From an uncultured delta proteobacterium (GTDB lineage Bacteria; Desulfobacterota; Desulfovibrionia; Desulfovibrionales; Desulfovibrionaceae), in the NCBI GenBank assembly GCA_903835685.1, contig CAILNX010000016.1, positions 1 through 64,000 of the forward strand: a stretch of 64,000 nt of DNA. Direction: 5' to 3'. The notes beneath the pieces are model-generated. The model searched no databases. It saw nothing but the letters and a program-made list of their open reading frames with translations, and was not told the origin of the DNA. Numbering within the stretch: position 1 is the first letter of the stretch; each line of letters opens with the position of its first letter. Shown in pieces: positions 1 to 64,000 of this stretch. A program made the translations under genes and the position numbers.

Positions 1-438
1 GAAGAACAGGACCTCCACCTGATCGCCGGGTTTTTTATTCCTGAGTGCACCCCCCGCAAGGTGACTCCAATAGTCCTCGGGGTCCCTGGCCTTGTCCGGC
101 CTGTACTGGGTGAAAGAGGAGAAATCCTGGCCGCAGGTCAGGAACCGCAAGGCCCGGATGCGCCAGACCTGACTGCTGGCGTCCACATTGCTCTCCCAAT
201 CCCCAGGGTGTAATTCCTTCACACTGGTGGTGTTCAGTTGTTTCACCAATGCACACAGAGATTTTTCGGGGGTTTTGGATAACTCGGTGAAGAGCCAATC
301 AGATCCGCCGACGCCACATACCGGCCCAATATATTTCACCTGCAAATTTAATCCTGGATCGTCTTCGCAGGCCAGAGCCGTTCCACACAAAAAACAGACC
401 AATACTACAACCAGCATGGTGACATACAGACTTTTCAT
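1..438 (-). CDS. Secreted protein, partial (runs off the window), partner of cargo 1
   Basis: The reading frame is open from an ATG at 438 to the window edge, 146 codons, so the C-terminus is missing. A good ribosome site (AGGAGCAGGGAC) precedes the ATG. The N-terminus is a clear signal peptide (basic MKS, a hydrophobic valine/leucine core, then GTALA followed by Cys-Glu), so the mature protein is periplasmic; Cys24 and further cysteines could form disulfides or, less likely, a lipid anchor. I do not recognise the mature part. It starts 12 nt after the stop of the cargo gene at 451-1197 and should be co-transcribed from the same 143-bp element. Its composition is more AT-rich than core genes here, as in the C-terminal part of the cargo. 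By position I infer a candidate immunity or accessory protein for the cargo; nothing in the sequence proves it. Confidence 0.8.
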   Translation of the reverse strand, partial: MKSLYVTMLVVVLVCFLCGTALACEDDPGLNLQVKYIGPVCGVGGSDWLFTELSKTPEKSLCALVKQLNTTSVKELHPGDWESNVDASSQVWRIRALRFLTCGQDFSSFTQYRPDKARDPEDYWSHLAGGALRNKKPGDQVEVLFF

Positions 439-450
439 GTCCCTGCTCCT

Positions 451-1197
451 TCAATATTGCTTTTTCTCATGGATGCGGATGATCGCGTTATTGCCTTTCG
501 ATATGTCCCCACCATAACTCTTGAAAGGGCCAAAAGTATCAAATATGGAGTTGTCTTGAGCCCACTTAATGTCTTTATCGACCGGTACACCCTCTTTGGC
601 CATATAAAAATGCTGCACCTCTTCCGGCATATATTCCTCCAAGCCCATGCCTTCCTTGGCCGCCGCTTGGCAATCGTTCCAAACTTTTGGATCGAAATCG
701 TTGCCCTCGAAATAACCCACGCCCGGATTGCGCATGGCCACCACGACCATATGCTTCCTGCCGTTCTGCAAGTCCTCGAAGGACGCAGGGTCCCATTTGT
801 CCCGATTGTCAGGGCCAGCCGTGGGGTCCACGGACTGGGGCCGCATTCCTGCTGTTTCCTTATAAAGCACCCGGGGCAGATGATCCAACCTCTCCGCCTC
901 CGAGGCGTCGGCAGGGTACGGATTATAGTTGGCGGACTTGTTCCCCTTGGCCTCGGCCTCGTCCGGGCCGAAGAAATCGCCGAGGCCTTTCCAGAAGTCG
1001 CCCCCACTGTCCCCGGCCCCGGGAGCCGAACCGTCACCGCCGCCCTCGTCGGGCTGGTCCCGCATGAAGCTCTGCTTCATGTTCGGATAGAGCCACTCGC
1101 CCAGGGTTTTCTCCGGGGGGGCCGCGATGGGCGAGGTCTGGTCCTGGGTCGTATCCTCGTCGCTTCCGCTGTTCGATCCTTCCATCCAGTAGTCCAT
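451..1197 (-). CDS. Cargo protein 1: MDYW N-terminus, EKTLGEWLYP motif, unique C-terminal domain
   Basis: This 248-aa protein has no signal peptide. The ATG at 1197 has the ribosome site AGGAGAAAGCC. Residues 1-40 closely match the start of the protein at 28413-29291 (MDYW, then NSG-DEDTTQ, then EKTLGEWLYP at residues 29-38). The middle is Gly/Asp-rich and linker-like. The C-terminal ~130 residues (from about WDPASFEDLQ) are unlike the other cargo proteins and I do not recognise them. The DNA changes from very GC-rich in the N-terminal part to much more AT-rich after about codon 130, as in polymorphic toxins that swap C-terminal domains. The EKTLGEWLYP motif resembles the C-terminal tail of the phage scaffold-like protein at 37032-37901. 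The gene lies behind a 143-bp element also found before the virion operon, and a secreted-protein gene follows after 12 nt. Function unproven; particle-associated effector is the working idea. Confidence 0.75.
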   Translation of the reverse strand: MDYWMEGSNSGSDEDTTQDQTSPIAAPPEKTLGEWLYPNMKQSFMRDQPDEGGGDGSAPGAGDSGGDFWKGLGDFFGPDEAEAKGNKSANYNPYPADASEAERLDHLPRVLYKETAGMRPQSVDPTAGPDNRDKWDPASFEDLQNGRKHMVVVAMRNPGVGYFEGNDFDPKVWNDCQAAAKEGMGLEEYMPEEVQHFYMAKEGVPVDKDIKWAQDNSIFDTFGPFKSYGGDISKGNNAIIRIHEKKQY

Positions 1198-1234
1198 GGC
1201 TTTCTCCTAAAACTCTTTCGCGTTTTTGACAATA

Positions 1235-1263
1235 AAAATACCGTGCCGCATACCGCATGTCAA
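1235..1263 (-). promoter_or_regulatory. Sigma-70-like promoter of cargo locus 1
   Basis: On the minus strand a perfect -35 TTGACA (1263-1258) is followed after 17 nt by TATTTT (1240-1235). It lies 77 nt downstream of the 143-bp element and about 37 nt before the cargo start. The spacer holds ATGCGGTATG, which also occurs in the leader of cargo locus 3 (61622-61631), where the -35 is degenerate (CAGGCA) and the -10 is CATTTT. Confidence 0.55.
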
Positions 1264-1340
1264 ATATTCCCGGCCCGCGCGGCGCGAGTGCTGTCCGGCC
1301 CCTGGTCCAGGAACCTTTCGACTTGCGATCATCATGGAGT

Positions 1341-1483
1341 GGAAAAAACGACCCTCACGCTGGAGCACCCCTGGGATAGGGTAGAGCTAGGGTACAGCCA
1401 GGGTACCCACCCCTCGATAGCCGGTAGTTGTGACCATAAAAGCGCCGGGTCATCAAAGGCGTTGTCAAGCAGAGATTGGGGGG
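1341..1483 (-). repeat. 143-bp shared upstream element, copy 1 (before cargo locus 1)
   Basis: Read on the minus strand it runs from a C6 tract through GCTTGACAAC, CCGGCGCTTTTATGGTCACA and a block of three TACCCT hexamers spaced exactly 11 bp apart, to GCTCCAGCGTGAGGGTC and a T-run. It has the same length as the copies at 28186, 30910 and 61418, without indels. By eye it has about 8 mismatches to copy 2. It ends 143 nt before the cargo 1 start codon. Confidence 0.9.
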
Positions 1484-1632
1484 ACGGATGAAAAAACCGG
1501 CCGGGAGGGGGCGGGCCGGATGGGGGCGGGAAACCGGAAAACTTATTGAGCCATCCGCTCAAGGCAGTTGGGGCCAGAACACGATTTGGCAAAAATCGTA
1601 CGTTCAGGATTCCTGATTGACCCGATCCCTCA

Positions 1633-1684
1633 AAATGGGTACTTATGACTCATGAAATGGGTACTCAAAATGACCCGACGGGTC
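1633..1684 (+). promoter_or_regulatory. Operator-like repeats upstream of the XRE gene
   Basis: Two direct copies of AAATGGGTACT (1633-1643 and 1655-1665) lie 22 bp apart, two helical turns, and are followed by the perfect inverted repeat GACCCGACGGGTC (1672-1684). They sit just before the XRE regulator at 1706, so autoregulation is likely. No convincing -35/-10 pair was found. Confidence 0.4.
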
Positions 1685-1705
1685 CAAAAGAAATGGAGGT
1701 GGTTT

Positions 1706-2056
1706 ATGTCGGTACTCACGAAGGCGCGGACTACGGACGGCTTTGTTGAATTTCGGGCCTGGCTGCCCTCTACGGTTGATCCCGAAAAGATTCGGAAGGC
1801 GCTTGAGGATCTGATTTCTGCCTTAACGCCGGAAGGGGATGATGAAGAGCTGATCGAGGTGCCCCGCCCCGCTCCCTCCGAAGTGCTCCGGGGCGCACGG
1901 CTGCGCGAAGACATGACCCAGGCCCAGCTTGCCAAGGCTGTTGGCGTAGCCCGATCCAACATCTGCGACATGGAAAATGGACGCAGGGCAATCAGTGTTG
2001 AAATGGCAAAGAAGCTGGGCACCGCCTTAAAGTTTAACTACAAGGTTTTTCTCTAA
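1706..2056 (+). CDS. XRE-family helix-turn-helix regulator (antitoxin-like)
   Basis: I chose the ATG at 1706 (116 aa) because GGAGGTGG sits directly before it; an upstream in-frame ATG at 1652 would overlap the operator-like repeats. The N-terminal half (to about residue 55) is acidic and unplaced. Residues ~57-115 form an HTH_3 domain (LREDMTQAQLAKAVGVARSN, then MENGRRAIS). A single-domain XRE protein with such an N-terminus is typical of solitary antitoxins or small phage-type regulators; no toxin is adjacent. It is divergent from cargo locus 1, with copy 1 of the 143-bp element between them. Control of that element by this protein is possible but not shown. Confidence 0.75.
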   Translation: MSVLTKARTTDGFVEFRAWLPSTVDPEKIRKALEDLISALTPEGDDEELIEVPRPAPSEVLRGARLREDMTQAQLAKAVGVARSNICDMENGRRAISVEMAKKLGTALKFNYKVFL

Positions 2057-2074
2057 AATGAGTGTTCTTTACTT

Positions 2075-2117
2075 CGGGAGTCCAGAGGGCGAAAGCCCTT
2101 TGGCCCCCTGAAGGGGC
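2075..2117 (-). repeat. GC-rich REP-like hairpin, copy 1
   Basis: It contains the AGAGGGC-GAAA-GCCCTTT stem-loop with GGAGTCC on one side and GGCCCCCTGAAGGGGC on the other. The same arrangement occurs at 13803-13858 and 28125-28180 in the opposite orientation. It lies just 3' of the XRE gene and could act as its terminator. Confidence 0.55.
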
Positions 2118-2173
2118 TCACACGGCCAGGGCGCGCAGCGCAAGGCCGGACGAGCGGGCCAGCCTGCCCCTCC

Positions 2174-2908
2174 TTACGGCCGCCCGTCCTCGCTCAAGGC
2201 CTCTTCCACCAGGCGGTCCAGGGTGCCGTCCCGCTTCATGTCCCGAAGGGTTCCGGTCAGAAGGGGGACCAGGGAGAGGTGGCGGCGGTTCAGGTACAGG
2301 AACATGTCCTGGCGGGCCAAGGGGGGCTCATGGGCGGTGATCCCGGACAGACCCTTGCGCCGCACCAGGTCCTGGCCCTGGAGCAGGTCGTAGACGGCCA
2401 CATCGATGCGGCCGTGGGCCAGAAGCGCGAACAGGGCCTCCCCGTCCTTGACCTTGGTCAGGGAGCGGGCCTGGGTGATGTGCTCCTCCAGGATCTTCCA
2501 GCCGATGACGATGCCCACGTGGAACAGGGCCAGGTCTTCCCATTTCTCGATCCGCAGCTCCTGGTCCCGGGAGAAGACCGTGAAGTTGAACACCGTGACG
2601 GGCTCCGGGACCATGACCAGGTTGGGGTAGTACTTCTCGATCCCGGCCACCCGGGCGAAGTTCCCGTCGTCCAGGCCGGCGTTGGCCTGGATGAGCGCCC
2701 GCTCCGAGGGCCGGTGCGCGATGCTGGCGTTCACGCCCAGGCGTCCGAAGGCCTGGACCACGGCCCGGTCCAGGAATCCGGTCCCGGACTCAGTGGAGCG
2801 CGGCGGGCCGTGGGAGGTGTTGATGGTCAGGTTCCGGCCCTGGGCCGGGCAGGGGCCGAGCAGGCAGAGGATCAGAAGGAGGACGGCGGGCCTGACGCCC
2901 GGCCGCAC
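2174..2908 (-). CDS. Periplasmic solute-binding protein (family 3 type)
   Basis: Predicted 244 aa from a GTG at 2908; the frame is open further upstream but overlaps the preceding TPR gene, so the start is uncertain. The N-terminus is a signal peptide (leucine-rich core ending CPAQG). The mature part reads like an amino-acid-type binding protein (SBP_bac_3): an early ligand-lobe segment (SGTGFLDRAVVQAFGRLG), the hinge region GIVIGWKILEE, and a C-terminal QDMFLYLNRRH segment. There is no permease or ATPase beside it. Such orphan binding proteins are common in Desulfovibrio and may act in sensing or with a distant transporter. The GTG is 32 nt after the TPR stop, so the two genes are probably one transcript. 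Confidence 0.75.
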   Translation of the reverse strand: MRPGVRPAVLLLILCLLGPCPAQGRNLTINTSHGPPRSTESGTGFLDRAVVQAFGRLGVNASIAHRPSERALIQANAGLDDGNFARVAGIEKYYPNLVMVPEPVTVFNFTVFSRDQELRIEKWEDLALFHVGIVIGWKILEEHITQARSLTKVKDGEALFALLAHGRIDVAVYDLLQGQDLVRRKGLSGITAHEPPLARQDMFLYLNRRHLSLVPLLTGTLRDMKRDGTLDRLVEEALSEDGRP

Positions 2909-2940
2909 CCTGCCCTCGGCAACGCCCTGCCAGGCGAGGC

Positions 2941-3687
2941 CTAGCCAGCGGCCGGAGGGGCCGGGTTCCTCTGGCAGTAGTCCAGGAATTTCCTGGCCTC
3001 GACAAAGTCCGGGTTCACGGCCAGGGCGATGTTCAGGTTGTTCATGCACTCGTCCACGGCCCCCTTCTCGTAGTGGGCCCGGGCCATGTTGAAGTACACG
3101 TGCTCGTCCATGGCGTTCAGCTCCAAGGCCCGGGAATAAAAGCGGATGGACTCGTCGAAGCATTTGTTCTTGCGCAGGGTGATGCCGAAGCTGTTGAACT
3201 GCTCCCGGTTCTCCTGGGCAAAGGCCAGGTCCAGGTTGAGCAGGGTGTTCAGGACTTTTTTCAGCTTATCGAACTCTTTCTTTTCGGTGTAGACCTGCCC
3301 CAGACCGTAGTTGGCCTTCACGCTCTGGTCGTCGATCATGAGCGATTTCAGGAACTGCTTCTCGGCCTCGTCCAGCTCGCCCTTGGCGAACAGCTCCTGG
3401 CCCTTGGCGATCTTTTCCGCCAGGCTCTGCAGGGCCGGGACCGTGTTGCTTTTGTAGTACTGGGGCTCGGGGTTGTAATGCTTGAGGAACTCCTTGATCG
3501 GGATTTCCTGCTTCACCCCCGAGGGCACGTGGTAGATGTTCAAGGGCTGGACCTCAATGGTGTCCTGGGCCAGTTGGCGCACGTACCAGTAGCTCAAGGT
3601 CTCGCGCTTGGTCATGGAATCGCCCAAGCCGATTTCAGACATTTTCTTCAGGGAATAGACGCCCAGGATGAGGGGAAAAGTTGGCAT
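2941..3687 (-). CDS. TPR-repeat protein
   Basis: The protein is 248 aa with ribosome site GAGGAAGCTC before ATG 3687. An N-terminal segment (to ~residue 80) is unplaced. From about residue 90 there are consecutive helical pairs with TPR spacing (AKGELDEAEKQFLKSLMID, then VKANYGLGQVYTEKKEFDK, FDESIRFYSRALELN, HVYFNMARAHYEKGAVDECM, and a last partial repeat). There is no signal peptide or membrane segment, so it is a cytoplasmic protein-protein interaction scaffold. The partner is unknown. It is upstream of, and probably co-transcribed with, the binding-protein gene at 2174. Confidence 0.8.
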   Translation of the reverse strand: MPTFPLILGVYSLKKMSEIGLGDSMTKRETLSYWYVRQLAQDTIEVQPLNIYHVPSGVKQEIPIKEFLKHYNPEPQYYKSNTVPALQSLAEKIAKGQELFAKGELDEAEKQFLKSLMIDDQSVKANYGLGQVYTEKKEFDKLKKVLNTLLNLDLAFAQENREQFNSFGITLRKNKCFDESIRFYSRALELNAMDEHVYFNMARAHYEKGAVDECMNNLNIALAVNPDFVEARKFLDYCQRNPAPPAAG

Positions 3688-3904
3688 GAGCTTCCTCGTA
3701 AGGGGCGGTCAAAGGGTCCGGGGCCAGGCGGGCATCCGCCCGCGCCCAGCCAAGCTTATAGCCTGGCCCTCGGGAAAAGGTCAATCATATTCCCGGGTTT
3801 TCCACCAGGAACGCAGACGGGCCGCCCGCCCCGGCCGTTTCGGACAACGGCCGAAAAAAGACAAATTGTTCCAACATGTTAAATCTTTGACTCCGGCCCG
3901 GGGA

Positions 3905-4666
3905 TCAGCGGGAAAAACCGGCCTTGCGGATGGCCTGATCCACCCGGCGGACCAGATCCGGGTCCACGGCCCGGGAGTACATGATGTGCCGGGCGTTGCC
4001 CTGGGGCAGGTCGGTCAGGGGCAGGACCGCGAAATCGGCCCGGGCCAGGCCGGTGACAACCAGAAGCTGGTCGATCTCCTCCGGCCCGGTCAGGAAGAAG
4101 TCGAAGCGCCCGGCCCTGAGCATGTGGAAGAGCTGGGCCTGCTCGCCGGTGACCAGGATGGTCCGATTGGCCAGGGGGGGCAGCAGGGCGTCCACGGCCG
4201 CGCCCTCGGAGTGCCCGGCGATGCGGCCCATGGAGAAGCGGCCCGAGGCGGCCAACCCAGCCAGGGTGGTCTGGCCCGCGAACGAGCCCGCCTCCTGGCT
4301 GCGCACCAGGGCCACCGGCGGGCGGTCCACGTGGACGGGCAGGGAGAAGCGGGCGAAGGCCTCCCGCTCCGGGGTCTTGAACCAGCCCAGGGAACAGGCC
4401 CGCTCCCCGGCCTGGATGGCGGCCAGGACGCGCTTGCTGGGCATGGAGCGGAACACCGGGTTCACCCCGGCCTCGGCCAGCAGGCGCGCGGCCCGCTCCA
4501 GAAAGAATCCGCCGGGCTGGCCGGTCGGGCCGGTGAAGTAATAGGGCGGGTACTCGATGAAGAGCACGTCCAGGTCCACCGGGGCGTCAGGGGCCGCGCA
4601 CACGGCCGGGCCCGGGGCCGAAAAAAGAGCCAGGGCCAGGAAGAGACAGAGAAGCCGGGTGGGCAT
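3905..4666 (-). CDS. Periplasmic solute-binding-like protein
   Basis: The protein is 253 aa from ATG 4666 with GGAG seven bases upstream. The signal peptide is MPTRLL plus a hydrophobic core ending VCAAPD. The mature sequence begins with a beta-strand and YPPYYF ligand-lobe motif (LDVLFIEYPPYYF), then FFLERAARLLAEAGV and an SMPSKRVLAAIQAGE segment, the usual start of SBP_bac_3 proteins of the type found alone in Desulfovibrio and Pseudomonas. The C-terminus has DPDLVRRVDQAIRKAG. No transport genes are adjacent. The ligand cannot be read from the sequence. Confidence 0.75.
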   Translation of the reverse strand: MPTRLLCLFLALALFSAPGPAVCAAPDAPVDLDVLFIEYPPYYFTGPTGQPGGFFLERAARLLAEAGVNPVFRSMPSKRVLAAIQAGERACSLGWFKTPEREAFARFSLPVHVDRPPVALVRSQEAGSFAGQTTLAGLAASGRFSMGRIAGHSEGAAVDALLPPLANRTILVTGEQAQLFHMLRAGRFDFFLTGPEEIDQLLVVTGLARADFAVLPLTDLPQGNARHIMYSRAVDPDLVRRVDQAIRKAGFSR

Positions 4667-4731
4667 GGGGCTCCCTTGAGGACTGGCGCGCACACGTCCG
4701 CGCCGGGTTCGCTCCAGTTCGGGCTGGGGCC

Positions 4732-4760
4732 TGGATACCCACAAGAAAGTGTCCTGACAA
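4732..4760 (-). promoter_or_regulatory. Sigma-70-like promoter of the binding-protein gene
   Basis: On the minus strand TTGTCA (4760-4755), a 17-nt spacer and TATCCA (4737-4732) precede the ATG at 4666 by about 65 nt. Confidence 0.4.
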
Positions 4761-4988
4761 GGGGTCTGGCCTGGGCCTGGGAATTGGCGTTGACCTTCCG
4801 GCCGCACAAGGGTAGAAAATAACTGTTCTTATTTTTCGGCTCAGACGGACCCTGTTTTTTTCAGGCCCGAATCGGCCCGAATCGGCCAGTCTGGGAGGCA
4901 GCGGGCCGGTCATTTCTCTACTTGACGAAAATCAGCCCTTCGGGCTAGCCCGGAACTATTCCGAATCTCTCAAGAGGACCGCGTCCCT

Positions 4989-6947
4989 ATGGCCAATCCG
5001 CCCTCTCCCCTGGAAAAGGAAGTCATGGCCGCCATGCGCCAGGCCAGCAAGGACCGCATCCTGGACGAGGAGCAGTTCCATCTCCTGGCCCAGGACCTGA
5101 TCACGGAGTTCAACACCAATCCCTTGAGCGCCCAGGAGATCTACCAGGCCACCTATTTGCGCAACCGCATCCTCTACGAGCAGGACCCCACGGCCGCGCC
5201 CAAGTTCAAGGAGGCCTACAACACCTTCATGAAGGGCATCGCCAAAAGGCTGCGGGACCACGACCAGCCCGAGAACCAGACCGGGATCATCAAGGTGGGC
5301 ATGTACAACCGGGCCAAGGCCCGGATCGGGCTGACCAAGCCGGTCTGGGACAGCCGGGAGGACGCGGCCCGGGAGAGCACGGCCCTGTTCGAGGCGCTCT
5401 ACGCGGGCATGGACGTGCTCTACCGCAAGGTCCAGGGCAAGCTGACCCGTTCGGTGAACCTTTTCGGCAGCCCCTTTGCCCGGGTGGATGTGGCCGCCTT
5501 CGAAAAGGCCCAGCTCGGCCCGGATTTCACCGCGCTCATGGGCAAGCTGGCCCCCCAGGTCAAGCTGCTCACCCCGGGCCTGCACCGCCAGAACCACCTG
5601 CTTTTCGAGATACTCCGCCGCCAGATGGGCCAGCTTCCGGTGCCCCGGGAGTACATGGCCTGGGCCTTCATCGGCCGGGACGAGTTCTTCACCGGCCTGC
5701 ACGCCCTGGCCACCCAGGCCATGATGAAGACCGGCCGGGCCGAGGAGTTCCCGCCCGAGGAGCAAAAACGCCGGGCCGAGGCCCTGGTCCAGGCCCTGGA
5801 CTTCATCCCGGTGGCCGGGGACGCGGCCGAGGCCTACGTCCGGGACCTGTCCCGCATCCTGGGCCGCAACCTGGCCCCCCGGCCCCCCGAGGAGTTGGAC
5901 AGCGTGACCATCCAGACCGGGGAGGATCGCCTGGAGGACCTGGTGGTCGAGTTCACCCCGGTCAAGGACCCGGCCGACGGCCCGGCCCCGGGAGCAGGCC
6001 CGGCCCGGCCCCGGAGCGCGGCGGCGGGCAAGGACGACGACCTGGTGCGCACCCGGGGGTTCGTGTGCAACAGCCGGGCCTTTTTCGCCATGGACCAGGC
6101 CCGGGTGGAGTCCTTCCTGCGCCTGGAGACCCTGCGCAAGATGCCCAAGGCCGCGCTTCTGGCCCAGGAAATGGTCGAGGCGGCCCGGCGCTACAACGAG
6201 GACTACCGCGTGGCCTGGACCGAGGGGACCACGCGCTTCACCCTGGGCAAGACCCGGCACCGACGCATGATCCAGGGCCGCAGCGAACTGATCGCCAAGC
6301 TCCTGGAGCTGTCCAAGCTGCTCTTCCAGCCCGGGTCCCCGCTCACGGTGGTGGACAAGCCCGTCTGCCTGCAATCCATGGCCGGGGTGCTGGAGTCCGT
6401 GGGCGAGAACGGCGAGGACTACGACACCATCCGCAATCTTTTGGCCAAGAATTTCGTGCAGGTGCGCAAACTGCGCATGCCCCCGGAACTGGACCTGCGC
6501 CTGGTCAAGGACGAGGAGTCCGAGGCGGCGGCCGCCAAGCCCCTGGCCCAGGGTCTGGGCGGCGGGCCACCGGCCTCCATCTTTCCGGCCGAGGTGGAGT
6601 CCTGTTTGAAGGCCCCGGAGGGCGCGGGCCTGGCCCTGGCCTATCTGGTCCAGGTGGAGCGCTACCGCCAGGCCCGGGAACGGCTGGAGGGCATGGAGGC
6701 CAACTGGCGCGCGGGCATGGCCTCGGCCGAGGACCTGGACCGGGCCATGCAGGATTTCGGGACCCAGATCTCCCAGGCCGTGGCCAAGATGGCCGAGGCC
6801 GAGGCCCACCTGAAAAGCGGGGGCTTCCTGAACACCCGGCTCATGGCCTACCTAAAGGACCCGGTGCACGCCCAGCTCATCCTGGAGCGCTACGCCCACG
6901 ACCCGATCCACTCCGCCGTGCTGCGGGATTTAGGGCAGCGGGGGTAG
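4989..6947 (+). CDS. Hypothetical cytoplasmic protein, 652 aa
   Basis: The ATG at 4989 follows CAAGAGGACC. The protein has no signal peptide or membrane segment. It is mostly helical and rich in charged residues, with a Pro/Ala/Gly-rich linker near residues 315-345 (DPADGPAPGAGPARPRSAAA) that separates two roughly equal globular halves. The first half contains QEIYQATYLRNRILYEQDP and GLHRQNHLLFEILRRQMG; the second contains ETLRKMPKAALLAQEMVEAA and TRFTLGKTRHRRMIQGRSEL. I do not recognise either half. The codon use is that of the host, so it is a real resident gene. The gene is single, convergent with higBA. No function is proposed. Confidence 0.75.
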   Translation: MANPPSPLEKEVMAAMRQASKDRILDEEQFHLLAQDLITEFNTNPLSAQEIYQATYLRNRILYEQDPTAAPKFKEAYNTFMKGIAKRLRDHDQPENQTGIIKVGMYNRAKARIGLTKPVWDSREDAARESTALFEALYAGMDVLYRKVQGKLTRSVNLFGSPFARVDVAAFEKAQLGPDFTALMGKLAPQVKLLTPGLHRQNHLLFEILRRQMGQLPVPREYMAWAFIGRDEFFTGLHALATQAMMKTGRAEEFPPEEQKRRAEALVQALDFIPVAGDAAEAYVRDLSRILGRNLAPRPPEELDSVTIQTGEDRLEDLVVEFTPVKDPADGPAPGAGPARPRSAAAGKDDDLVRTRGFVCNSRAFFAMDQARVESFLRLETLRKMPKAALLAQEMVEAARRYNEDYRVAWTEGTTRFTLGKTRHRRMIQGRSELIAKLLELSKLLFQPGSPLTVVDKPVCLQSMAGVLESVGENGEDYDTIRNLLAKNFVQVRKLRMPPELDLRLVKDEESEAAAAKPLAQGLGGGPPASIFPAEVESCLKAPEGAGLALAYLVQVERYRQARERLEGMEANWRAGMASAEDLDRAMQDFGTQISQAVAKMAEAEAHLKSGGFLNTRLMAYLKDPVHAQLILERYAHDPIHSAVLRDLGQRG

Positions 6948-6957
6948 GAAGAGGGGG

Positions 6958-7263
6958 CTACGCCGACAGCCCCTTGCCCACAACCGGCGCGACCCGCGCC
7001 ACCAGGATATCTCCCTCGTGCTGGCGGGCCTGGGCCAGGTCGTAGGCCATTTGCAGGCGCAGCCAGGTCTCGGCCGTGCTCCCAAAGGCCTTGGCCAGGC
7101 GGATGGCCATTTCCGGCGAAATTCCCGCCTTGCCGTTCACCAGATTGTTTAGGGCCTGGCGGGAGACGCCCAGGGCCTTGGCCCCTCCAGTGACGGACAG
7201 GCCCAGGGGCTCCAGGCAATCGTAGCGCACGGTCAGCCCCGGATGGGGAGGATTCTTCATCAT
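6958..7263 (-). CDS. higA: HigA-type antitoxin
   Basis: This 101-aa protein has the HigA layout: N-terminal [20 protein letters not shown], an HTH ([20 protein letters not shown], then [20 protein letters not shown]), and [16 protein letters not shown], the signature of XRE antitoxins paired with HigB/RelE toxins. It starts 9 nt after the toxin stop, the usual toxin-first order of higBA. It should neutralise the toxin and repress the promoter at 7558-7586. Confidence 0.9.
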
Positions 7264-7272
7264 ATCGGCCCC

Positions 7273-7551
7273 CTAGTGATAGTCGAGGTAGTCCACGTCA
7301 GTCACGTCCTGTCCCTCGAAGCGGAAGATGATGCGCCAGTTGGCGCGAATGGTCACGCTCCACATCCCGGCCCGGTCGCTCTTGAGCGGGTGCAGCCGGT
7401 ATCCCGGAAAATCAAGGTCGTCGGGCCGGGTGGCCTGGTCCAATTGGGCCAGAACGCGCCGGATTTTTTCCACATGCTCCGGGTTCAGACCACGCCGGTC
7501 GTCCTCTTCGTACAATCGGCGCAGGCCGCGATGTCGGAAACCCAGGATCAT
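7273..7551 (-). CDS. higB: HigB-type mRNA-interferase toxin
   Basis: A 92-aa RelE-superfamily toxin. I chose ATG 7551 (MILGFRHRGLRRLYEEDDRR), which matches the usual HigB start. An upstream ATG at 7572 lies inside the promoter spacer, upstream of the predicted transcription start, so it cannot be used. Diagnostic segments are LNPEHVEKIRRVLAQLD, FPGYRLHPLKSDRAGMWSV and NWRIIFRFEGQDVTDVDYLD, the C-terminal strands of HigB with the catalytic/ribosome-binding Arg and Asp. Family role: cleavage of mRNA on the ribosome. With the -10 exactly 6 nt upstream of the ATG and no ribosome site, the transcript is predicted to be leaderless. Confidence 0.88.
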   Translation of the reverse strand: MILGFRHRGLRRLYEEDDRRGLNPEHVEKIRRVLAQLDQATRPDDLDFPGYRLHPLKSDRAGMWSVTIRANWRIIFRFEGQDVTDVDYLDYH

Positions 7552-7557
7552 GGGCAA

Positions 7558-7586
7558 AGTGTATATCGACAATTGTCACTTGTCAA
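7558..7586 (-). promoter_or_regulatory. higBA promoter with palindromic operator
   Basis: On the minus strand TTGACA (7586-7581), 17 nt, TACACT (7563-7558). The perfect palindrome GACAATTGTC (7568-7577) lies in the spacer and is a likely HigA operator. The predicted +1 falls on the A of the higB ATG. Confidence 0.75.
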
Positions 7587-7620
7587 TACCCGCCCGTACC
7601 CGCCTGATCCACCCATCCCA

Positions 7621-7672
7621 AAAGACAAAAAGCCGGGGCCGACACAGGCCCCCGCCCGTGCCGACCCCGGCC
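7621..7672 (-). terminator. Intrinsic terminator of wrbA
   Basis: On the minus strand a long stem (GCCGGGG paired with CCCCGGC, extended with two mismatches, 7672-7632) is followed by TTTTTGTCTTTT (7631-7621 region). It lies 54 nt after the wrbA stop. Confidence 0.65.
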
Positions 7673-7725
7673 CAAACATGCTTCTTCCTACGGGGGTCGC
7701 CCCCGCCCGTGAATCGATCCGGCCC

Positions 7726-8337
7726 CTAGGCCTTGAGCTTCAACCCGATCCCGGCCAGGTACTTGGCCTGATAGCGCACGCCGTCCAGGTCCCGCTCCGA
7801 GGGCAGGCGCGAACCGTCGCCAGCGGCGATGGTGCTGGCCCCGTACGGCGAGCCGCCCACGATCTCGTCCACGCCCATCTGCCCGGCAAAGGCGTAGGGC
7901 AGGCCGACCACCACCATGCCCTGGTGCAGGAGATAGGTGTGGAAGCTTAAGATGGTGGATTCCTGGCCGCCGTGCTGGGTGGCCGAACTGGTGAACACCC
8001 CGCCGGGCTTGCCCACCAGCGACCCCTTCATCCACAGCCCGCCGGTGGAGTCCAGGAACTGGCGCATCTGGCCGCACATGTTCCCGAACCGGGTGGGCGT
8101 GCCGAACAGCACGGCATCGGCCAGGGCCAACTCCTCAACCGTGGCCAGAGGAATCTGGTCCATGGCCTTGCGGGCCTCGGTGGCCCCCATCTTGGCGATG
8201 GCCTCGGCGCTCAGGGTCTCGGGAACCTGGCGCAGGGCCACGTCCACGCCCGGGACCTCGGAAGCGGCCTTGGCCGCGGCCTGGGCCATGGCGTGAATAT
8301 GGCCGTACATCGAATAATAGAGAATGAGCATCTTCAT
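7726..8337 (-). CDS. wrbA: NAD(P)H:quinone oxidoreductase WrbA (flavodoxin-like)
   Basis: The protein is 203 aa, the normal WrbA length. It has the flavodoxin fold start ([18 protein letters not shown]), the FMN phosphate loop in that segment, [35 protein letters not shown] and the C-terminal [11 protein letters not shown] plus a final ARYQ-like segment ([10 protein letters not shown]). The family carries out two-electron reduction of quinones with NAD(P)H, protecting against redox cycling; this fits an anaerobe exposed to oxygen. It is cytoplasmic and monocistronic, with its own terminator. Confidence 0.95.
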
Positions 8338-8535
8338 GGCTTAGACCCTCCATGGGTTCGCCAAAGGTTTCTGATCTCCTAAATCCATGATCCTGATTCG
8401 GGCTTTTGGCAAGAGGATGCGGGCCATGTGCAGCCGACAATGTGGCGGGCGGGGGCTCGCTTCCCGCCTTGCCCCTTCCCCCGAGCCGGAATTTGGGGCA
8501 ACAAGGGACATCCGGTTCTTGAAGGGAGGCAGTCC

Positions 8536-9318
8536 ATGGCCACGGTTTTCCCCTCGGTGTTCGTGTCCCACGGCGCGCCCAGCCTGGTGCTCACGCCCAC
8601 CCCGGCCCGGGAGTTCCTGAAGGAGCTGGGCCGGACCCTGGACGAGACCTGCGGCCGTCCCAAGGCCGTGCTCTGCGCCTCGGCCCACTGGACCGCCAAG
8701 GCCCCCACCCTGTCCGGCGCGGACACGATGACCACCATCTACGATTTCTACGGATTCCCCGACGAACTGTACGAGATCACCTACCCGGCCCCGGGCGATC
8801 CGGACCTGGCCCGGCGCGCGGCCGTGCTCCTGGCCGAAAGCGGCCTGATCTCGGCCGAGAACCCGGTGCGCGGCCTGGACCACGGGGCCTGGGTCCCGCT
8901 CTCCCTCATGTACCCCGAGGCGGACGTGCCCGTGGTCCAGATCTCCGTGCAGCCCGAGGCGGACGCGGCCCATCACCTGGCCCTGGGCCGGGCCCTGGCC
9001 CCCTTGCGCAGCCAAGGGGTGCTCATCCTGGCCAGCGGCGGGGCCACCCACAACCTGCGGGACCTGCGCTTCCCGGAGTCCGAGCCTGCGGACTACGCCC
9101 GGGACTTCGACCGCTGGCTGTCCGAGGCCGTGCTGGCCGGTCGGGAGGAGGCCCTGCTGGACTACCTGAACACCGCGCCCCAGGCCCGGCGCAACCACCC
9201 CACGCCCGAGCATTTCCTGCCGCTCTTCGTGGCCCTGGGCGCGGGCGAGCGGGCCAGGCAACTGCACGCCAGCTTCGCCTACGGGGTGCTGTCCATGGCC
9301 GCCTTTACCTGGAGTTAA
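8536..9318 (+). CDS. DODA/LigB-type extradiol ring-cleavage dioxygenase
   Basis: A 260-aa protein from ATG 8536 (ribosome site GGGAGGCAGTCC). It belongs to the class III extradiol dioxygenase family (YgiD/4,5-DOPA dioxygenase): FVSHGAPSLVLTPTPAREFL at the N-terminus carries the first metal-ligand His, then CASAHWTAKAPTL, DFYGFPDELYEITYPAPG, and LDHGAWVPLSLMYPEADVPV with the second His. HPTPEHFLPLFVALGAG near the C-terminus is also typical. The family cleaves catechol-type rings with a non-haem metal (Fe or Zn in YgiD-like members). In an anaerobe the physiological substrate is unclear. It is a single gene, followed by a block of AT-rich hairpins. Confidence 0.88.
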   Translation: MATVFPSVFVSHGAPSLVLTPTPAREFLKELGRTLDETCGRPKAVLCASAHWTAKAPTLSGADTMTTIYDFYGFPDELYEITYPAPGDPDLARRAAVLLAESGLISAENPVRGLDHGAWVPLSLMYPEADVPVVQISVQPEADAAHHLALGRALAPLRSQGVLILASGGATHNLRDLRFPESEPADYARDFDRWLSEAVLAGREEALLDYLNTAPQARRNHPTPEHFLPLFVALGAGERARQLHASFAYGVLSMAAFTWS

Positions 9319-9342
9319 AGGAGGTTCCAGACCACTCATCCC

Positions 9343-9545
9343 CAAGAAACCGAAGAAAAAGAAAGAATATTCTTCTTTCGCTTGGTGCTGGCCGGGTTTT
9401 GCGGCCAGACTTGGCCAAAACCAAGAACAAGAGAAAAATTGTTCGCTTTCTTCCGCCTGAAGCTGTTTCATTTTGCGACCAGACTTCACCAAGACCCCGA
9501 AAGATAAAGAAAAATAATTCTTATTCTTCATCTTCTTCGTTGCTT
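9343..9545. repeat. Three consecutive AT-rich palindromic elements
   Basis: The 590-bp gap after the dioxygenase gene holds no convincing gene. It contains three members of a family found across the window: purine-rich left arms (CCAAGAAACCGAAGAAAAAG, CCAAGAACAAGAGAAAAATT, CCCCGAAAGATAAAGAAAAA) and pyrimidine-rich right arms (TATTCTTCTTTCG, TTGTTCGCTTTCTTCCG, AATTCTTATTCTTCATC). The first includes the perfect palindrome AAGAATATTCTT (9363-9374), and a GC stem CTGGCCG/CGGCCAG separates the first two. They may terminate or process the upstream transcript. Confidence 0.7.
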
Positions 9546-9811
9546 CCCGGTCAGTCGTCGTGGTCCCCCGGAGACGGTCGCTCTTTTTTTCCACACCCCT
9601 CCCCTAGCCTTTTCCCCAACCACCCCCGGCCCGCCCTGTCCCCAAGCCGCTTCCCGGCCCATCCGCCCCCTGGTAACAACTGGCGGGTATTCCCTGATTG
9701 GGTACTGGACAGGCCCGATACCGTCCTGGACAGCACGGTCGTTCTATTAGGATATCACACTGTAATAAAACGATATTAAATTCATGCTCCGCCCATTTTC
9801 CCCCATCCCCC

Positions 9812-9850
9812 TTGACAGGAATTCTTTTATCGTATACAGTGCATTCCTGT
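9812..9850 (+). promoter_or_regulatory. Promoter and operator of the phage-like replication module
   Basis: TTGACA (9812-9817), 17 nt, TACAGT (9835-9840). A perfect 8-bp inverted repeat ACAGGAAT (9815-9822) / ATTCCTGT (9843-9850) brackets the spacer and -10, as expected for a repressor that blocks RNA polymerase. The start codon follows about 60 nt downstream of the predicted +1. Confidence 0.65.
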
Positions 9851-9908
9851 TTTTCACGTTTTTTGGAGACAAAAAATCCCCGGGCCTGGCCCGGAAGGGG
9901 AAAGGCCC

Positions 9909-10706
9909 ATGAACCGCGACATCCGGCTGGCCGTGACCTTTTCGACCCACCGCAAGCGCCGCAAGCTTCAGCGCCTGCTCGGTCCCGAGGGGGTCCTGGC
10001 CTTCATCGACCTGCTGCTCTCGGCCGCCCAGAACCGGCCGGACGGCCGCCTGGGCGCGGACCCCGGGGACATCGCCCTGGACGCGTCCTGGGCCGGGGAC
10101 CCGGACGTGTTGGTCGCGGCCCTGGAACAGGTCGGATTCCTGGACCGCGACGCCGAGGGCTTTTCCATCCACGGCTGGCAGGAGCACAACGCCTTTGCCG
10201 CCTCGGCCCCGGAGCGCTCGGCCCGGGCCAGCCAGGCGGCCAAGGCCCGCTGGTCCCGGCCCCAAGCCCCGGAGGACGGGGCGACCACGGTCTCGCCAAG
10301 TGCTGCCTCCACGACACAGCCAGGCTCTACCGTCCCAGTTTCCGGCCTGCCTTCGGTCCATGCGCGCGGCAATGCGACCGGCATACATCCGCATTGCCCT
10401 TTTTTTGGCCCGCAGGCCCCGGGCATTGCCCCCTCTCCCTCTCCATCTCCGTCTCCCCCTCCGGACAAGAAAAAGGCCAAGACGCGCCCGCCCGCGCGAC
10501 CCTCCCCGGTCGCCCCCATTGCCCCGACCGCCCCCATCGCCCCCATTGTCCCGCCCCATCGGCCCGAGGACCCCGACCGCCTGCGCCAACGCCTGGCCCG
10601 CCAACTTCTGGAGGCCCCCCATGCCCAGTCCAACCGCAGTGAAACGCCACCTGGCCCTCCTGGCCATCGTGTATCCCAAGGCCCGGCGCACCCAGGAGGA
10701 GCTTGA
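9909..10706 (+). CDS. Phage-type replication initiation/primosome-like protein
   Basis: The ATG at 9909 follows AAGGGGAAAGGCCC. The first ~110 residues resemble the N-terminal winged-helix domain of small phage replication proteins (MNRDIRLAVTFSTHRKRRKL, FIDLLLSAAQNRPDG, GFLDRDAEGFSIHGWQEHNA, then a SQAAKARWSR end). A long Pro/Ser/Ala-rich low-complexity region follows (about residues 115-235). The last ~29 codons overlap the next gene, which starts at 10621 in another frame, so the real C-terminus or a programmed shift is uncertain. With the two following genes it forms a small phage module detached from the virion operon by 20 kb of chromosomal genes. Function is inferred from family resemblance and context only. 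Confidence 0.6.
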   Translation: MNRDIRLAVTFSTHRKRRKLQRLLGPEGVLAFIDLLLSAAQNRPDGRLGADPGDIALDASWAGDPDVLVAALEQVGFLDRDAEGFSIHGWQEHNAFAASAPERSARASQAAKARWSRPQAPEDGATTVSPSAASTTQPGSTVPVSGLPSVHARGNATGIHPHCPFFGPQAPGIAPSPSPSPSPPPDKKKAKTRPPARPSPVAPIAPTAPIAPIVPPHRPEDPDRLRQRLARQLLEAPHAQSNRSETPPGPPGHRVSQGPAHPGGA

Positions 10707-11001
10707 GGTCCTGGCCCAGGTCTGGGGCTCGGACCTCGACGATCTTTCGGACCAGGACCTGGACCAGGCCCTGCGCCAGGTGCGCCGGACCTGCCGCTAC
10801 TTCCCCAATCCGGCGGAAATCCTGGAGGCCCACCAGGCCCTGGCCGCATCCCGGCCCCGCCCCCCACGCCCGGCCCCGCCCCCCAGGCCCAAGCCCACCG
10901 AGGCCGAGACGGCCCGGGCCAAGGCCCATATCGCCCGCATCCAGGCCATGCTGCGGGGGACAGCCGAACCGAGGCCTCCGGACGTCAGCGGGAATGTCTG
11001 A
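10621..11001 (+). CDS. Putative phage helicase-loader-like protein
   Basis: The protein is 126 aa from ATG 10621, preceded by CTGGAGG. Residues 1-65 form a helical domain (VKRHLALLAIVYPKARRTQE, then LDQALRQVRRTCRYFPNPAE) with the layout of G39P-type helicase loaders: a short all-alpha domain ending in a Phe-Pro motif before an EI/EIL helix. A Pro/Arg-rich linker and a charged helix (TARAKAHIARIQAMLRG) follow. It overlaps the preceding gene by 86 nt. No DnaB-type helicase gene is in the window, so the host helicase may be the partner. The assignment is tentative. Confidence 0.55.
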   Translation: MPSPTAVKRHLALLAIVYPKARRTQEELEVLAQVWGSDLDDLSDQDLDQALRQVRRTCRYFPNPAEILEAHQALAASRPRPPRPAPPPRPKPTEAETARAKAHIARIQAMLRGTAEPRPPDVSGNV

Positions 11002-11031
11002 ACCGAGACAAGTCAGGGAAGGAGGATCAGG

Positions 11032-11451
11032 ATGGGAGAAAAGACGGCCGCGCGGGCCAAGGGGCAGGGAAAATCAGGGGACCGGGGCCAGGCCGCCGCA
11101 GGTCAATCGCCCGCTGGCCGAGGGGCCGCAAAAGAGGCGAACTGGTCAGGGGATGGGTCAGGGGATGGGTCAGGGGATGGGCTGCTCCTGCCCGATCAGG
11201 CCTGGCCCGCCTCGCCCGCGCCCGCGCCGGAACTGCCTGCCGGGCTGTCCCAGGGTCCGCCCCCCCGGCCCGTGGAGCTCTTGAACGGCCTGGACGAGAT
11301 CGCCGGGCTGTTCGCCGTGTCCCCGCGCCGGGTCAGGACCTGGGAACGCCTGGGCGCGCCCCTGTACCGGGACCAGAAAGGCGTGGCCCGAGCCGAGCGC
11401 CTGGAGCTCTGGGAATGGTTCAAGGCCAACTGCGGCCAGCCCCAGATCTAG
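11032..11451 (+). CDS. Phage DNA-binding protein (Nu1/excisionase-like HTH)
   Basis: The protein is 139 aa from ATG 11032 with a strong GGAAGGAGG site. The N-terminal ~80 residues are low-complexity, with three tandem SGDG units encoded by a 12-bp repeat (GGGGATGGGTCA, 11149-11180). The C-terminal ~55 residues (LLNGLDEIAGLFAVSPRRVR, then TWERLGAPLYRDQKGVARAE, LWEWFK) are a MerR-like winged helix as in phage packaging protein Nu1 and excisionases. It is the last gene of the 9.9-kb module. A separate TerS-like gene sits before TerL at 31432, so this one may be a regulator or an extra DNA-recognition protein. Confidence 0.6.
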   Translation: MGEKTAARAKGQGKSGDRGQAAAGQSPAGRGAAKEANWSGDGSGDGSGDGLLLPDQAWPASPAPAPELPAGLSQGPPPRPVELLNGLDEIAGLFAVSPRRVRTWERLGAPLYRDQKGVARAERLELWEWFKANCGQPQI

Positions 11452-11457
11452 GAGGCG

Positions 11458-11521
11458 ACAGAGACGGAGAGGAAGTGGCAAGAGACGGAGAAAAATTAAA
11501 TTATTTCTTACTCTTCGCTTC
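11458..11521. repeat. AT-rich palindromic element between convergent genes
   Basis: The segment has purine-rich GAGACGGAGAAAAATT against AATTATTTCTTACTCTTCGC. It sits between the 3' ends of the phage-like gene (plus) and the diguanylate cyclase gene (minus) and could serve both as a terminator. Confidence 0.5.
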
Positions 11522-11554
11522 GGGCCAGACCGGATGATCTTCCGGGGGGTCGAA

Positions 11555-12736
11555 CTAGGCGGCCCTGGGCTCGGCGTGGGCCTCGATGAGGGTCATGAGG
11601 GCCTTCTGCTCCTCGGGCGAGGACAACTCAAAGGACAGGCCCAGATGAAAGCCGTTCTCCCCGTCCTGCTCCACCCGGCGCACGCTGGCCAGGGTGAAGA
11701 AACGCGCCCCCCGGGTGGGGTCCGCGATGATCACCTCCAGCATGCCGTCCGGGGGCGCGGCCCCATCGGTCTCGAACAACAGCCCGCCGAAGCTGATGTT
11801 CTTCACCCGGCCCGGCAGAAACTTGTGCTCCGGACCCATGCCCCGCACATTCACCGGTATGTCCAGGGGGAACCGGGGGTGGCGGCGGTTGGTGTCCTGA
11901 TAGGCGGCCACGGCGTTGCGCGTGATCTTGGCCTGGTACAGGGCCTGGTCCGCCCGGGACAAAAGGGTCTCCGAGTCCATGGCGTCCATGGGGAAGGTGG
12001 CTGACCCGATGCTCACGGTGATCGGCTCAAGGTCCCGGCCCTCGAAGCGGAAAGCATGACCGGCTACGGCCTCCCGGATGCGCTCGGCAGCCGCCACGGC
12101 CTCCTCGCGGCTGACCTGGGGCAGGACCACCAGAAATTCCTCCCCGCCATAGCGCACGGCCCGGTCGTACAGCCGGGCGGTCTGGTGGAGCAGCTCGGCC
12201 AGGTCCCGCAGCACCTGGTCCCCGGCCAGATGCCCGAAGGTGTCGTTGACCTGCTTGAAATGGTCCAGGTCCAGCATGAGCACGGAAAAAGGATGGCCGA
12301 AACGCCGGAACCGCTCCATCTCGCTGGGCAATTCCTGGTTGAGATAGCGGCGGTTGAACAGCCCGGTCAACTCGTCCCGCAAGGCCCCTTCCTCGCTCTG
12401 CCGGAGCATGACCAGCTCCACCAGGATGGGCTCCTTGACCATGGGGCGCACGGACAGGAAATAGTCGCACACGGCCGTGATCAGGCTCACGTTGCGGGCC
12501 AGCTTGCGGCGCAGGGCGTCCTGATGCACCAGGACCCCGAGCCAGGCCTCCTTGGCCTCGGGCGGCGCGAACTCCAGGCGGGTGAGCTGGTACAGGGCCT
12601 CGGCGTAGATCTCCTCGCCATGGGTCCGCTCCAGCTCGGCCCAGCCGCCCACCGGGATGACCCCGGACTGGCGGGCCGTGGCCAGCAGGCTGTTGAGCTG
12701 ATCAGAATACTTCTTGCGGTTCGCCGTGGGCGGCAT
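11555..12736 (-). CDS. Diguanylate cyclase with C-terminal PilZ domain
   Basis: A 393-aa cytoplasmic protein. Residues 1-115 are an uncharacterised helical region. The GGDEF domain spans ~118-278 with active site GGEEF at 197-201 and an intact inhibitory site RLYD at 188-191, five residues upstream, so product inhibition is expected. LDHFKQVNDTFGHLAGD is the substrate segment. A PilZ domain follows (RRHPR at 284-288 and NISFGG at 313-318), so the same chain should make and bind c-di-GMP. No REC domain or membrane segment is present; the input signal is unknown. It is monocistronic. Confidence 0.93.
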   Translation of the reverse strand: MPPTANRKKYSDQLNSLLATARQSGVIPVGGWAELERTHGEEIYAEALYQLTRLEFAPPEAKEAWLGVLVHQDALRRKLARNVSLITAVCDYFLSVRPMVKEPILVELVMLRQSEEGALRDELTGLFNRRYLNQELPSEMERFRRFGHPFSVLMLDLDHFKQVNDTFGHLAGDQVLRDLAELLHQTARLYDRAVRYGGEEFLVVLPQVSREEAVAAAERIREAVAGHAFRFEGRDLEPITVSIGSATFPMDAMDSETLLSRADQALYQAKITRNAVAAYQDTNRRHPRFPLDIPVNVRGMGPEHKFLPGRVKNISFGGLLFETDGAAPPDGMLEVIIADPTRGARFFTLASVRRVEQDGENGFHLGLSFELSSPEEQKALMTLIEAHAEPRAA

Positions 12737-13000
12737 ATCTACCTCTCGCGGTTGAGGCCCGGTTCAAAACAGATAAGAAGGCAACACGCCTCGCGCAAGG
12801 GGTCCTGGGCTCGACAGAGGGAGGGGGGCGCGCGTCATGCGGGAGAGCCGATCCGAATATTTGGCCCTACCACGGAGCAAAAAAGATGAAAAGGGGATTA
12901 TAGCAAAAACAGGAACTATAATATGGCGTGGTTTTGATACCTTAGGCAAAAGCGCCGGATATTGAAGGCCCGAATTCACCTTCGCGTTGCAAACGGATCG

Positions 13001-13879
13001 TCAGGGCCGGGCTGTCAGCCCCTGCTCATACGCCCCCCGGGTCAGGGTGTTCACCCTCGCCACCTTGCCGCTGCGGCCCAGGTAGCGCTCGGCCAGGGCC
13101 AGGGCTGCGGCCTTGTCCGGGAACGCGCCCAGGACCACCACGGAGAACACCCCCTCGTCGCCCCCGTCCAGGCTGAGAAGCCGTGGGTCGAAGCCCTGCT
13201 TGCGCAGGATGCGGGCCACGCCCTCGGCCGAGGTCCGATCCGGAAAGGCCGCGGCCTGGACCAGGTACAGGGTCTGGGCCGCCTCCTCGGGCGTGAGTGT
13301 GGAAAGGGGCCTGGCCTTGGCCGCCTTGACCGCCTTGCCCGGCATACTGGCGTTCGCGGCCTGGCCCGCCTGTCCGGCCCCCTGTCCGGCCCCCTGTCCG
13401 GCCGTCGTCCCGGCCCGGCCCGCCCTTTCCATGCCCGCCCTTTCCATACCTGGGAGTCGCAGCAGTTCGGCGGCCACGTAGCCCTTGGCCTGGGCCTCCT
13501 GCGGCTCCTTGGCCCCGGGATCGAACACCGCCAGCCAGCCCTGGCGCAGATACCCGGCCTGGACCTTCTGCCCGGCCTTGAGCCTGCCCTTGGCCGTGGA
13601 GTTCTCTGTTCGGCCCGCGCGCAGCACCGCGTCCCTGGCCATGGTAGCCGCGAACACCGGCAGCACCCGGGCCTTCAAGTTGACCGTGAGCTCCTCCCCC
13701 TGGGCCAGGGCCAGGCCAGGCAGGAGCAGGCCCAGGCACAGCACCGCCCACAGGGCCGGGCCGGGCCTGCCGCCCGGGCCTGCCGGGCGGGCCGGGGTCC
13801 CGTGCCCCTCCGGGGGCCAAAGGGCTGCGCCCTCTGGACACCCGTTTAGGGGGAGGTCCGGCCAGGAGGCCCCGCTCAT
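13001..13879 (-). CDS. SPOR-domain secreted protein
   Basis: The ATG at 13879 overlaps the stop of the upstream J-domain gene (ATGA), giving 292 aa. The first ~40 codons are odd because a GC-rich REP-like element (13803-13858) lies inside them. The hydrophobic signal segment (ALWAVLCLGLLLPGLALA) only starts around residue 43, so a later start is possible. After the signal comes an SH3-like part (LKARVLPVFAATMARDAVLR, then GRLKAGQKVQAGYLRQGWLA), a Gly/Ala-rich linker with short repeats (GMERAGMERAG, GQGAGQGAGQ), and a SPOR domain of ~75 residues (TLYLVQAAAFPDRTSAEGVA, then VFSVVVLGAFPDKAAALALA). SPOR domains bind denuded peptidoglycan at septa. Confidence 0.8.
   Translation of the reverse strand: MSGASWPDLPLNGCPEGAALWPPEGHGTPARPAGPGGRPGPALWAVLCLGLLLPGLALAQGEELTVNLKARVLPVFAATMARDAVLRAGRTENSTAKGRLKAGQKVQAGYLRQGWLAVFDPGAKEPQEAQAKGYVAAELLRLPGMERAGMERAGRAGTTAGQGAGQGAGQAGQAANASMPGKAVKAAKARPLSTLTPEEAAQTLYLVQAAAFPDRTSAEGVARILRKQGFDPRLLSLDGGDEGVFSVVVLGAFPDKAAALALAERYLGRSGKVARVNTLTRGAYEQGLTARP
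13803..13858 (+). repeat. GC-rich REP-like hairpin, copy 2
   Basis: It reads GGGGGCCAAAGGGCTGCGCC, then CTCTGGACACCCGTTTAGGG and GGAGG, closely matching 28125-28180. It overlaps the first codons assigned to the SPOR protein, which makes that start questionable. Confidence 0.6.
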
Positions 13880-14730
13880 TTGGGCAAAACTTTCAAATAC
13901 AGGTCCCCGGTCAGGGGGCCGAGCTTGCGGCCCAGGCCTTTCAGGCGGATGGGGCGGCCGGGCACGAAGTCCGCGGGCAGGGTGATGTCCAGGGTGCGCT
14001 CCGGGCCGAATCGGCGGGAGATGGTCACCCGGATGGTGCGACCGGGTTTCAGCAGGGAGAAGGGGAAATGCACGGTCTCTTCGTGGTCCAGTTGGGCGTG
14101 CGCCCAGGACTTGATCCCGCCCCAGACCCCCTGGGAGAGGTCCAGGTCCAGGGACTTCCCGCCCCAGGACAAAGACAGCTTGCGGCGACGGAAGGTCTTG
14201 TCCGGGGCCAGGGTCCCGTCCTTGATCTGGCGGTAGATGTCCTCGAAGACCTGGCGGGCGAAGGGGTCTTTCAGGATGTCCGAAAGCACGTCCTCCTTGC
14301 GGAAGGAGCCCCGGTTCTGCCAGGCCTTGCGGCCTTGGCCCAGGCCCTGGCCCGGGGGCGGGACGCTGGGGCCGGGTTTGGTCGGGCCGCCGGGCGGCGG
14401 GGCGGACTGGGATGCTCCAGGAGATTGGCCCGGGGGACCGGGCGGGGGCGGGGCGCTGGGGCCGGCCTTGGACTGGCCCGCCTTGTCGCCAGCCGGGGCG
14501 CCAGCCTGACCGCCGGTTTGCGCGCCATTGGCATGGTCGGCCAGGACCCGGGAGAGAAAGACATAGGCCTCGTTGACCTTCTGGAACTTGGCCGCCGCCT
14601 TGGGGTCCTCGGGATTCAAGTCCGGGTGGAGCTGGAAGGCCAGGCGGCGGTAGGCGCTCTTGACCTCGTCCAGGCCGGAGTCCCGGGGAATTTGCAGGAC
14701 GCGGTAGCAGTTGGTCAGGGTCAGGGCCAT
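13876..14730 (-). CDS. J-domain co-chaperone (DnaJ/CbpA-like)
   Basis: The protein is 284 aa. Residues 1-65 form a J domain with the HPD motif (YRRLAFQLHPDLNPED), needed to stimulate DnaK ATPase. A Gly/Pro/Ala-rich linker (~70-135) and then a C-terminal domain (~150-284) follow, ending RPIRLKGLGRKLGPLTGDLY, which matches the last strands of the DnaJ C-terminal substrate domain. There is no Cys-rich zinc region, so it is a type II-like J protein. It is the third of four tightly packed minus-strand genes (15605 to 13001). Confidence 0.85.
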   Translation of the reverse strand: MALTLTNCYRVLQIPRDSGLDEVKSAYRRLAFQLHPDLNPEDPKAAAKFQKVNEAYVFLSRVLADHANGAQTGGQAGAPAGDKAGQSKAGPSAPPPPGPPGQSPGASQSAPPPGGPTKPGPSVPPPGQGLGQGRKAWQNRGSFRKEDVLSDILKDPFARQVFEDIYRQIKDGTLAPDKTFRRRKLSLSWGGKSLDLDLSQGVWGGIKSWAHAQLDHEETVHFPFSLLKPGRTIRVTISRRFGPERTLDITLPADFVPGRPIRLKGLGRKLGPLTGDLYLKVLPK

Positions 14731-14736
14731 GGGTAT

Positions 14737-15186
14737 TTAAGTCTCGTCCGGCAGGGGTTTCAAGGCATTGGCCGCGTCCGGCGCAGCAGAGACCAGGCCG
14801 TGTTCCTGGCGATAGGCCAGGCCCTCGTGGCGGAAGGCGGCGAAATCCCCGGCCGGGTCCAGGCCCGGGCAGCCCTCCTTGATCATGGCGAAGCTCTCGG
14901 GGTCCTTCAAATTGCCGTGGAAATAGGGCCAGGCCCGGCAGATGTCCGGCCGGGCCAGGTGGATGGAGCAGCCCGCGCCCTGGCGGAAGAAGCGGCAGAA
15001 CCCGTCCGGCCCGCAGGTGAGGATGAATTTGCCCTCGGCAGGCCGGGCGTGGGCGGACAGGAGGTCCGGCACGGTGAGGCGTAAGTGCGCGGCCAGGCGG
15101 GCCTGGTCCTTGGCCGAGAGCACGATCCCGCCCTCGCCCTGGCAGCACTCCCCGCACCGGCGGCAGTCAAAGACCGCCCCGCTCAT
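14737..15186 (-). CDS. YkgJ-family cysteine-cluster protein
   Basis: The protein is 149 aa; ATG 15186 overlaps the upstream stop (ATGA). The motif CRRCGECCQGEGGIVLS at residues 8-24 and the later cysteines (LTCGPDGFCRF, GCSIHLARPDICRAWP) define the YkgJ/UPF0153 family, thought to bind Zn or an Fe-S cluster. The RP-ICR-WP motif is typical. The biochemical role of the family is not established. It sits between the CoA-binding and J-domain genes and is probably translationally coupled. Confidence 0.88.
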   Translation of the reverse strand: MSGAVFDCRRCGECCQGEGGIVLSAKDQARLAAHLRLTVPDLLSAHARPAEGKFILTCGPDGFCRFFRQGAGCSIHLARPDICRAWPYFHGNLKDPESFAMIKEGCPGLDPAGDFAAFRHEGLAYRQEHGLVSAAPDAANALKPLPDET

Positions 15187-15605
15187 TTCCCGTTCCCCAG
15201 CAGGCGGCGGTGGTCCACCATGAGGCAGCGGTCGGCCACCACCTGGACGGGCGAGGCGGCCAGGATGGCCCGGGCCTCGGGGCTGTCGATGCCCGACTGC
15301 ATCCAGAACAGGGCGGGCGGCGGGGACAGGGCCACGGTTTCGGCCGCATGGGCCGGGCAGTTTTCCGGGGCGCGGAAAAGGTCGATCAGGTCGATGGGGC
15401 CGGGAACGTCGGCCAGGCTGGCGTAGGCCGGAAGGCCCCAGATCGCGCCGCGCTTGGGATGCACGGGAATGACCGTGTACCCGGCCTCGATCAAATAGCG
15501 GCCCACGCGGTCCACCGGACGCCCGGGCTTGTCCGAGGCCCCGACCACGGCGATGGTCTTGACCTGGCGCAAGCGGGCGGTTAGCTCCTTGTCGTCGATG
15601 AGCAT
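15183..15605 (-). CDS. CoA-binding domain protein (YccU-like)
   Basis: The protein is 140 aa from ATG 15605 (GGAAGG upstream). It is a Rossmann-fold CoA_binding_2 domain: VKTIAVVGASDKPGRPVDRV gives the glycine-rich loop, then YTVIPVHPKRGAIWGLPAYA and IDLIDLFRAPEN. ALFWMQSGIDSPEARAILAA and VVADRCLMVDHRRLLG complete it. Proteins of this size act alone rather than as acyl-CoA synthetase subunits; the substrate is unknown. First gene of a four-gene minus-strand operon, divergent from the M24 peptidase. Confidence 0.88.
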   Translation of the reverse strand: MLIDDKELTARLRQVKTIAVVGASDKPGRPVDRVGRYLIEAGYTVIPVHPKRGAIWGLPAYASLADVPGPIDLIDLFRAPENCPAHAAETVALSPPPALFWMQSGIDSPEARAILAASPVQVVADRCLMVDHRRLLGNGK

Positions 15606-15673
15606 GCATGCACTTCCTTCCCGGGCGTCGTAGCGCAAACGGGCCAGGTTGAAAAGCCCATAAGGAGCCTTCC

Positions 15674-16897
15674 ATGTTCGAAGCATTGGCCGTCATCCCG
15701 GAGTCCGCCCTGCGCAAGCGCTGGGACAAATGCCGGACCTTTCTGGCCGAGGTCGCGCCCGGGGCCGGGGGGCTTCTGGTCTTCTCCCGGCTGTCCATCT
15801 ACTACCTGACCGGGACCATGGCCCAGGGCGTATTCTGGCTGCCCGCAAGCGGCGAACCCCTGCTCATGGTGCGCAAGGGCCTGGGCCGGGCCGCCCTGGA
15901 GTCCAGCCTGGACCGGGTGAAGGCCTTCAAGAGCTACAAGGACCTGGCCCCCTTGTGCGCCGAGGCAGGGGTCCCTCTGCCGGACCTGGTGGCTGCCGAG
16001 ATGGCCGGGCTGTCCTGGCAGATGGGGATCATGCTGGCCGACAGACTGCCCGGAATCCGCGTGGTTCCCGGGGACCAGGCCCTGGCCCTGGCCATGTCCC
16101 TCAAATCCGAATGGGAGCTTCAGCTCATGCGCACATGCGGAGCCCTGCACCACAAGGCCCTGCACGACCTGCTGCCCGAGCGCATCCGGCCGAACATGAC
16201 CGAGCGCGAGATTTCCCACGCCATCTGGACCCTGTTCTTCTCCCTGGGCCACACCGGGCTCATGCGCATGAACGCCTTTGGCGAGGAGATTTTCCTGGGG
16301 CACGTCAGCGCCGGGGATTCGGGCAATTACCCGAGCACCTTCAACGGCCCCCTGGGCCTGCGCGGGGAGCACCCGGCCGCGGCCTGCATGGGCAACGCCT
16401 CCCGGCGCTGGATGCCCGGGCAGCCCCTGGCCTGCGACGTGGGCTTCACCCTCGACGGCTACGTCACGGACAAGACCCAGGTGTACTGGGCCGGGCCAGC
16501 CGAAAGCATCCCCATGGCCGTGGCCTCGGCCCACTCCTTTTGCATGGACGTGCAGGCCATGGCGGCCGAGCGCCTGCGGCCCGGGGCCATTCCGGCGCAA
16601 ATCTACCAGGAGGCCCTGTTCATGGCCAACAAGGCCGGGTTTTCCGAGGGATTCATGGGCCTGGGCGAAAACAAGGTGCCCTTCCTGGGGCACGGCATCG
16701 GCCTGGCCGTGGACGGCTACCCGGCCCTGGCCCGGGGCTTCGACCGGCCCCTCGAGGTCGGCATGGTCCTGGCCCTGGAGCCCAAGCAGGGCGTCCCGGG
16801 GATCGGCATGGTCGGGGTGGAGAACACCTTCGAGGTCACGGAGGCCGGGGGCGTGTGTATGACCGGGGACCGGTTTGAGATAGTGTGTGTGGAGTAG
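15674..16897 (+). CDS. M24-family Xaa-Pro aminopeptidase/creatinase-like metallopeptidase
   Basis: The protein is 407 aa with ribosome site AAGGAGCCTTCC. The N-terminal creatinase_N-like domain (~1-150) contains LLVFSRLSIYYLTGTMAQGV. The catalytic pita-bread domain has metal ligands in LACDVGFTLDGYVTDKTQVY (two Asp), FLGHGIGLAVDGYPALARGF (His) and LALEPKQGVPGIGMVGVENT with the following FEVTE (two Glu). All five ligand positions look intact. The family removes N-terminal residues before proline; a prolidase role is also possible. It is cytoplasmic and a single gene. Confidence 0.88.
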   Translation: MFEALAVIPESALRKRWDKCRTFLAEVAPGAGGLLVFSRLSIYYLTGTMAQGVFWLPASGEPLLMVRKGLGRAALESSLDRVKAFKSYKDLAPLCAEAGVPLPDLVAAEMAGLSWQMGIMLADRLPGIRVVPGDQALALAMSLKSEWELQLMRTCGALHHKALHDLLPERIRPNMTEREISHAIWTLFFSLGHTGLMRMNAFGEEIFLGHVSAGDSGNYPSTFNGPLGLRGEHPAAACMGNASRRWMPGQPLACDVGFTLDGYVTDKTQVYWAGPAESIPMAVASAHSFCMDVQAMAAERLRPGAIPAQIYQEALFMANKAGFSEGFMGLGENKVPFLGHGIGLAVDGYPALARGFDRPLEVGMVLALEPKQGVPGIGMVGVENTFEVTEAGGVCMTGDRFEIVCVE

Positions 16898-16900
16898 CGG

Positions 16901-17293
16901 CTAGTCCCGCATGGCCCGCCGCGCGGCCTGGACCAGAAAGGAGCTGCGCGGGGTGCCGTGGGCCTTGGCAAAGGCGTCGATCTCCCGCAAATCCTTTTCC
17001 GGCACGGTGATGCTGACCCGCACGTAGCGCGGCGCGCGTTCCGGGGCCTTGACCACGATGGCCAGGGACTCGGCCGTCTCGGGCCGGGAACGCAGGACCT
17101 CCAGGGTGGTCGGGGCCTGGAGGGGCTGACCCATCTCCAGCAGGCATTCCACATGCCCTTCAATGGCCTCCTGGGCCATCTGGGCCGCCTCGTCCAGGGT
17201 TTCCCCCTGGGTGGCGCAGCCCGGGAAATCCGGGAAACTCACGGAATATCCGCCGTCCTCTTCGGGGTGCAGCAGGGCGATGTAGGTGGTCAT
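16901..17293 (-). CDS. HicB-family antitoxin (second, divergent copy)
   Basis: The protein is 130 aa. It has the HicB N-terminal fold (YIALLHPEEDGGYSVSFPDF, then PGCATQGETLDEAAQMAQEA) and a C-terminal ribbon-helix-helix (RYVRVSITVPEKDLREIDAF) for DNA binding. No hicA follows it. It is paralogous to the HicB at 17571 and shares the promoter region with hicA/hicB, reading the other way. The -10 (TAATAT) is 6 nt before the ATG, so a leaderless mRNA is predicted. It may cross-neutralise or co-regulate the neighbouring HicA; that is inference. Confidence 0.85.
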   Translation of the reverse strand: MTTYIALLHPEEDGGYSVSFPDFPGCATQGETLDEAAQMAQEAIEGHVECLLEMGQPLQAPTTLEVLRSRPETAESLAIVVKAPERAPRYVRVSITVPEKDLREIDAFAKAHGTPRSSFLVQAARRAMRD

Positions 17294-17299
17294 GGGTGC

Positions 17300-17328
17300 A
17301 TATTAGTATGCATTGGTGAGCGGGTCAA
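17300..17328 (-). promoter_or_regulatory. Promoter of the divergent hicB
   Basis: On the minus strand TTGACC (17328-17323), 17 nt, TAATAT (17305-17300), then 6 nt to ATG 17293. Its -35 is 9 bp from the -35 of the opposite hicA promoter, so one repressor could control both. Confidence 0.75.
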
Positions 17329-17337
17329 TGCCCCCTC

Positions 17338-17366
17338 TTGACGACTACACACCCCATGTGTATTTT
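17338..17366 (+). promoter_or_regulatory. hicAB promoter
   Basis: TTGACG (17338-17343), 17 nt, TATTTT (17361-17366), then 6 nt to GTG 17373. ACACCCCATGTGT in the spacer is a near-palindrome and a plausible HicB operator. Confidence 0.7.
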
Positions 17367-17372
17367 CTCCTC

Positions 17373-17561
17373 GTGGACAACAAGGAAATCATCAGGGAGA
17401 TCGAGGCCGCAGGTTGGGTGAAGGTGGCTCACGTCGGATCGCACGCCCAATTCAAGCATCCGACGCGGCCCGGCCGGGTGACGGTTCCCCATCCCAAGAG
17501 GGACTTGCCGATTGGCACCATCAAGAGCATCGAAAAGCAATCCGGCGTAAAGCTGAAATAG
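17373..17561 (+). CDS. hicA: HicA mRNA-interferase toxin
   Basis: I chose GTG 17373, giving 62 aa starting (M)DNKEIIREIEAAGW, the usual HicA start; upstream codons lie within the promoter. The double-stranded-RNA-binding-like fold is complete: the GSHAQFKHP segment holds the catalytic His, followed by GRVTVPHPKRDLPIGTIKSI and EKQSGV. HicA cleaves mRNA and is held inactive by HicB. No ribosome site is present and the predicted +1 coincides with the GTG, so the message is probably leaderless. hicB follows after 9 nt. Confidence 0.88.
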   Translation: MDNKEIIREIEAAGWVKVAHVGSHAQFKHPTRPGRVTVPHPKRDLPIGTIKSIEKQSGVKLK

Positions 17562-17570
17562 GAGAAAGCC

Positions 17571-17996
17571 ATGGCCAGCTACATCGGCATCATCCACAAG
17601 GACCAGGACAGCGATTTCGGCGTGAGCTTCCCGGACTTCCCGGGGTGCATCTCTGCGGGGAGTTCTTTGGACGAGGCCGGGCGCATGGCCGGGGAGGCCC
17701 TGGACTTTCATATCCGGGGCATGGAGGAGGACGGGGAGGCCATCCCGGTGCCCATGAGCCTGGAAGAGGCCCAGGCCCACGAGTTCGCCCAGGGGGCCGT
17801 GGCCTTCATCGTGGTGCGCGTCCCGGACCAGGAGGGCCGCACCGTGCGGGTGAACATCACCCTGAAGGACTCCGAGCTCTCAGCCATTGACGCAGCCGCC
17901 GCCCAGGCCAGGATGAGCCGATCCGGGTTTTTGGTCAGCCGGGCCTTGGGCCAGGGGCGGCCGCTGGATCTGGACCGCGGAAATGGCCGCCTTTAG
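17571..17996 (+). CDS. hicB: HicB antitoxin
   Basis: The protein is 141 aa with ribosome site AGGAGAAAGCC. It has an N-terminal RNase H-like fold (YIGIIHKDQDSDFGVSFPDF, then PGCISAGSSLDEAGRMAGEA) and a C-terminal RHH (RTVRVNITLKDSELSAIDAA, SRSGFLVSRAL). It neutralises HicA and should repress the promoter at 17338. Unlike the toxin it has a normal leader and Shine-Dalgarno, which would favour antitoxin translation when initiation factors are normal. Confidence 0.9.
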   Translation: MASYIGIIHKDQDSDFGVSFPDFPGCISAGSSLDEAGRMAGEALDFHIRGMEEDGEAIPVPMSLEEAQAHEFAQGAVAFIVVRVPDQEGRTVRVNITLKDSELSAIDAAAAQARMSRSGFLVSRALGQGRPLDLDRGNGRL

Positions 17997-18397
17997 AAGG
18001 GCAGGCTGACCCCGACCTGGGGCTTGGCCTTGGCCCGCTGGGTCTCCTCGTCGGAGGTCAGGCTGCGGGGCTTGGCCTGTTCCGTGGCCACCGGGGCCTG
18101 GTAGGGGGAAAAGCCGGTGCGGTTGGCGGTCTTGGCCTGGGTCTGGGGCTTGGGCTTGCCGCTGTCCGTGATCTTGTCCTGGCGCATGGCCCGCCGCCAG
18201 TCGGCATTGGCCGGTTCGCCCAGGTCCAGCTTCTTGCCCTCGGCCCAGGCCGTGGGGCAGGACAAAACCATGGACAGAATCACGGCCAGACCCACGGCCA
18301 CGGCCAAGCCCAGGGTCCATCGCATGGGCCATCGCATGGGCCTGTTCAGGGCCAGGTCACCCCTGCCGATCCTTGATTTCAAAGCGCTGCCGGACAT
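17993..18397 (-). CDS. Hypothetical membrane-anchored or exported protein
   Basis: Predicted 134 aa from ATG 18397 (GGGGCGGAAC upstream); an ATG at 18448 is also possible. A basic N-terminus precedes one hydrophobic segment (TLGLAVAVGLAVILSMVLSC), then TAWA, so it is a signal peptide or anchor. The mature part is short, hydrophilic and rich in Lys, Gln and Pro (KKLDLGEPANADWRRAMRQD). No family is recognised. It overlaps the end of hicB by 4 nt on the opposite strand. Confidence 0.55.
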   Translation of the reverse strand: MSGSALKSRIGRGDLALNRPMRWPMRWTLGLAVAVGLAVILSMVLSCPTAWAEGKKLDLGEPANADWRRAMRQDKITDSGKPKPQTQAKTANRTGFSPYQAPVATEQAKPRSLTSDEETQRAKAKPQVGVSLPF

Positions 18398-18552
18398 GTT
18401 CCGCCCCCTGGTTCGCGGTCCCTGGCCTCGTTGCGCATGGCTGATCAAATGCGTATATAGGACGACGCCAGGGCGTTGTCAAAACCTTGCGGCCGTTGCC
18501 GCAAGACCCGAACCGCCCGGACCACATTCAACGCGCCTGCAAGGAGCCCCTC

Positions 18553-19581
18553 ATGAAACGCGCCCTCACTCTTTGCCTGTCCATGGCGCTGGCCCTGACA
18601 GTGGCCCTGGCCGTTGCCCTGGCCGCCCCGGCCCTGGCCAAATCCCCGCCCCCCGCAGCGGCTCAGGGTCCGGAAGAACCCATCGAGGTCCAGATCAAGC
18701 CCTCCCCGACCAAGGCCGCTCCGTCCAAAAAGGCCCAGGACCATTTCCGCAGTCGGGACATCGCGGGCCAGCCGGACAAACCCGAGCCCGAGGCCGCCAA
18801 ACCCGAGGCCAAGCCCGAGGCCAAGCCCGCCAAGCCCGAGCCCCGGCCCACCCCGGCCGCTGCTGCGGCCGCCGCTACGGCCGCTGCCCAGGCCGCGCCC
18901 AAGGCCCCGGCCGCCAGCCCCGAGCCCCAGGCCCCGGCCCCCAAGAAGAGCCGCGCCTCCAAAACGGTCCAGGAGCGGGTCGACTCGATCCTGACCCCGG
19001 AGGAACGGGCCAGCGCCCGAGGCGAGCGCAAGGCCCGCAAGCTTTCCCGGGCCGAGCGCCAGGCCCTGGCCAGCTCGGTCCTGACTCCCGAGGAACGGGC
19101 CAGCGCCCGGGGCGAACGCAAGGCCCGCAAAAGCGCCCGGGCCGAACGCGAAAGACAGGAACGCGTCAGCGCCCCACCGGAAAGACAGGAACGCGCCAGC
19201 GCCCCAGCCGAAAGACAGGAACGCGTCAGCGCCCCAGCTCAAAAACAGGAACGCGCCAGCGCGGCCCCCGAACGCCAGGACCGCACCAGCGCCCGGCCCA
19301 GCCGCAAGGAACGGGCCGCGGCCAGGGAGCGGGCCGCCGCCCAGGCCGCCCAGGAAGTGGCCGAGCGCAAGGCCCAGGAGGCCCAGGCCCCCCAGGTTCA
19401 GGCCCCCCAGGCCCAGACCGTGGCCCCGGCCCCTGGCGAACCGGCCGTGCCCGGGGCCGCGCCCATCGGCCTGGAGCGCAACCGGGGCACCATCAGCCGC
19501 GAGGAGCTGGAGCGGGCCAAGTCCCGGGCCGGGACCCCGTTCCATCCGGACCAGGAGGAACGGAAACCGGAGGCCCCCTAG
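18553..19581 (+). CDS. Exported low-complexity Ala/Pro/Glu/Arg-rich repeat protein
   Basis: The protein is 342 aa from ATG 18553 (AAGGAGCCCCTC). The signal peptide ends APALA. The mature part is almost wholly low complexity: a Pro/Ala/Glu/Lys region (to ~residue 140), two copies of a ~25-residue unit containing LTPEERASARGERKARK, then five ~11-13-residue units of the RQERxSAP type encoded by tandem DNA repeats (about 19140-19290), and a short C-terminus (GTISREELERAKSRAGTPFH). It looks like a flexible periplasmic spacer or coiled-coil protein. The LTPEER unit resembles periplasmic metal-sensing/chaperone segments only loosely. Function unknown. Confidence 0.7.
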   Translation: MKRALTLCLSMALALTVALAVALAAPALAKSPPPAAAQGPEEPIEVQIKPSPTKAAPSKKAQDHFRSRDIAGQPDKPEPEAAKPEAKPEAKPAKPEPRPTPAAAAAAATAAAQAAPKAPAASPEPQAPAPKKSRASKTVQERVDSILTPEERASARGERKARKLSRAERQALASSVLTPEERASARGERKARKSARAERERQERVSAPPERQERASAPAERQERVSAPAQKQERASAAPERQDRTSARPSRKERAAARERAAAQAAQEVAERKAQEAQAPQVQAPQAQTVAPAPGEPAVPGAAPIGLERNRGTISREELERAKSRAGTPFHPDQEERKPEAP

Positions 19582-19590
19582 GGCCAGGAC

Positions 19591-19645
19591 GAAGACAAGA
19601 AAAAGAGATAATAATTTAAAATAATTATTCTTATTCTTCTGTCTC
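19591..19645. repeat. AT-rich palindromic element upstream of uvrC
   Basis: Left arm GACAAGAAAAAGAGATAATA, right arm AATTATTCTTATTCTTCTGT followed by C: a long imperfect hairpin in otherwise GC-rich DNA, directly 3' of the repeat-protein gene. It is one of the clearest members of the family. Confidence 0.7.
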
Positions 19646-19744
19646 GGCAGGCCTCGGCCTTCGCACAGCGTTCATATTCCGGCCTGAACCGTTGCCGGAA
19701 ACGAGACCCGAAACCCGCCCCGGCCCCCGGAGCCCAGTTCAACC

Positions 19745-21694
19745 ATGTACGACTTCATCCCGGCCGATTTCCCCCTGACGCCCGGCGTGTACCTGATGAA
19801 GGACACGGCCGGGCGCATCATCTACGTGGGCAAGGCCCTGTCCCTGCGCCGCCGCCTGTCCTCCTATTTCGCGGCCTCGGCAGCCCCCCGGCTCACGGCC
19901 AAGACCCGGGTCCTGGTCTCCCGGGTGGTCCGGGTGGACGTGCTTCTGACCGGCACGGAAAAAGAGGCCCTGCTGCTGGAATGCTCCCTGATCAAGAAGC
20001 ACCGGCCGCGCTACAACGTGCTCATGAAGGACGACAAGTCCTACTCGCTCCTGCGCCTGGACCGGGAGCACCCCTATCCGCGCATCACCCTGACCCGCCG
20101 GGTCAAGGCGGACAAGGCCGCCTATTTCGGCCCGTACATCTCCTCCACCGACGCCCGGGACGTGGCCCGCGCCCTGACCCGGGCCTTTTCCCTGCGCAGT
20201 TGCTCGGACAAGGCCATGCTGAACCGCTCCCGGCCCTGCCTGTATCATTATCTGGGCCAGTGCCCGGCCCCCTGCGTGCTGCCCGTGGACCAGAAGGCCT
20301 ACGCCCAGGCCGCGCACGGGGCCGAGATGGTCCTGGCCGGAAAGAGCGCGGAGCTCATGGACTCCCTGAAACGGGACATGGCCGCCCTGGCCAAGGCCAT
20401 GGAGTTCGAGAAGGCGGCCAAGGTCCGGGACACCATGAACGCCCTGCGCCGCACCGTGGAGCGCCAGGTGGCCGCCCTGCCCGACCACAAGGACCGGGAC
20501 CTGGTGGCCCTGGCCGAACTTGGGGCGGAACAGGGCGCGGTCCTGGGAGACCGGAAGAGCGGCGGGCAACCGGAGGGCCAGGGCGACGATCAGGCCAGGG
20601 GCCTGAGCCTGGGCCTAGGCCTGGGCCTGGTCTTCGTGCGCCAGGGGCGGCTTATGGACCAGATGTCCCTGGCCCTGCCCGGCTTGAGCCTGGAGGACGG
20701 CCCGGAGGCCCTGGAGTCCTTTCTCATGCAGTTCTACGGCCCGGATCGCTTCATCCCGGGCCGCATCACCCTACCCCTGGCCCTGGAAGGCCTGGAGGCC
20801 ATTCAGGAGGTCCTGTCCGAGCGCCGGGGCGCGCCCGTGCGCCTGGGCCTGGCCCGGGGCGAGGCCGAACGGCGGCTCATGGATCTGGCCGGGCAGGTGG
20901 CGGCCCGGGCCGTGGTCAAGCCCACGGCCGGATCAGGGGCCGGATCAGGGGATGCCGACGAACAAGTCGAACAGGTGGCCGAAACCCTGGGCCGCCGGTT
21001 GCGCCTGCCTGGCCCGGTGCGCCGCATCGAGGCCGTGGACGCCTCTCATCTCGGGGGCAAACAGATGCGGGTGGGCCGGGTGATGTACGAAAACGGGCGG
21101 CCACTGCCCGAGGAATACCGCATTTACTCCTTCCCGGGTCTGGAGGGCGCGGGCGACGACTACGCGGCCCTGGCCGCCTGGGCCGAGCGCCGCCAGGCCG
21201 CAGGGCCGCCCTGGCCGGACCTGATCCTGGTGGACGGCGGCCTGGGCCAGCTCTCGGCCGTGACCAAGGGGTTCGAGCGGGGCCAGGAGCCCCTGGCCCT
21301 CCCATTGGCCGGAATCGCCAAGGGCGAGACCCGCCGGGCCGGGGAGCTGGCCGACCGCATCTTTCTGCCCGGCCGCAAGAATCCCGTGGACTTCAAACCC
21401 GGGTCGGCCGAACTCCTCTTTCTCCAGCAGGTGCGCGACGCGGCCCACCGCTTCGTGAACAGCCGCCAGCGCAAGGCCCGGACCAAGGCCGCGCTGACCA
21501 GCCAGGTCCTGACCCTGCCCGGGGTTGGCCCCAAGACGGCCAAGGCCCTGTGGGAGCGCTTCGCCAGCGTGGCGGACATGGCCAAGGCCACGGTGGAGGA
21601 ATTGGCCGCGCTGCCCGGGATGGGAAAGGCGCGGGCGGAGAGGCTGGCCTTGGCGCTGAGGGCGCTTTCGGCCGAGGAGACAGGAGGGGCCTAG
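19745..21694 (+). CDS. uvrC: Excinuclease ABC subunit C
   Basis: The protein is 649 aa, normal UvrC length. The GIY-YIG endonuclease domain (residues ~12-90) contains TPGVYLMKDTAGRIIYVGKA and the EKEALLLECSLIKKHRPRYN segment, and makes the 3' incision. The UVR helical hairpin (~200-235, MAALAKAMEFEKAAKVRDTM) binds UvrB. A variable insert near residues 265-290 (SGGQPEGQGDDQARG) is low complexity. The RNase H-like domain that makes the 5' incision carries VDASHLGGKQMRVGRVMYEN and DLILVDGGLGQLSAV. Two C-terminal helix-hairpin-helix motifs (LPGVGPKTAKALWERF, LPGMGKARAERLA) bind DNA. It acts with UvrA and UvrB in nucleotide excision repair. Confidence 0.97.
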   Translation: MYDFIPADFPLTPGVYLMKDTAGRIIYVGKALSLRRRLSSYFAASAAPRLTAKTRVLVSRVVRVDVLLTGTEKEALLLECSLIKKHRPRYNVLMKDDKSYSLLRLDREHPYPRITLTRRVKADKAAYFGPYISSTDARDVARALTRAFSLRSCSDKAMLNRSRPCLYHYLGQCPAPCVLPVDQKAYAQAAHGAEMVLAGKSAELMDSLKRDMAALAKAMEFEKAAKVRDTMNALRRTVERQVAALPDHKDRDLVALAELGAEQGAVLGDRKSGGQPEGQGDDQARGLSLGLGLGLVFVRQGRLMDQMSLALPGLSLEDGPEALESFLMQFYGPDRFIPGRITLPLALEGLEAIQEVLSERRGAPVRLGLARGEAERRLMDLAGQVAARAVVKPTAGSGAGSGDADEQVEQVAETLGRRLRLPGPVRRIEAVDASHLGGKQMRVGRVMYENGRPLPEEYRIYSFPGLEGAGDDYAALAAWAERRQAAGPPWPDLILVDGGLGQLSAVTKGFERGQEPLALPLAGIAKGETRRAGELADRIFLPGRKNPVDFKPGSAELLFLQQVRDAAHRFVNSRQRKARTKAALTSQVLTLPGVGPKTAKALWERFASVADMAKATVEELAALPGMGKARAERLALALRALSAEETGGA

Positions 21695-22365
21695 CAGTTC
21701 CCCCCGCACCGGACCATGAACAGCTTCAGGCGCTCGTCGTAGGGCGGGTGGTTGAAGAAGGCGCTGCCCGAGACCAGCACGTCGGCCCCGGCGTCGGTCA
21801 GGGCCGCGCAGTTGTCCGGGGTCACCCCGCCGTCCACCTGGATCAGGGCGGCCGAACCCGAGTCCAGGATCATCTGCTTCAAGTCCCGCACCTTGTCCAG
21901 GCAGAAGGGGATGAATTTCTGGCCCCCGAAGCCCGGGTTCACGCTCATGATCAGGACCATGTCCAACTGGGGCAGGAGCCATTCCAGGCAGGACAGGGAG
22001 GTGGCCGGATTCAGCGCCACCCCGCAGTTCACGCCCTTTTCCGCGATGCGGGAGACCACCCGCTCCAAATGGTTGGTGGCCTCGGCGTGGACCACGAGCA
22101 TGTCCGCGCCAGCGGCCACGAACTCGTCGATAAAGCGCTCGGGCCGCTCGATCATCAGGTGGCAATCGAAATAGAGCCGGGAGCGCTGACGCAGGGCCGC
22201 GATGACCGGCGGGCCAAAGGTGATGTTGGGCACGAAATGCCCGTCCATCACGTCCAGATGAATCCACTCGCCCCCGGCCGCCTCCAGGGCGGACAACTCC
22301 TCGGCCAGGCGGGAGAAATCCGCGGACAGAAGCGACGGGGAAACGACCACCTGTTTCGCGCTCAT
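21691..22365 (-). CDS. rpe: Ribulose-phosphate 3-epimerase
   Basis: The protein is 224 aa; ATG 22365 overlaps the upstream stop (ATGA). TIM-barrel epimerase signatures are intact: SPSLLSADFSRLAEEL, WIHLDVMDGHFVPNITFGPP (metal His and Asp), FDCHLMIERPERFIDEF, VLIMSVNPGFGGQKFIP and IQVDGGVTPDN (second catalytic Asp). It interconverts ribulose 5-phosphate and xylulose 5-phosphate in the pentose phosphate pathway. It is translationally coupled to the siroheme decarboxylase-type gene and tail-to-tail with uvrC (4-nt overlap). Confidence 0.97.
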   Translation of the reverse strand: MSAKQVVVSPSLLSADFSRLAEELSALEAAGGEWIHLDVMDGHFVPNITFGPPVIAALRQRSRLYFDCHLMIERPERFIDEFVAAGADMLVVHAEATNHLERVVSRIAEKGVNCGVALNPATSLSCLEWLLPQLDMVLIMSVNPGFGGQKFIPFCLDKVRDLKQMILDSGSAALIQVDGGVTPDNCAALTDAGADVLVSGSAFFNHPPYDERLKLFMVRCGGNC

Positions 22366-22829
22366 GCCTCCCCCTCGGCTTCGTCGCCCATCTTGAAATC
22401 CACCTTGATCTTGAACAGGACCTCGGCCGGGAGATAGAGGATGTCCACCCCGGTGCGGCTGGTGACCCCCGCGAGCATCTTTTGCACGCTCTCGGGGTCC
22501 GGGCCGATGGAGGTGAACCAGACGTTGAATTCGTGGTCGCGCAGATAGTTGTGGGTCACGCCCGCATGCCGGTTGACCTCGGCCACAAAGGCGTCCAGCT
22601 TGTCCGCCGGGACCCTGGCCCCGCACAGGGTGGAGTGCCAGCCCAGGCGGCCGGAGTGGTAATTGGCCCCGATGCGCCGCACCAGGCCGCTGGCCTTTAG
22701 CGCCCGCACCCGGGAGAGCACCTCGTCCTCGCCAAGCCCGACCATGCGCCCGACCTCGGCATAGGGCCGGGAGGTCAGGGGAAAGCCGGACTGGATCAAG
22801 TCCAGAATCTTCTTGTCCAGGTCGTCCAT
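22362..22829 (-). CDS. Siroheme decarboxylase subunit (AhbA/AhbB, Lrp/AsnC-like)
   Basis: The protein is 155 aa with ribosome site AAGGAGCCCTTG. The N-terminus is an AsnC-type HTH (LDKKILDLIQSGFPLTSRPY, then VGLGEDEVLSRVRALKASGL, VRRIGANYHSGRLGWHSTLC). The C-terminal ligand domain contains THNYLRDHEFNVWFTSIGPD, the His/Asn/Tyr-rich segment conserved in AhbA/AhbB and NirDLGH, and ends AEVLFKIKVDF. In sulfate reducers AhbA and AhbB together decarboxylate siroheme to 12,18-didecarboxysiroheme. I cannot tell which of the two this is, and the other is not in the window. It lies near ahbD, hemB and ahbC but in a separate transcription unit with rpe. Confidence 0.85.
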   Translation of the reverse strand: MDDLDKKILDLIQSGFPLTSRPYAEVGRMVGLGEDEVLSRVRALKASGLVRRIGANYHSGRLGWHSTLCGARVPADKLDAFVAEVNRHAGVTHNYLRDHEFNVWFTSIGPDPESVQKMLAGVTSRTGVDILYLPAEVLFKIKVDFKMGDEAEGEA

Positions 22830-22930
22830 CAAGGGCTCCTTGAGCGGGAAGAGCGGGCCGCGCCCGCGCCCGGGTGAGATAGCACGAGCCAGGGCCAGGG
22901 AACAAGGAAAAGATGGGCCGGGCGGGGGGC

Positions 22931-23290
22931 TCAGTCCCGAAGCTGCTCCCATTCCAGGCCCAGGGCCAGGGCGATCTTCTTGAGCGTGGCCACCCGGGGC
23001 CGGGCCTCCCGGGCCTCCATCTGGGCGTAGGCCGGGCGGGACACGCCCGTGCGCCGGGCCACCTCGGCCTGGGTCAGGCCCAGGTGCTCGCGCCAGGCCC
23101 GCAGCAGACTCATCTCCCCCTCGAGGTGCAGGACCACCACCTCGTGCGGGATGGTCACTTCCTCGTCGGGTCGGCCGCCAAAGGCCTCCTCGTACTCGTC
23201 CCAGGGAACCAGGGCGAAAAGCGGGGTTCCGTCCGGGCCACGGATGACCTGGTGTTCATTGGCCTTCTTGGTCCACTCAATGTGCGCCAT
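22931..23290 (-). CDS. XRE-family antitoxin-like regulator
   Basis: The protein is 119 aa. Residues 1-60 form an N-terminal domain (HIEWTKKANEHQVIRGPDGT, then PLFALVPWDEYEEAFGG) resembling Phd/YefM-like or pseudo-antitoxin folds. Residues 62-115 are a canonical HTH_3 (LLRAWREHLGLTQAEVARRT, then GVSRPAYAQMEAREARPRVA, TLKKIALALGL). No toxin gene is adjacent, so it is solitary. Its -10 (TACCTT) lies 6 nt before the ATG and there is no Shine-Dalgarno, so translation should be leaderless. Confidence 0.85.
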   Translation of the reverse strand: MAHIEWTKKANEHQVIRGPDGTPLFALVPWDEYEEAFGGRPDEEVTIPHEVVVLHLEGEMSLLRAWREHLGLTQAEVARRTGVSRPAYAQMEAREARPRVATLKKIALALGLEWEQLRD

Positions 23291-23296
23291 GGGGAT

Positions 23297-23325
23297 AAGG
23301 TAAGTTTTGGTAAGTTATCTGTCAA
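23297..23325 (-). promoter_or_regulatory. Promoter with direct-repeat operator of the XRE gene
   Basis: On the minus strand TTGACA (23325-23320), 17 nt, TACCTT (23302-23297), 6 nt to ATG 23290. AACTTACC occurs twice, 10 bp apart, in the spacer and -10, a likely autoregulatory site. Confidence 0.75.
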
Positions 23326-23354
23326 GCGAAAGCTTTCCTAGCGGCCCTCCCCCC

Positions 23355-24410
23355 CTACTCTCCCGGCTTCACCTTCTCATCCAGGAAGTGCTGCACGGCC
23401 TCAAAAAGCTGCCTGCGGTTCTTCTCCATGATGATGGTGTGCGTGCCCTCGCCGATCTCCACGAAGCGCTTGTACGGGACATTGACCAGGCGGGCGAAAT
23501 AGGCCTGGGCCAGGGGGCTGGGCAGGTCGTTGTCCCATTCGGCGTGCACGATGAGGGTCGGGACCCGGATCTGGCCGGGGTCGTAGAGCTCCTTACCCGC
23601 GCTCCAGAACTCCCGGCCGTCCGCCACCACGCCGTTGGGCGCGCGCAGGGTCTGGGGGGCCTTGTCCCTGCCCTGCGGGTCCTGGGCAAAGGTGGCCTCG
23701 GCCCAGGCCTCGAACCAGCCCGGCGGGATCAAGTCGGCCTGCTTGTCCTCGGGCACGCCTTTGAGCCAGCGCGCCCTGGCCGCGTCCCGGCCCACCACCC
23801 GAAAAGCCCCGAGCTTGCCGCCCGCGTCCGTGAGCGAGGGGTTGGTGCGCACCCACTGGGGCGCGTAGAGCACCAGCTTGGCCACCTGATCGTTGTGCTG
23901 GGCCGTGTACCAGCCCATGGTGGACGTGCCCCAGGACCAGCCGAGCAGGTTCAGCTTGCCCGCGCCCCGGCGCTTCAGGATGAAGTCCACCACCGTGCCC
24001 ACGTCCTTGACCGCCGTCTCGGTGCGCACGATGGGCTCACCCGCCTCGGCGGGCTGGTCCATCTCCGGCGGCCGGGTGGATTTCCCGTACCCGCGCAGGT
24101 CCACCAGGTACACGTCGTACCCGTGGGCGGCCATGAACTCCATCCAGGACAGGCCGTTCAGCTTCAAATCAAAGGCCGTGCTGGCCGGATAGGTCGCGCC
24201 GTGCACGTAGAGCAGGATTTTGTCGGCCGGAAATTTGCTCACGCCCTGGGGGTGCTTGTTGCGCACGTAGAGCTTGATCCCCGGGGTGTCGCTGGGGACC
24301 ATGAACTCCTCCATGGCCAGGGGCTGGGCGGCCAGGGCGGCCGGAATAAAGGACAGGAACAGCGACGCCAGCAGGGCAATGGTCAACACCAGACGGACCA
24401 GGAATTTCAT
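23355..24410 (-). CDS. Exported alpha/beta-hydrolase
   Basis: The protein is 351 aa from ATG 24410, preceded by GGAGGAAGTC; an ATG at 24425 is also in frame. The signal peptide ends PAALAAQ. The fold is a classical alpha/beta hydrolase: ILLYVHGATYPASTAFDLKL (oxyanion HG motif), GYDVYLVDLRGYGKSTRP, nucleophile elbow GWSWGTS, TLIVHAEWDNDLPSP (acid) and EIGEGTHTIIMEKNRR (catalytic His). The triad looks complete. It resembles periplasmic esterase/lipase or epoxide-hydrolase-like proteins; the substrate is unknown. It follows the ahbD gene by 32 nt on the same strand and could be the last gene of the heme operon, though there is no functional reason to expect that. Confidence 0.87.
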   Translation of the reverse strand: MKFLVRLVLTIALLASLFLSFIPAALAAQPLAMEEFMVPSDTPGIKLYVRNKHPQGVSKFPADKILLYVHGATYPASTAFDLKLNGLSWMEFMAAHGYDVYLVDLRGYGKSTRPPEMDQPAEAGEPIVRTETAVKDVGTVVDFILKRRGAGKLNLLGWSWGTSTMGWYTAQHNDQVAKLVLYAPQWVRTNPSLTDAGGKLGAFRVVGRDAARARWLKGVPEDKQADLIPPGWFEAWAEATFAQDPQGRDKAPQTLRAPNGVVADGREFWSAGKELYDPGQIRVPTLIVHAEWDNDLPSPLAQAYFARLVNVPYKRFVEIGEGTHTIIMEKNRRQLFEAVQHFLDEKVKPGE

Positions 24411-24442
24411 GACTTCCTCCTCCACGGGTTGGCGTTCTTCTC

Positions 24443-25693
24443 CTATCCCTTCTTCCCCTGCCCCTTCCTCGGCTCAAACGAGCACAACGGCTCCTCGGCC
24501 AGGTAATCCCCGCGCATGGTGGCGGCCCTGGCCCGGCATCCGCCGCAGACCCGCTCGTACTCGCAGGCCCCGCACTTGCCGGTGTACACCTTGGGGTTGC
24601 GCAGGTTCAGGAACTCCGGGGAGTTGCGCCAGATTTCCGGAAAGGGGGTCTCGCGCACGTTCCCGCAGTCCAGGTCCAGGTAGCCGCAGGGCTGGACCCT
24701 GCCCGTGTGCGAGATGAAGCAGAAGCCCACGCCGCCGAGACACCCCCGGGACACGGCGTCCAGGCCGAAGGTCTCGAAATTGACCGGCAGGCCCTCTTCC
24801 TTGGCCCGCTGCCTGAGGATTCGATGGTAGTGCGGGGCGCAGGTGGCTTTGAGCTGCATGTGGGTGGTCTTGCGGAAATCGTAGAACCAGTTGAGCACTT
24901 CCTCGTACTCGCCCGCCGTGATGACCTGTGCGCCGAGCTCCACGGCCCGGCCCGTGGGCACCAGCAGGAAGATGTGCCAGGCGGCCGCGCCCAGGCTTTC
25001 GGCCAAACGGAAGATATCCTTGAACTGGTGCAGGTTGTCCTTGGTCACCGTGGTGTTGATCTGGAATTCCAGACCGGCGGCCTTTAAGTACCCGATCCCG
25101 GCCAGGGCCTTGTCAAAAGCCCCGGGCACGCCCCGGAACAGGTCGTGCACCTCGGCCGTGGGGCCGTCGATGGAGATGGAGCAGCGCTCGATGCCGGCCT
25201 CGCGGATGCGCACGGCGTTCTCGGCGGTCAGGAGCGTCCCGTTGGGGGCCATGACGCAGCGCAGGCCCTTGGACTTGGCGTAGGGGATGAGTTCGAACAG
25301 GTCGTGGCGCATAAGCGGTTCGCCGCCCGTGAAGATGATGATCGGGCTGCCGGTCTCGGGAAAGGTGTCGATCAGGGCCTTGGCCTCGGCCGTGGACAGT
25401 TCGCCCGGATAGGGGTCCAGATGGGCCTCGGCCCGGCAGTGCTTGCACACCAGGTTGCAGGACCGGGTCACTTCCCAGGCGATGAGGCGCGGACCGGGGA
25501 GGCCGTCAGCGGATTTGCCGCCCGGATGCCCGCCGGGGTGTCCGCCCGGATGCCCGCCCGGATGTCCGGCCGGATGGCCCAGGCCGCCCGCGTCGAGACT
25601 GCCCGCCTGGCCTGGCTGCCCGCCGGGGTGTCCCGTGGGATGTCCGCCCATATTCGCGCCCGGATGCCCGGGATGCTTGGAATCGCTCATCAT
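24443..25693 (-). CDS. ahbD: AhbD-type radical SAM heme synthase with His-rich N-terminal extension
   Basis: The protein is 416 aa. From residue ~70 it is a radical SAM protein: WEVTRSCNLVCKHCRAEAHL holds the CxxxCxxC cluster motif, IIIFTGGEPLMRHDLFELIP the GGEP motif, and the SPASM-like C-terminus has CLGGVGFCFISHTGRVQPCG and CGACEYERVCGGCRARAATM, the auxiliary Fe-S cluster cysteines. AhbD decarboxylates two propionates of Fe-coproporphyrin III to vinyls, the last step of the siroheme-dependent heme pathway. The first ~67 residues are unusual: about twelve His-Pro-Gly or His-Pro repeats encoded by tandem GC-rich DNA (25500-25600). The ATG is 1 nt after the hemB stop, so translation is coupled. 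Confidence 0.9.
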   Translation of the reverse strand: MMSDSKHPGHPGANMGGHPTGHPGGQPGQAGSLDAGGLGHPAGHPGGHPGGHPGGHPGGKSADGLPGPRLIAWEVTRSCNLVCKHCRAEAHLDPYPGELSTAEAKALIDTFPETGSPIIIFTGGEPLMRHDLFELIPYAKSKGLRCVMAPNGTLLTAENAVRIREAGIERCSISIDGPTAEVHDLFRGVPGAFDKALAGIGYLKAAGLEFQINTTVTKDNLHQFKDIFRLAESLGAAAWHIFLLVPTGRAVELGAQVITAGEYEEVLNWFYDFRKTTHMQLKATCAPHYHRILRQRAKEEGLPVNFETFGLDAVSRGCLGGVGFCFISHTGRVQPCGYLDLDCGNVRETPFPEIWRNSPEFLNLRNPKVYTGKCGACEYERVCGGCRARAATMRGDYLAEEPLCSFEPRKGQGKKG

Positions 25694-25694
25694 A

Positions 25695-26672
25695 TTACCA
25701 GTTCAGTTCCTTGAGCACGTCTTCGGTGAAATAGGACAGGATCAGGTCGGCCCCGGCCCGCTTGATGCTGGTGAGCGTCTCCATGACCACCTTCTTCTCG
25801 TCGATCCAGCCCAGCTCGGCCGCAGCCTTGATCATGGAGTACTCGCCCGAGACCTGGTAGGCGGCCACGGGCGTATCGAAGGTGCGCCGGACCATGCTCA
25901 CGATGTCCAGGTACGGCAGCGCGGGCTTGACCATGAGGATGTCCGCGCCCTCGGAGGCGTCGGCCAGGGCCTCGCGCATGGCCTCGCGCTCGTTGGCCGG
26001 GTCCATCTGGTAGCTCTTGCGATCCCCGAACTTGGGCGCGGAGTCGGCCGCCTCGCGGAACGGCCCGTAAAAGGCCGAGGCGTATTTCACGGCATAGGAC
26101 ATGATGGGCAGTTCGGGGAATCCGCTCTCGTCCAGCACCTGGCGGATGGCGGCCACTCGGCCGTCCATCATGTCCGAGGGGGCCACCATGTCCGCCCCGG
26201 CCCGGGCGTGGGACAGGGCCGTCTCGGCCAGAAGCTCAAGCGTCGGGTCGTTCTGCACGTACCCGTCGTCGATGAGCCCGCAGTGCCCGTGGGAGGTGTA
26301 TTCGCACAGGCAGACATCGGTGATGACCACCAGCGCGGGAAAACGCTCCTTGATGGCCCGCACGGCCCGCTGCACGATGCCGTTGTCCGCGTAGCCCTGG
26401 GACCCGGACTCGTCCTTGGTCTTGGGGATGCCGAAGAGGATGAGCGCGCGCAGGCCCGTGGCCACGGCCGAGGCCACCTTGCGCTCAAGCTGGGGGAGGG
26501 AGAGCTGGAACTGCCCGGGCATGGAGGCGATGGGATGCTTGAAGTCCGCGTCGTCCGTGTCCACCACGAAATAGGGCATGATCAGGTCCTTGGGCGTGAC
26601 CTCGGTCTCGCGCACCAGGTCCCTGATGGCGGCCGTGCGGCGCAAACGGCGGCCGCGATGGAAGTCGTGCAT
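25695..26672 (-). CDS. hemB: Delta-aminolevulinic acid dehydratase (porphobilinogen synthase)
   Basis: The protein is 325 aa from ATG 26672 (GGAGGACTTCCC). It has the zinc-cysteine cluster ([16 protein letters not shown]), the catalytic Schiff-base lysines in [18 protein letters not shown] and [13 protein letters not shown], plus [14 protein letters not shown] and [13 protein letters not shown]. It condenses two aminolevulinate molecules to porphobilinogen, the common tetrapyrrole precursor for siroheme, heme and cobalamin. It is between ahbC and ahbD, a grouping known in sulfate reducers, and starts a unit with ahbD. Confidence 0.97.
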
Positions 26673-26746
26673 GGGAAGTCCTCCCGCGTTGTCGTCCGAT
26701 ATCATTTCGCTCTCGCGCCCTGGCGGGGAATGCAACCCCCATGGCC

Positions 26747-26794
26747 CCAAGAAAGAAGAATAAAAATAAATATTTCTTATTCTTACCGTCTTGG
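26747..26794. repeat. AT-rich palindromic element between ahbC and hemB
   Basis: A strong two-part stem: CCAAGA / TCTTGG outside and AAGAATAA / TTATTCTT inside, with an A/T loop. It lies 3' of ahbC and 5' of hemB on the minus strand, so it may attenuate or process the ahbC-hemB-ahbD transcript. Confidence 0.7.
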
Positions 26795-26836
26795 CGCGAT
26801 GCAGGCCAATTTCGCGTCAGTTTCGCGCCAGCCGTC

Positions 26837-28021
26837 TTAATCCTTCTTGATTTCCTCGTCCGTCAAATAGCAGGCCGGGTCTTCGGCCCAGATGTCCCCG
26901 TGCCAGGCCTCGGCCCGGGCGCGGAAGTTCCCGCCGCAGATCTTCAGGTACCGGCACTGGGCGCAACGGCCGCCCACGTACTGCTTCTTGTCTTTCAGCT
27001 TATGCAGCAGCTCGATCTTGGGATCATCCCAGATCTGCGAAAACGGGCGCGTAAGCACGTTGCCGAACACGTGCTGCCGCCAGAACTGGTCGGGGTGGAC
27101 CGAGCCGTCCCAGGAGATGCACCCGATGCCCCGGCCCGAGCTGTTGCCCTCGTTGAACTGCAAAAGCTCCATGACCCGCGCGGCCCGCTCCGGGTCCTCG
27201 CGCAGCAGGCGGTAGTAGAGGTACGGCCCGTCCGCGTGGTTGTCCACGGTGAGCACTTCCTTGGGCAGCCCGGCGTCGAACAGGGCCTTGGTCTCGTCCA
27301 GGATCAGGTCAACCAGGGCCCGGGTCTCGGCGTGGTCCAGGTCCTCCTTGATCAGGTCCGAACCCCGGCCGGAATACACCAGATGGTAGAAGCAGATGCG
27401 CGGGACTTCCAGGTCCCTTATGAGCTTGAACAGATGCGGGACCTCGCCCGCGTTGCGCTTGTTCACCGTGAAGCGCAGGCCCACTTTCAGGCCCTCGGCC
27501 TGGCAGTTCTCCACCCCTTGCAGGGCCTTTTTGTACGACCCGGACACGCCCCGGAACTTGTCGTGCACCTCTTCGGCCCCGTCCAGCGAAATGCCCACGT
27601 AGGACAGGCCCACATCTTTGAGTTCCTTGGCCTTGGCCTTGGTGATGAGCGTGCCGTTGGTGGAGATGACCGCGCGCATGCCCCGACTCGTGGCGTGCTT
27701 GGCCAGTTCGACCAGGTCCTTGCGCACCAGGGGCTCGCCCCCGGAAAAGAGCATGACCGGAGCGCCGTAGGCGGCCAGGTCGTCGATCATGGTCTTGGCC
27801 TGTTCGGTGGAAATCTCGTCCGTGCCCTGCTCGTCCAGGGCCTGGGCGTAGCAGTGCACGCATTTTAGGTTGCAGCGGCGGGTCATGTTCCAGACCACCA
27901 CGGGTTTCTTGTCCTCGGAAAACTGGAGCAGGTGGGAGGGCAGCTTGCCGGATTCGCGGCCGTAGCGCAGCGCGTCCGAGGGCTCCACCGACCCGCAATA
28001 AAGCTTGGAAATGCCTATCAT
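26837..28021 (-). CDS. ahbC: AhbC-type radical SAM enzyme (didecarboxysiroheme deacetylase)
   Basis: The protein is 394 aa from ATG 28021, with GAGG upstream. The N-terminus MIGISKLYCGSVEPSDALRY is characteristic of AhbC/NirJ-like proteins. The radical SAM motif is CNLKCVHCYAQALDE, the GGEP motif VMLFSGGEPLVRKDLVELAK, and the C-terminal SPASM-type cysteines are in GCISWDGSVHPDQF and GGRCAQCRYLKICGGNFRAR. AhbC removes the two acetate side chains of 12,18-didecarboxysiroheme to give Fe-coproporphyrin III, the AhbD substrate. It is first in the order ahbC-hemB-ahbD. Confidence 0.93.
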   Translation of the reverse strand: MIGISKLYCGSVEPSDALRYGRESGKLPSHLLQFSEDKKPVVVWNMTRRCNLKCVHCYAQALDEQGTDEISTEQAKTMIDDLAAYGAPVMLFSGGEPLVRKDLVELAKHATSRGMRAVISTNGTLITKAKAKELKDVGLSYVGISLDGAEEVHDKFRGVSGSYKKALQGVENCQAEGLKVGLRFTVNKRNAGEVPHLFKLIRDLEVPRICFYHLVYSGRGSDLIKEDLDHAETRALVDLILDETKALFDAGLPKEVLTVDNHADGPYLYYRLLREDPERAARVMELLQFNEGNSSGRGIGCISWDGSVHPDQFWRQHVFGNVLTRPFSQIWDDPKIELLHKLKDKKQYVGGRCAQCRYLKICGGNFRARAEAWHGDIWAEDPACYLTDEEIKKD

Positions 28022-28124
28022 TGCATACCTCGTAGGATTGGCGTGAGACGGGCGGCATACCATAAAGGGGGCCGGTTGCCTAGTCTGGGGGGGGCACTGC
28101 CCGCGCTGCGCGCCCGGGTGCATG

Positions 28125-28180
28125 AGCCCCTCCGGGGGCCAAAGGGCTTTCGCCCTCTGGACTCCCGTTTAGGGGGAGGG
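28125..28180 (+). repeat. GC-rich REP-like hairpin, copy 3
   Basis: It reads GGGGGCCAAAGGGCTTTCGC, then CCTCTGGACTCCCGTTTAGG and GGGAGG, with the AGGGC-TTTC-GCCCT stem-loop. It abuts copy 2 of the 143-bp element and nearly matches 13803-13858. Confidence 0.6.
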
Positions 28181-28185
28181 GTTGC

Positions 28186-28328
28186 CCCCCCATTTTAGGC
28201 TTGACAACGCCTTCGATGACCCGGCGCTTTTATGGTCACAACTACCGGTGATCGAGGGGTGGGTACCCTGGCTGTACCCTAGCTCTACCCTATCCCAGGG
28301 GTGCTCCAGCGTGAGGGTCATTTTTTCC
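28186..28328 (+). repeat. 143-bp shared upstream element, copy 2 (before cargo locus 2)
   Basis: TTGACA is at 28201-28206 and the three phased TACCCT hexamers at 28264, 28275 and 28286. It differs from copy 4 (61418) at only about three positions by eye. It ends 84 nt before the cargo 2 start codon. Confidence 0.92.
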
Positions 28329-28412
28329 GCCTTACCTCCAATATACATCGAGCGGCATACGGCGAGGCCTGTGTATTTCCAAAAAACACGAGACAACCCT
28401 CAGGAGCGCGAC

Positions 28413-29291
28413 ATGGACTATTGGTTGGACGGAACGAACAGCGGAAACGACGAGGACACGACCCAGGGCACGGGCCTGGGCGGCAATGGCCTCATGGACT
28501 GGGGCGGGCCTGCGGACGCGTTGGCCCCCAAACCCGCAAGGGAGAAGACCCTGGGCGAGTGGCTGTACCCGGACATGAAGCCGACCCAGGGGTATGGCGG
28601 GCCGCGCGACGCCGGGGACGGCGGAGGCTCTGGCCTCGCGCCCACCATCCAACGGCGGCGCGTGTCCGCCGCCGGGTTCGACATCGACACCGGGGAGTAC
28701 GTCGGCCCTGACCGATACAAACCCCTCGGCTTCAACCCGGACACCGGCGAGCCCATCATGCCCGGGCAGGCCCCGGCCCCGGGCAACGAGCCCGAGCCCC
28801 TGTACATCCCCGAGGCCCTGAAAGACAAACACCCGGCCGCCCGGGTCCTCTGGGCCGTGCAGACCGGCCAGCTTCCGTACTTAAAGGGCCTGCCCGCCAT
28901 TGACGAGAACGGGGACATGCACCCGGCCTATGCGCGGGCTGTGGGGGCTGGGCTTACGGACGACACGAACACGCCTTCCATTGACGGAGGACCGGATCTT
29001 GCTTTGAATTTCCCTGAGGAAGTCATAGATAATGCGCGATCAGCAGCCGAACAGAGTGGTTATGACACATCCAAATTATCCGATGAGGAAATTGATTCCT
29101 GTATGTCTTCTATGCCTAAGAAGGATAGAGATCGGATAAAAGGAATATATGACCGTCTTCCAGATGAAGGAGAGGCATTAAATGACCAAAAAAAACAAGA
29201 CATGCTTAAGACTTCACGTGAACTTCGAGGAGAAGTACGAAAGCAACTGGAGTCTTCACCATGCAGAGACAAATTGAACAAGAAATCTTGA
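28413..29291 (+). CDS. Cargo protein 2: MDYW N-terminus with two scaffold-like motifs
   Basis: The protein is 292 aa from ATG 28413 (CAGGAGCGCG), with no signal peptide. Residues 1-17 match cargo 1 (MDYW, NSG, DEDTTQ). EKTLGEWLYPD at 44-54 matches the C-terminal EKTMGELLYPD of the phage scaffold-like protein, and FNPDTGEPI at 107-115 matches its FNPDTGEAI; a variant (FDIDTGEYV) precedes it at 89-97. A Pro/Gly-rich region follows. The last ~110 residues, from about DDTNTPSIDGG, are charged and helical (DTSKLSDEEIDSCMSSMPKK), unlike the other cargo proteins, and encoded by clearly AT-richer DNA. Activity is unknown; the architecture suggests a particle-targeting front and an exchangeable payload. 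A strong terminator ends the unit at 29320. Confidence 0.78.
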   Translation: MDYWLDGTNSGNDEDTTQGTGLGGNGLMDWGGPADALAPKPAREKTLGEWLYPDMKPTQGYGGPRDAGDGGGSGLAPTIQRRRVSAAGFDIDTGEYVGPDRYKPLGFNPDTGEPIMPGQAPAPGNEPEPLYIPEALKDKHPAARVLWAVQTGQLPYLKGLPAIDENGDMHPAYARAVGAGLTDDTNTPSIDGGPDLALNFPEEVIDNARSAAEQSGYDTSKLSDEEIDSCMSSMPKKDRDRIKGIYDRLPDEGEALNDQKKQDMLKTSRELRGEVRKQLESSPCRDKLNKKS

Positions 29292-29319
29292 ACAATTGTT
29301 GATCTTCCCACTCCATTGA

Positions 29320-29358
29320 AACAAGCGGCCAGGGTTCCCTCTGGCCGCTTGTTGTTTT
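29320..29358 (+). terminator. Intrinsic terminator of cargo locus 2
   Basis: A perfect 13-bp stem AACAAGCGGCCAG / CTGGCCGCTTGTT with an 8-nt loop, followed by GTTTT. It separates the cargo gene from the Sel1 lipoprotein gene. Confidence 0.85.
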
Positions 29359-29396
29359 GAGCTATGCAGAGTGCCTCCTCCTCTTCCAATAAAAAA

Positions 29397-29425
29397 TTGA
29401 CAACAAATATTTATCGTCTTACATA
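29397..29425 (+). promoter_or_regulatory. Sigma-70 promoter of the Sel1 lipoprotein gene
   Basis: TTGACA (29397-29402), 17 nt, TACATA (29420-29425). The start codon follows about 58 nt later. This gives the lipoprotein constant expression independent of the 143-bp element, as an immunity gene would need. Confidence 0.7.
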
Positions 29426-29483
29426 CATTCACGGATCAAAGCCAACCAGCCAACCCAAGCAGTCTGACCAGGAGGCAGGGACC

Positions 29484-30743
29484 ATGCTCGGCAATCAAAG
29501 CCTTGAAACCAGACGCCCGTCAACACAAACTCATTCTTCCTTGGTCATCTTCTTGGCCCCGGCCCTGCTGGCCGTGGCCCTGTCGGCCTGCGCCCGTCCA
29601 ACGCCGAACCCTGCGCCGCCTGCCCCGCCCGCACCGCCGCCCTTCTCCTTCAACTGCTCCCTGACCGACCCCTTCGAGAGTCGCAAATTCGCCGTGTCGG
29701 ATGAGGCCTATCTTCGGGAGGCTTTGCAACAGGCCGAGATCGACCGAAGCAGGCCCACCCCGGTGCTGGACCCCAAACTGGAACAGGCCTTGGCCCTGTT
29801 CGTCAGAGGCGGGTATTTTGAGGCCCTGCCCGTGATTCGGAAATTCGCGGACAAGGGAAGCGCCGAGGCCCTGACGGCCCTGGGCAAGGCCCAGGAATCC
29901 GGCCTGGGCCTGCCCAAGGACTTAGGCATGGCCCAGGTGGGCTACCTGGCGGCCATGGCCCATGGCTCGGCCGAGGCGGCCGGGCGACTGGGGATCATGG
30001 GACTTTCCGGCGCGGCTCCGACCATGGGCCAGGGCGAGGCCCTGGACCTCGTCCGCCGGGCTGCGGACCAGGGCGAGGGGGATTTCCAGTTCCTCCTGGC
30101 GGAAATGTACGAGCGCGGCCAGCCCGTGCCCAGGAACTCCGACCGGGCCTTCTGCCAACTCCTCAACAGCGGCTCACACCGCGACCCCTGGGCCATGTTC
30201 TACCTGGGCCTTGTCCATGATTTCAGTCTGGGGGACCCGGACCAGGCCCTGGTCTGGTATTGGCGGGCCGCCCAGAGCGGGCATTCCCGCGCGGCTTCCA
30301 TCATCGCCAATATGTACGAAGAGGGCCGAGGCCTGCCCCAAGATGAGGCCCAGGCCCTGACCTGGTACGAGGTGGCGGTGAACAATCGGCCCCAGGCCAC
30401 GGCCGTGGCCCCTGCCTGGTATGACGAACTCGTCATGGGCCGGGATTCCAGGGCCGCCACAGCCCTGGCCAAGATGTACCGGGAGGGGCGCGGCGCGCCC
30501 CGGGACCTCATGCGCGCGGCCTTCTGGGCCGCCCTGGCCCTGGACCAGGACAAAGAGAGCGCGGCCCTGGCCCAGGAGATCGCGGCCGAACTCCCCCCCG
30601 GGGAGTGGGAGCGCATCCGGGCCGAGGCCCGCGCCTGGCGGCCCAAGCCCTGGCCCCTGCGCGGAGAGCGGCTTTTTCCGCGCCTGGGCATTGTCGAGCC
30701 GTCCGAGTCCAAATTCTGGCGCAAGACCTGGCCCGGAAATTGA
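29484..30743 (+). CDS. Sel1-repeat lipoprotein, candidate immunity partner of cargo 2
   Basis: The protein is 419 aa from ATG 29484 (AGGAGGCAGGG). The signal sequence ends in a lipobox (LSAC), so the protein is lipid-anchored. A Pro/Ala-rich tether follows. From about residue 95 there are Sel1-type TPR-like repeats (EALTALGKAQESGLGLPKDL, GDFQFLLAEMYERGQPVPRN, WAMFYLGLVHDFSLGDPDQA, RAASIIANMYEEGRGLPQDE, RAATALAKMYREGRGAPRDL). Sel1 proteins often occur next to secreted toxins as immunity or adaptor proteins; that link here is inference from the neighbour. Codon use is GC-rich and host-like. Confidence 0.85.
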   Translation: MLGNQSLETRRPSTQTHSSLVIFLAPALLAVALSACARPTPNPAPPAPPAPPPFSFNCSLTDPFESRKFAVSDEAYLREALQQAEIDRSRPTPVLDPKLEQALALFVRGGYFEALPVIRKFADKGSAEALTALGKAQESGLGLPKDLGMAQVGYLAAMAHGSAEAAGRLGIMGLSGAAPTMGQGEALDLVRRAADQGEGDFQFLLAEMYERGQPVPRNSDRAFCQLLNSGSHRDPWAMFYLGLVHDFSLGDPDQALVWYWRAAQSGHSRAASIIANMYEEGRGLPQDEAQALTWYEVAVNNRPQATAVAPAWYDELVMGRDSRAATALAKMYREGRGAPRDLMRAAFWAALALDQDKESAALAQEIAAELPPGEWERIRAEARAWRPKPWPLRGERLFPRLGIVEPSESKFWRKTWPGN

Positions 30744-30759
30744 ATTCTCAGGCCCACAC

Positions 30760-30828
30760 ATGAACAAGAACATCGGCCTCGCCCTGCTTGTCCTGGCCCT
30801 GGCCTGGTCAGCGGCCAAACGGCCCTGA
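30760..30828 (+). CDS. Possible 22-aa membrane peptide
   Basis: A short frame (MNKNIGLALLVLALAWSAAK, then RP) starts 17 nt after the Sel1 gene stop and ends just before the terminator at 30853. It looks like a bare signal peptide or single membrane helix. No clear ribosome site is seen. It may be a remnant of an exported protein. Confidence 0.3.
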   Translation: MNKNIGLALLVLALAWSAAKRP

Positions 30829-30852
30829 CCTCAACCAAAAAATAACCCCATC

Positions 30853-30888
30853 GGCGGCCAGAGACCCCTCTGGCCGCCTTTGTTTTTT
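30853..30888 (+). terminator. Intrinsic terminator after the Sel1 gene
   Basis: An 11-bp perfect stem GGCGGCCAGAG / CTCTGGCCGCC with loop ACCC, then TTTGTTTTTT. It insulates the virion operon from the cargo 2 locus. Confidence 0.88.
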
Positions 30889-30909
30889 CCGCCCATCTTT
30901 TTCACTCCA

Positions 30910-31052
30910 CCCCCCATTTTAGGCTTGACAACGCCTTCGATAACCCGGCGCTTTTATGGTAACAACTACCGGCTATCGAGGGGTGGGTACCCTGGCTGTA
31001 CCCTAGCTCTACCCTATCCCAGGGGTGCTCCAGCGTGAGGGTCAAATTTTCC
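30910..31052 (+). repeat. 143-bp shared upstream element, copy 3 (before the virion operon)
   Basis: It has the same 143-bp length and order as the other copies, with TTGACA and three TACCCT hexamers 11 bp apart. By eye it has about six mismatches to copy 2 (for example GATAACCC for GATGACCC). It ends only 38 nt before the first gene of the phage structural operon, so it probably contains or directly controls the late promoter. Confidence 0.92.
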
Positions 31053-31090
31053 ATCCTAGGGTTCCTTTTGTCAGACGAGAGGAGGAACCC

Positions 31091-31429
31091 ATGGATTTGG
31101 AACCGCTGGACGACAGCCCATTGACCCTGGCCGAACTGCGCGCCGCCCTGCGCGACATCGTCACGGAATCCGTGCGCGAGACGGTCCAGGAGACCGTCCG
31201 GGCCGAGATGGCCGGACCCTTTCGCGTGGACCCCGAGATCCACTATCAGCACCATCAGATGCTCACGGCCTGCGCCCGCACCCGGGCGGCCTGGGAGGCG
31301 GACCACGCCTTTATCGCCGACCTGCGGCGCGGGGCGGACCTGGCCAAGGGCGCGGTCTTGAAATCCCTCATGGGAGCCCTGGTCACGGCCGTGCTGGCCG
31401 GGCTGTTCCTCCTGTTCCGCAAGGTCTGA
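31091..31429 (+). CDS. First gene of virion operon: small C-terminally anchored protein
   Basis: The protein is 112 aa from ATG 31091 (GAGAGGAGGAACCC). The N-terminal ~85 residues are charged and helical (LRDIVTESVRETVQETVRAE), and the C-terminus is one membrane helix (LMGALVTAVLAGLFLLF) ending in basic residues. The topology suits a tail-anchored phage protein. A holin-like or head-assembly accessory role is possible but not demonstrated. TerS follows after 2 nt. Confidence 0.7.
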   Translation: MDLEPLDDSPLTLAELRAALRDIVTESVRETVQETVRAEMAGPFRVDPEIHYQHHQMLTACARTRAAWEADHAFIADLRRGADLAKGAVLKSLMGALVTAVLAGLFLLFRKV

Positions 31430-31431
31430 GC

Positions 31432-31965
31432 ATGGCCAGGCGCACCCTAAAAATTTCCCCTCCGGTGGAGCCCCTCAACCCTTCGGGCCTGTTTCCCCCA
31501 GAAGGCCCCGGCCCGACCGACGCCGTTCTTCCTTCCGGTGTCGGCCCCGCTGTGGGCTCTGTCGTCGCCGGTCCCTCCACCCCTGCTGGCCCCGAGTCGG
31601 CCGACGCCGTTTCTCCTTCCGGCGTCCCCGGCCCGTGCGGCCCCCGGGACCAGGTCCAGGCCAACAGCCTGGGCCTGGCCCGGGACAGCGCGGGCCTGGC
31701 CTTTGCCCGGCTCCGCGCCCTGGCCGAGTGCGGGGACCCCAAGGTGGAGCTTCCGGCCATCAAGGAAATCCTGTCCTGGGCCTGGGGCAAACCGGCCCAG
31801 AGCCTGAACCTGGAAGGGGACCTGGGCCTGGCCGACCTGGCCCGGCTCCTGGCCCGGGCCGCTGGCGACGACGAGGGACTCCTGCCCCGGACCAAGGGAC
31901 AGGCCCGCCAGCCCCGGAACACCCCGGAAAAAACCAACACAAAGAAGAAACCCCATGGCGCTTGA
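31432..31965 (+). CDS. Terminase small subunit-like protein
   Basis: The protein is 177 aa. The first ~75 residues are Pro/Ser/Gly-rich. Residues ~80-120 (SLGLARDSAGLAFARLRALA, then VELPAIKEILSWAWGKPAQS) match the helical core of phage small terminase proteins ending in a WGKPxQ motif. A charged tail follows (TPEKTNTKKKPHG). It should recognise the DNA to be packaged and hand it to TerL. It overlaps the TerL start by 11 nt. Confidence 0.72.
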   Translation: MARRTLKISPPVEPLNPSGLFPPEGPGPTDAVLPSGVGPAVGSVVAGPSTPAGPESADAVSPSGVPGPCGPRDQVQANSLGLARDSAGLAFARLRALAECGDPKVELPAIKEILSWAWGKPAQSLNLEGDLGLADLARLLARAAGDDEGLLPRTKGQARQPRNTPEKTNTKKKPHGA

Positions 31966-33352
31966 TCCCTCGGTCATCGAAAGCCTCATTCCCAGTCTCG
32001 TGCCCCTGCGCGAGGACCCGGTGCTGTTTGTGCGCACGGTGCTCTCGGCCGAGCCCACGGACCAGCAGGCCGCGCTCCTGTCCGCCATGGCCGCGCCCGG
32101 CGCGCATGTGGCCGTGCGCTCGGGCCACGGCACGGGCAAGACCACGGCCCTGGCCTGGCTGGTGCTCTGGTTCGTGTCCTTACGCGAGGACTGCCGGGTG
32201 CCCTGCACCGCGCCCACGGGCCATCAGCTTTCCGACGTGCTCTGGCCCGAGATCGCCCGCTGGCGGGAGCGCATGACCCCCTGGTTCCGGGACCGCCTGG
32301 ACCTGACCCACGACCGGGTCTGCGCCCAAGGGGCCGAGCGCACCCAGTTCGCCGTGGCCCGCACCGCCCGCCGGGACAATCCCGAGGCCCTGCAAGGCTT
32401 CCACGCCCAGAACATCCTCTTTGTCATCGACGAGGCCTCGGGCGTGGCCGACTCCGTGTTCCAGGCCGCCGAGGGCGCGCTGTCCACCAGAAGCGCGCGC
32501 GTGGTCATGGCCGGCAACCCCACCCAGGTGAGCGGATACTTCCACCGGGCCTTTCACGCTGACCGCAACCTGTGGACGACCCTGCATTTCAGTTGTCTGG
32601 ACAGCCCCCTGACCGACCCCCACTACGCCCGGACCATGGCCGCAAAATACGGGCCGGACTCGGACATCTGCCGGGTCCGGGTCCTGGGCGAATTCCCTAG
32701 GGCCGGGCTCTGCGGGCTGATCTCCCCGGAACTGGCGGATACGGCCGCCACCCGCACCCTGACCGAGGCCTCCTGCGCCCACGCGCCCGTGGTCTTCGGC
32801 CTGGACGTGGCCCGGTTCGGGGACGACGCCTCGGTGCTCGTGCTGCGCCAGGGCCTGCACTGCCGGGTCCTGGGCCGCTGGCAGGGCCTGGACACCATGC
32901 GCGTGGCCGACCTGACCGCGCGGTTCGAGGCCGAGCTTGCGCCCGCCGGAATGTTCATCGACGCCGGGGCCATGGGGCCAGGGGTCATCGACCGCTTGCG
33001 CCAACTCGGGCGCAGGCCCATCGAGGTGCATTTTGGGGGCAAGGCCCTGCGCGACGACCGCTTTGTCAACCGCCGGGCCGAGATGTGGGCCGGAATACGG
33101 GACTGGCTCCTGGCCGGGGGCGCGCTGCCGCCCTGCCCGGAGTTGAAGCAGGACGTAAGCGGCCCGGAATACTTCTTCGACCCGGCCGGGCGGCTGGGGC
33201 TGGAGCGCAAGGAGGACATGAAACGGCGGGGGCTGCCCAGCCCGGACCACGGGGACGCGCTGGCCCTGACCTTTGCCCAGGACGTGGCCCTGCCCGGCCA
33301 GGAGACCCAGGACCGGGCCGACTCGGACTTTCAACTCTTTGGAGGCAAGTGA
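31955..33352 (+). CDS. Terminase large subunit
   Basis: The protein is 465 aa. The packaging ATPase has a Walker A (SGHGTGKTT, residues 56-64) and a Walker B (ILFVIDEA with D159-E160). The C-terminal nuclease has the first acidic residue in FGLDVARFGDDASVLV (D284), a second in FIDAGAMGPGVIDRL and the last in SPDHGDALALTFA. All appear intact, so both translocation and cutting should work. Its stop overlaps the next ATG (ATGA). Confidence 0.95.
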   Translation: MALDPSVIESLIPSLVPLREDPVLFVRTVLSAEPTDQQAALLSAMAAPGAHVAVRSGHGTGKTTALAWLVLWFVSLREDCRVPCTAPTGHQLSDVLWPEIARWRERMTPWFRDRLDLTHDRVCAQGAERTQFAVARTARRDNPEALQGFHAQNILFVIDEASGVADSVFQAAEGALSTRSARVVMAGNPTQVSGYFHRAFHADRNLWTTLHFSCLDSPLTDPHYARTMAAKYGPDSDICRVRVLGEFPRAGLCGLISPELADTAATRTLTEASCAHAPVVFGLDVARFGDDASVLVLRQGLHCRVLGRWQGLDTMRVADLTARFEAELAPAGMFIDAGAMGPGVIDRLRQLGRRPIEVHFGGKALRDDRFVNRRAEMWAGIRDWLLAGGALPPCPELKQDVSGPEYFFDPAGRLGLERKEDMKRRGLPSPDHGDALALTFAQDVALPGQETQDRADSDFQLFGGK

Positions 33353-33957
33353 TGGGCGGAGGCGGCGGATTCTTCGATTTCGTGATGCCCGTGGTGGGCG
33401 CGGTCATCGGGAGCATGATCGCTCCCGGGATCGGCACGGCCATCGGGGCCGGAATGGGCGGGACCACCGGAGGCCTGGCCGACGGCCGGGACTTCGGGTC
33501 CGCGCTCATGCAGGGAGCCCTGTCCGGGGTCGGGTCCTACGCGGCCGGGGCCATGGGCGGCGAGATGTTCGGGACCCCCGAGGGGACGATTTTACCAACC
33601 GGAGGCGTTGGGGGCGGCGCATCCATAACTTCGGCGTTCACCCAAACGGCCACCCAGGCGGCCATGTCCGGGGCCGTGGGCAGCCTGATGGGCGGCGCGC
33701 TCTCCGGGTCCGGGCTCATGAGCCCGGCCAAGTACAACCTGCCGGACGTGCCCAAGTTCAACGCGGGCGACGGCCTGGACTTCCTGAACCAGGACCCGGC
33801 CCAAGCCCCCACGACCGACCAGGTCCAGGCCGAGGCCGAGCGCAAGCGCGCCCTGCTCATGAAAGAGGCCGTGGGACCGGCCGACCTGGTGCTCACGTCC
33901 GCGAGCCTGGCCGCCCAGCATCCTGAACTGGCCAAGAAATCCCTGTTGGGGGCCTGA
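33352..33957 (+). CDS. Glycine-rich putative virion protein
   Basis: The protein is 201 aa from ATG 33352, overlapping the TerL stop. It starts MGGGGGFFDF and has glycine-zipper hydrophobic stretches (FVMPVVGAVIGSMIAPGIGT, then AIGAGMGG; ALSGVGSYAAGAMGGEMFG) typical of membrane-active or ejected phage proteins. The C-terminus (LVLTSASLAAQHPELAKKSL followed by LGA) matches a C-terminal motif also at the end of the 110-aa protein at 34643. Found between TerL and portal in podoviruses of this type; exact role unknown. Confidence 0.7.
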   Translation: MGGGGGFFDFVMPVVGAVIGSMIAPGIGTAIGAGMGGTTGGLADGRDFGSALMQGALSGVGSYAAGAMGGEMFGTPEGTILPTGGVGGGASITSAFTQTATQAAMSGAVGSLMGGALSGSGLMSPAKYNLPDVPKFNAGDGLDFLNQDPAQAPTTDQVQAEAERKRALLMKEAVGPADLVLTSASLAAQHPELAKKSLLGA

Positions 33958-33958
33958 C

Positions 33959-34423
33959 ATGGTGCGCCGCGTGAAAGAGGTCCCGGCCCTGTTCGCCGGA
34001 TGGCCCGCGAATTTCGAGTGGTACGAGTTGACCGAACCAGGGCCTGATTCTGAGAGTGGCCCAGGCAATGGCGTCGATTCGGGCGAGGTCCTGGCCGTGG
34101 CCGGGCTGGACTGGGTGAACATCCCGGGCGGGGTGGGCCTGCACCTGGAGATCCTGCCCGGCAAGTGGGGCAAGCCCGCCTACCGGGCCTGCGGAGAGGC
34201 CCTGACCTGGCTCAAGGCCGAGGCCCGGGCGCGGCGCGTCACGGCCATCGTGGGCTCCACCACCAATGCGGCGGACGCCCGGCGCTGGTTCAAGTTCACC
34301 GAACTGTTCGGGTTCACGGCCCAGACCACCATGCTGTTCTCGTTTTGCCGGTTGGATGGGGAAGGAGAGGCCGCCACATCGAGCGGCGCACCCAAGAGCA
34401 AAGAAGAAGAATATTTTTATTGA
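33959..34423 (+). CDS. Phage GNAT-like protein
   Basis: The protein is 154 aa. The core (VAGLDWVNIPGGVGLHLEIL, then YRACGEALTWLKAEARARRV, TAIVGSTTNAADARRWFKFT, ELFGFTAQTTMLFSF) has the strand-helix order of a small acetyltransferase-like fold, with the late GF..... strand. Small GNAT-like proteins are frequent in podovirus head operons; the substrate is unknown. The last ~10 codons (PKSKEEEYFY) are formed by an AT-rich palindromic element. Confidence 0.65.
   Translation: MVRRVKEVPALFAGWPANFEWYELTEPGPDSESGPGNGVDSGEVLAVAGLDWVNIPGGVGLHLEILPGKWGKPAYRACGEALTWLKAEARARRVTAIVGSTTNAADARRWFKFTELFGFTAQTTMLFSFCRLDGEGEAATSSGAPKSKEEEYFY
34391..34421. repeat. AT-rich element overlapping a gene end
   Basis: CCCAAGAGCAAAGAAGAAGA followed by ATATTTTTAT supplies the last codons of the GNAT-like gene. 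The 219-bp gap after it (to 34642) holds a second AT-rich segment (34551-34595) and otherwise nothing recognisable. Confidence 0.5.
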
Positions 34424-34642
34424 TAACAGCATGTTGCTTGTAAACGCATCCATCCAGAACGCCAAACGAGGTTCGCCTTCATGAAAGGCCATCAGCCCCG
34501 AATGCAAGCAAGCCTGAATTCGGAATCAAGACCAATGAAGAAGCAGGCCGAAACTAACATTTAATTTAATTATTTCTGATTGTTATTCTCTGCACACCAC
34601 AACGTTCAACCTGTTCAGCCATTCAACCAACAGGAGGTTCCC

Positions 34643-34975
34643 ATGGGCGGAGGAGGCGGAGGAGCGAGCAGCAGCTCGGGCATGAGCGCGGCGGAATTTT
34701 CCCAGCGCATGAACGAACGCGACGCCGAGTGGCAGACCCAGGTGGCCCAGCGCGACCAGCAGTGGGAGGACCGGGTGAACCAGGAGGGCACGGCCGCCGT
34801 GTCCCAATACCAGACCGCCCAGCAGCAGGCGGCCTACCAGAAAAAGCTGAACAAACCAGCGGGCAAGATCGATTCCGGGGGCACGGGCCTGCCCGCGACC
34901 GTGCTCACCTCGGCCCAGGGCCTGGGCGACGACCCGGCCCCGGACCTGTCCCGCACATCCCTTTTGGGAGGCTGA
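34643..34975 (+). CDS. Small virion-operon protein with shared SLLG C-terminus
   Basis: The protein is 110 aa from ATG 34643 (CAGGAGGTTCCC). It starts with a Gly/Ser run, then a charged coiled-coil region (SQRMNERDAEWQTQVAQRDQ, QWEDRVNQEG) and ends TVLTSAQGLGDDPAPDLSRT then SLLGG. The same end (VLTS, ~15 residues, SLLG) closes the 201-aa protein at 33352. Similar short proteins with a TLLG-type end lie next to portal genes in many podoviruses. Function unknown. Confidence 0.7.
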   Translation: MGGGGGGASSSSGMSAAEFSQRMNERDAEWQTQVAQRDQQWEDRVNQEGTAAVSQYQTAQQQAAYQKKLNKPAGKIDSGGTGLPATVLTSAQGLGDDPAPDLSRTSLLGG

Positions 34976-34979
34976 CGGT

Positions 34980-36737
34980 ATGAACCGCGAAGACATGGAC
35001 GACGTCCGGCGCGACCTGCGCCAGCTCACCGCCGAGCGCACCCGCTGGGAGGCCCACTGGCGGGACCTGTGCGACTACATCCTGCCCCACCGGGGCCGCT
35101 TTCCGGAGAACGGGCGCGGGCCGGACGACGGCACTGAGCGCATGGACAAGGTGGTGGACTCCACGGCCTACCGGGCCAGGCGCATCCTGGCCTCGGGCCT
35201 GCAATCCGGCCTGACCTCGCCGTCAAGGCCCTGGTTCAAGCTGGGGATTTCCGACCCGGACCTGTCCCGCCGCCAGGAGGTCAAGACCTGGCTCTCGGAA
35301 GTGGAAAACCGCATGCGCGAGGCCCTGTCCCAGTCCAACTTCTACAACGCCATCCACGCCCTGTACGAGGAGCTGTCCGCCTTTGGCACGGGCGTGCTCT
35401 ACGCCGAGGCCGGGGGAACGCCCGGAAGCGCCGGGGTCAATGGTCAAAACATGGGCAGGGCTCAGGCCCGCAATCACAGTCAATCCGGCCCGCGCGGCCC
35501 CTTTGGCCAGAGCGCCCAGATCACCCAGGAGTTGAACCGGGGCCTGCGCTTCCAGGCCCTGACCGTGGGCGAATACTTCCTGTCCGTGAACATGGACGGG
35601 GACATCGACACCCTGTACCGCCGCTTCACCATGCCCGCCCGGGCCATGGCCCAGCGCTTCGGGGCCGAGGCCCTGTCCGATTCGGCCCGCACGGCCCTGG
35701 CCGCCAACCCCTACAAGCACCTGGAGGTGGTCCACCTGGTCCGGCCCCGGCGGGCCGGGTCGCGCACCATGCTCCCCTTCGAGAGCGTGCACTTCGAGCA
35801 GGCCGCGCCCGGCGGTGAGGTCCTGGCCGACAGCGGGTATTCCGAGTTCCCGTACATGGTGGCCCGCTGGGACGTGTCCGGCTGGGATTCTTATGGGCGC
35901 GGGCCAGGCATGGTCGTGCTCCCGGACGTCAAGATGCTCCAGGAACTGGCCAAGGACCGCCTGAAGGCCGTGAAAAAGGCCGTGGACCCGCCCCTGACCA
36001 TGCCCGCGACCTTGAAGGACCGGGTCAAGACCTTCCCGGGGGGCCTGAACTACGTGGACGCGGCCGGACACCTGGCCGCCCGGCCCCTGTACCAGATATC
36101 CCCGGACATGGGGTCGCTGGCCGTGTCCATCGAGGACACCCGCTCGGCCATCAAGGACGGGTTCTTCAACGACCTCTTCCTCATGCTGGCCATGAGCCGC
36201 AGCGCACAACCGGTCACGGCCCGGGAGATCGCCGAGCGCCACGAGGAAAAGCTGCTGGTGCTCGGCCCGGTCATCGAGCGCCTGCACTCCGAACTGCTCT
36301 CGCCCCTGATCGACCGGGTCTTCGGCCTGCTGTTCGCCTCCGGACGCCTGCCCGTCCCGCCCCGGGAGCTGGCCGGACGCCGCATCAAGACCGAGTACAT
36401 CTCCACCCTGTCCCAGGCCCAGAAGATGGTCGGCACCCAGTCCATCGAGGCCGTGACCGCGTTCGTGGGCAACGTGGCCCGCATGCACCCCGAGGCCCTG
36501 GACAAGATCGACCTGGACCAGGTGGTGGACCGCTACGCCGACCTGCTCGGCGCGCCGAGTGAGATCATCCGATCCGACGAGGACGTGACCCGGCTGCGGA
36601 CCAACCGCGAAGAGGCCCGGCAGTTGGCCCAGCGCCAGGAAACGGCCCAGGCCGTGGCCCGGGGCGCGCGGGACCTGGCCCGGACCCCCACCACGGGCCA
36701 GAACGCCCTGACATCCTTAACCGGGCAGGAGGGCTGA
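34980..36737 (+). CDS. Portal (head-to-tail connecting) protein
   Basis: The protein is 585 aa, fitting the podovirus connector family (T7 gp8/BPP-1-like). Recognisable parts: RWEAHWRDLCDYILPHRGRF, DSTAYRARRILASGLQSGLT, then PSRPWFKLGI; LYEELSAFGTGVLYAE; MLQELAKDRLKAVKKAVDPP; FFNDLFLMLAMSRSAQPVTA and REIAERHEEKLLVLGPVIER. The C-terminal helix is charged. It forms the dodecameric DNA channel and the base for tail assembly. Confidence 0.93.
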   Translation: MNREDMDDVRRDLRQLTAERTRWEAHWRDLCDYILPHRGRFPENGRGPDDGTERMDKVVDSTAYRARRILASGLQSGLTSPSRPWFKLGISDPDLSRRQEVKTWLSEVENRMREALSQSNFYNAIHALYEELSAFGTGVLYAEAGGTPGSAGVNGQNMGRAQARNHSQSGPRGPFGQSAQITQELNRGLRFQALTVGEYFLSVNMDGDIDTLYRRFTMPARAMAQRFGAEALSDSARTALAANPYKHLEVVHLVRPRRAGSRTMLPFESVHFEQAAPGGEVLADSGYSEFPYMVARWDVSGWDSYGRGPGMVVLPDVKMLQELAKDRLKAVKKAVDPPLTMPATLKDRVKTFPGGLNYVDAAGHLAARPLYQISPDMGSLAVSIEDTRSAIKDGFFNDLFLMLAMSRSAQPVTAREIAERHEEKLLVLGPVIERLHSELLSPLIDRVFGLLFASGRLPVPPRELAGRRIKTEYISTLSQAQKMVGTQSIEAVTAFVGNVARMHPEALDKIDLDQVVDRYADLLGAPSEIIRSDEDVTRLRTNREEARQLAQRQETAQAVARGARDLARTPTTGQNALTSLTGQEG

Positions 36738-37039
36738 TGGACCCCTATCGCCAGGAGCGCGACGCGCTCTCCCGCCTGGACCGCCAGGGCAAGCGCAAGC
36801 TGCTCGACCTGATCGCGGCCTACAAGGAGGTCTTTCTGGGCTCGGCCGCCGGGCGGCTGGTCTTGAACGACGTCCTGGCCCGCTGCCGGGTCTTTTCCAC
36901 CACCTTCACCGGAAACTCCCAGACCTTCTTCCTGGAGGGCGGCCGGGCCATCGGCCTGCAGATCCTGGAAATGCTGGAGGTCGGGAAGTTCGAGGACCTG
37001 CAAACCTTACTCAACCCCGAGGAGGACAACCATGGATGA
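36737..37039 (+). CDS. Bbp19-like structural protein
   Basis: The protein is 100 aa, overlapping the portal stop by one base. AAGRLVLNDVLARCRVFSTT, then FTGNSQTFFLEGGRAIGLQI is the core of the Bbp19 family (named from Bordetella phage BPP-1), a small protein encoded between portal and scaffold/capsid genes. A structural or assembly role is assumed from position. Confidence 0.8.
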   Translation: MDPYRQERDALSRLDRQGKRKLLDLIAAYKEVFLGSAAGRLVLNDVLARCRVFSTTFTGNSQTFFLEGGRAIGLQILEMLEVGKFEDLQTLLNPEEDNHG

Positions 37040-37901
37040 TTTTTTCTTGGCCGCAACGGATCACACCCAGGCGGCTCAAGGGAATCCGGCCAATTCGACG
37101 GCCGGTTCGATGTCCGGAAATGACGGACAGGACTACTGGCAGGGCTACGGCCAGGACTCCGGGCCTGGCTATGGGATTGGCTCCGGGACTGGCTCCGGGA
37201 TTGGCCTGAACCGCGACGGAATCCGCTTCAACCCGGACACGGGCGAGGCCATCACCGGGCCTGGCGGCGCGTACCTCAGCCAGCCCGGCGACCCCTCCGG
37301 CAACCAGCCGGGCAACCCCTCCGCCGATCAGGCCAGCGCCGACTGGCGGCGCAACCTGGGGCCGGACCTGGCCGGGCATCAGGCCATCTCGGCCTTTGCC
37401 TCGCCCGCTGACCTGGCCCGAGCCTATCTGGCCGCCCAGGAGCGCCTGGGGCCTGCCCCCCAGGAGTACCGCCTGGACCTGCCTCCGCAGGTTCCCCGCG
37501 ACGAGGCCCAGATCGGCCTGGCCCGCAACCTGGCCCGGGAAATCGGCCTGAGCCAGGGCCAGCTCGACCGCCTGGTGCGTTTCGACGTGAACCGCAGCCA
37601 GGTATTGGCCCAGGCCCAACAGGACCAGGTGATCCGGGGCCTGGCCACCTTGCGGGCCCAGTGGGGTCCGGCCTTCCCGGCCCAGGTGGACCTGGCCCGG
37701 CGCGGGGCCTCGGCCTTTGCCCCGCCCGACTTGAAGGCCTTCATGGCCGCCGACCCCCTGGTCGGGAACAACCCCGGACTGATCCGGCTCTTCGCCGACC
37801 TGGGCCGCCGGATCACCGAAGACCGCCTGGTCCCGCCCGGCAGCGGGGCCAGGGAAAAGACCATGGGCGAACTGCTCTACCCTGACTTCAACCGCGACTA
37901 G
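37032..37901 (+). CDS. Scaffold-like head-assembly protein
   Basis: The protein is 289 aa, overlapping the previous gene by 8 nt and 9 nt before the capsid gene, the classical scaffold position. The N-terminus (MDDFF) and Gly/Ser/Asn-rich region are disordered; FNPDTGEAI at 66-74 recurs in cargo 2. A helical middle (PLVGNNPGLIRLFADLGRRI, LARAYLAAQERLG) is scaffold-like. The C-terminal end EKTMGELLYPD (275-285) followed by FNRD recurs as EKTLGEWLYP(D) in cargo 1 and 2. In P22-type phages the scaffold C-terminus binds coat protein, so a shared motif could place cargo inside the procapsid. Confidence 0.82.
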   Translation: MDDFFLAATDHTQAAQGNPANSTAGSMSGNDGQDYWQGYGQDSGPGYGIGSGTGSGIGLNRDGIRFNPDTGEAITGPGGAYLSQPGDPSGNQPGNPSADQASADWRRNLGPDLAGHQAISAFASPADLARAYLAAQERLGPAPQEYRLDLPPQVPRDEAQIGLARNLAREIGLSQGQLDRLVRFDVNRSQVLAQAQQDQVIRGLATLRAQWGPAFPAQVDLARRGASAFAPPDLKAFMAADPLVGNNPGLIRLFADLGRRITEDRLVPPGSGAREKTMGELLYPDFNRD

Positions 37902-37910
37902 GAGAAACAC

Positions 37911-38894
37911 ATGAGTCTCATCGGAAAATCCCTGACCCTCATCGACTGGATGCGCCGCCAGGCCCCGGACGGCAAGATCATCAAGATCGCCGAGGTCCTG
38001 GCCAAGACCAACGAGGTCCTGGACGACGCCACCTGGGTGGAAGGCAACCTGGCCACCGGGCATCGCACCACCATCCGCTCCGGCCTGCCCTCGGTGGCCT
38101 GGCGGCTTTTGAACTACGGGGTGCAGCCCACCAAATCCACCACGGTCCAGGTCACGGACTCCTGCGGCATGCTCGAAGGCTATTCCGAGATCGACAAGGA
38201 CCTCTACGAGTTGAACGGAGGCGGCGGCACGGACTTCCGCATCACCGAGGACGTGGCCTTTCTGGAGGCCATGAACCAGGAGATGGCCCAGACCATCTTC
38301 TACGGCGACACCCGCCTGGCCCCGGAGAAGTTCCTGGGCCTGTCCGCCCGCTACTCCGACAGCGCGGCCGAAAACGGCGGCAACATCATCAAGTCCGGGG
38401 GCGCGGGAGGCGACAACACCAGCATCTGGCTGGTGGTCTGGGACCAGTCCACCTGCCACATGATCTTCCCCCGGGGGTCCATGGGGGGCTTAAACCATAA
38501 AGACCTGGGCGAAGTGACCCTGGAGGACAACGGCGGCGGCAAGTACCAGGGCTTCCGCGCCCATTACCAGTGGAAGGCGGGCCTGTGCCTGCGCGACTGG
38601 CGCTACGCGGTGCGCATCGCCAACATCGACGTGTCCGACCTGTCCGGGGTCTCGGCCGCTGACCTCATCGACCAGATGATCGCGGCCTACCACAAGGTCC
38701 CGAACATCAAGATGGGCCGCGCGGCCTGGTACTGCAACCGGACCATCGCCTCGTTCCTGCACAAGCAAGCCCGGGACGAGAAGAACGTCTACCTGACCAT
38801 GGACAACGTGGGCGGCAAGCCGGTGACCAGCTTCCTGGAGATCCCGGTGCGCTGCTGCGACGCCATCCTGGATACCGAGGCGGCGGTCAGCTAG
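37911..38894 (+). CDS. Major capsid protein (BPP-1-like)
   Basis: The protein is 327 aa with ribosome site GGAG. Features match podovirus capsids of the Bordetella phage type: N-terminal LIDWMRRQAPDGKIIKIAEV, ATGHRTTIRSGLPSVAWRLL, the acidic loop CGMLEGYSEIDKDLYELNGG, AMNQEMAQTIFYGDTRLAPE and the P-domain/A-domain end GVSAADLIDQMIAAYHKVPN with WYCNRTIASFLHKQA. It should form the HK97-fold shell. It is followed by an AT-rich palindrome. Confidence 0.92.
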   Translation: MSLIGKSLTLIDWMRRQAPDGKIIKIAEVLAKTNEVLDDATWVEGNLATGHRTTIRSGLPSVAWRLLNYGVQPTKSTTVQVTDSCGMLEGYSEIDKDLYELNGGGGTDFRITEDVAFLEAMNQEMAQTIFYGDTRLAPEKFLGLSARYSDSAAENGGNIIKSGGAGGDNTSIWLVVWDQSTCHMIFPRGSMGGLNHKDLGEVTLEDNGGGKYQGFRAHYQWKAGLCLRDWRYAVRIANIDVSDLSGVSAADLIDQMIAAYHKVPNIKMGRAAWYCNRTIASFLHKQARDEKNVYLTMDNVGGKPVTSFLEIPVRCCDAILDTEAAVS

Positions 38895-38931
38895 GGCGCA
38901 CCCGGCATGAGGCAATGAAGTGAACCACTGC

Positions 38932-38969
38932 ACAAGAATGGGAAATAATAAATTATTCCTCATCCTTGT
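38932..38969. repeat. AT-rich palindromic element after the capsid gene
   Basis: ACAAGAATGGGAAATAATAA and TTATTCCTCATCCTTGT form a near-complete hairpin between the capsid and cement genes. Confidence 0.65.
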
Positions 38970-39005
38970 CAGATCGCGCCCCCTTCAAAGGCGCGAGGAG
39001 GCGAT

Positions 39006-39413
39006 ATGTACGTTGACAGCCAGCTTCTGTTCTCCGACGCCCAGGCTCTGACCGCCTCGGCCGCGTCCACCAATAGCGTGGACATGGGCCCGAGCCGCCG
39101 CCAGGTGGCCGTGGGCGAGCCCCTGTACCTGTTCGTGACCGTGGACGAGAGCTTCACGGCCGCCGGATTGGCCACCCTGACCATCGGGGTGCAGACCGAC
39201 GACGACGCGGCTTTTGGCGCGGCCGTGACCCTGCTGACCACCCAGGCCCTGGCCAAGGCCTCCATGACCGTGGGCCGCACGCCCATTGTCCTGGCCCTGC
39301 CCCAGGGAATGAAGCGCTATTTGCGCCTCTACTACACCGTGGCCACCGGCCCCCTGACCGCCGGAAAGATCTCGGCCGTGTTGGCCGCTGACGTGGACGG
39401 GAGCTTCTTCTAG
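39006..39413 (+). CDS. Bbp16-family capsid cement protein
   Basis: The protein is 135 aa from ATG 39006 (GAGGAGGCGAT). MYVDSQLLFSDAQALTASAA, then STNSVDMGPSRRQVAVGEPL and VALPQ-like LPQGMKRYLRLYYTVATGPL match the small beta-rich cement proteins (Bbp16) that decorate BPP-1-type capsids. It is directly downstream of the capsid gene, as in BPP-1. A strong terminator follows. Confidence 0.88.
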   Translation: MYVDSQLLFSDAQALTASAASTNSVDMGPSRRQVAVGEPLYLFVTVDESFTAAGLATLTIGVQTDDDAAFGAAVTLLTTQALAKASMTVGRTPIVLALPQGMKRYLRLYYTVATGPLTAGKISAVLAADVDGSFF

Positions 39414-39423
39414 CGACTGGCCC

Positions 39424-39467
39424 GGCCCGGGGGAGTGAGGCTCCCCCGGGCCATATTTCTTATTCTT
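39424..39467 (+). terminator. Intra-operon terminator after capsid and cement genes
   Basis: A perfect 12-bp stem GGCCCGGGGGAG / CTCCCCCGGGCC with loop TGAGG, then ATATTTCTTATTCTT. It lies inside the virion operon, before the tail genes, and should make capsid and cement mRNA more abundant than tail mRNA, as the terminator after T7 gene 10 does. Confidence 0.85.
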
Positions 39468-39480
39468 AGGGAGGAACCCC

Positions 39481-39711
39481 GTGAAATATCGCGTCATTCG
39501 ACCCTGCTGGTGGCAGGAGCGGCTGTGGGCCGCTGGCGAAGAGGCCGAGATCCACCCGGCCGAGGCCCCGCCCCGGCATTTCGAGCCGGTGTACGAGGAG
39601 GCCCCCGCGCCCCAAGCGGTCGTTCCGGCGACCAAAAGGGCCGCCAAGGCCAAATCCAAAAAGCCCGGCCGCCCGGCCCGCCCGACCCTGCCCAACCCCA
39701 AAGGAGCCTGA
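39481..39711 (+). CDS. Small basic phage protein
   Basis: The protein is 76 aa from GTG 39481 (GGGAGGAACCCC). The N-terminal ~35 residues (KYRVIRPCWWQERLWAAGEE) form a small strand-turn domain seen next to Bbp16 genes in related podoviruses. The C-terminus is a basic Pro/Ala/Lys tail. Role unknown. The start is GTG because no ATG is near and the ribosome site spacing fits. Confidence 0.7.
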   Translation: MKYRVIRPCWWQERLWAAGEEAEIHPAEAPPRHFEPVYEEAPAPQAVVPATKRAAKAKSKKPGRPARPTLPNPKGA

Positions 39712-39713
39712 CC

Positions 39714-40274
39714 ATGGCCAGCACCGTGCACATCTGCAACCTGGCCCTGGCCAAGCTGGGGGCCAAATCCATCGAGTCCCTGGACGAGAACTCCAAGGAG
39801 GCCCGCCTGTGCAGCCTGTTCTACGAAAGCGTGCGCGACGACCTGCTCCGCGCCCATCCCTGGGGTTTCGCGGCCGCCCGGGCCGTCCTGGCCCGGCTCT
39901 CGGACGGCCCGGCCTTCGGCTACTCCGCCGCCTTTCAGCTCCCGGCCGACTGCCTGAAGGTCCGCACCCTGAACGAGGACCCGGCCGCCCTGTTCGCGGT
40001 GGAGGGCCGCGCCCTGCTTACCGACGAAGCGGCCGCGCGCATCACCTACACCGCGCGCCTTCAGGACCCCACCGGCTTCGACCCGCTCTTTGTGCAGGCC
40101 CTGGCCGCCCGGTTGGCCGCCGAGCTCTGCGTGCCCATCGCCAAAAGCGCGGCCCTGTCCGACCGGCTCTGGCGGGTGTCCGAGGCCATGGGCGAGAGGG
40201 CCGCCCTGGAGGACGCCCGGGAGGGCTCGGCCCAGGTCGTGACCCCCAACCCCTACCTGACCGCCCGGAGCTGA
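39714..40274 (+). CDS. Tail tubular protein A-like (gp11/adaptor)
   Basis: The protein is 186 aa from ATG 39714 (AAGGAGCCTG). HICNLALAKLGAKSIESLDE, then EARLCSLFYESVRDDLLRAH, PWGFAAARAVLARL, YSAAFQLPADCLKVRTLNED and FDPLFVQALAARLAAELCVP are hallmarks of the T7 gp11-type adaptor family that joins portal and nozzle. Intact length. Confidence 0.92.
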   Translation: MASTVHICNLALAKLGAKSIESLDENSKEARLCSLFYESVRDDLLRAHPWGFAAARAVLARLSDGPAFGYSAAFQLPADCLKVRTLNEDPAALFAVEGRALLTDEAAARITYTARLQDPTGFDPLFVQALAARLAAELCVPIAKSAALSDRLWRVSEAMGERAALEDAREGSAQVVTPNPYLTARS

Positions 40275-40277
40275 CCC

Positions 40278-42389
40278 ATGGCCACTCTCATCCAGACCAA
40301 TTTCACGGCCGGGGAGCTGTCCCCCCGCCTGGCCGCCCGGGTGGATTTCGACAAATACCAGAACGGCTGCGCAATGCTGGAAAACTTCCTCATCCATCCC
40401 CACGGCGGGGCCTCAAGGCGTCCGGGCCTGCGCTTCATCGCTTCCGTCCGGGACCCGGGGGTCCGGCCCAGGCTCCTGCCCTTCCAGTTCTCCACGGCCC
40501 AGGCCTACGTGCTCGAATTCGGAGACACATCCCTGCGTTTCTACATGGACGGCGGGCAAATCCTGCTGGATACCGGCGACACCTACGAGATCAGTACGCC
40601 TTTCGCGGCTGACGAACTCGCGGGCCTGGGATTTTGCCAGAGCGCGGACGTCATGTACCTGACCCATGCCGCGCACCCGCCCCAGAAACTCTCGCGCACC
40701 GGGCACACGGCCTGGACCATCGGCCCGGTGGAGTTCACCAATCCGCCCGAGGCCTGGAAAGAGGGCAACTACCCGTCGCTGGTGATGTTCTACGAGCAGC
40801 GGCTGTGCTTCGCCGGGGCCACGGACGAACCCCAGACCATCTGGATGTCCAAATCCGGGTCCTACCACGACTTCGGCATCTCCGACCCCCTGGTGGACTC
40901 CGACGCCTGCTCCTTCACCCTGGTCTCCAACCAGGTCAACGCCATCCGCTGGCTGGTCCCGGCCAAGAACCTGCTTTTGGGCACCTGCGGGGCCGAGTGG
41001 GAGCTGGGCGGGGCCGCAAGCGACGCCGTGACCCCCTTCAACGTCAATGCCCAGCGCCACACCACCCACGGGTCCAAGGACCTGGACCCGGTGGCCGTGG
41101 GCAACATCGTGCTCTACGTGCAGCGCAACGGCCGCCGTCTGCGCGAGTTCGCCTATTCGTTTGAGGCCGACGGCTACGTGTCCGGGGACATGAGCCTGCT
41201 GGCCGAGCATTTGACCGTGAAGAGCCAGTTGGCCGCCCTGGCCTACCAGCAGGACCCGGACAGCGTGGTCTGGGCCTTGCTGGAGAACGGGCAACTCCTG
41301 GGCCTGTCCTACATGCGGGACCAGAAGGTCTACGCCTGGCACCGGCACCCGGTGGACGGGGCCGTGGAGTCCCTGGCCGTGATCCCGGGCCAGGGCCAGG
41401 ACGAGCTGTGGCTGGCCGTGCGCCGCATTGTGGCCGGACGCATGCAACGCCACGTGGAGCGCCTGGACCCCCTGTTCACCGGCCTGTCCAGCGTGGAGGC
41501 CTTTTTCGTGGATGCGGGCCTGACCTACGACGGCCGCAATTTCGACCCGGCCAAGACCCTGGCCCTGACCCCGGCCGCCGGGGCCGATCCCGCCGCCCCC
41601 GTCGACCCGGCCGCCTGGGCCAAGGGGGCCGAGGCCGTGCTCACGGCCGTGGGGCACGCGCCTTTCACGGCCGAAAGCCTGGGCCAGGCCTACGCCCTGC
41701 AAGACCCACATCTGATAATGGGCCTGGCCCCAATATCCGTGGTGGACGTTCCCGAGCGCGACCCCCTGTTCGACCCGGGCCTGGCCGCGCTCAAGGTCCG
41801 GGTGCTGACCCTGATCGACGAGCACAGCGTGACCGTGCGCCTGCTTGATGTCGCGCCCCAGGCCTTGCGCGGCGTTCCCACGGCCTGCTGGTCCCGGCCC
41901 GTGGACGAGCTGTCCGGCCTGGCCCATCTGGCCGGGGCACAGGTGCATATCCTGGCCGACGGGGCCGTGGAGCCCCCGCGCCAGGTCAGCAATACGAGCG
42001 GCGACAGTGGCCGCCTGACCCTGTCCCGGGAGGCCTCGGTGATCCACGCGGGCCTGCCCTTCGTGTCCACCTTGAAAACCATGAACATGGAGGAGAGCCT
42101 GGCCGACGGCACGGCCCAGGGCCGGGTCAAGCGCGTGGGCCGGGTGGTCCTGCGTTTGTACAAGACCCTGGGCGGCGCGGCCGGGTTCGACGAAACGAGC
42201 CTGGACCCGCTCATCTTCCGGGTCAGCTCCGACCCCATGGGCTCGGCCCCGGCGCTCTTCTCCGGCGACTACGAACTGGCCTTCCCGGCCGGATACGACA
42301 CCTTTGCCCACATCCAGGCCCGCCAGGACCAGCCCCTGCCCATGACCGTGCTGGCGCTGATCGCGGACCTGGACGTGACCGAGAGGTAA
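40278..42389 (+). CDS. Tail nozzle protein (gp12-like tubular protein B)
   Basis: The protein is 703 aa. The start TLIQTNFTAGELSPRLAARV, then DFDKYQNGCAMLENFLIHPH and GGASRRPGLRFIA is the hallmark of podovirus nozzle/stabilisation proteins, followed by a beta-propeller-like body (SKSGSYHDFGISDPLVDSDA, LVPAKNLLLGTCGAEWELGG). The C-terminal part contains YELAFPAGYDTFAHIQARQD. It forms the hexameric tail tube exit. Confidence 0.92.
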   Translation: MATLIQTNFTAGELSPRLAARVDFDKYQNGCAMLENFLIHPHGGASRRPGLRFIASVRDPGVRPRLLPFQFSTAQAYVLEFGDTSLRFYMDGGQILLDTGDTYEISTPFAADELAGLGFCQSADVMYLTHAAHPPQKLSRTGHTAWTIGPVEFTNPPEAWKEGNYPSLVMFYEQRLCFAGATDEPQTIWMSKSGSYHDFGISDPLVDSDACSFTLVSNQVNAIRWLVPAKNLLLGTCGAEWELGGAASDAVTPFNVNAQRHTTHGSKDLDPVAVGNIVLYVQRNGRRLREFAYSFEADGYVSGDMSLLAEHLTVKSQLAALAYQQDPDSVVWALLENGQLLGLSYMRDQKVYAWHRHPVDGAVESLAVIPGQGQDELWLAVRRIVAGRMQRHVERLDPLFTGLSSVEAFFVDAGLTYDGRNFDPAKTLALTPAAGADPAAPVDPAAWAKGAEAVLTAVGHAPFTAESLGQAYALQDPHLIMGLAPISVVDVPERDPLFDPGLAALKVRVLTLIDEHSVTVRLLDVAPQALRGVPTACWSRPVDELSGLAHLAGAQVHILADGAVEPPRQVSNTSGDSGRLTLSREASVIHAGLPFVSTLKTMNMEESLADGTAQGRVKRVGRVVLRLYKTLGGAAGFDETSLDPLIFRVSSDPMGSAPALFSGDYELAFPAGYDTFAHIQARQDQPLPMTVLALIADLDVTER

Positions 42390-42392
42390 ACC

Positions 42393-43049
42393 ATGGACCT
42401 GACCGATCTCTTTTCCTCCTTCCTGCCCACAAACACGGGTCCGTCCTTTGACCAGTCCTCGGGCGGCCTGCTGAGCGGCCTGGGCTCGCTCTTCTCCTCG
42501 GGCAACACCCTGACCCAGTCCCAGGCCCAGGCCCGGCGCAACACCTTTGACGCCCAGTGGGCCTCCCGCCTGGGGGAGTACAACGCCCAGCTCATCGAGT
42601 TCAACACCGAGGCCCAGGTCAAGAAGGTGGCCTTCCAGCTCAAGACCCTGGACCAGAACGAGGACTTGAGCGTGACCAGCGCCGAGCGGGCCACGGCCAA
42701 GACCCTGGGTGCCCAGCGGGCGCGTCTGGGCAATTCCGGGGTGATGCTGGACCAGGGGTCCACGGACCAGGCCCAGACCGCCACCCAGGCCGACGGGGAC
42801 TGGAACGTGGCCGTGATCCGCTACCAGTCAGCGGTCAAGCGCCAGGAGTTGAGCATGGACCAGGAGCTGACCCAGGTGCGCGGGGACATGCAGGCCTCCA
42901 TGGCCCGGGCCTTGGGCGGGTATCAGTCCGAGCGCAGCCAGATGCTGGCCGACGACGCCCTGTCCCTGGGCGGAGGATCAACGGGCGGGGGGCTGTTCTC
43001 GGGCAAGAGTTCTGGTCCGGCCGTGCCCACATACGAGATGAACTTTTGA
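42393..43049 (+). CDS. Internal virion protein (gp14-like)
   Basis: The protein is 218 aa. A Gly/Ser-rich start and a long helical region (ARRNTFDAQWASRLGEYNAQ, LIEFNTEAQVKKVAFQLKTL, RATAKTLGAQRARLGNSGVM) match the gp14-type ejection proteins, in which a conserved AxRARxGASGV-like motif occurs. It is likely ejected with the DNA to build the periplasmic channel. An AT-rich palindrome follows. Confidence 0.8.
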   Translation: MDLTDLFSSFLPTNTGPSFDQSSGGLLSGLGSLFSSGNTLTQSQAQARRNTFDAQWASRLGEYNAQLIEFNTEAQVKKVAFQLKTLDQNEDLSVTSAERATAKTLGAQRARLGNSGVMLDQGSTDQAQTATQADGDWNVAVIRYQSAVKRQELSMDQELTQVRGDMQASMARALGGYQSERSQMLADDALSLGGGSTGGGLFSGKSSGPAVPTYEMNF

Positions 43050-43077
43050 GGCCCCCTGTCCAAGACCAGACAGAAAC

Positions 43078-43150
43078 CAGGAAGAAAAACCAAGAAGAAG
43101 AAATAAGAATTTGAAATAATTATTTATATTCTTATTCTTCCGGTCTTCCA
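43078..43150. repeat. AT-rich palindromic element between internal virion genes
   Basis: Left arm AGGAAGAAAAACCAAGAAGA then AGAAATAAGAAT, right arm ATTCTTATTCTTCCGGTCTT then CC. It is a long stem with a TTGAAATAATTATTTAT loop region, almost identical in plan to 19591-19645 and 26747-26794. Confidence 0.75.
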
Positions 43151-43217
43151 GACCTGGCCCGGGAATCCCGTGGATCGGTCACATGCGACCTGACTTGAAC
43201 AACGAGAGGTGACACCC

Positions 43218-44777
43218 ATGCCCATCATTCCTGATTTCAACGCCCAATCCGGCCAATCCTCCGGCCCGGATTCCGGGCAGAACGACGGGGCCGGGCTGCC
43301 CATCCTGGCCCTGCCGCCCGGGGCCGACCCCGGCCTGGCCCAGAACGGCCCGTATCCGGGCGGCCCATCCCAAGGCCCATCCCAAGGCTCGCCCATCGTC
43401 CGCCGCCTGGCCCACGGGGTCCTGACCATGGACGACCAGGACGAACGCCGCCGTCTGGTGCGCCAGGAGGCCCTGTTCAACGCCCAGGCCAACCAGGTCA
43501 TGGACGAGCTGGCCAACCTGTCCGGCCCGGCGGCCCTGCCGGACCAGTCGGGCCAGGGCGGCATCCTGAACCTGGCCCAGGAGCGCCTGTCCGATCTGTC
43601 CGAAAAGGCCACGGACCAGTTCCAGGGGGCCTACGGCCAGGCCTTGCGGGACAAGCTGGCCTCGCTCACGGCCTTTCGCCTGAACGCCGCCGCCCGCCGC
43701 CAGGCCCAGGAACGCGGCCTGGACTTCAACCGGGCCTGGGCCGAGTCCTCGGGCCAATACCTGGACACCGTGCGCCAGGCCGGGGGCGAGCAAAACACAG
43801 TGTTCAAGAGCCTGCACGACGGCCTGGACTCCCTGGAAACCCTGTTCAGCCACGCCATGACCCGGGACGCGAACGGCCAGGCCCTGGAGACCGGGGACGC
43901 AGCCGCCCGGCGCGGGGCCTTTGTGGCCGCCATGGGCGAGACCTCGGTTTTGTCCGCCCTGGACCAGAACCCGGACCTGGCCCGGGCCAACCTGGACCAT
44001 TTCGCGCCCCATCTGCCCGAGGGCCGGGCGGACATCCTCTCGGGCCTCATCGATTCGGGCGCGGCCGCCTTGCGCGCGGACGCGGCCCACGCCCACCTGT
44101 CCACCCTGCCGCCCGACCGCCAGCAGGCCCTCATCGCGGACATGGCCGACCCGGACCTGCGCCAGCGGCTCACGGACATGAGCCAGGCCGCCGAGCGCCA
44201 GAAGTCCGGCCGGACGGCCCAGGCCGCCCACGAGGTCGAGCGCGGCTACGCCCAGCGTGTGCGCCAGGCCCTGGCCGATCCCGGGCAGGCCGACCTGCCC
44301 ACGCCCCGGGAGATCATGGCCGACCGCACCCTGGACGCGGATGGGCGCAAACGCCTCCTGGCCCAGGTCCTGGACCGCCGGGACCCGGTGGCCGGACGCG
44401 GGCAGGAGACCGCCCGCCTGGACCTCCTGACCAAGGCCCTGGCCGATCCCGAAAGGCGATCCCGGGCCGACCTGCTGGTCAAGGGCCGGGCGGCCGGAGT
44501 GGATGCCGAAGGCTTGCAGCGGGTTATCGATTTGCATCAGGAGGCCAAGGACAACCCGGATCTGGGACCGGCCCTGGACATCCTGGGCCAGGAATCCCGG
44601 GGCCTGTTTCGGGACCGGGCCGCTGCGGGCCGCTTCCAGGAGGACCTGGCCGCCTGGGCCGCGCACCAGCGCCAGACCCAGGGCCGCCCGGCCTCTCTCG
44701 CGGATCTGACCGAGCGCGGCCGCACCCTGCTGCGGGCCAAGGCCCGGGGGGTTTGGACCGCCGGGAGCCGGAAATAA
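43218..44777 (+). CDS. Internal virion/ejection protein (gp15-like position)
   Basis: Predicted 519 aa from ATG 43218; a GTG nine bases upstream is in frame but ATG fits GAGAGGTGACACCC better. It is almost wholly alpha-helical and Ala/Gln/Arg/Asp-rich (QEALFNAQANQVMDELANLS, LDFNRAWAESSGQYLDTVRQ, LADPERRSRADLLVKGRAAG). No enzymatic motif is seen. Its place between gp14-like and the large last internal protein matches T7 gp15. Assignment is by position and composition. Confidence 0.72.
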   Translation: MPIIPDFNAQSGQSSGPDSGQNDGAGLPILALPPGADPGLAQNGPYPGGPSQGPSQGSPIVRRLAHGVLTMDDQDERRRLVRQEALFNAQANQVMDELANLSGPAALPDQSGQGGILNLAQERLSDLSEKATDQFQGAYGQALRDKLASLTAFRLNAAARRQAQERGLDFNRAWAESSGQYLDTVRQAGGEQNTVFKSLHDGLDSLETLFSHAMTRDANGQALETGDAAARRGAFVAAMGETSVLSALDQNPDLARANLDHFAPHLPEGRADILSGLIDSGAAALRADAAHAHLSTLPPDRQQALIADMADPDLRQRLTDMSQAAERQKSGRTAQAAHEVERGYAQRVRQALADPGQADLPTPREIMADRTLDADGRKRLLAQVLDRRDPVAGRGQETARLDLLTKALADPERRSRADLLVKGRAAGVDAEGLQRVIDLHQEAKDNPDLGPALDILGQESRGLFRDRAAAGRFQEDLAAWAAHQRQTQGRPASLADLTERGRTLLRAKARGVWTAGSRK

Positions 44778-44796
44778 ATACGAGTTCGCACAGCCC

Positions 44797-44846
44797 GACG
44801 AACCCAGCCAGAAGACCCTTCATTTTTTATTCTTCTGGTTCGTTCG
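44797..44846. repeat. AT-rich palindromic element before the giant internal-protein gene
   Basis: CGAACCCAGCCAGAAGA and TCTTCTGGTTCGTTCG form the stem with a short AT-rich loop containing TTTTTTATTC. It lies 3' of the gp15-like gene. Confidence 0.6.
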
Positions 44847-44923
44847 GGCAGACCAAAATGGAACGTCCGAGGTTCCACGAGCCCGGGGGCCAAAGCCCCT
44901 GCAACACCGTCAGAGGAGGCGTC

Positions 44924-47900
44924 ATGCCGACAACGATTCATGAACCGGGAAAACGCCTGAAGCCCCGGCCCGGCCCCGAGGCCCTGCGCGCGGCCTATGT
45001 GCGCTCGGCCAGCCTGAACCCGGACCAGGCCGCCCGGGCCGCCCGCCTGGCCCACGGCCTGGGCGCGCACCCGGACCTCCTGGCCCAGGACCTGGACCAG
45101 GCCGAGGCCTGGGCCCACGGCCCGGACTTCGCGGGACTCACCCGCACGGCCCCGGTCCTGGCCGGACTGGCCGTGGACCCGGAATTCATGGCCCTGGTGC
45201 GCGACGACCTGGCCGCCCTGGCCGGGCTGGAGCAGGCCTTTGCCCGGGGCGCGGGCCTGGACCAGGTTCTGGAGACGGCCCGCAACTGCCGCCTGGGCAG
45301 GCGCGATCCCGAGGCCCTGGGCCGGGTGGCCCTGGCCCTGAACCGGCGCTACCGGGCCTTTCCCGAGGTTGTGTCCGTGGATGTGTCCGGCCCGCAGGCC
45401 CAGGCCGGAAATACTGTCGCGAATCTGGCCCATATCCTGGGTCTGGACCCGGGCCGGGCCGAGCGCCTGGCCCGGGCGGGCGCACCCCTGGCCCTGCCCC
45501 TGGCCCGGATGTTCCGGGCCTGCGGGGCTGATGCCAAATTCGACCTCCGGGACCTGGCCGGGCGGGTGGTTTTGTCTTCGGACAGCGGCCCCAAGAAACC
45601 AGAAAAGAATAAGAAAAAAGCAATAGATACTGGGGTGGCCCTGGCCCCGCTCTTCCCCCACGGCCTGCCGGTGGAAGAGGGGAAAAAGGCCTACGCCGCC
45701 GCCTGCCAGGCTGCGGACACGGCCGACCGGGCCGAGGCCGCGCGCTTGCGCTTGGCCGATCCCAGCCGACCGGCCCCGGAGCTTGTGGCCCGGGCCAAGG
45801 CCGAGGCCAAGGACGGACCCTGCCGCGCCCTGTGGCGGGCCATAGAGGACAAGGGCGGCTTGGCCCGGCCCGAACTGGCCCGGCTGTTCGACCCGGACAC
45901 CGTGGCCGCCCTGGCGGGTAAGGGTCTGGTCAAGGGCGAGGGCCAGGGCGGAGCCTCGCTTGCGGCCCTGGCCCGGCGCTTCAAACTCACCCGGGAGCGC
46001 ACCGCGCATCTGCTCCTCTCCCGGCCCGGCCCCAAGGAATACGTAGCCGCCCGGGCCGCCGAACTGGCCCGGGCCAACGCTTCCGATCACGCCGGGCGAA
46101 ATGCCACGGGCCAGGCCTGGCGGGTCCCGGCCACCACCGAACGCCTGGAAGTCCTGGGCCGGGAAGTGGCCGTGCTGGCGTGCATGGCCGGGCAAGGCGT
46201 CCCGGACCCGAGGCCGGAATTCCTCCACTCCCTGGGCCAGGAACTGGCCTCCCGGCCCGTGGCCGAACTGGGCTTGGATATCCCCGGGCTGGAGCGGGCC
46301 GGGCTGGCCCTGGGCGAAGAGGCCGCCCGGGCCGTGCAGACCGGAGACGTGAAAACGGCCCTGGACCTGCGCGCCCGGCAATGGCTGGCCCTGACCGCTT
46401 TGGCCGAGGAGCGCCGGGCCTTTCAGTCCGCGCGCCGCCTGACCCGCTTTGCCCGCCTGGGCCTGGCTTCGGCCAAGGCCCAGGGACCGGCCCGGGAGCA
46501 GGCCGAGGCCCTGCTGGCCGAGCACGGGCTCCATCCCGCCCCGCACCGGGTACGCCGCCCGGCCCTGGCCCTGGCCGATTTCGCGGACCAGGAACGCGGC
46601 CCGGCCGGGCTCACCCTGGTGGACATCCCCCAGGCCCTGGCCGAGGACCGCGCCCCCTGCCGGGCCGAATCCCTGACCCTGGCCGGACTGTCCCGGGCCG
46701 CCCGGGCCTGCCGCCAACTCGACCACCTGGCCCGCACTGCGCAGACTTCCCTGGCTGGGCAGGCCTCCCTGGCGGCCAAGGCCAAGGGCGACCTGGCCGA
46801 GCGAGGCAAGGCCGCGCTTGCGGCCGCCCGCGCCCTGCCCAGGCGCGCGGCCCCGGGCCTCTCAGCCTCCGGCAGCCCCCAGGCCGTGCGGGACAGCCTG
46901 GTCCGGGCCGGGCACCTCCATCTGCTCCCCCCGCGTCTGGCCGATTTTGGCCTGGGCGGACCAAAGAAGCCGAAAGAATCAGACGGTTTGGGCGACCACC
47001 TGTTCGGGCCGCTCACCCGGGGTCTGGACCAGGAAGAGGCCAAGGTCCGCCCGGCCCTGGAACGCCTGCGCGGCCTGTTCCGGGCCGCCCGAGACTCCGG
47101 CGGCATGAGCGGGACCAGCGCTGAAACCTGGTCCCGGCTCTTCCTCCTGCCGGACCCAATGGCGGACCACGGGGCGAACCAGGGGCCAAACCAGGACGCA
47201 GGCCCCTCGCCAGTCTCCCCGACCGGTTCCGGCCTGGACCTGACCGCCTCGGAACTGACCCTGCTGGCCCTGTACGCCGGAAGCCGGGACGGCCGCGAGG
47301 CCCTGGAACGGTCTTTGGGACTGCCCTTGGGACTCCCCCTAAGCTATGCCGGGCCAGACCTTGACGGCCTCCTGTCCCGCCTGCCCGAGGGCAGCCGCAA
47401 CCTGGTGCTGGGGGTCTGGAAACTCCTGAAGGACCTGCGCGAACCGGCCAGCGTGGCCCGGCGCAGGCTCACCGGCACGCCCCTGCCCGAGCCCGGACTG
47501 ATGCCCCTCGGGCTTGGCGGCCAGAGCGCGGCCGGGGGCTGGTTCCCGGTCCTGGAGAACGGCCCGGACCACTCCCTGGGCCAGTCCGCAGGCCAGTCCA
47601 CGGGCCGCCCTGTCGGCCGATCCATGCCCCGCTCGGCCTTCCCCCTGCTGGCCTGGCCCGAGCCCGGCGGCCTCCAATCCGGCCCGTCCGGATACGGCCA
47701 ATCCCGCTCCGGCCCGCGCCTGGACATCGGGGCCGTGGTCCAGGCGGTGCTGGACCTCATCCGGGCCGCCTGCCTGGCTCCGGCCGTGCGCGATGCGGAC
47801 CAGCTCCTGCGCGATCCGGACCTGGCCCAAACCCTCGCCGAGCGCCTGGGGCCTGGCCCGGCCCTGGCTGTGACCGCCCTGCCCCGGGTTGCGGCCGGGA

Positions 47901-48799
47901 TCGGGCCGAGCGTCCTCGCCCTGGCCCAGGACCTCCTGGCCCCGGTGCGGGACCGGGACCTGCGGGACAGCCTGGGCCAAGGCGCGCAGGCCCTGGCCGA
48001 CCGGGTGGACGCGGCCCGGACCCGGGACATCCTCGGGCCGGACGCCCCCCTGGCCCTGGCCCGGGCCTGGCGCTCGGTGGTCCTGGATTCCGGGACCGTG
48101 CTGGACCTGGCCCGCAGCCTGGCCCCGGACTTGGTCCCCCTGCTGGACGGGAGCCGGGACAGCCTGCCCAAGCCCAATCTCAAGACCGACGCCAAGACCG
48201 ACGTCAAGACCGGCCCCAAGCCCAATCTCAAGATTGGCCCCAAGGCCGACGGCCCTGCCCTGGCCCTGGCCCTGGCCATGGAACGGGCGGCCCGGTCCTG
48301 GTCCCGCATGATCGCCTGGCTGGCCGGGCTGCTCGTTGGCCTGGACCGGCCCAGGACCGCCGGAACAGGCGCGGATGCGGTACGATCACGGGAAATGGCC
48401 ATGGAAAAGGCCCTGGAAAAGGCCCGACGGGCCGTCCTGGCCCTGCGCGTCAGCGACCCTGGAACCCCGGTCCCGGGCCTGGGCCTGGCCCTACGCAAGC
48501 TTCAGGCCGCCCGTCTGACCGCCCCTCTGACCGACAGTCTGACCGCCCCCCGGACCAACAGTCCGGCCGCGCCCCAATCCGGCTCATGGCCCGAGGCGCA
48601 AAACAGCCGTCAATCCGGCCCTGGCCCGGACGTGAACCTCCTGCTGGCCCCGGCCCTGTTCGAGGCCCTGATCCTGGGTGCGGGCCGCGCCCCGGACCTG
48701 GACCTGGCCCTTTCTCTTCTGGCCCAGCGCGCGCCCGGGGCCGAGGACCTGGCCCTGGCCGCCTGCGCCGGGCCAGGCCTGTGGCGGGTGGGTTTTTAA
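44924..48799 (+). CDS. Large internal virion protein, 1291 aa
   Basis: I chose ATG 44924 (CAGAGGAGGCGTC). The 1291-aa protein is dominated by Ala, Leu, Arg, Gly and Pro, with many helical blocks (LNPDQAARAARLAHGLGAHP, LAALAGLEQAFARGAGLDQV) and proline-rich linkers. By position (last and largest internal gene before the fibre) it corresponds to gp16-type ejection proteins, which are 1000-1500 aa. I could not see a lytic transglycosylase motif (no clear catalytic ES..W segment). Two AT-rich palindromic elements lie in frame inside it, encoding PKKPEKNKKKAID (near residue 224) and PKKPKES (near residue 681). These break the otherwise uniform composition. Confidence 0.75.
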   Translation: MPTTIHEPGKRLKPRPGPEALRAAYVRSASLNPDQAARAARLAHGLGAHPDLLAQDLDQAEAWAHGPDFAGLTRTAPVLAGLAVDPEFMALVRDDLAALAGLEQAFARGAGLDQVLETARNCRLGRRDPEALGRVALALNRRYRAFPEVVSVDVSGPQAQAGNTVANLAHILGLDPGRAERLARAGAPLALPLARMFRACGADAKFDLRDLAGRVVLSSDSGPKKPEKNKKKAIDTGVALAPLFPHGLPVEEGKKAYAAACQAADTADRAEAARLRLADPSRPAPELVARAKAEAKDGPCRALWRAIEDKGGLARPELARLFDPDTVAALAGKGLVKGEGQGGASLAALARRFKLTRERTAHLLLSRPGPKEYVAARAAELARANASDHAGRNATGQAWRVPATTERLEVLGREVAVLACMAGQGVPDPRPEFLHSLGQELASRPVAELGLDIPGLERAGLALGEEAARAVQTGDVKTALDLRARQWLALTALAEERRAFQSARRLTRFARLGLASAKAQGPAREQAEALLAEHGLHPAPHRVRRPALALADFADQERGPAGLTLVDIPQALAEDRAPCRAESLTLAGLSRAARACRQLDHLARTAQTSLAGQASLAAKAKGDLAERGKAALAAARALPRRAAPGLSASGSPQAVRDSLVRAGHLHLLPPRLADFGLGGPKKPKESDGLGDHLFGPLTRGLDQEEAKVRPALERLRGLFRAARDSGGMSGTSAETWSRLFLLPDPMADHGANQGPNQDAGPSPVSPTGSGLDLTASELTLLALYAGSRDGREALERSLGLPLGLPLSYAGPDLDGLLSRLPEGSRNLVLGVWKLLKDLREPASVARRRLTGTPLPEPGLMPLGLGGQSAAGGWFPVLENGPDHSLGQSAGQSTGRPVGRSMPRSAFPLLAWPEPGGLQSGPSGYGQSRSGPRLDIGAVVQAVLDLIRAACLAPAVRDADQLLRDPDLAQTLAERLGPGPALAVTALPRVAAGIGPSVLALAQDLLAPVRDRDLRDSLGQGAQALADRVDAARTRDILGPDAPLALARAWRSVVLDSGTVLDLARSLAPDLVPLLDGSRDSLPKPNLKTDAKTDVKTGPKPNLKIGPKADGPALALALAMERAARSWSRMIAWLAGLLVGLDRPRTAGTGADAVRSREMAMEKALEKARRAVLALRVSDPGTPVPGLGLALRKLQAARLTAPLTDSLTAPRTNSPAAPQSGSWPEAQNSRQSGPGPDVNLLLAPALFEALILGAGRAPDLDLALSLLAQRAPGAEDLALAACAGPGLWRVGF
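45589..45622 (+). repeat. AT-rich element inserted in frame in the 1291-aa gene (copy a)
   Basis: CCCCAAGAAACCAGAAAAGA followed by ATAAGAAAAAAG matches the left arm of the intergenic palindromes (compare 9343). It adds a Lys-rich segment to the protein without breaking the frame; TTTGTCTTCGG lies just upstream. Confidence 0.55.
46959..46983 (+). repeat. AT-rich element in frame in the 1291-aa gene (copy b)
   Basis: GACCAAAGAAGCCGAAAGAA followed by TCAGACGGTTTGG is a shorter version of the same left arm, encoding PKKPKESDG. Confidence 0.45.
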
Positions 48800-48835
48800 G
48801 TCCCGCCCCAACCTGCAACCCCAAGGAGAACGCCC

Positions 48836-50104
48836 ATGACCGTGGCGAGCACTTTGTCCAAGGTGAGTTACGCGGCCGACGGCAGCCTGGCCGCCTTCCC
48901 CTTTCCCTTCCGGGTCCTGACCCCCCGGGACCTGAAGATGGCCCTGCGCACCCCGGACGGGACCGAGACCGCCCTGGCCTTTCCGGCCGGGTACAGCGTG
49001 ACCGGCGCGGGCCAGGACGCGGGCGGCACCGCTACCCTGGCCCAGGCCCCGGCCGCCGGGCAGACCGTGGTCCTGTACCGGGACCTGGCCCTGACCCAGG
49101 AACTGGACCTGGCCAACAACGACCCTTTTGACGCCGACCAGGTGGAAGGGGCCTTCGACCGCCTGACCATGATCGCCCAGCAGCTCAAGGAGCAGGCCGA
49201 CCGGGCCTTGACCTACGCCGTGTCCACCCCGACGGCCGAGATCATGAGCGCCACGGAGTATCTGGCGGCCGTGAACGCCAAGGTGTCGGCGGCCCAGTCC
49301 GCACAGTCCGGGGCTTTGGCGGCCCAGGGCCAGGCGGAAGCGGACGCGGCCCAGGCCACGGCCCAGGCCGAGAACGCGGAGGCCTCCAAGGTCGCGGCCC
49401 AAACGGCCAGGAGCTCTGCCGAGGCGGCCCAGGACGCGGCCCAGACCTCGGGTGCGGCCGCCCAGTCCGCCCAGGCCGCCGCCGCCACCTATCAGTCCGC
49501 CGCCCTGTTAAGCGCCCAGGCCGCCCAGTCCTCGGCCATGTCCGCCGCTGCCGCCCAGGCCGGAGCCCAGACCGCCGAAGCCAGCGCCTTGGCCATGGTG
49601 AACGCCACGGCCTGGGCCTCGGGGACCGCCTACACGGCCAATCAGTGCGTGATCTACGCAGGGCAGGCCTACCGGGCCATCGCGGGCAGCACCGGCGTGA
49701 CCCCGGGCACGGACCCGAGCAAATGGCGGCTGCTCGGCTTCGACGCCACGGCCTACACCACGGCCGCGCCCACGCTCACAGGAACCGCCTCGGCCAACGA
49801 GGGGACCACGGCCAGCGGGAGCGTCTCCAACTTCGACGCGGCGGTCGCCTACGTCTGGACCATTCCGAGCGCGCTGCAATCCACCTGGAGCTTCAACAGC
49901 GCCAACGGGGCCTTCAGCTTCACCCTGCCCCTGGTCTCGGCCGACACGGCCTACACCTTGAGCCTGTGCGCCACCAAGGCGGGCGAACTGCGCTCGGCCG
50001 CCGGGACCAGGACCGTGACCAGCCTGGACATCTCCATCCAGGCCGGGCCGACCCTCACCTTCACCGACTCGACGGCCGGTTGGCCCGACGGCGATTTCAG
50101 CTAG
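48836..50104 (+). CDS. Tail fibre protein with T7-type N-terminus
   Basis: The protein is 422 aa (CAAGGAGAACGCCC before the ATG). Residues 1-130 match the particle-binding N-terminal domain of T7-like fibres (SYAADGSLAAFPFPFRVLTP, then RDLKMALRTPDGTE, NNDPFDADQVEGAFDRLTMI, AQQLKEQADRAL). Residues ~150-250 are an Ala/Gln-rich coiled coil. At ~265-300 a small module (WASGTAYTANQCVIYAGQAY then RAIAGSTGVTPGTDPSKW) resembles chitin-binding CBM5/12 domains. The C-terminal part looks Ig-like or beta-sandwich. No chaperone domain is seen. Confidence 0.88.
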   Translation: MTVASTLSKVSYAADGSLAAFPFPFRVLTPRDLKMALRTPDGTETALAFPAGYSVTGAGQDAGGTATLAQAPAAGQTVVLYRDLALTQELDLANNDPFDADQVEGAFDRLTMIAQQLKEQADRALTYAVSTPTAEIMSATEYLAAVNAKVSAAQSAQSGALAAQGQAEADAAQATAQAENAEASKVAAQTARSSAEAAQDAAQTSGAAAQSAQAAAATYQSAALLSAQAAQSSAMSAAAAQAGAQTAEASALAMVNATAWASGTAYTANQCVIYAGQAYRAIAGSTGVTPGTDPSKWRLLGFDATAYTTAAPTLTGTASANEGTTASGSVSNFDAAVAYVWTIPSALQSTWSFNSANGAFSFTLPLVSADTAYTLSLCATKAGELRSAAGTRTVTSLDISIQAGPTLTFTDSTAGWPDGDFS

Positions 50105-50169
50105 GAGGCGGAGCATGAAGGATCGAAAAACCAAGATGATAAGAAATAATACATTCAAGGAGGATCACC

Positions 50170-51270
50170 ATGTCTGACCTGAAACTCGTTGATGCCGGGG
50201 CGCACTCGGTCGGGGTGAACAACAGCAACGCACGGCAGTTCGTCTCGGCCACGCCGGAATTCAAGATCACCAGCCCGCTGGAGTTCACCTCCATCGCTGG
50301 CACGGCCTCGGCCCCGACCATGCAGCACGCCCAGAGCGGAAAAATTTCCGCTGGCGACGAACTTCTGTTCAAGCCCACGGGCAGCAACACCCTGGCGGCC
50401 GTGACCGTGGGCGGGGTGAGCGAGTCCCCCGTGTCCGGGAGCGTTACCCCAGGAGCCACGGATTGGGAGGGAAGCCCTTCGCTTTTCAACCTCGCATCCG
50501 GGTCAGCCTCGAACAACAGCAGCAGCGGATACATCAATTTGAAAAAAGTGTTTTCGGGCGACTTCACCATCACCCTGACCATCAACGACCTGCACAATGG
50601 AGGATATACCGAGTATCTCGGCCTGGCCCTGGCAAGCAGCTACACCCCAGGAACGACCGGACCATCCACCGGGTATCATATCGCCGGAGGGGGAGGGAGC
50701 GGGGTCAATTTCAATATCTGCAAAAGCGGGGGGCAGGTTGTGGCCGGAACCGACTACACGGCCGCCAGGGTCCTTGAGTTCAAGCGTGCGGGTTCGACAT
50801 TCACGATCAAATACAACGGTGCGACCCTTTACACGGACGCATCCTGCATCGCAAACGACCTGGTCATGTGGTTCGGCACCAATGTCGGGCAAGCCAATTC
50901 CCCGAACATATCCGGGATATCCTACCCTGGTGTGACCGGCTACACCTCCACCCTCTCCGGCCTCTCCCCGGCCCAGTCCGTCCTGCCCGAAAAGGTGTTC
51001 AAGATTCGCGCGGACAAGACCAAGGAACTCATGCACATCGCCCGCCTGATCCAGGACGCCACGCCCGTGGACGCCGATTTCGCAAGCGCCTCGGCCATTG
51101 CCAGCATGGTCTACGCCGCAGGCCCGCAGATCACCGTGACCGGGTCCAAGGTGACGTTTGCCGACGACGCGACCAAGAAACGCCTGGCCCTGCGCCTGCG
51201 CGGGGATTTCACCACCGTGGGAGCCCGGGCCAAGTCCGCCAAACTCTATACCGAGGAGAGGACCGCATGA
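50170..51270 (+). CDS. Second fibre/receptor-binding protein with LamG-like domain
   Basis: The protein is 366 aa from ATG 50170 (AAGGAGGATCACC). Residues ~1-95 are beta-rich. Residues ~97-260 (GYINLKKVFSGDFTITLTIN, EYLGLALASSYTPGTTGPST, VLEFKRAGSTFTIKYNGATL) fit a concanavalin/laminin-G-like carbohydrate-binding domain. The DNA here (about 50470-50940) is visibly less GC-biased than on either side, suggesting that the tip domain was exchanged. The C-terminal ~100 residues (KIRADKTKELMHIARLIQDA, KKRLALRLRGDFTTVGARAK) are helical plus strand. It probably decides the receptor. Confidence 0.72.
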   Translation: MSDLKLVDAGAHSVGVNNSNARQFVSATPEFKITSPLEFTSIAGTASAPTMQHAQSGKISAGDELLFKPTGSNTLAAVTVGGVSESPVSGSVTPGATDWEGSPSLFNLASGSASNNSSSGYINLKKVFSGDFTITLTINDLHNGGYTEYLGLALASSYTPGTTGPSTGYHIAGGGGSGVNFNICKSGGQVVAGTDYTAARVLEFKRAGSTFTIKYNGATLYTDASCIANDLVMWFGTNVGQANSPNISGISYPGVTGYTSTLSGLSPAQSVLPEKVFKIRADKTKELMHIARLIQDATPVDADFASASAIASMVYAAGPQITVTGSKVTFADDATKKRLALRLRGDFTTVGARAKSAKLYTEERTA

Positions 51271-51494
51271 GACACGACATCGATGTGAGCCAGCCCGGGG
51301 CCGAGGTGCACAGCCTGGTGCCCGGGTGCGGCCAGGAGCGGGTGCTGCGCGGGGAGAAGATCACCCCGGAGTACGTGCTGGGGTTCGCGGCCGAACTGGC
51401 GGCCATCCAGGACCCGGCGGCCAAGGCCTTCTGCCGGAGGCTGCTGGAGGTGCTTCTGAGCCGGGCGGCCGTGGCCGAGGTGGCCGGCGGGTAG
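51267..51494 (+). CDS. Small protein at the end of the virion operon
   Basis: The protein is 75 aa; its ATG overlaps the stop of the fibre gene (ATGA), so translation is coupled. HDIDVSQPGAEVHSLVPGCG, then ITPEYVLGFAAELAAIQDPA and AFCRRLLEVLLSRA are helical. It could be a fibre-assembly accessory. A GC-rich hairpin without a T-run (51503-51535) follows and ends the recognisable phage region. Confidence 0.65.
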   Translation: MRHDIDVSQPGAEVHSLVPGCGQERVLRGEKITPEYVLGFAAELAAIQDPAAKAFCRRLLEVLLSRAAVAEVAGG

Positions 51495-51586
51495 CGACAC
51501 GACCCGGGGCCAGGTCGAGAGGGCCTGGTCCCGGGCTGTTGGCGGAAACGGGCGCGAGGGCTCACAAACAGGTGGCTGCACCCGGC

Positions 51587-51615
51587 TTGATTTTTGCTTG
51601 GCCGGTGATTAGGGT
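51587..51615 (+). promoter_or_regulatory. Promoter of the TPR-antitoxin/RelE operon
   Basis: TTGATT (51587-51592), 17 nt, TAGGGT (51610-51615), then exactly 6 nt to ATG 51622. No ribosome site is present; a leaderless mRNA is predicted. Confidence 0.65.
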
Positions 51616-51621
51616 TTCCCT

Positions 51622-52200
51622 ATGAACACCCAGCCTGTTCCGGCCTACGCGGTCATCCATGACCAACTCATCGGAATCCTCAACACCCTGGTCAACCAGG
51701 ATGTGGATGAAGTGTCCAAAGCCCGCGAATTTCAAAAGCTGGAGGCCCTTGCGGCGGATTTGAAAAACATTTCCCAGGCCCATGGACTCTCGGTCATGGG
51801 CAGTATCGCGGCAGCGCGGAAAAACATCCCGGCCATGCGCGAATACCACCGGAGGGCGATCAGGATGGAGAAGGATATCGTGTTGCGGACCAATTACGCC
51901 ACATCCCTCTACGTGACCGGCCTTTTGGACGAGGCCTATGACGCGGCTCTGGCCATTCATTCCGACCACAAGGATGATGTCGAGGTCCTCGACCTGCTGG
52001 TCAAGGTGGCCTGGGCCATGGAACAATACGGACTGTTCGACGAGTACGCCGATCTTTTCGAAAAGCTCACCGGCCGCCAGCACGACATCGCCCGGGCCGA
52101 GGACGAATCGGACGTCCGCTTGGCCGAGGAGGCCCTGGCAAGCCCGGGTCCCCAAGACTCCATTCCCTGGGAAAAGGTCAAGGAAGAACTCGGACTCTAG
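51622..52200 (+). CDS. Antitoxin-like protein with TPR-type body, paired with RelE
   Basis: The protein is 192 aa. The C-terminus (EDESDVRLAEEALASPGPQD then SIPWEKVKEELGL) is the toxin-binding tail seen in RelB/ParD-type antitoxins (ALASP...IPWEEVKxxL). Instead of an RHH or HTH DNA-binding domain, the first ~150 residues are helical repeats (ALAADLKNISQAHGLSVMGS, IAAARKNIPAMREYHRRAIR, VLRTNYATSLYVTGLLDEAY, VEVLDLLVKVAWAMEQYGLF) that read like TPRs. The RelE toxin gene follows after 1 nt. The arrangement is antitoxin first. Lack of a DNA-binding domain would mean another means of autoregulation. Confidence 0.75.
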   Translation: MNTQPVPAYAVIHDQLIGILNTLVNQDVDEVSKAREFQKLEALAADLKNISQAHGLSVMGSIAAARKNIPAMREYHRRAIRMEKDIVLRTNYATSLYVTGLLDEAYDAALAIHSDHKDDVEVLDLLVKVAWAMEQYGLFDEYADLFEKLTGRQHDIARAEDESDVRLAEEALASPGPQDSIPWEKVKEELGL

Positions 52201-52201
52201 C

Positions 52202-52468
52202 ATGGGCTACGCGGTGATCTTTCAGCGCGCGGCACAAAAGGCCCTGGCGGGCCTCCCGAGCCCGGTGCGGGAAAACATCGCTCTGGCCATCTCCCGCCTC
52301 TCCTCCAATCCCAGGATGCCGGGCGTGAAACGCCTGACCAATTCCCCTTACCACCGGGCCAGGGTCGGCTCCTACAGAATCATCTACGAGATCAAGGATG
52401 CGGAGTTGATCGTGCTGGTGATCCGCATCGCGGATCGCAAAGAGGTCTACAGATCAGGCCAACCTTGA
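52202..52468 (+). CDS. RelE/ParE-family toxin
   Basis: The protein is 88 aa, full length for RelE. YAVIFQRAAQKALAGLPSPV, RENIALAISRLSSNPRMPGV, KRLTNSPYHRARVGSYRIIY and LIVLVIRIADRKEVYR give the beta1-alpha1-alpha2-beta2-4 order with the RVGSYRIIY core and C-terminal RxxxYR. The family cleaves mRNA in the ribosomal A site. The upstream protein is the expected antitoxin. Confidence 0.9.
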   Translation: MGYAVIFQRAAQKALAGLPSPVRENIALAISRLSSNPRMPGVKRLTNSPYHRARVGSYRIIYEIKDAELIVLVIRIADRKEVYRSGQP

Positions 52469-52693
52469 CGCCCCGCCCTGAAGCCCTGTTCAACCAGAGG
52501 GAGCACCCGGGGCGGTCTCCCCTCCTGGGGCGCGCCTGGGGCCTGCCCCAGTTTTTGCCCCAGTTGTGGGGCGTGCGCCCCGTTCCACCCGGGGCAGAGG
52601 TCTGTTTCCCGGGCCTGTCCCGGCCTGGCCTCGGGGGCCAATGGCCTGGAAATGATTCATGTTCCCCCCAGAGCCTGGAGTTTCCGGCCAGAG

Positions 52694-52709
52694 TGGCACG
52701 AGGCTTGCC
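52694..52709 (+). promoter_or_regulatory. Sigma-54 promoter of dctA
   Basis: TGGCACGAGGCTTGCC is a near-consensus -24/-12 pair (TGGCAC, 5 nt, TTGC). It lies about 157 nt before the dctA start. The 397-bp gap between relE and dctA holds no gene; the upstream part (52500-52650) is rich in short GGGGC/GCCCC inverted repeats that might serve as activator sites. Confidence 0.82.
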
Positions 52710-52865
52710 TTAAGGTTTCTGTTCCCGTATGAACATCGGCAGCGGTCGAAAAGGGATTCGCCCGTTCCTCAAAGGTCCAGAAACGCCCCGCCTGAAGGGC
52801 CGGACCCGGAACGCCCTTCACCGCGCCGACTCTTGTGTCCAACCTCAAGGCCAAGGAGAAACCAC

Positions 52866-54230
52866 GTGGCTGCCGACATCGCGACTCCCCCTGAAAAAGC
52901 CAAGAAAAAACCCATCTACAAGAGCCTGTATTTCCAGGTCATCACCGGCATCTGCATCGGTATTCTGTTGGGCATCCTCCTGCCCGGCAAAGAGGGCTTC
53001 GCCGCGCAGATGAAACCCTTTGGCGACGGCTTCATCAAGCTGATCAAGATGATCATCGCGCCCATCATCTTCTGCACCGTGGTCGTGGGCATCGCCAAGA
53101 TGGGGGACATGGGCAAGGTCGGCCGCGTGGGCCTGAAAGCCATGATCTATTTCTGGACCATGACCCTGTGCGCCCTGGCCATCGGCCTGGTGGTGGTCAA
53201 GCTGTACCAGCCCGGCGTGGGCATGAACCTGGACCCGAGCCAGCTTGATCCCTCGGCCGTGGCCAAGTACGCGGGCGAAGGCAAGAAGCTCTCCACCGTT
53301 GAATTCATCTTAAACATCATTCCCAGCAACGTGGTGGACGCCTTTGCCAAGGGCGAGATCCTCCAGGTCCTGCTCTTCTCCATCTTCTTCGGCCTGGGCC
53401 TCTCGGCCCTGGGGGAGAAGACCGCATACGTCACCCGGTTCATCGACGAATTCGGCAAGGCCCTGTTCAAGGTCGTGCACTACATCATGTACTTCGCGCC
53501 CATGGGCGCTTTCGGGGCCATGGCCTACGTGGTCGGGGCCCACGGCGTGGGCTCACTCAAACAGCTCATGTACCTCATGGCCGGGGTGTACACCACCTGC
53601 ATCATCTTCATCTTCGTGGTCCTGTGGGGCGTCTGCCGCCTGGCCGGGTTCAGCCTGTGGCGCTACCTGTGCTACATCAAGGAGGAGATCCTCCTGGTGC
53701 TGGGCACCTCCTCTTCCGAGGCGGCCCTGCCCCGCATGATGGCCAAGATGGAGATCTGCGGCTGCAACCGCTCGGTGGTCGGCCTGACCCTGCCCATGGG
53801 CTACTCCTTCAACCTGGACGGCACCTGCATCTACCTGACCATGGCCGCCATCTTCCTGGCCCAGGCCACCAACACCCCGCTCACCTTCGGGGACGAGATG
53901 TACATGCTGGGCATCCTGCTTCTGACCAGCAAGGGCGCGGCGGCCGTGACCGGCGGCGGGTTCATCACCCTGGCCGCCACCCTGGGCTCCCTGCACACCA
54001 TCCCGGTGGCGGCCATGGCCGTGCTGCTGGGCGTGGACCGCTTCATGTCCGAGGCCCGCGCCATCACCAACCTGATCGGCAACGGCATCGCCACCATCGT
54101 GGTCTCCAAGTGGGAAGGCGCGCTCGACGCCGACAAGCTGCACAAGGAGTTCTACGGCCAGGGCGGCGACGACGCCGATGATCCCGAAGACGCCATGATC
54201 GCGGCCTCCAACGGCGAAAGCGCCAAGTAG
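52866..54230 (+). CDS. dctA: Dicarboxylate/amino acid:cation symporter (DctA/GltP family)
   Basis: The protein is 454 aa from GTG 52866 (AAGGAGAAACCAC). It has eight hydrophobic segments plus re-entrant loops. The family signatures are present: [20 protein letters not shown] (HP1 serine-rich loop), [20 protein letters not shown] (the NxDGTxxY cation site), [19 protein letters not shown] (HP2) and [20 protein letters not shown] (TM8 with the substrate-binding Asp/Arg/Asn region). It imports C4-dicarboxylates or acidic amino acids with protons or sodium. Expression should be sigma-54 dependent. Confidence 0.92.
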
Positions 54231-54259
54231 CGGAACGGACAGCGACCTTGAGAATGACC

Positions 54260-54291
54260 AGCCCCTCCGGGATTTCCCGGGGGGGCTTTTT
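54260..54291 (+). terminator. Intrinsic terminator of dctA
   Basis: AGCCCCTCCGGG, loop ATTT, CCCGGGGGGGCT, then TTTT. It is about 30 nt after the dctA stop. Confidence 0.8.
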
Positions 54292-54417
54292 CGTGGGGCC
54301 GCCCCAAGTCCGCCCCAGGTTGGACATTGCCGCCCCAGGTTGGTAGGCTGATCCAGCCTTGCCCTCCCCTTGACAGACCGCGACTTTTTATTAAGATTAA
54401 TAAAAAGGGGGTGGCCC

Positions 54418-54675
54418 ATGCCACAGATGCACTCGGTCCAGCTCTCCGACGAGCTTTCCGCCCGGCTGGCCGCCCTGGCCCAGGCCACCAAACGGACCAA
54501 GAGCTCTTTCATCCGCGAGGCCCTGGAGCGGTTGATGGAGGACATTGAGGACGCCCACCTGGCTGAAACCGCCTACGAAGAGTTCTTGAAGAGTGGCAAG
54601 AAGGCCCTCCCCCTGGAGGAAGTGGCGCGCAGGCTTGGCCACAGGCGGCAAGCGTACAAAAAGAATCCTTCATGA
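54418..54675 (+). CDS. Ribbon-helix-helix antitoxin-like protein
   Basis: The protein is 85 aa from ATG 54418 (AGGGGGTGGCCC). MHSVQLSDELSARLAALAQA, then TKRTKSSFIREALERLMEDI is an RHH DNA-binding domain of the RelB/CopG type. The C-terminal tail (YEEFLKSGKKALPLEEVARR) is the toxin-binding part of RelB-like antitoxins. No toxin gene follows. Instead the stop overlaps the ATG of the PAS/sigma-54 regulator (ATGA). The leader contains TTGACA (54372-54377) and an AT-rich segment. Confidence 0.85.
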   Translation: MPQMHSVQLSDELSARLAALAQATKRTKSSFIREALERLMEDIEDAHLAETAYEEFLKSGKKALPLEEVARRLGHRRQAYKKNPS

Positions 54676-57593
54676 ACACGAAAAATCCCATCTCCCCCGA
54701 CCAGGCCGCGCTCTCGGCCCAGGAGGCCCTGCGCCGGGCCGAGCACCGCTACCAGGACCTGTTCGAGAACCTGGTGGCCGGGCTGTTCCAGTCCACGGCC
54801 GACGGCCGCTTCATCCGGGTCAATACGGCCCTGGCCCGCATCCTGGGCTACGACTCGCCCAGGGAAGTCCTGAAATCCATCACCGACCTGCGCACCCAGC
54901 TTTACGTGGACCCGGCCGACCGGGACCGGCTCCTGTCCCAGTTGGCCGAGCACGGCTCGGTGCGGGGCATGGAGACCAGGTTCAGGCGCAAGGACGGAAG
55001 TGCGGTGTGGATATCCCTGGCCGCCCGGGAGGTGCGCGACGAGAACGGCCGCCTCCTGCACATCGAGGGCCTGAACGTGGACATCTCCAAGCGCAAGGCC
55101 GCCGAGGCCAAGCTGCGCGAGAACGAGGAGCTGTTCCGCCTGACCTTTGACCAGGCCCCCTCGGGCGCGTTCTTTCTGTCCCGGAACTTAAATTTCCACA
55201 AGGTCAACGAGGCCCTCTGCCGCCTGGTGGGCTATACCCCCGAAGAACTCATGACCATGAGCCTGACCCAGGTGGAGCACCCCGAGGACCTGTCCCGGGA
55301 CCGGGGCCGGTTCGAGGCCCTGTGGACCGGGGAGATCGAGGATTTCGCCACGGACACCCGCTTCCTGAACAAGGACGGCCGGGTGGTCTGGCTCAGGCTC
55401 TCGGCCCGGCTCATCCGCGACGCGGCCGGGCAGCCCCAGTACGTCCTGCCCATGGTCCGGGACATCTCCGAGCGCAAGAACGTGGTGGCCGCCCTGGCCT
55501 CGGCCGAGTCCCGGCTCAAAGAGTTGCTCACGGCCAACCCGGCGGTGATCTATTCCTGCCAGCCCAAGCCCCCGCACGCGGCCACCTTCATGAGCGACAA
55601 CGCCCGGGGCCTGCTCGGGTTTTTGCCCGAGGAGTTCTTGAAGAACCCCGGGTTCTGGGACTCCCGGCTGCATCCCGAGGACGCCCCCCTGCGCCGGGAG
55701 CGCATGGCCTCCCTGACCGAGGCCGGGTCCGTGGCCTTTGAGTACCGCTTCCTGGCCGGGACCGGGGCCTACGTCTGGCTGAGGGACCAGGTCCGCCTGG
55801 TGCGCGACGAGCGGGGCCGGGCCAAGGAGGCCGTGGGCTTTCTCTCGGACGTGACCACCCGGCGCTTCGCGGCCGAACGCCTGCGCGAGAGCGAGGCCCG
55901 CTACCGGGCCGTGGTCGAGGACCAGACCGAGCTGGTGGCCCGCTTTCTGCCCGACGGGTCGCTGACCTTCGTGAACGAGGCCTTTGCCCGCTTCTTCATG
56001 CACAAGAAGGAGGACCTGATCGGGGCCAAGCATTTCCCCACCGTGCCCACCCAGGACCAGCCCGTGCTGCGTCGGCACCTGGCCGCCCTGACCAAGGCCA
56101 AGCCCACGGGCCAGATCGAGCACCGCATCACCCTGTCCGACGGGACCGAGCGCTGGGTGCAGCGGGTGGACCACGCCCTGTTCAACGCCAAGGGTGCGCT
56201 CTCCGAATACCAGAGCGTGGCCCGGGACGTGACCGACCGCATCAGCACCGAGCGCCACCTGGCCCGCATCCAGGACGAGAACGAGAGATACCGCCTGAAC
56301 CTGGAGGCGGTCTTCCGCTCCATCCCGGACGCCATCATCACCGTGGACAAGGACATGCGGGTGATCCAGACCAACCGGGCGCTCACGGAAATCTGCTGCG
56401 TGGGCAAGAAGCTCGTTTCCGGCGCGGCCATCAAGGGCATTTCCGGCCGCTGCGAGCGGTCCTGCTTCCAGATCCTGCAAAAGACCCTGACCACGGGCGA
56501 GCCGGTGGTGGAGTACCGGGTGGAGTGCGCCACCGAGCACCCGGGCAAGGTGCTCATCATCAACACCTCCCCGCTTCTCGACCGGGACAACGTGTTCATG
56601 GGCGCGGTGCTCATCATCCGGGACATCACCCGCCTGGCCGCGCTGGAGATGGAGGTGGAGGGCCGCCACGGCTACCGCAACATCATCGGCAAGAGCAAGA
56701 TCATGCAGGACCTCTACCGGGTCCTGGACCATCTGTCCGAGGTGGATTCGACGGTGCTCATCACCGGGGAGTCGGGCACGGGCAAGGAGCTCATCGCCGA
56801 GGCCCTGCACTACGGCGGCCCGCGCTCCAGCGGCCCACTCATAAAAGTCAACTGTTCGGCCCTGTCCGAGAACCTGCTGGAGAGCGAGCTCTTCGGGCAC
56901 GTGCGCGGGGCCTTTACCGGCGCGGTCACGGATAAGATGGGCCGCTTCCAGGCCGCCGAGGGCGGGACCATCTTCCTGGACGAAATCGGGGACATCTCCC
57001 CGCGCATCCAGCTCAATCTCCTGCGGGTCCTGGAGCGCAAGGAGTTCGAGCGGGTGGGCGACTCCAAGACCCTTCGGGCCAACGTGCGGGTCATCGCGGC
57101 CACCAACGTGGACCTGCCCACCAAAATCCGCCAGGGCCTGTTCCGCGAGGACCTCTACTACCGCATGCGGGTCATGGTCATCCACCTGCCACCCTTGCGC
57201 GACCGCATCGAGGACGTGCCGCTTCTCTGCGACCATTTCCTCCAGCATTTCCGCTTAAGCTTCGGCAAGAATTTCACCCGGGTGTCCGAGCAGGTCATGG
57301 GCGTGTTCATGAACGCCCACTGGCCGGGGAACATCCGGGAGCTGAAATACACCCTGGAGCACGCCTGCATCCTCTGCCCGGCCGGGGAGATCGAGCTGCG
57401 GCACCTGCCCCGGGAGCTGCTCCAGTCCCCGGCCGAGTTCTCCACCGCGCCCCAGCCCCTGCCCGGCCGCTTCTCCATGGAGGACTTGAACAACGCCATC
57501 GAGCGTTGCGGCGGCAACAAGTCCCGGGCGGCCCGGCTGCTCGGGATTGACCGCAAGACGCTGTATCGGAATTTGGAGCGGTTGGGGGGGTAG
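54672..57593 (+). CDS. Multi-PAS sigma-54-dependent transcriptional activator
   Basis: The protein is 973 aa. There are about five PAS domains in series (starting near residues 20, 150, 285, 415 and 540), each with PAS/PAC hallmarks such as GRFIRVNTALARILGYDSPR and LRDENG/VRDI ends. The AAA+ domain has Walker A GESGTGKE (from residue 699), the sigma-54 contact loop GAFTGA (746-751), and Walker B GGTIFLDEIGD. The C-terminus is a Fis-type HTH (NKSRAARLLGIDRKTLYRNL). There are no membrane segments, so the PAS domains probably sense a cytoplasmic or redox signal. It is downstream of dctA, whose promoter is sigma-54 type, and is a candidate activator. Confidence 0.93.
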   Translation: MNTKNPISPDQAALSAQEALRRAEHRYQDLFENLVAGLFQSTADGRFIRVNTALARILGYDSPREVLKSITDLRTQLYVDPADRDRLLSQLAEHGSVRGMETRFRRKDGSAVWISLAAREVRDENGRLLHIEGLNVDISKRKAAEAKLRENEELFRLTFDQAPSGAFFLSRNLNFHKVNEALCRLVGYTPEELMTMSLTQVEHPEDLSRDRGRFEALWTGEIEDFATDTRFLNKDGRVVWLRLSARLIRDAAGQPQYVLPMVRDISERKNVVAALASAESRLKELLTANPAVIYSCQPKPPHAATFMSDNARGLLGFLPEEFLKNPGFWDSRLHPEDAPLRRERMASLTEAGSVAFEYRFLAGTGAYVWLRDQVRLVRDERGRAKEAVGFLSDVTTRRFAAERLRESEARYRAVVEDQTELVARFLPDGSLTFVNEAFARFFMHKKEDLIGAKHFPTVPTQDQPVLRRHLAALTKAKPTGQIEHRITLSDGTERWVQRVDHALFNAKGALSEYQSVARDVTDRISTERHLARIQDENERYRLNLEAVFRSIPDAIITVDKDMRVIQTNRALTEICCVGKKLVSGAAIKGISGRCERSCFQILQKTLTTGEPVVEYRVECATEHPGKVLIINTSPLLDRDNVFMGAVLIIRDITRLAALEMEVEGRHGYRNIIGKSKIMQDLYRVLDHLSEVDSTVLITGESGTGKELIAEALHYGGPRSSGPLIKVNCSALSENLLESELFGHVRGAFTGAVTDKMGRFQAAEGGTIFLDEIGDISPRIQLNLLRVLERKEFERVGDSKTLRANVRVIAATNVDLPTKIRQGLFREDLYYRMRVMVIHLPPLRDRIEDVPLLCDHFLQHFRLSFGKNFTRVSEQVMGVFMNAHWPGNIRELKYTLEHACILCPAGEIELRHLPRELLQSPAEFSTAPQPLPGRFSMEDLNNAIERCGGNKSRAARLLGIDRKTLYRNLERLGG

Positions 57594-57612
57594 GGGAAGG
57601 CCCGGGTCCGGT

Positions 57613-57948
57613 TCAAGACCCGGTTCGGGTCTGCTTCAAGTCCTCGAACTTTTTGATGTGGATGTTGTGGTCCGGGAAGCGGGCCACGATGTCCAGACTC
57701 CCGCCCATGGCTTCCACGAATTTCCGCAGCGTGCTGACGTACATGTCGGCCCGCTTTTCCATTTTGGCGATGGAGGCCTGTCCGATGTGGAGCATTTGGG
57801 CCAGTTCTTCCTGGGAAAGCTGACGGGCCTTGCGCAGTTCCGCCAGGTCCATCTCCTCGTGGAGCAGCGCGGCCTTTTGCGTAGCCCGTTCCTGGGCTTC
57901 CAGGGGCATGGCCGCGCGGAGTTTCGAGAAAGAGTTCCTACCGGCCAT
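57613..57948 (-). CDS. XRE antitoxin of a decayed toxin-antitoxin locus
   Basis: The protein is 111 aa from ATG 57948 (AAAAAGGAGGCC). The N-terminus is basic; RATQKAALLHEEMDLAELRK, then ARQLSQEELAQMLHIGQASI and AKMEKRADMYVSTLRKFVEA, MGGSLDIVARFPD form the HigA2-like XRE fold. The upstream toxin is truncated, but the antitoxin looks complete. Confidence 0.88.
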   Translation of the reverse strand: MAGRNSFSKLRAAMPLEAQERATQKAALLHEEMDLAELRKARQLSQEELAQMLHIGQASIAKMEKRADMYVSTLRKFVEAMGGSLDIVARFPDHNIHIKKFEDLKQTRTGS

Positions 57949-57963
57949 GAAAGGCCTCCTTTT

Positions 57964-58152
57964 TCAACTTTGCACCCTGAATTCACGCATGTGCCCGTGT
58001 TTTGAGGACTCCACCCCGCTCGAATACGGAAACGGGAGATGAGGCCCGCGTGTTTCCAGGACATCGACCATCGCCGCAATGTCCTCTTGCTCGGAACCAA
58101 GCGTTTTCCACCAGGCCCCAAACTCGTCCGTGTACTCCACCGACCATGCCAT
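57964..58152 (-). pseudogene. RelE/HigB-type toxin, truncated
   Basis: Only 62 aa remain (WSVEYTDEFGAWWKTLGSEQ, EDIAAMVDVLETRGPHLPFP, then HMREFRVQS and a stop). Full-length members of this family continue for about 45 residues through the GRPxRIxYAFDP strand and C-terminal catalytic helix, which are missing here. The stop falls directly before the antitoxin ribosome site. The toxin is therefore expected to be inactive. The promoter is intact. Confidence 0.8.
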
Positions 58153-58158
58153 GGAAGG

Positions 58159-58186
58159 AATATATTCTCTTGAAGGAATATGTCAA
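58159..58186 (-). promoter_or_regulatory. Promoter of the decayed toxin-antitoxin locus
   Basis: On the minus strand TTGACA (58186-58181), 16 nt, TATATT (58164-58159), then 6 nt to ATG 58152. TATTCCTTCAAGAGAATATA contains an imperfect inverted repeat that could be an operator. Confidence 0.7.
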
Positions 58187-58280
58187 GACCCGCCCCCCCC
58201 TTGCGGGCCAAGCCCCCCCCGGGTATGTTACAGCTTTGTGACGAACGGCCGCACCCGGCCAGGACCTTCAAGGAGCGCCC

Positions 58281-58949
58281 ATGCCTGCCAACTTTTTCGC
58301 CCGGTACCTGTCCCGCGCGCCCATGCTCGGGCTTCTGGAGCACTACGAACCTGTGGCCAAGGGCATGGCCGTCATCGAGGAGGCCTTGGGCGGGTATCTG
58401 GCCAAGGGCATCAGCCGGGGGTTCACGGTGCTCACGGCCGAGCTGGACCGGGTGGAGGCCCAGGCGGACAAGATCAAGCGCAGCGTGCGCAACCATCTGC
58501 CCCGCTCCCTGTTCATGGCCGTGGACAAGACGCTTTTCCTCAACTATACCAGGGGACAGGACAACATCCTGGACCTAGCCCAGGACGCCCTGCACTGGCT
58601 GGCCATGCGGCCCATAACCGTGCCCGAGCAGTTCCGGGCCGACCTTCTGGACCTGCTGGCCAAGGTGAACAGCACCGTGTCCCTGCTCAAGCCCGCCCTG
58701 ACCGCCACCCTGGGCCTGGTGCACGGGGACAAGGTGGACCGCCTGGAGGCCAAGGAGATCTTCCACGACATCCGCCGCCGCCACCTCCTGGCCTCCAAGG
58801 CCAAGCACCGGCTGGTGGCCGCGCTGTACAACCAGGACACGGATTTCAAGGACATCCACCAGCTCATCCACTTCGTGGAGTTCCTGCACGAGATGAGCCA
58901 CAACGCCGAGGGCTGCGGGGACATCCTGCGGGCCATGATCGCCCGCTAG
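58281..58949 (+). CDS. DUF47 (PhoU-like) family protein
   Basis: The protein is 222 aa from ATG 58281 (AAGGAGCGCCC). The all-helical fold (FTVLTAELDRVEAQADKIKR, RQDNILDLAQDALHWLAM-like region, LEAKEIFHDIRRRHLLASKA, IHQLIHFVEFLHEMSHNAEG) matches DUF47, with metal-binding E/D pairs (AELDRVEAQAD) as in PhoU. Such proteins often sit with Pit phosphate transporters; none is adjacent here. Confidence 0.87.
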   Translation: MPANFFARYLSRAPMLGLLEHYEPVAKGMAVIEEALGGYLAKGISRGFTVLTAELDRVEAQADKIKRSVRNHLPRSLFMAVDKTLFLNYTRGQDNILDLAQDALHWLAMRPITVPEQFRADLLDLLAKVNSTVSLLKPALTATLGLVHGDKVDRLEAKEIFHDIRRRHLLASKAKHRLVAALYNQDTDFKDIHQLIHFVEFLHEMSHNAEGCGDILRAMIAR

Positions 58950-59034
58950 CTGGCCCCGATCCTTAAAGCGGGCGCGCACCCCGTGTTGACCGGCCAACCG
59001 TTCTGTGTCAGGTGAAAAAGGAGGAGGAACCCCT

Positions 59035-59886
59035 ATGCCCGCCCCATCCCCCCTGGACCAGGAAACCGAGTTTTTCCGCGCGGCCCGGGATGAAGACATC
59101 CTGATCATCCGGGAAAAGCCCCATTTCACCCAGCAGGTCAACGACCTGAACAATATCAGCGCCTTCGGCGGATTTCTCGACCTGGTGAACCAGACCAGCG
59201 AGGTCAAGGCCGTGGTCGCCTTGGGCGCGCCGGGCAAGACCGGAGCCCAGGAGTCCGTGGACTTCCTGCGCTCGGTCATCGAGTCCCGGCGCGAGGACTA
59301 CCTGCTGCTGCGGCTCTTCAACCTGGTGAACAATTTCGTCATGACCCTGACCGGCCTGGACAAGCTCACGGTGCACGCCGACCAGGGCCGGGTCTCCCTC
59401 TTCCACCTGGGTTTGAGCCTGGCCTACGACTACCGCATCGTGGCCGAGGACGCGGTGTTCGAGAACGCCTTCGCCGATCTGGGCATGGTGCCCAAAGGCG
59501 GGGCCGGGTACTTCATCTCCCGCATGCTGGGGACCAAGAAGGCCACCGAGGTCCTGCAATGGAGCCGGTTTACGGCCGAGGAGGCCCTGCACCTGGGCCT
59601 GGTGGACCGCCTGGTCCCGGCCGCGGACCTGGAGGAGGAGGTCCTCTCCCTCACCCGCATGCACTTAAAAAGGCCCGTGTCCACCCTGTTCGGCATCCGC
59701 AAGCTCTTGAAAAGCGACGCCAACGAGCTGGCCCGCAGCCTGGCCCTGGAGGACCAGATCATCCAGACCCGCCTGAACGCCCCGGACTTCAAGGCCTCCC
59801 TGGCCGAGTACCAGTCCTGCCGTTTCCTGACCGGACAGGGCGCCGAACATCCAGACCCACGGAAAAATCATACCCAGGCCTCTTGA
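59035..59886 (+). CDS. Enoyl-CoA hydratase/isomerase family protein (divergent)
   Basis: The protein is 283 aa from ATG 59035 (GGAGGAACCCC). The crotonase fold is clear in the second half: LSLAYDYRIVAEDAVFENAF, ADLGMVPKGGAGYFISRMLG, ATEVLQWSRFTAEEALHLGL and VDRLVPAADLEEEVL. The usual first oxyanion motif (FxAGAD) is absent; ALGAPGKTGAQESVDFLRSV replaces it, and the helix carrying the second oxyanion Gly is altered. It may be a polyketide-type or non-catalytic member. Substrate unknown. Confidence 0.8.
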   Translation: MPAPSPLDQETEFFRAARDEDILIIREKPHFTQQVNDLNNISAFGGFLDLVNQTSEVKAVVALGAPGKTGAQESVDFLRSVIESRREDYLLLRLFNLVNNFVMTLTGLDKLTVHADQGRVSLFHLGLSLAYDYRIVAEDAVFENAFADLGMVPKGGAGYFISRMLGTKKATEVLQWSRFTAEEALHLGLVDRLVPAADLEEEVLSLTRMHLKRPVSTLFGIRKLLKSDANELARSLALEDQIIQTRLNAPDFKASLAEYQSCRFLTGQGAEHPDPRKNHTQAS

Positions 59887-59961
59887 TGGAATATAGTTCC
59901 CAGGATAGGGTGCCAAAGCCATCCGCGGGCCGACGGCAATCTTTCCCCCCAGGAGACAGGC

Positions 59962-60903
59962 ATGAAACTCCACGACACCCTGCTTGAGACCGGGACCAAC
60001 GAATTCGAGATCATCGAGTTCTATATCGACGAGAACACCCCCCAGGGGCCGCACCGCCTGCACTTCGGGGTCAACGTGGTCAAGGTCATCGAGGTGGTGG
60101 AGGCCATGAAAGGGCTCGCGCCCTCGCCCTCGGCCCCGCACCCCAGCTTTCTGGGCGCGGTCCCCCTGCGCGACCTGGTCCTGCCCATCATCGACTTAAG
60201 CGTGTGGCTGGGCATCGACCGCATCCCCCAGCCCCACGAACTCATCATCGTCACCGAAATCCACCGCCGGGTGAACGGGTTCCTGGTCTCCGGCGTGGTC
60301 CAGATCCACCGCATGGGCTGGGGCGACGTCCAGCCCCCGGGCTCGGTCCTGGGCAGCCTGCCCGAGAACTGCGTGACCGGCATGGTCCGCATCGAGGACC
60401 GCTTCGTGCTCCTGGTGGACCTGGAGCAGCTCCTCACCGAACTCTCCCCGGACAAGGAAGTGGCCCACGCCGAGCCCCTGGTCCGCGAGGAACCGGCCAC
60501 GGTCCTGGTGGTGGACGACTCCTACGCCGTGCGTTTCATGCTGAACAACCTGTTCCTGGAGGCCGGGTTCAACGTGCACGTGGACACCAACGGCCTGGAG
60601 GCCTGGGAGCGCCTGACCCGGATCAAGGCCGACTGCGCGGCCGACGGCCTGCCCATCACCAGCCGCTTGAACGCCGTGGTGGCCGACGTGGAGATGCCCC
60701 AGATGGACGGGTACACCCTGACCCGCCAGATCAAGGAGGACCCGGACTTAAAAGCCCTGCCCGTGGTCATCTTCTCCTCGGTGATCACCGACAACATCCG
60801 GCACAAGGGCGAGGCCGTGGGCGCGGACGACCAGGTCAACAAGCCCGAGTTCAGCTCCCTGGCCTCCCGGGTCTCGGAGCTGATCCAGCAGCGCCGGGGC
60901 TAG
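59962..60903 (+). CDS. cheV: Chemotaxis protein CheV (CheW-REC)
   Basis: The protein is 313 aa from ATG 59962 (AGGAGACAGGC). The CheW domain spans ~1-165 (FGVNVVKVIEVVEAMKGLAP, VPLRDLVLPIIDLSVWLGID). The receiver domain spans ~175-305: ATVLVVDDSYAVRFMLNNLF, phospho-acceptor Asp242 in VVADVEMPQMDGYTL, VVIFSSVITD and the final Lys in QVNKPEF. CheV couples receptors to CheA and tunes the signal when phosphorylated. Single gene, followed directly by the GNAT gene (1 nt). Confidence 0.95.
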   Translation: MKLHDTLLETGTNEFEIIEFYIDENTPQGPHRLHFGVNVVKVIEVVEAMKGLAPSPSAPHPSFLGAVPLRDLVLPIIDLSVWLGIDRIPQPHELIIVTEIHRRVNGFLVSGVVQIHRMGWGDVQPPGSVLGSLPENCVTGMVRIEDRFVLLVDLEQLLTELSPDKEVAHAEPLVREEPATVLVVDDSYAVRFMLNNLFLEAGFNVHVDTNGLEAWERLTRIKADCAADGLPITSRLNAVVADVEMPQMDGYTLTRQIKEDPDLKALPVVIFSSVITDNIRHKGEAVGADDQVNKPEFSSLASRVSELIQQRRG

Positions 60904-60904
60904 C

Positions 60905-61387
60905 ATGCCTCTCCTCCTGCGCGATGCGCCCCGGCCCGAGGACGAGGCCGAGGTGCGCCGCATCGTGACCGCCACCGGCTTCTTCCACGACTTCGAGATC
61001 GAGGTGGCCGCCGAACTGGTGCGCGAACGCCTGGAAAAAGGCCTGGCCTCGGGCTACCGCTTCCTCTTTGCCGACCAGGGCGAAACCGTCCTGGGCTACG
61101 CCTGCTACGGCGAAATCGCCTGCACCATCGGCAGCTTCGACCTCTACTGGATCGCCGTGGACCCGGCCGCCCAAGGCCAGGGTCTGGGCCACGCGCTCAT
61201 GGCCGGGGTGGAGGCCGAGGTCCGCGCCCTGTCCGGCCGGGCGATCTACGCCGAAACCTCCTCCAAGCCCCAGTACCACCCCACCCGGGCCTTCTACGAA
61301 AAATTCGGCTTCACGGCCGTTGCCACCCTCCCGGACTTCTACGCCCCGGGCGACCACAAGATCATTTACTCCCGCCTGGTGGGGTAG
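60905..61387 (+). CDS. GNAT N-acetyltransferase
   Basis: The protein is 160 aa. Acetyl-CoA site in LYWIAVDPAAQGQGLGHALM (Q/R-x-x-G-x-G/A motif), preceded by VLGYACYGEIACTIGSFDLY and followed by AIYAETSSKPQYHPTRAFYE, KFGFTAVATLPDFYAPGDHK. All GNAT core motifs are present. The substrate is unknown. It starts 1 nt after cheV, so co-translation is likely, and ends 30 bp before copy 4 of the 143-bp element. Confidence 0.9.
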   Translation: MPLLLRDAPRPEDEAEVRRIVTATGFFHDFEIEVAAELVRERLEKGLASGYRFLFADQGETVLGYACYGEIACTIGSFDLYWIAVDPAAQGQGLGHALMAGVEAEVRALSGRAIYAETSSKPQYHPTRAFYEKFGFTAVATLPDFYAPGDHKIIYSRLVG

Positions 61388-61417
61388 CGCCCCGGGGCCT
61401 GCCCGGGCGCTGCACAC

Positions 61418-61560
61418 CCCCCCATTTTCTGCTTGACAACCCCTTCGATGACCCGGCGCTTTTATGGTCACAACTACCGGTGATCGAGGGGTGGGTACCC
61501 TGGCTGTACCCTAGCTCTACCCTATCCCAGGGGTGCTCCAGCGTGAGGGTCATTTTTTCC
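61418..61560 (+). repeat. 143-bp shared upstream element, copy 4 (before cargo locus 3)
   Basis: Same length and order as the others, differing from copy 2 at about three positions (for example ATTTTCTG for ATTTTAGG). It ends 126 nt before the cargo 3 start. A leader segment with ATGCGGTATG and GGGGCATTTTT (61622-61647) also resembles the cargo 1 leader. Confidence 0.92.
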
Positions 61561-61686
61561 ATCCTACGGTTGTTTCTTGGTTGAAAGGCCCGGGCCGAGT
61601 TCGGCGCGGGCCTGATATCAGGCATGCGGTATGTGTTGGGGCATTTTTCTTGCCAGCAACCGGAAACAGCAGTATGGAGAAAACAC

Positions 61687-62844
61687 ATGGACGATTGGCT
61701 GAACGAATCAAGCGGCGCGGATGATTTAAGTGTTGAGAATGCCGGGGAGAGCGATTTTGGGGCCAGCGATTTAGGCCCTTTGGATTCCGGGGAAATGGAC
61801 CCTGACCCGGGCCAGGAGAAGAAACCGATGCCGGATATGAGCGAAGAGCAGGACCCGGGCCTGGACGACCCGTATCAACCCCGGGTCTGGCCCAGGCAGC
61901 CGCACGGCTGGGAATACCTGCCCGGGTACATTGACTGGTCGGTCTGGGCCAAGGCCGAAAGCTGGGGCAAGGGCCGCAAGGCCGCCCAGGCCGACCTGGC
62001 CCCCGATGCCCTTGAGACCCTCGACGCCCAGGACCCGGCACCCCTGAATGAGGAAGACAATACCCCGCTCCCCGACTTGGAGCAGACGCCGACGCCCGAA
62101 CCGACGCCCGAACCTGTGGCCGAGCCTGCAACCGAACCTGTGGCCGAAACCGCGCCCGAGGCCACCACGGAAACCACCACCCTGCCCGAAGAGGACACGA
62201 CCGAACCGCCTGCCGATCAGACCGGGGACAGGGACGCGCCGGAACAGGCGGACCAGATCGGCACGGGCCAAGGGCTCGGCGGTGGCGGGGTTGGGGGCGG
62301 GTCTATCGGGGGCGTGTCTGGGGAGAGAGGCAAGGATGGGGGGGATGCTCCGAGTGGGAACGACCCAGAACCCAAATGGTATCTCCCGGTGAGAAACGGA
62401 AAGATCACTTCCCGGGTCGGCGACCCCAGGCCGCCGAGCGCGAACGGAGAGCCACGTGAGCACAAGGGCACGGACTATCAAAACGAGGGTCATGTGGACA
62501 AAACCGTCTATGCCCTGAGTGATGGCAAGGTGGAACAAATAGACCATGACCCACAAAGTGGGGACAAGGTGGTCATTCTCCTTCATAACGGTGATCGAGT
62601 GAGATATTTTCATACGGACGGAAAGGGCACCGGCTTGGAGAAAGGTGATCCGGTAGCGGGCGGCCAACCAATAGGCGAATACAACGATTCAGGGCACACC
62701 ACGGGAAAAGACGGCGGGAAAGCCCAAGTGGCCCATGTGCAGATCGAACTGAATGGGCAGAAAGATAATGTCGTGGACGCGGAACAATATCTCCGCGAGA
62801 AAAAGGCCGTGGAACCGCCGCATGATATACTTTGCGGTATTTGA
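61687..62844 (+). CDS. Cargo protein 3 with C-terminal M23-peptidase-like domain
   Basis: The protein is 385 aa from ATG 61687 (TATGGAGAAAACAC). It has no signal peptide. The start is MDDWLNESSG, similar to MDYW in the other cargo proteins and MDDFF in the scaffold-like protein; the EKTLGEWLYP motif is not evident. Residues ~20-225 are acidic, Pro/Glu/Thr-rich and disordered. Residues ~235-370 are LytM/M23-like: YLPVRNGKITSRVGDPRPPS, HKGTDY (His259, Asp263), VYALSDGKVEQIDHD, RVRYFHTDGKG and HVQIEL (350-355). In active M23 enzymes the last motif is HxH; here the second His is Gln352, so zinc binding may be lost. Predicted target: peptidoglycan. The C-terminal part is AT-richer. Confidence 0.82.
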   Translation: MDDWLNESSGADDLSVENAGESDFGASDLGPLDSGEMDPDPGQEKKPMPDMSEEQDPGLDDPYQPRVWPRQPHGWEYLPGYIDWSVWAKAESWGKGRKAAQADLAPDALETLDAQDPAPLNEEDNTPLPDLEQTPTPEPTPEPVAEPATEPVAETAPEATTETTTLPEEDTTEPPADQTGDRDAPEQADQIGTGQGLGGGGVGGGSIGGVSGERGKDGGDAPSGNDPEPKWYLPVRNGKITSRVGDPRPPSANGEPREHKGTDYQNEGHVDKTVYALSDGKVEQIDHDPQSGDKVVILLHNGDRVRYFHTDGKGTGLEKGDPVAGGQPIGEYNDSGHTTGKDGGKAQVAHVQIELNGQKDNVVDAEQYLREKKAVEPPHDILCGI

Positions 62845-62862
62845 GAAAATGGAGGAATACGC

Positions 62863-63705
62863 ATGAAATCCTTCGGCATGATACTGCTGTTTCTCCTCTG
62901 TCTCTGGCCATCTCTCTCCATCGCCCAAGAATATGACCCCGTCCCGGGCCAAATATGGCGCGATCCCACCCTGGGCATGGAGTTCGTCTGGATTCCTCCC
63001 GGGTGCTTCATCATGGGCTCGAACAGGACGATGCGGGAGTTTCGCACGGACAAACCGGCCCACAAGGTCTGCCTGGACGGGTTCTGGATGGGCCGGTACG
63101 AGGTGACCAACAAGCAGTACCGTGCCTACTACCCCAGGCACGACAGCGGGAATATCAAGGGCCTATCCTTGAACGGCGACCGACAGCCAGTGGTCAACGA
63201 CACCTGGAGCCACGCCCGGGATTTCGCCCGCTGGCTGTCGGACAAAAGCGGAAAACACATCGACCTGCCCACCGAGGCCCAGTGGGAGTATGCGGCCCGG
63301 GCCGGAACCACCGGGCCGTGGTATTTTGGCGACGACTCCCCCTGTCTGTATGAAAACCTTGCGGATCGTTTGGTTGATGCAATCCCAGCCTACAGAAGCA
63401 GCGTGGAATGCAACGACGGATACGCCGCGACCGCCCCGGTGGGAAGTTACGCCCCCAATCCTTTCGGATTGTATGACATGTTGGGTAATGTTGCGGAAAA
63501 ATGCCTGGATTCAGAGGATTCAGAGGCGTATAAAAAACATGCCCTGAACAATCCCGTGGTGCTGGACCCCGCCCGGGAGGATCACATCTCGCGGGGCAGT
63601 TGCTATATCTGCGCTTTTAACGACATGGCCACCACATTTCGCGCGTTGACCGGCACGGACGACTGGAGCTGGTCCAGCGGCTTCCGCCTGGTGCGCAAGA
63701 AATAA
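62863..63705 (+). CDS. Secreted FGE/SUMF1-domain protein, partner of cargo 3
   Basis: The protein is 280 aa from ATG 62863 (AATGGAGGAATACGC), 18 nt after cargo 3. The signal peptide ends LSIAQ. The mature protein is a formylglycine-generating-enzyme-like (sulfatase-modifying factor) fold: FVWIPPGCFIMGSNRTMREF, DGFWMGRYEVTNKQYRAYYP, IDLPTEAQWEYAARAGTTGP, APNPFGLYDMLGNVAEKCLD and SRGSCYICAFNDMATTFRAL. WE replaced by AEK in the GNVWEW motif suggests divergence. Such domains appear as adaptors or immunity proteins beside secreted toxins; here the role is inferred from the neighbour. Confidence 0.85.
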   Translation: MKSFGMILLFLLCLWPSLSIAQEYDPVPGQIWRDPTLGMEFVWIPPGCFIMGSNRTMREFRTDKPAHKVCLDGFWMGRYEVTNKQYRAYYPRHDSGNIKGLSLNGDRQPVVNDTWSHARDFARWLSDKSGKHIDLPTEAQWEYAARAGTTGPWYFGDDSPCLYENLADRLVDAIPAYRSSVECNDGYAATAPVGSYAPNPFGLYDMLGNVAEKCLDSEDSEAYKKHALNNPVVLDPAREDHISRGSCYICAFNDMATTFRALTGTDDWSWSSGFRLVRKK

Positions 63706-64000
63706 GGAATGAGACCGGGGCTGTGCCCCTATGGATGGAGATGGCAGAAAACGAACCGCAGAAGCGGTCCAGGAACTGAAAGATACTGAAGATGATGAAG
63801 TCCATGAGGCTAATATCTTGCCGCTTTCCTATGTTTCAACTAAACAGTCCGTATGGCCTATTTAATCGCAAAGGGGTGGCAAAATGGCTCCGGCTATTTC
63901 GCACTTGCATCAAAATCCTTGCGAGATCACCTGATATCCCCGAACATGGGACAGCCCACGACTATTACCTTGGATTTTGGCCTCATTTTTTATACGCTTC
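63706..64000. other. Window end without a recognised gene
   Basis: This 295-bp stretch is less GC-rich than the rest and holds only short open frames. I see no terminator, repeat or start signal I can defend. A gene beginning beyond 64000 cannot be excluded. Confidence 0.5.

What the first reader, a model, noticed from the sequence alone, without database searches (positions are those of the whole stretch)
30910..51494. Complete podovirus head-tail operon without integrase, repressor or lysis genes: GTA-like candidate
All structural genes from terminase to fibres look intact and host-like in composition, but no integrase, repressor, DNA polymerase, holin/endolysin pair or att repeats are seen at either side. 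Phage-like replication genes lie 20 kb away among housekeeping genes. Dispersed, co-regulated, intact head genes are the pattern of domesticated gene transfer agents. A GTA-like particle (Dd1) was described biochemically in Desulfovibrio desulfuricans; whether this operon is related is unknown.
Basis: partly seen in the sequence, partly recalled or inferred. Interest (0 to 1): 0.82.

Follow-up and report, generated by a model that had tools for sequence, protein, structure and literature searches.

The report
Phage-derived particle loaded with toxins
A bacterium of the Desulfovibrio family appears to keep the head-and-tail genes of a short-tailed phage under the same promoter region as a scattered family of toxin-like genes, most of which carry the phage scaffold protein's own tail tag, which suggests that the gutted phage has been turned into a toxin-delivering particle rather than being an ordinary prophage or gene transfer agent.

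Summary
In detail: window 31091-51494 is an intact one-strand head-tail operon of an epsilon15-type podovirus without integrase or early genes beside it, among housekeeping genes. But it does not stand alone. The ~150-bp leader starting at 30910 has nine more copies in this genome (89-96% identical). One of the ten precedes the phage operon, eight precede paralogous proteins, one ends a contig. The eight look like polymorphic toxins: shared N-termini, swapped C-terminal domains (M15, M23, serum-amyloid-A, unassigned); the six tested lack an export-like N-terminus, while the next gene has one in six of six readable cassettes, as periplasmic immunity proteins do. Six toxins carry AREKTLGEWLYP-like motifs, the C-terminal end of the operon's own scaffold-position protein. 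In 13,039 ORFs of 382 held sequences the motif occurred only at scaffold C-termini of related clusters and in these toxins. No T6SS or contractile sheath gene was found. Best reading: a domesticated podovirus particle whose capsid is loaded with scaffold-tagged antibacterial toxins. Shown: operon, shared leader, tag, toxin-immunity layout. Inferred: toxicity, loading, release, injection. GTA activity is not excluded, nor shown. No genome of the same genus was held, so vertical inheritance is untested.

The parts
30910..31060 (+). leader copy in front of the phage operon (three 11-bp tandem units GTACCCTgGCT/GTACCCTaGCT/CTACCCTaTCC inside)
   Evidence: nine further genome copies, 89-96% identical
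28186..28328 (+). leader copy in front of toxin 28413-29291
   Evidence: 96% identical to the 30910 copy
61418..61566 (+). leader copy in front of the M23 toxin
   Evidence: 94% identical
1340..1483 (-). leader copy in front of toxin 451-1197
   Evidence: 93% identical over 144 bp
31091..31429 (+). operon gene 1, holin-like (one C-terminal hydrophobic stretch); inference
31432..31965 (+). small-terminase position; Pro/Gly/Ser-rich N-terminus, no family recognised
31955..33352 (+). large terminase, ATPase and nuclease motifs present by eye
   Evidence: PHROG 2 E 3e-42
33352..33957 (+). glycine-rich protein, unknown
33959..34423 (+). unknown; acetyltransferase-like only by eye
   Evidence: no Pfam match
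34643..34975 (+). small protein, unknown
   Evidence: weak Phage_scaffold match below cut-off
34980..36737 (+). portal (head-tail adaptor)
   Evidence: PHROG 332 E 1e-153; 36-39% to epsilon15, BPP-1, Cobetia phage Carin1
36737..37039 (+). small head-region protein
   Evidence: PHROG 528, unknown function
37032..37901 (+). scaffold-position protein, directly before the capsid gene (PHROG 3742 unknown; PHROG 458 labelled protease); ends GAREKTMGELLYPDFNRD
37848..37886 (+). C-terminal tag AREKTMGELLYPD of the scaffold-position protein, shared with six toxins
37911..38894 (+). major capsid protein
   Evidence: PHROG 212 E 8e-86; 79% to IMG/VR locus L111
39006..39413 (+). decoration-like head protein (role inferred from place)
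   Evidence: PHROG 427, unknown function; 75% to L111
39481..39711 (+). small protein
39714..40274 (+). tail protein
   Evidence: PHROG 394 E 9e-57 for the longer frame 39435-40274
40278..42389 (+). tail protein
   Evidence: PHROG 376 E 4e-195
42393..43049 (+). internal-protein-like
   Evidence: position and sequence only
43218..44777 (+). internal-protein-like
   Evidence: position only
44924..48799 (+). large ejection-protein candidate with LPD22 domain
   Evidence: PF18834 E 5e-16
48836..50104 (+). tail fibre with CBM5/12
   Evidence: PHROG 1640 E 2e-33; PF02839
50170..51270 (+). fibre-associated protein, 35% to the gene at the same place in phage contig G312
51267..51494 (+). last gene, 71% over 75 aa to the last-but-one + strand gene of G312
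28413..29291 (+). toxin candidate A, shared N-terminus, own C-terminus
28536..28574 (+). scaffold-type tag AREKTLGEWLYPD (aa 42-54) in toxin A
29484..30743 (+). Sel1-repeat lipoprotein-like immunity candidate
   Evidence: PF08238; hydrophobic N-terminus
451..1197 (-). toxin candidate with scaffold-type tag; the contig ends before a neighbour can be read
61687..62844 (+). M23-peptidase toxin candidate, N-terminus shared with the C11 toxin; no scaffold tag
   Evidence: PF01551 E 1e-9
62863..63705 (+). FGE-sulfatase-fold immunity candidate with export-like N-terminus
   Evidence: PF03781

Best explanation
The operon is the late half of a temperate epsilon15-type podovirus without integrase, repressor, replication or endolysin genes, sitting under a leader that also stands before eight toxin-like genes elsewhere in the genome (shown). 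Six of the toxins carry a copy of the scaffold-position protein's C-terminal peptide (shown); in other phages that end of the scaffold holds the capsid protein (recalled, not tested here). Inferred steps: under one regulator the cell makes scaffold, capsid and tagged toxins together; the tag draws toxins into the procapsid as cargo; the particle is finished with its short tail, released by lysis, binds a target cell through the fibre and ejects the toxins into the periplasm, where wall- and lipid-attacking domains act; kin are protected by exported immunity proteins. Whether DNA is packaged too is open; TerL looks intact.
For: Leader: ten copies, nine of them 89-96% identical to the operon's, ~125-bp core nearly invariant; in 9 of 9 copies with readable downstream sequence a gene follows in the same orientation within 145 bp. 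Rough chance that one of ten lies within 50 bp upstream of the operon on the right strand: 6e-5. Tag: six of eight toxins score 47-62 against the scaffold's last 25 residues; 0 of 2000 shuffles of each reach that; the best of 65 control proteins scores 34. A strict motif, written after seeing the match, occurs in 24 distinct contexts among 13,039 six-frame ORFs of 382 held (partly overlapping) sequences: 19 are scaffold C-termini, 3-7 residues from the end, 5 are these toxins (six genes). A loose ending [LIMFV][YFW][PG] in the last 22 residues is found in 101 of 131 proteins preceding a capsid gene, 63 of 70 in IMG/VR loci, and in 1 of 61 other window proteins. Toxin layout: 80-88% identity over the first ~185 aa and no further match (28413, C38, C22_2041); 68% over 239 columns, then M15 against M23 (C11, 61687); SAA domain E 8e-30, a family placed among conflict effectors and polymorphic-toxin-related systems (PMC12419801, abstract and passages). 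Neighbours: in 6 of 6 readable cassettes the next gene has an export-like N-terminus (7 of 7 proteins) against 7 of 38 host genes; 0 of 6 toxins tested. No VipB and no contractile sheath in the 97.6%-complete genome. Origin: a fuller related phage contig, G312, has (by eye) integrase, methylase, transglycosylase-like, Rz-like and holin-like genes and an HTH-type TerS upstream of the same late order, and matches the operon's last three genes at 64% (over 106 aa), 35% and 71%. Toxin-like cassettes, one with RHS-type shell and one with a Tlde1 domain, sit inside the related cluster of genus g8 in 5 of 16 readable slots.
Against: Two of eight toxins (M15, M23) lack the tag. By BLAST alone the tag match is weak, E 0.018-0.37, and a stricter first pattern fitted only 28 of 131 scaffold-position proteins. 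The tag is internal in the toxins, C-terminal in scaffolds; PHROG 458 labels the scaffold-position protein a protease. Scaffolds usually leave the head before DNA enters (recalled), so retention of cargo is unexplained. The system is seen in one genome: toxin family in 1 of 288 family genomes; not found in IMG/VR with one exact leader pattern and one peptide pattern; the leader was not sought in other genomes. A hairpin followed by T-rich sequence at 29325 separates toxin A from its neighbour, so they may not be one transcript. The second shared stretch (FNPDTGE) is not above controls. Toxicity and immunity are inferred. In g8, 7 of 16 slots hold kinase or stress genes, 3 are empty or nearly so, 1 holds other genes, and the slot proteins lack the tag. 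The genome has 20 tyrosine-recombinase matches, so other prophages may exist.
Confidence: 0.66

Rival explanations
1. Pyocin-like regulon without loading: the phage operon makes a particle of its own and the toxins are free bacteriocins, switched on together and released by the same lysis. S-type and R/F-type pyocins share promoter boxes in this way (recalled).
For: Shared leader with tandem repeats; toxin/immunity-like cassettes; two toxins lack the tag.
Against: Does not explain why six toxins carry the scaffold C-terminal peptide. Pfam recognised no receptor-binding domain in the toxins.
Confidence: 0.14
2. Gene transfer agent: a domesticated particle that carries random host DNA; the co-regulated wall hydrolases (M15, M23, perhaps the unassigned group) are its dispersed lysis enzymes.
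For: No early genes, TerL intact, TerS-position protein without recognised HTH, dispersed loci with one leader; related clusters kept widely in two genera.
Against: Eight paralogues with swapped tips, an SAA domain and exported-looking neighbours fit toxins better than endolysins. Vertical keeping of this operon could not be tested, and the nearest genus lacks it in the stretches read.
Confidence: 0.1
3. Cryptic prophage: a recent phage insertion that lost its left arm, with the leader upstream by chance.
For: Mosaic relation to a phage contig: capsid 79% but portal 33%, TerL no match; single genome; missing left arm.
Against: All 20 genes open; leader position; shared tag.
Confidence: 0.07
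4. Toxin satellites of a helper phage: the cassettes ride in capsids of this element or of an infecting relative, so that the tag serves the cassettes' own spread.
For: The tag resembles scaffold ends of related free phages and clusters.
Against: No tyrosine recombinase on contigs C11, C22, C38, C46 or C2; toxin family not found in IMG/VR.
Confidence: 0.03

Closest known systems
MuF polymorphic toxins of temperate phages (PMC5576092, PMC11699363; passages read)
   Same: Toxin with immunity gene, proposed to be loaded into the phage head through a head-protein domain and delivered with DNA injection.
   Different: There the carrier is the MuF domain of a portal-associated head protein and the gene lies in a prophage, mostly of Firmicutes, also Bacteroidales; here the tag resembles the scaffold's C-terminal peptide, and the toxins lie dispersed on the chromosome and share a leader with a phage-derived operon that has no early genes.
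Dd1 gene transfer agent of Desulfovibrio desulfuricans (putative island Ddes_0703-0715 in PMC5701242, TerS Ddes_0720 in PMC6854486; passages read)
   Same: Head-tail genes kept in the same bacterial family; TerS said to lack a DNA-binding domain (PMC11841831, passage).
   Different: A cluster with a capsid homologue in 36 of 79 genomes of genus g54 (Desulfovibrio by record titles) is probably Dd1, but the named strain was not found among the records; its capsid is about 41% identical to this one, and no toxin cassette was seen by eye at the 3' end in two g54 genomes and one g26 genome.
epsilon15 / BPP-1-type temperate podoviruses
   Same: Portal 36-39% identical over 97-98%; same late gene order as phage contig G312.
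   Different: No integrase, repressor, replication or endolysin gene.
Extracellular contractile injection systems and T6SS (recalled)
   Same: Phage-derived injector plus polymorphic toxins with loading signals.
   Different: No VipB and no phage-sheath gene in this genome; capsid-bearing short-tailed architecture instead.
Engineered P22 capsids with scaffold-fused cargo; encapsulin cargo peptides (recalled)
   Same: Cargo enters an HK97-fold shell through a scaffold-derived or short targeting peptide.
   Different: Here natural, with toxin-like cargo and with portal and tail genes.

Membership tests
Gene transfer agent | Packages random host DNA, not its whole own genome | not testable with these tools
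   needs DNA from particles
Gene transfer agent | Vertical inheritance in the host lineage | tested here: inconclusive
   no same-genus genome among 288; 1 of 15 g29 genomes has a 38% capsid homologue; AhbC and SDF neighbours lie apart, without operon proteins, in 20 stretches from 15 genomes
Gene transfer agent | No integrase, repressor or replication genes with the cluster | tested here: met
   (tyrosine recombinases and Pfam on 39 flank frames)
Gene transfer agent | TerS without DNA-binding domain | tested here: inconclusive
   no family recognised in P0010; HTH-like TerS candidates by eye in several related phages; P0010 is TerS by position only
Temperate podovirus / prophage | Integrase and att sites | tested here: not met
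Polymorphic toxin system | Conserved N-terminus, variable C-terminal toxin domains | tested here: met
Polymorphic toxin system | Immunity gene downstream | tested here: inconclusive
   6 of 6 readable cassettes have an exported-looking neighbour; protection untested
MuF toxins | MuF domain | tested here: not met
   no MuF match in the eight proteins by Pfam
T6SS effectors | T6SS in the genome | tested here: not met
   VipB 0 matches; E. coli control positive; other T6SS parts not searched
eCIS / contractile tailocin | Contractile sheath in the genome | tested here: not met
   PF04984 0 matches; 3 controls positive; non-contractile tailocins not tested
Dd1 | Same gene island as in D. desulfuricans ATCC 27774 | not tested
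   that strain was not found among the records; only the related g54 cluster was compared

The most novel reading that the evidence does not exclude
A domesticated short-tailed phage serves as a head-bearing toxin injector: dispersed polymorphic toxins mimic the scaffold's capsid-binding C-terminus, are packed into the procapsid as cargo in place of or beside DNA, and are fired into rivals, all under one host-controlled leader. It would be a non-contractile, capsid-loaded counterpart of T6SS and eCIS.
Probability: 0.55. Interest if true: 0.93.

Novelty: categorically new. Interest (0 to 1): 0.88.

Why it matters
The host-owned phage-derived toxin injectors that I can name (T6SS, eCIS; recalled) use contractile tails without heads. 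A capsid used as a toxin hold, with a short transferable peptide as loading tag, would be a new class of bacterial weapon and a natural version of engineered capsid-cargo systems. It also gives a concrete, testable reason why bacteria keep head-tail genes without the rest of the phage, a standing puzzle for clusters filed as GTAs or cryptic prophages, and a search rule: look for a resident cluster's scaffold C-terminal motif in non-phage genes.

Tried and rejected
Prophage with unseen integrase: not supported after Pfam on 39 flank frames and the whole-genome tyrosine-recombinase search and the search for att repeats. Vertical GTA in the nearest genus: no operon protein matched in 20 stretches around AhbC or the SDF symporter from 15 genomes of g29, g49 and g25. 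Known RNA element as leader: Rfam gave one chance-level match elsewhere; RNA fold z -2.0 only. A sigma-70-type scan gave no promoter inside the two leader copies on the + strand. Leader or toxin family in phages: none with one pattern each; ejection protein and tail protein in IMG/VR gave 0 and 1 relatives. The third toxin group looks like SleB by eye, but Pfam, PDB sequence search and AlphaFold (mean pLDDT 33) gave nothing, so it is called unassigned. PADLOC on seven toxins and three other proteins: nothing. The second shared stretch with the scaffold (FNPDTGE) is not above controls. The export test is crude (hydrophobic 11-mer and charge), and among the seven neighbours two are Sel1 proteins and two on C22 are paralogues, so they are not independent. 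The family scan with the toxin alignment scored at most 7 candidates per genome, so more members may exist. Genes around the dispersed cassettes were called but not annotated beyond the toxins and neighbours. Literature searches for a like system: (listings and abstract starts); passages read of PMC5576092, PMC11699363, PMC12419801, PMC12946183, PMC12724379, PMC11841831, PMC11409702, PMC6854486, PMC5701242; of PMC9662315 only a reference-list passage. None of what I saw describes scaffold-tagged toxins; the library holds open papers only. In one search, 131 distinct preceding proteins were kept from 176 loci with a capsid match: identical proteins were dropped, loci without a fitting ORF gave none, and a few of the 131 are wrong frames.


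Full report
What is there. The window is bases 1-64000 of contig C16 (126,471 bases) of a 3.94-Mb genome in 65 contigs, 97.6% complete. Its family is Desulfovibrionaceae: contig G025:C18 of the same family has the length (130,339) of a record titled Desulfovibrionaceae bacterium, found with the capsid alignment. Gene calling gives 20 open genes on the + strand from 31091 to 51494. PHROGs names TerL, portal, major capsid, two tail proteins and a tail fibre, and places a PHROG-3742/458 protein (458 is labelled protease) just before the capsid gene; I call it the scaffold-position protein. The portal is 36-39% identical to epsilon15, BPP-1 and like phages over 97-98% of its length. Recognised flank genes are housekeeping or toxin-antitoxin genes and the cassettes below. 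The only tyrosine recombinase on this contig lies about 50 kb to the right; the contig begins 31 kb to the left. No tRNA and no att-like repeat were found.

Where it came from. The closest capsid found is 79% identical, on an IMG/VR contig of 42 kb (G312, locus L111), but the portal of that contig is only 33% identical and its TerL does not match: phage-like mosaicism. G312 is a fuller temperate phage, though its completeness is not stated: read by eye it has an integrase at one end, early genes, a DNA methylase, a transglycosylase-like gene, Rz-like and holin-like genes and an HTH-bearing TerS, then the same late order; it matches the operon's last three genes at 64% (106 aa), 35% and 71%. 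So the operon is the late arm of such a phage without its left arm.

The leader. A repeat search at the left end showed a 143-bp direct repeat, 28186-28328 and 30910-31052, 96% identical. The whole genome holds ten copies on six contigs (C16 four, C22 two, C11, C46, C38, C2), nine of them 89-96% identical to the operon's; everything else listed is noise. The alignment has a nearly invariant ~125-bp core with three 11-bp tandem units. Eight copies lie 78-145 bp before the start codon of one protein family, one lies 31 bp before the phage operon, and one (C46) ends its contig. The 20-bp core is found four times in the window against 0.01 expected.

The toxin family. The eight proteins share MD(Y/D)W(L/M) at the N-terminus. 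Three share 80-88% over about 185 residues and then nothing detectable; two share 68% over 239 columns and then differ (M15 against M23 peptidase); three share an unassigned C-terminal domain. One tip is a serum amyloid A domain (PF00277, E 8e-30; serum amyloid A chains in the PDB, E 2e-17), a family recently argued to act on lipid head groups and to have been recruited as an effector in bacterial conflicts (PMC12419801, abstract and passages). For six of the eight the contig continues; in six of six the next gene has a hydrophobic, export-like N-terminus, seven proteins in all, against 7 of 38 host genes in the window; six toxins tested have none. Two cassettes stand in tandem on C22, and one stands directly before the phage operon. 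This is the layout of polymorphic toxins with periplasmic immunity. Toxicity and immunity are inferred.

The tag. Comparing toxins with operon proteins gave one recurrent short match, AREKTLGEWLYPD of the toxins with AREKTMGELLYPD near the end of the scaffold-position protein (BLAST E 0.018-0.37). Against the scaffold's last 25 residues six toxins score 47-62; none of 2000 shuffles of each reaches its score; the best of 65 other proteins scores 34; the M15 and M23 toxins do not match. The gene before the capsid gene ends in similar style in most relatives: 101 of 131 distinct proteins have [LIMFV][YFW][PG] in the last 22 residues, 63 of 70 in IMG/VR loci, against 1 of 61 window proteins; a stricter first pattern fitted 28 of 131. 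A strict motif, [KR][TS][IMLV]x[ED]x[LIMFVW]YP, written after seeing the match, was sought in 13,039 six-frame ORFs of 382 held, partly overlapping sequences: 24 distinct contexts, 19 of them scaffold C-termini 3-7 residues from the end, 5 of them the toxins (six genes), nothing else. The C-terminal end of scaffolds is the capsid-binding end in other phages (recalled). So the toxins wear what is probably the scaffold's capsid-binding peptide.

No usual injector was found: no T6SS VipB and no contractile phage sheath in the genome. Other secretion systems were not tested.

Relatives. In 288 genomes of the family 92 have a capsid homologue. Genus g8 has it in 17 of 17 genomes, with collinear genes from the scaffold position to the tail in the five compared; one member's contig is 4,289,847 bases, which I recall as the size of Maridesulfovibrio salexigens, and its capsid gene is split by about 25 kb. 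Between decoration and tail gene these clusters have a slot. In the 16 genomes where both edges were found, 5 hold RHS-core or shared-N-terminus toxin-like genes (recognised by Pfam in one genome, by eye in the others), 7 hold kinase or universal-stress genes, 3 are empty or nearly so and 1 holds other genes. One slot protein has a Tlde1 domain (E 5e-11), another an RHS-type shell (E 4e-14), both from genome G231. Genus g54, Desulfovibrio by record titles, has a capsid homologue in 36 of 79 genomes; five compared share gene order and most of them the left flank. This is probably the published Dd1 island, but that strain was not found among the records. The window's capsid is about 41% identical to that type and 56% to g8. 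The window's toxin family is in no other of the 288 genomes, and its nearest genus lacks the operon beside either flank marker in the stretches read. Thus long keeping is seen for relatives, not for this operon.

Verdict. Shown: an intact late operon without early genes; one leader over it and over dispersed toxin/immunity-like cassettes; a scaffold-type tag on six toxins. Inferred: joint regulation, toxicity, loading into capsids, release, ejection into rivals. Against: two untagged toxins, the internal position of the tag, a single genome, no experiment. A GTA role is not excluded, and the two may coexist, since TerL looks intact and the TerS-position protein lacks the HTH seen in related phages, a trait reported for GTA small terminases (PMC6854486, PMC11841831, passages). 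The nearest published idea is MuF toxins, proposed to ride in phage heads (PMC5576092, PMC11699363, passages). [quoted passage not shown] the passages I read mention no toxin cargo.

Noticed in passing
L191-L198, L371-L381, L034-L036, L338-L339 (genus g8): Head-tail cluster with a capsid homologue in 17 of 17 genomes and a variable slot between decoration and tail gene, holding toxin-like cassettes in 5 of 16 readable genomes and kinase or stress genes in 7.
   Followed up: partly
L199-L208, L292-L316 (mostly genus g54, Desulfovibrio): epsilon15-type cluster with conserved order in five genomes compared and a capsid homologue in 36 of 79, likely the Dd1 island; would give Dd1 a podovirus identity.
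   Followed up: partly
L338-L339 (G235): Capsid gene in two pieces about 25 kb apart in an otherwise conserved cluster.
   Followed up: no
window 51622-52468: Protein with a weak RelB-antitoxin-like C-terminal end (below cut-off) followed by a ParE toxin gene: likely toxin-antitoxin pair just behind the operon.
   Followed up: no
window 31432-31965: Small-terminase-position protein with a Pro/Gly/Ser-rich N-terminus; no family and no match of its C-terminal part in phage records.
   Followed up: partly
L051-L053 (G025) and L203-L204 (G090): Other repeats of about 90-155 bp, in both orientations, within the fetched stretches around the phage cluster; could be ordinary interspersed repeats or leaders of a like kind.
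   Followed up: no
G000 C46:15494-15682 and C38:1-136: Two contigs end in the leader, so more cassettes may be hidden at assembly breaks.
   Followed up: no
window 48836-50104: Tail fibre carries a carbohydrate-binding module CBM5/12.
   Followed up: no
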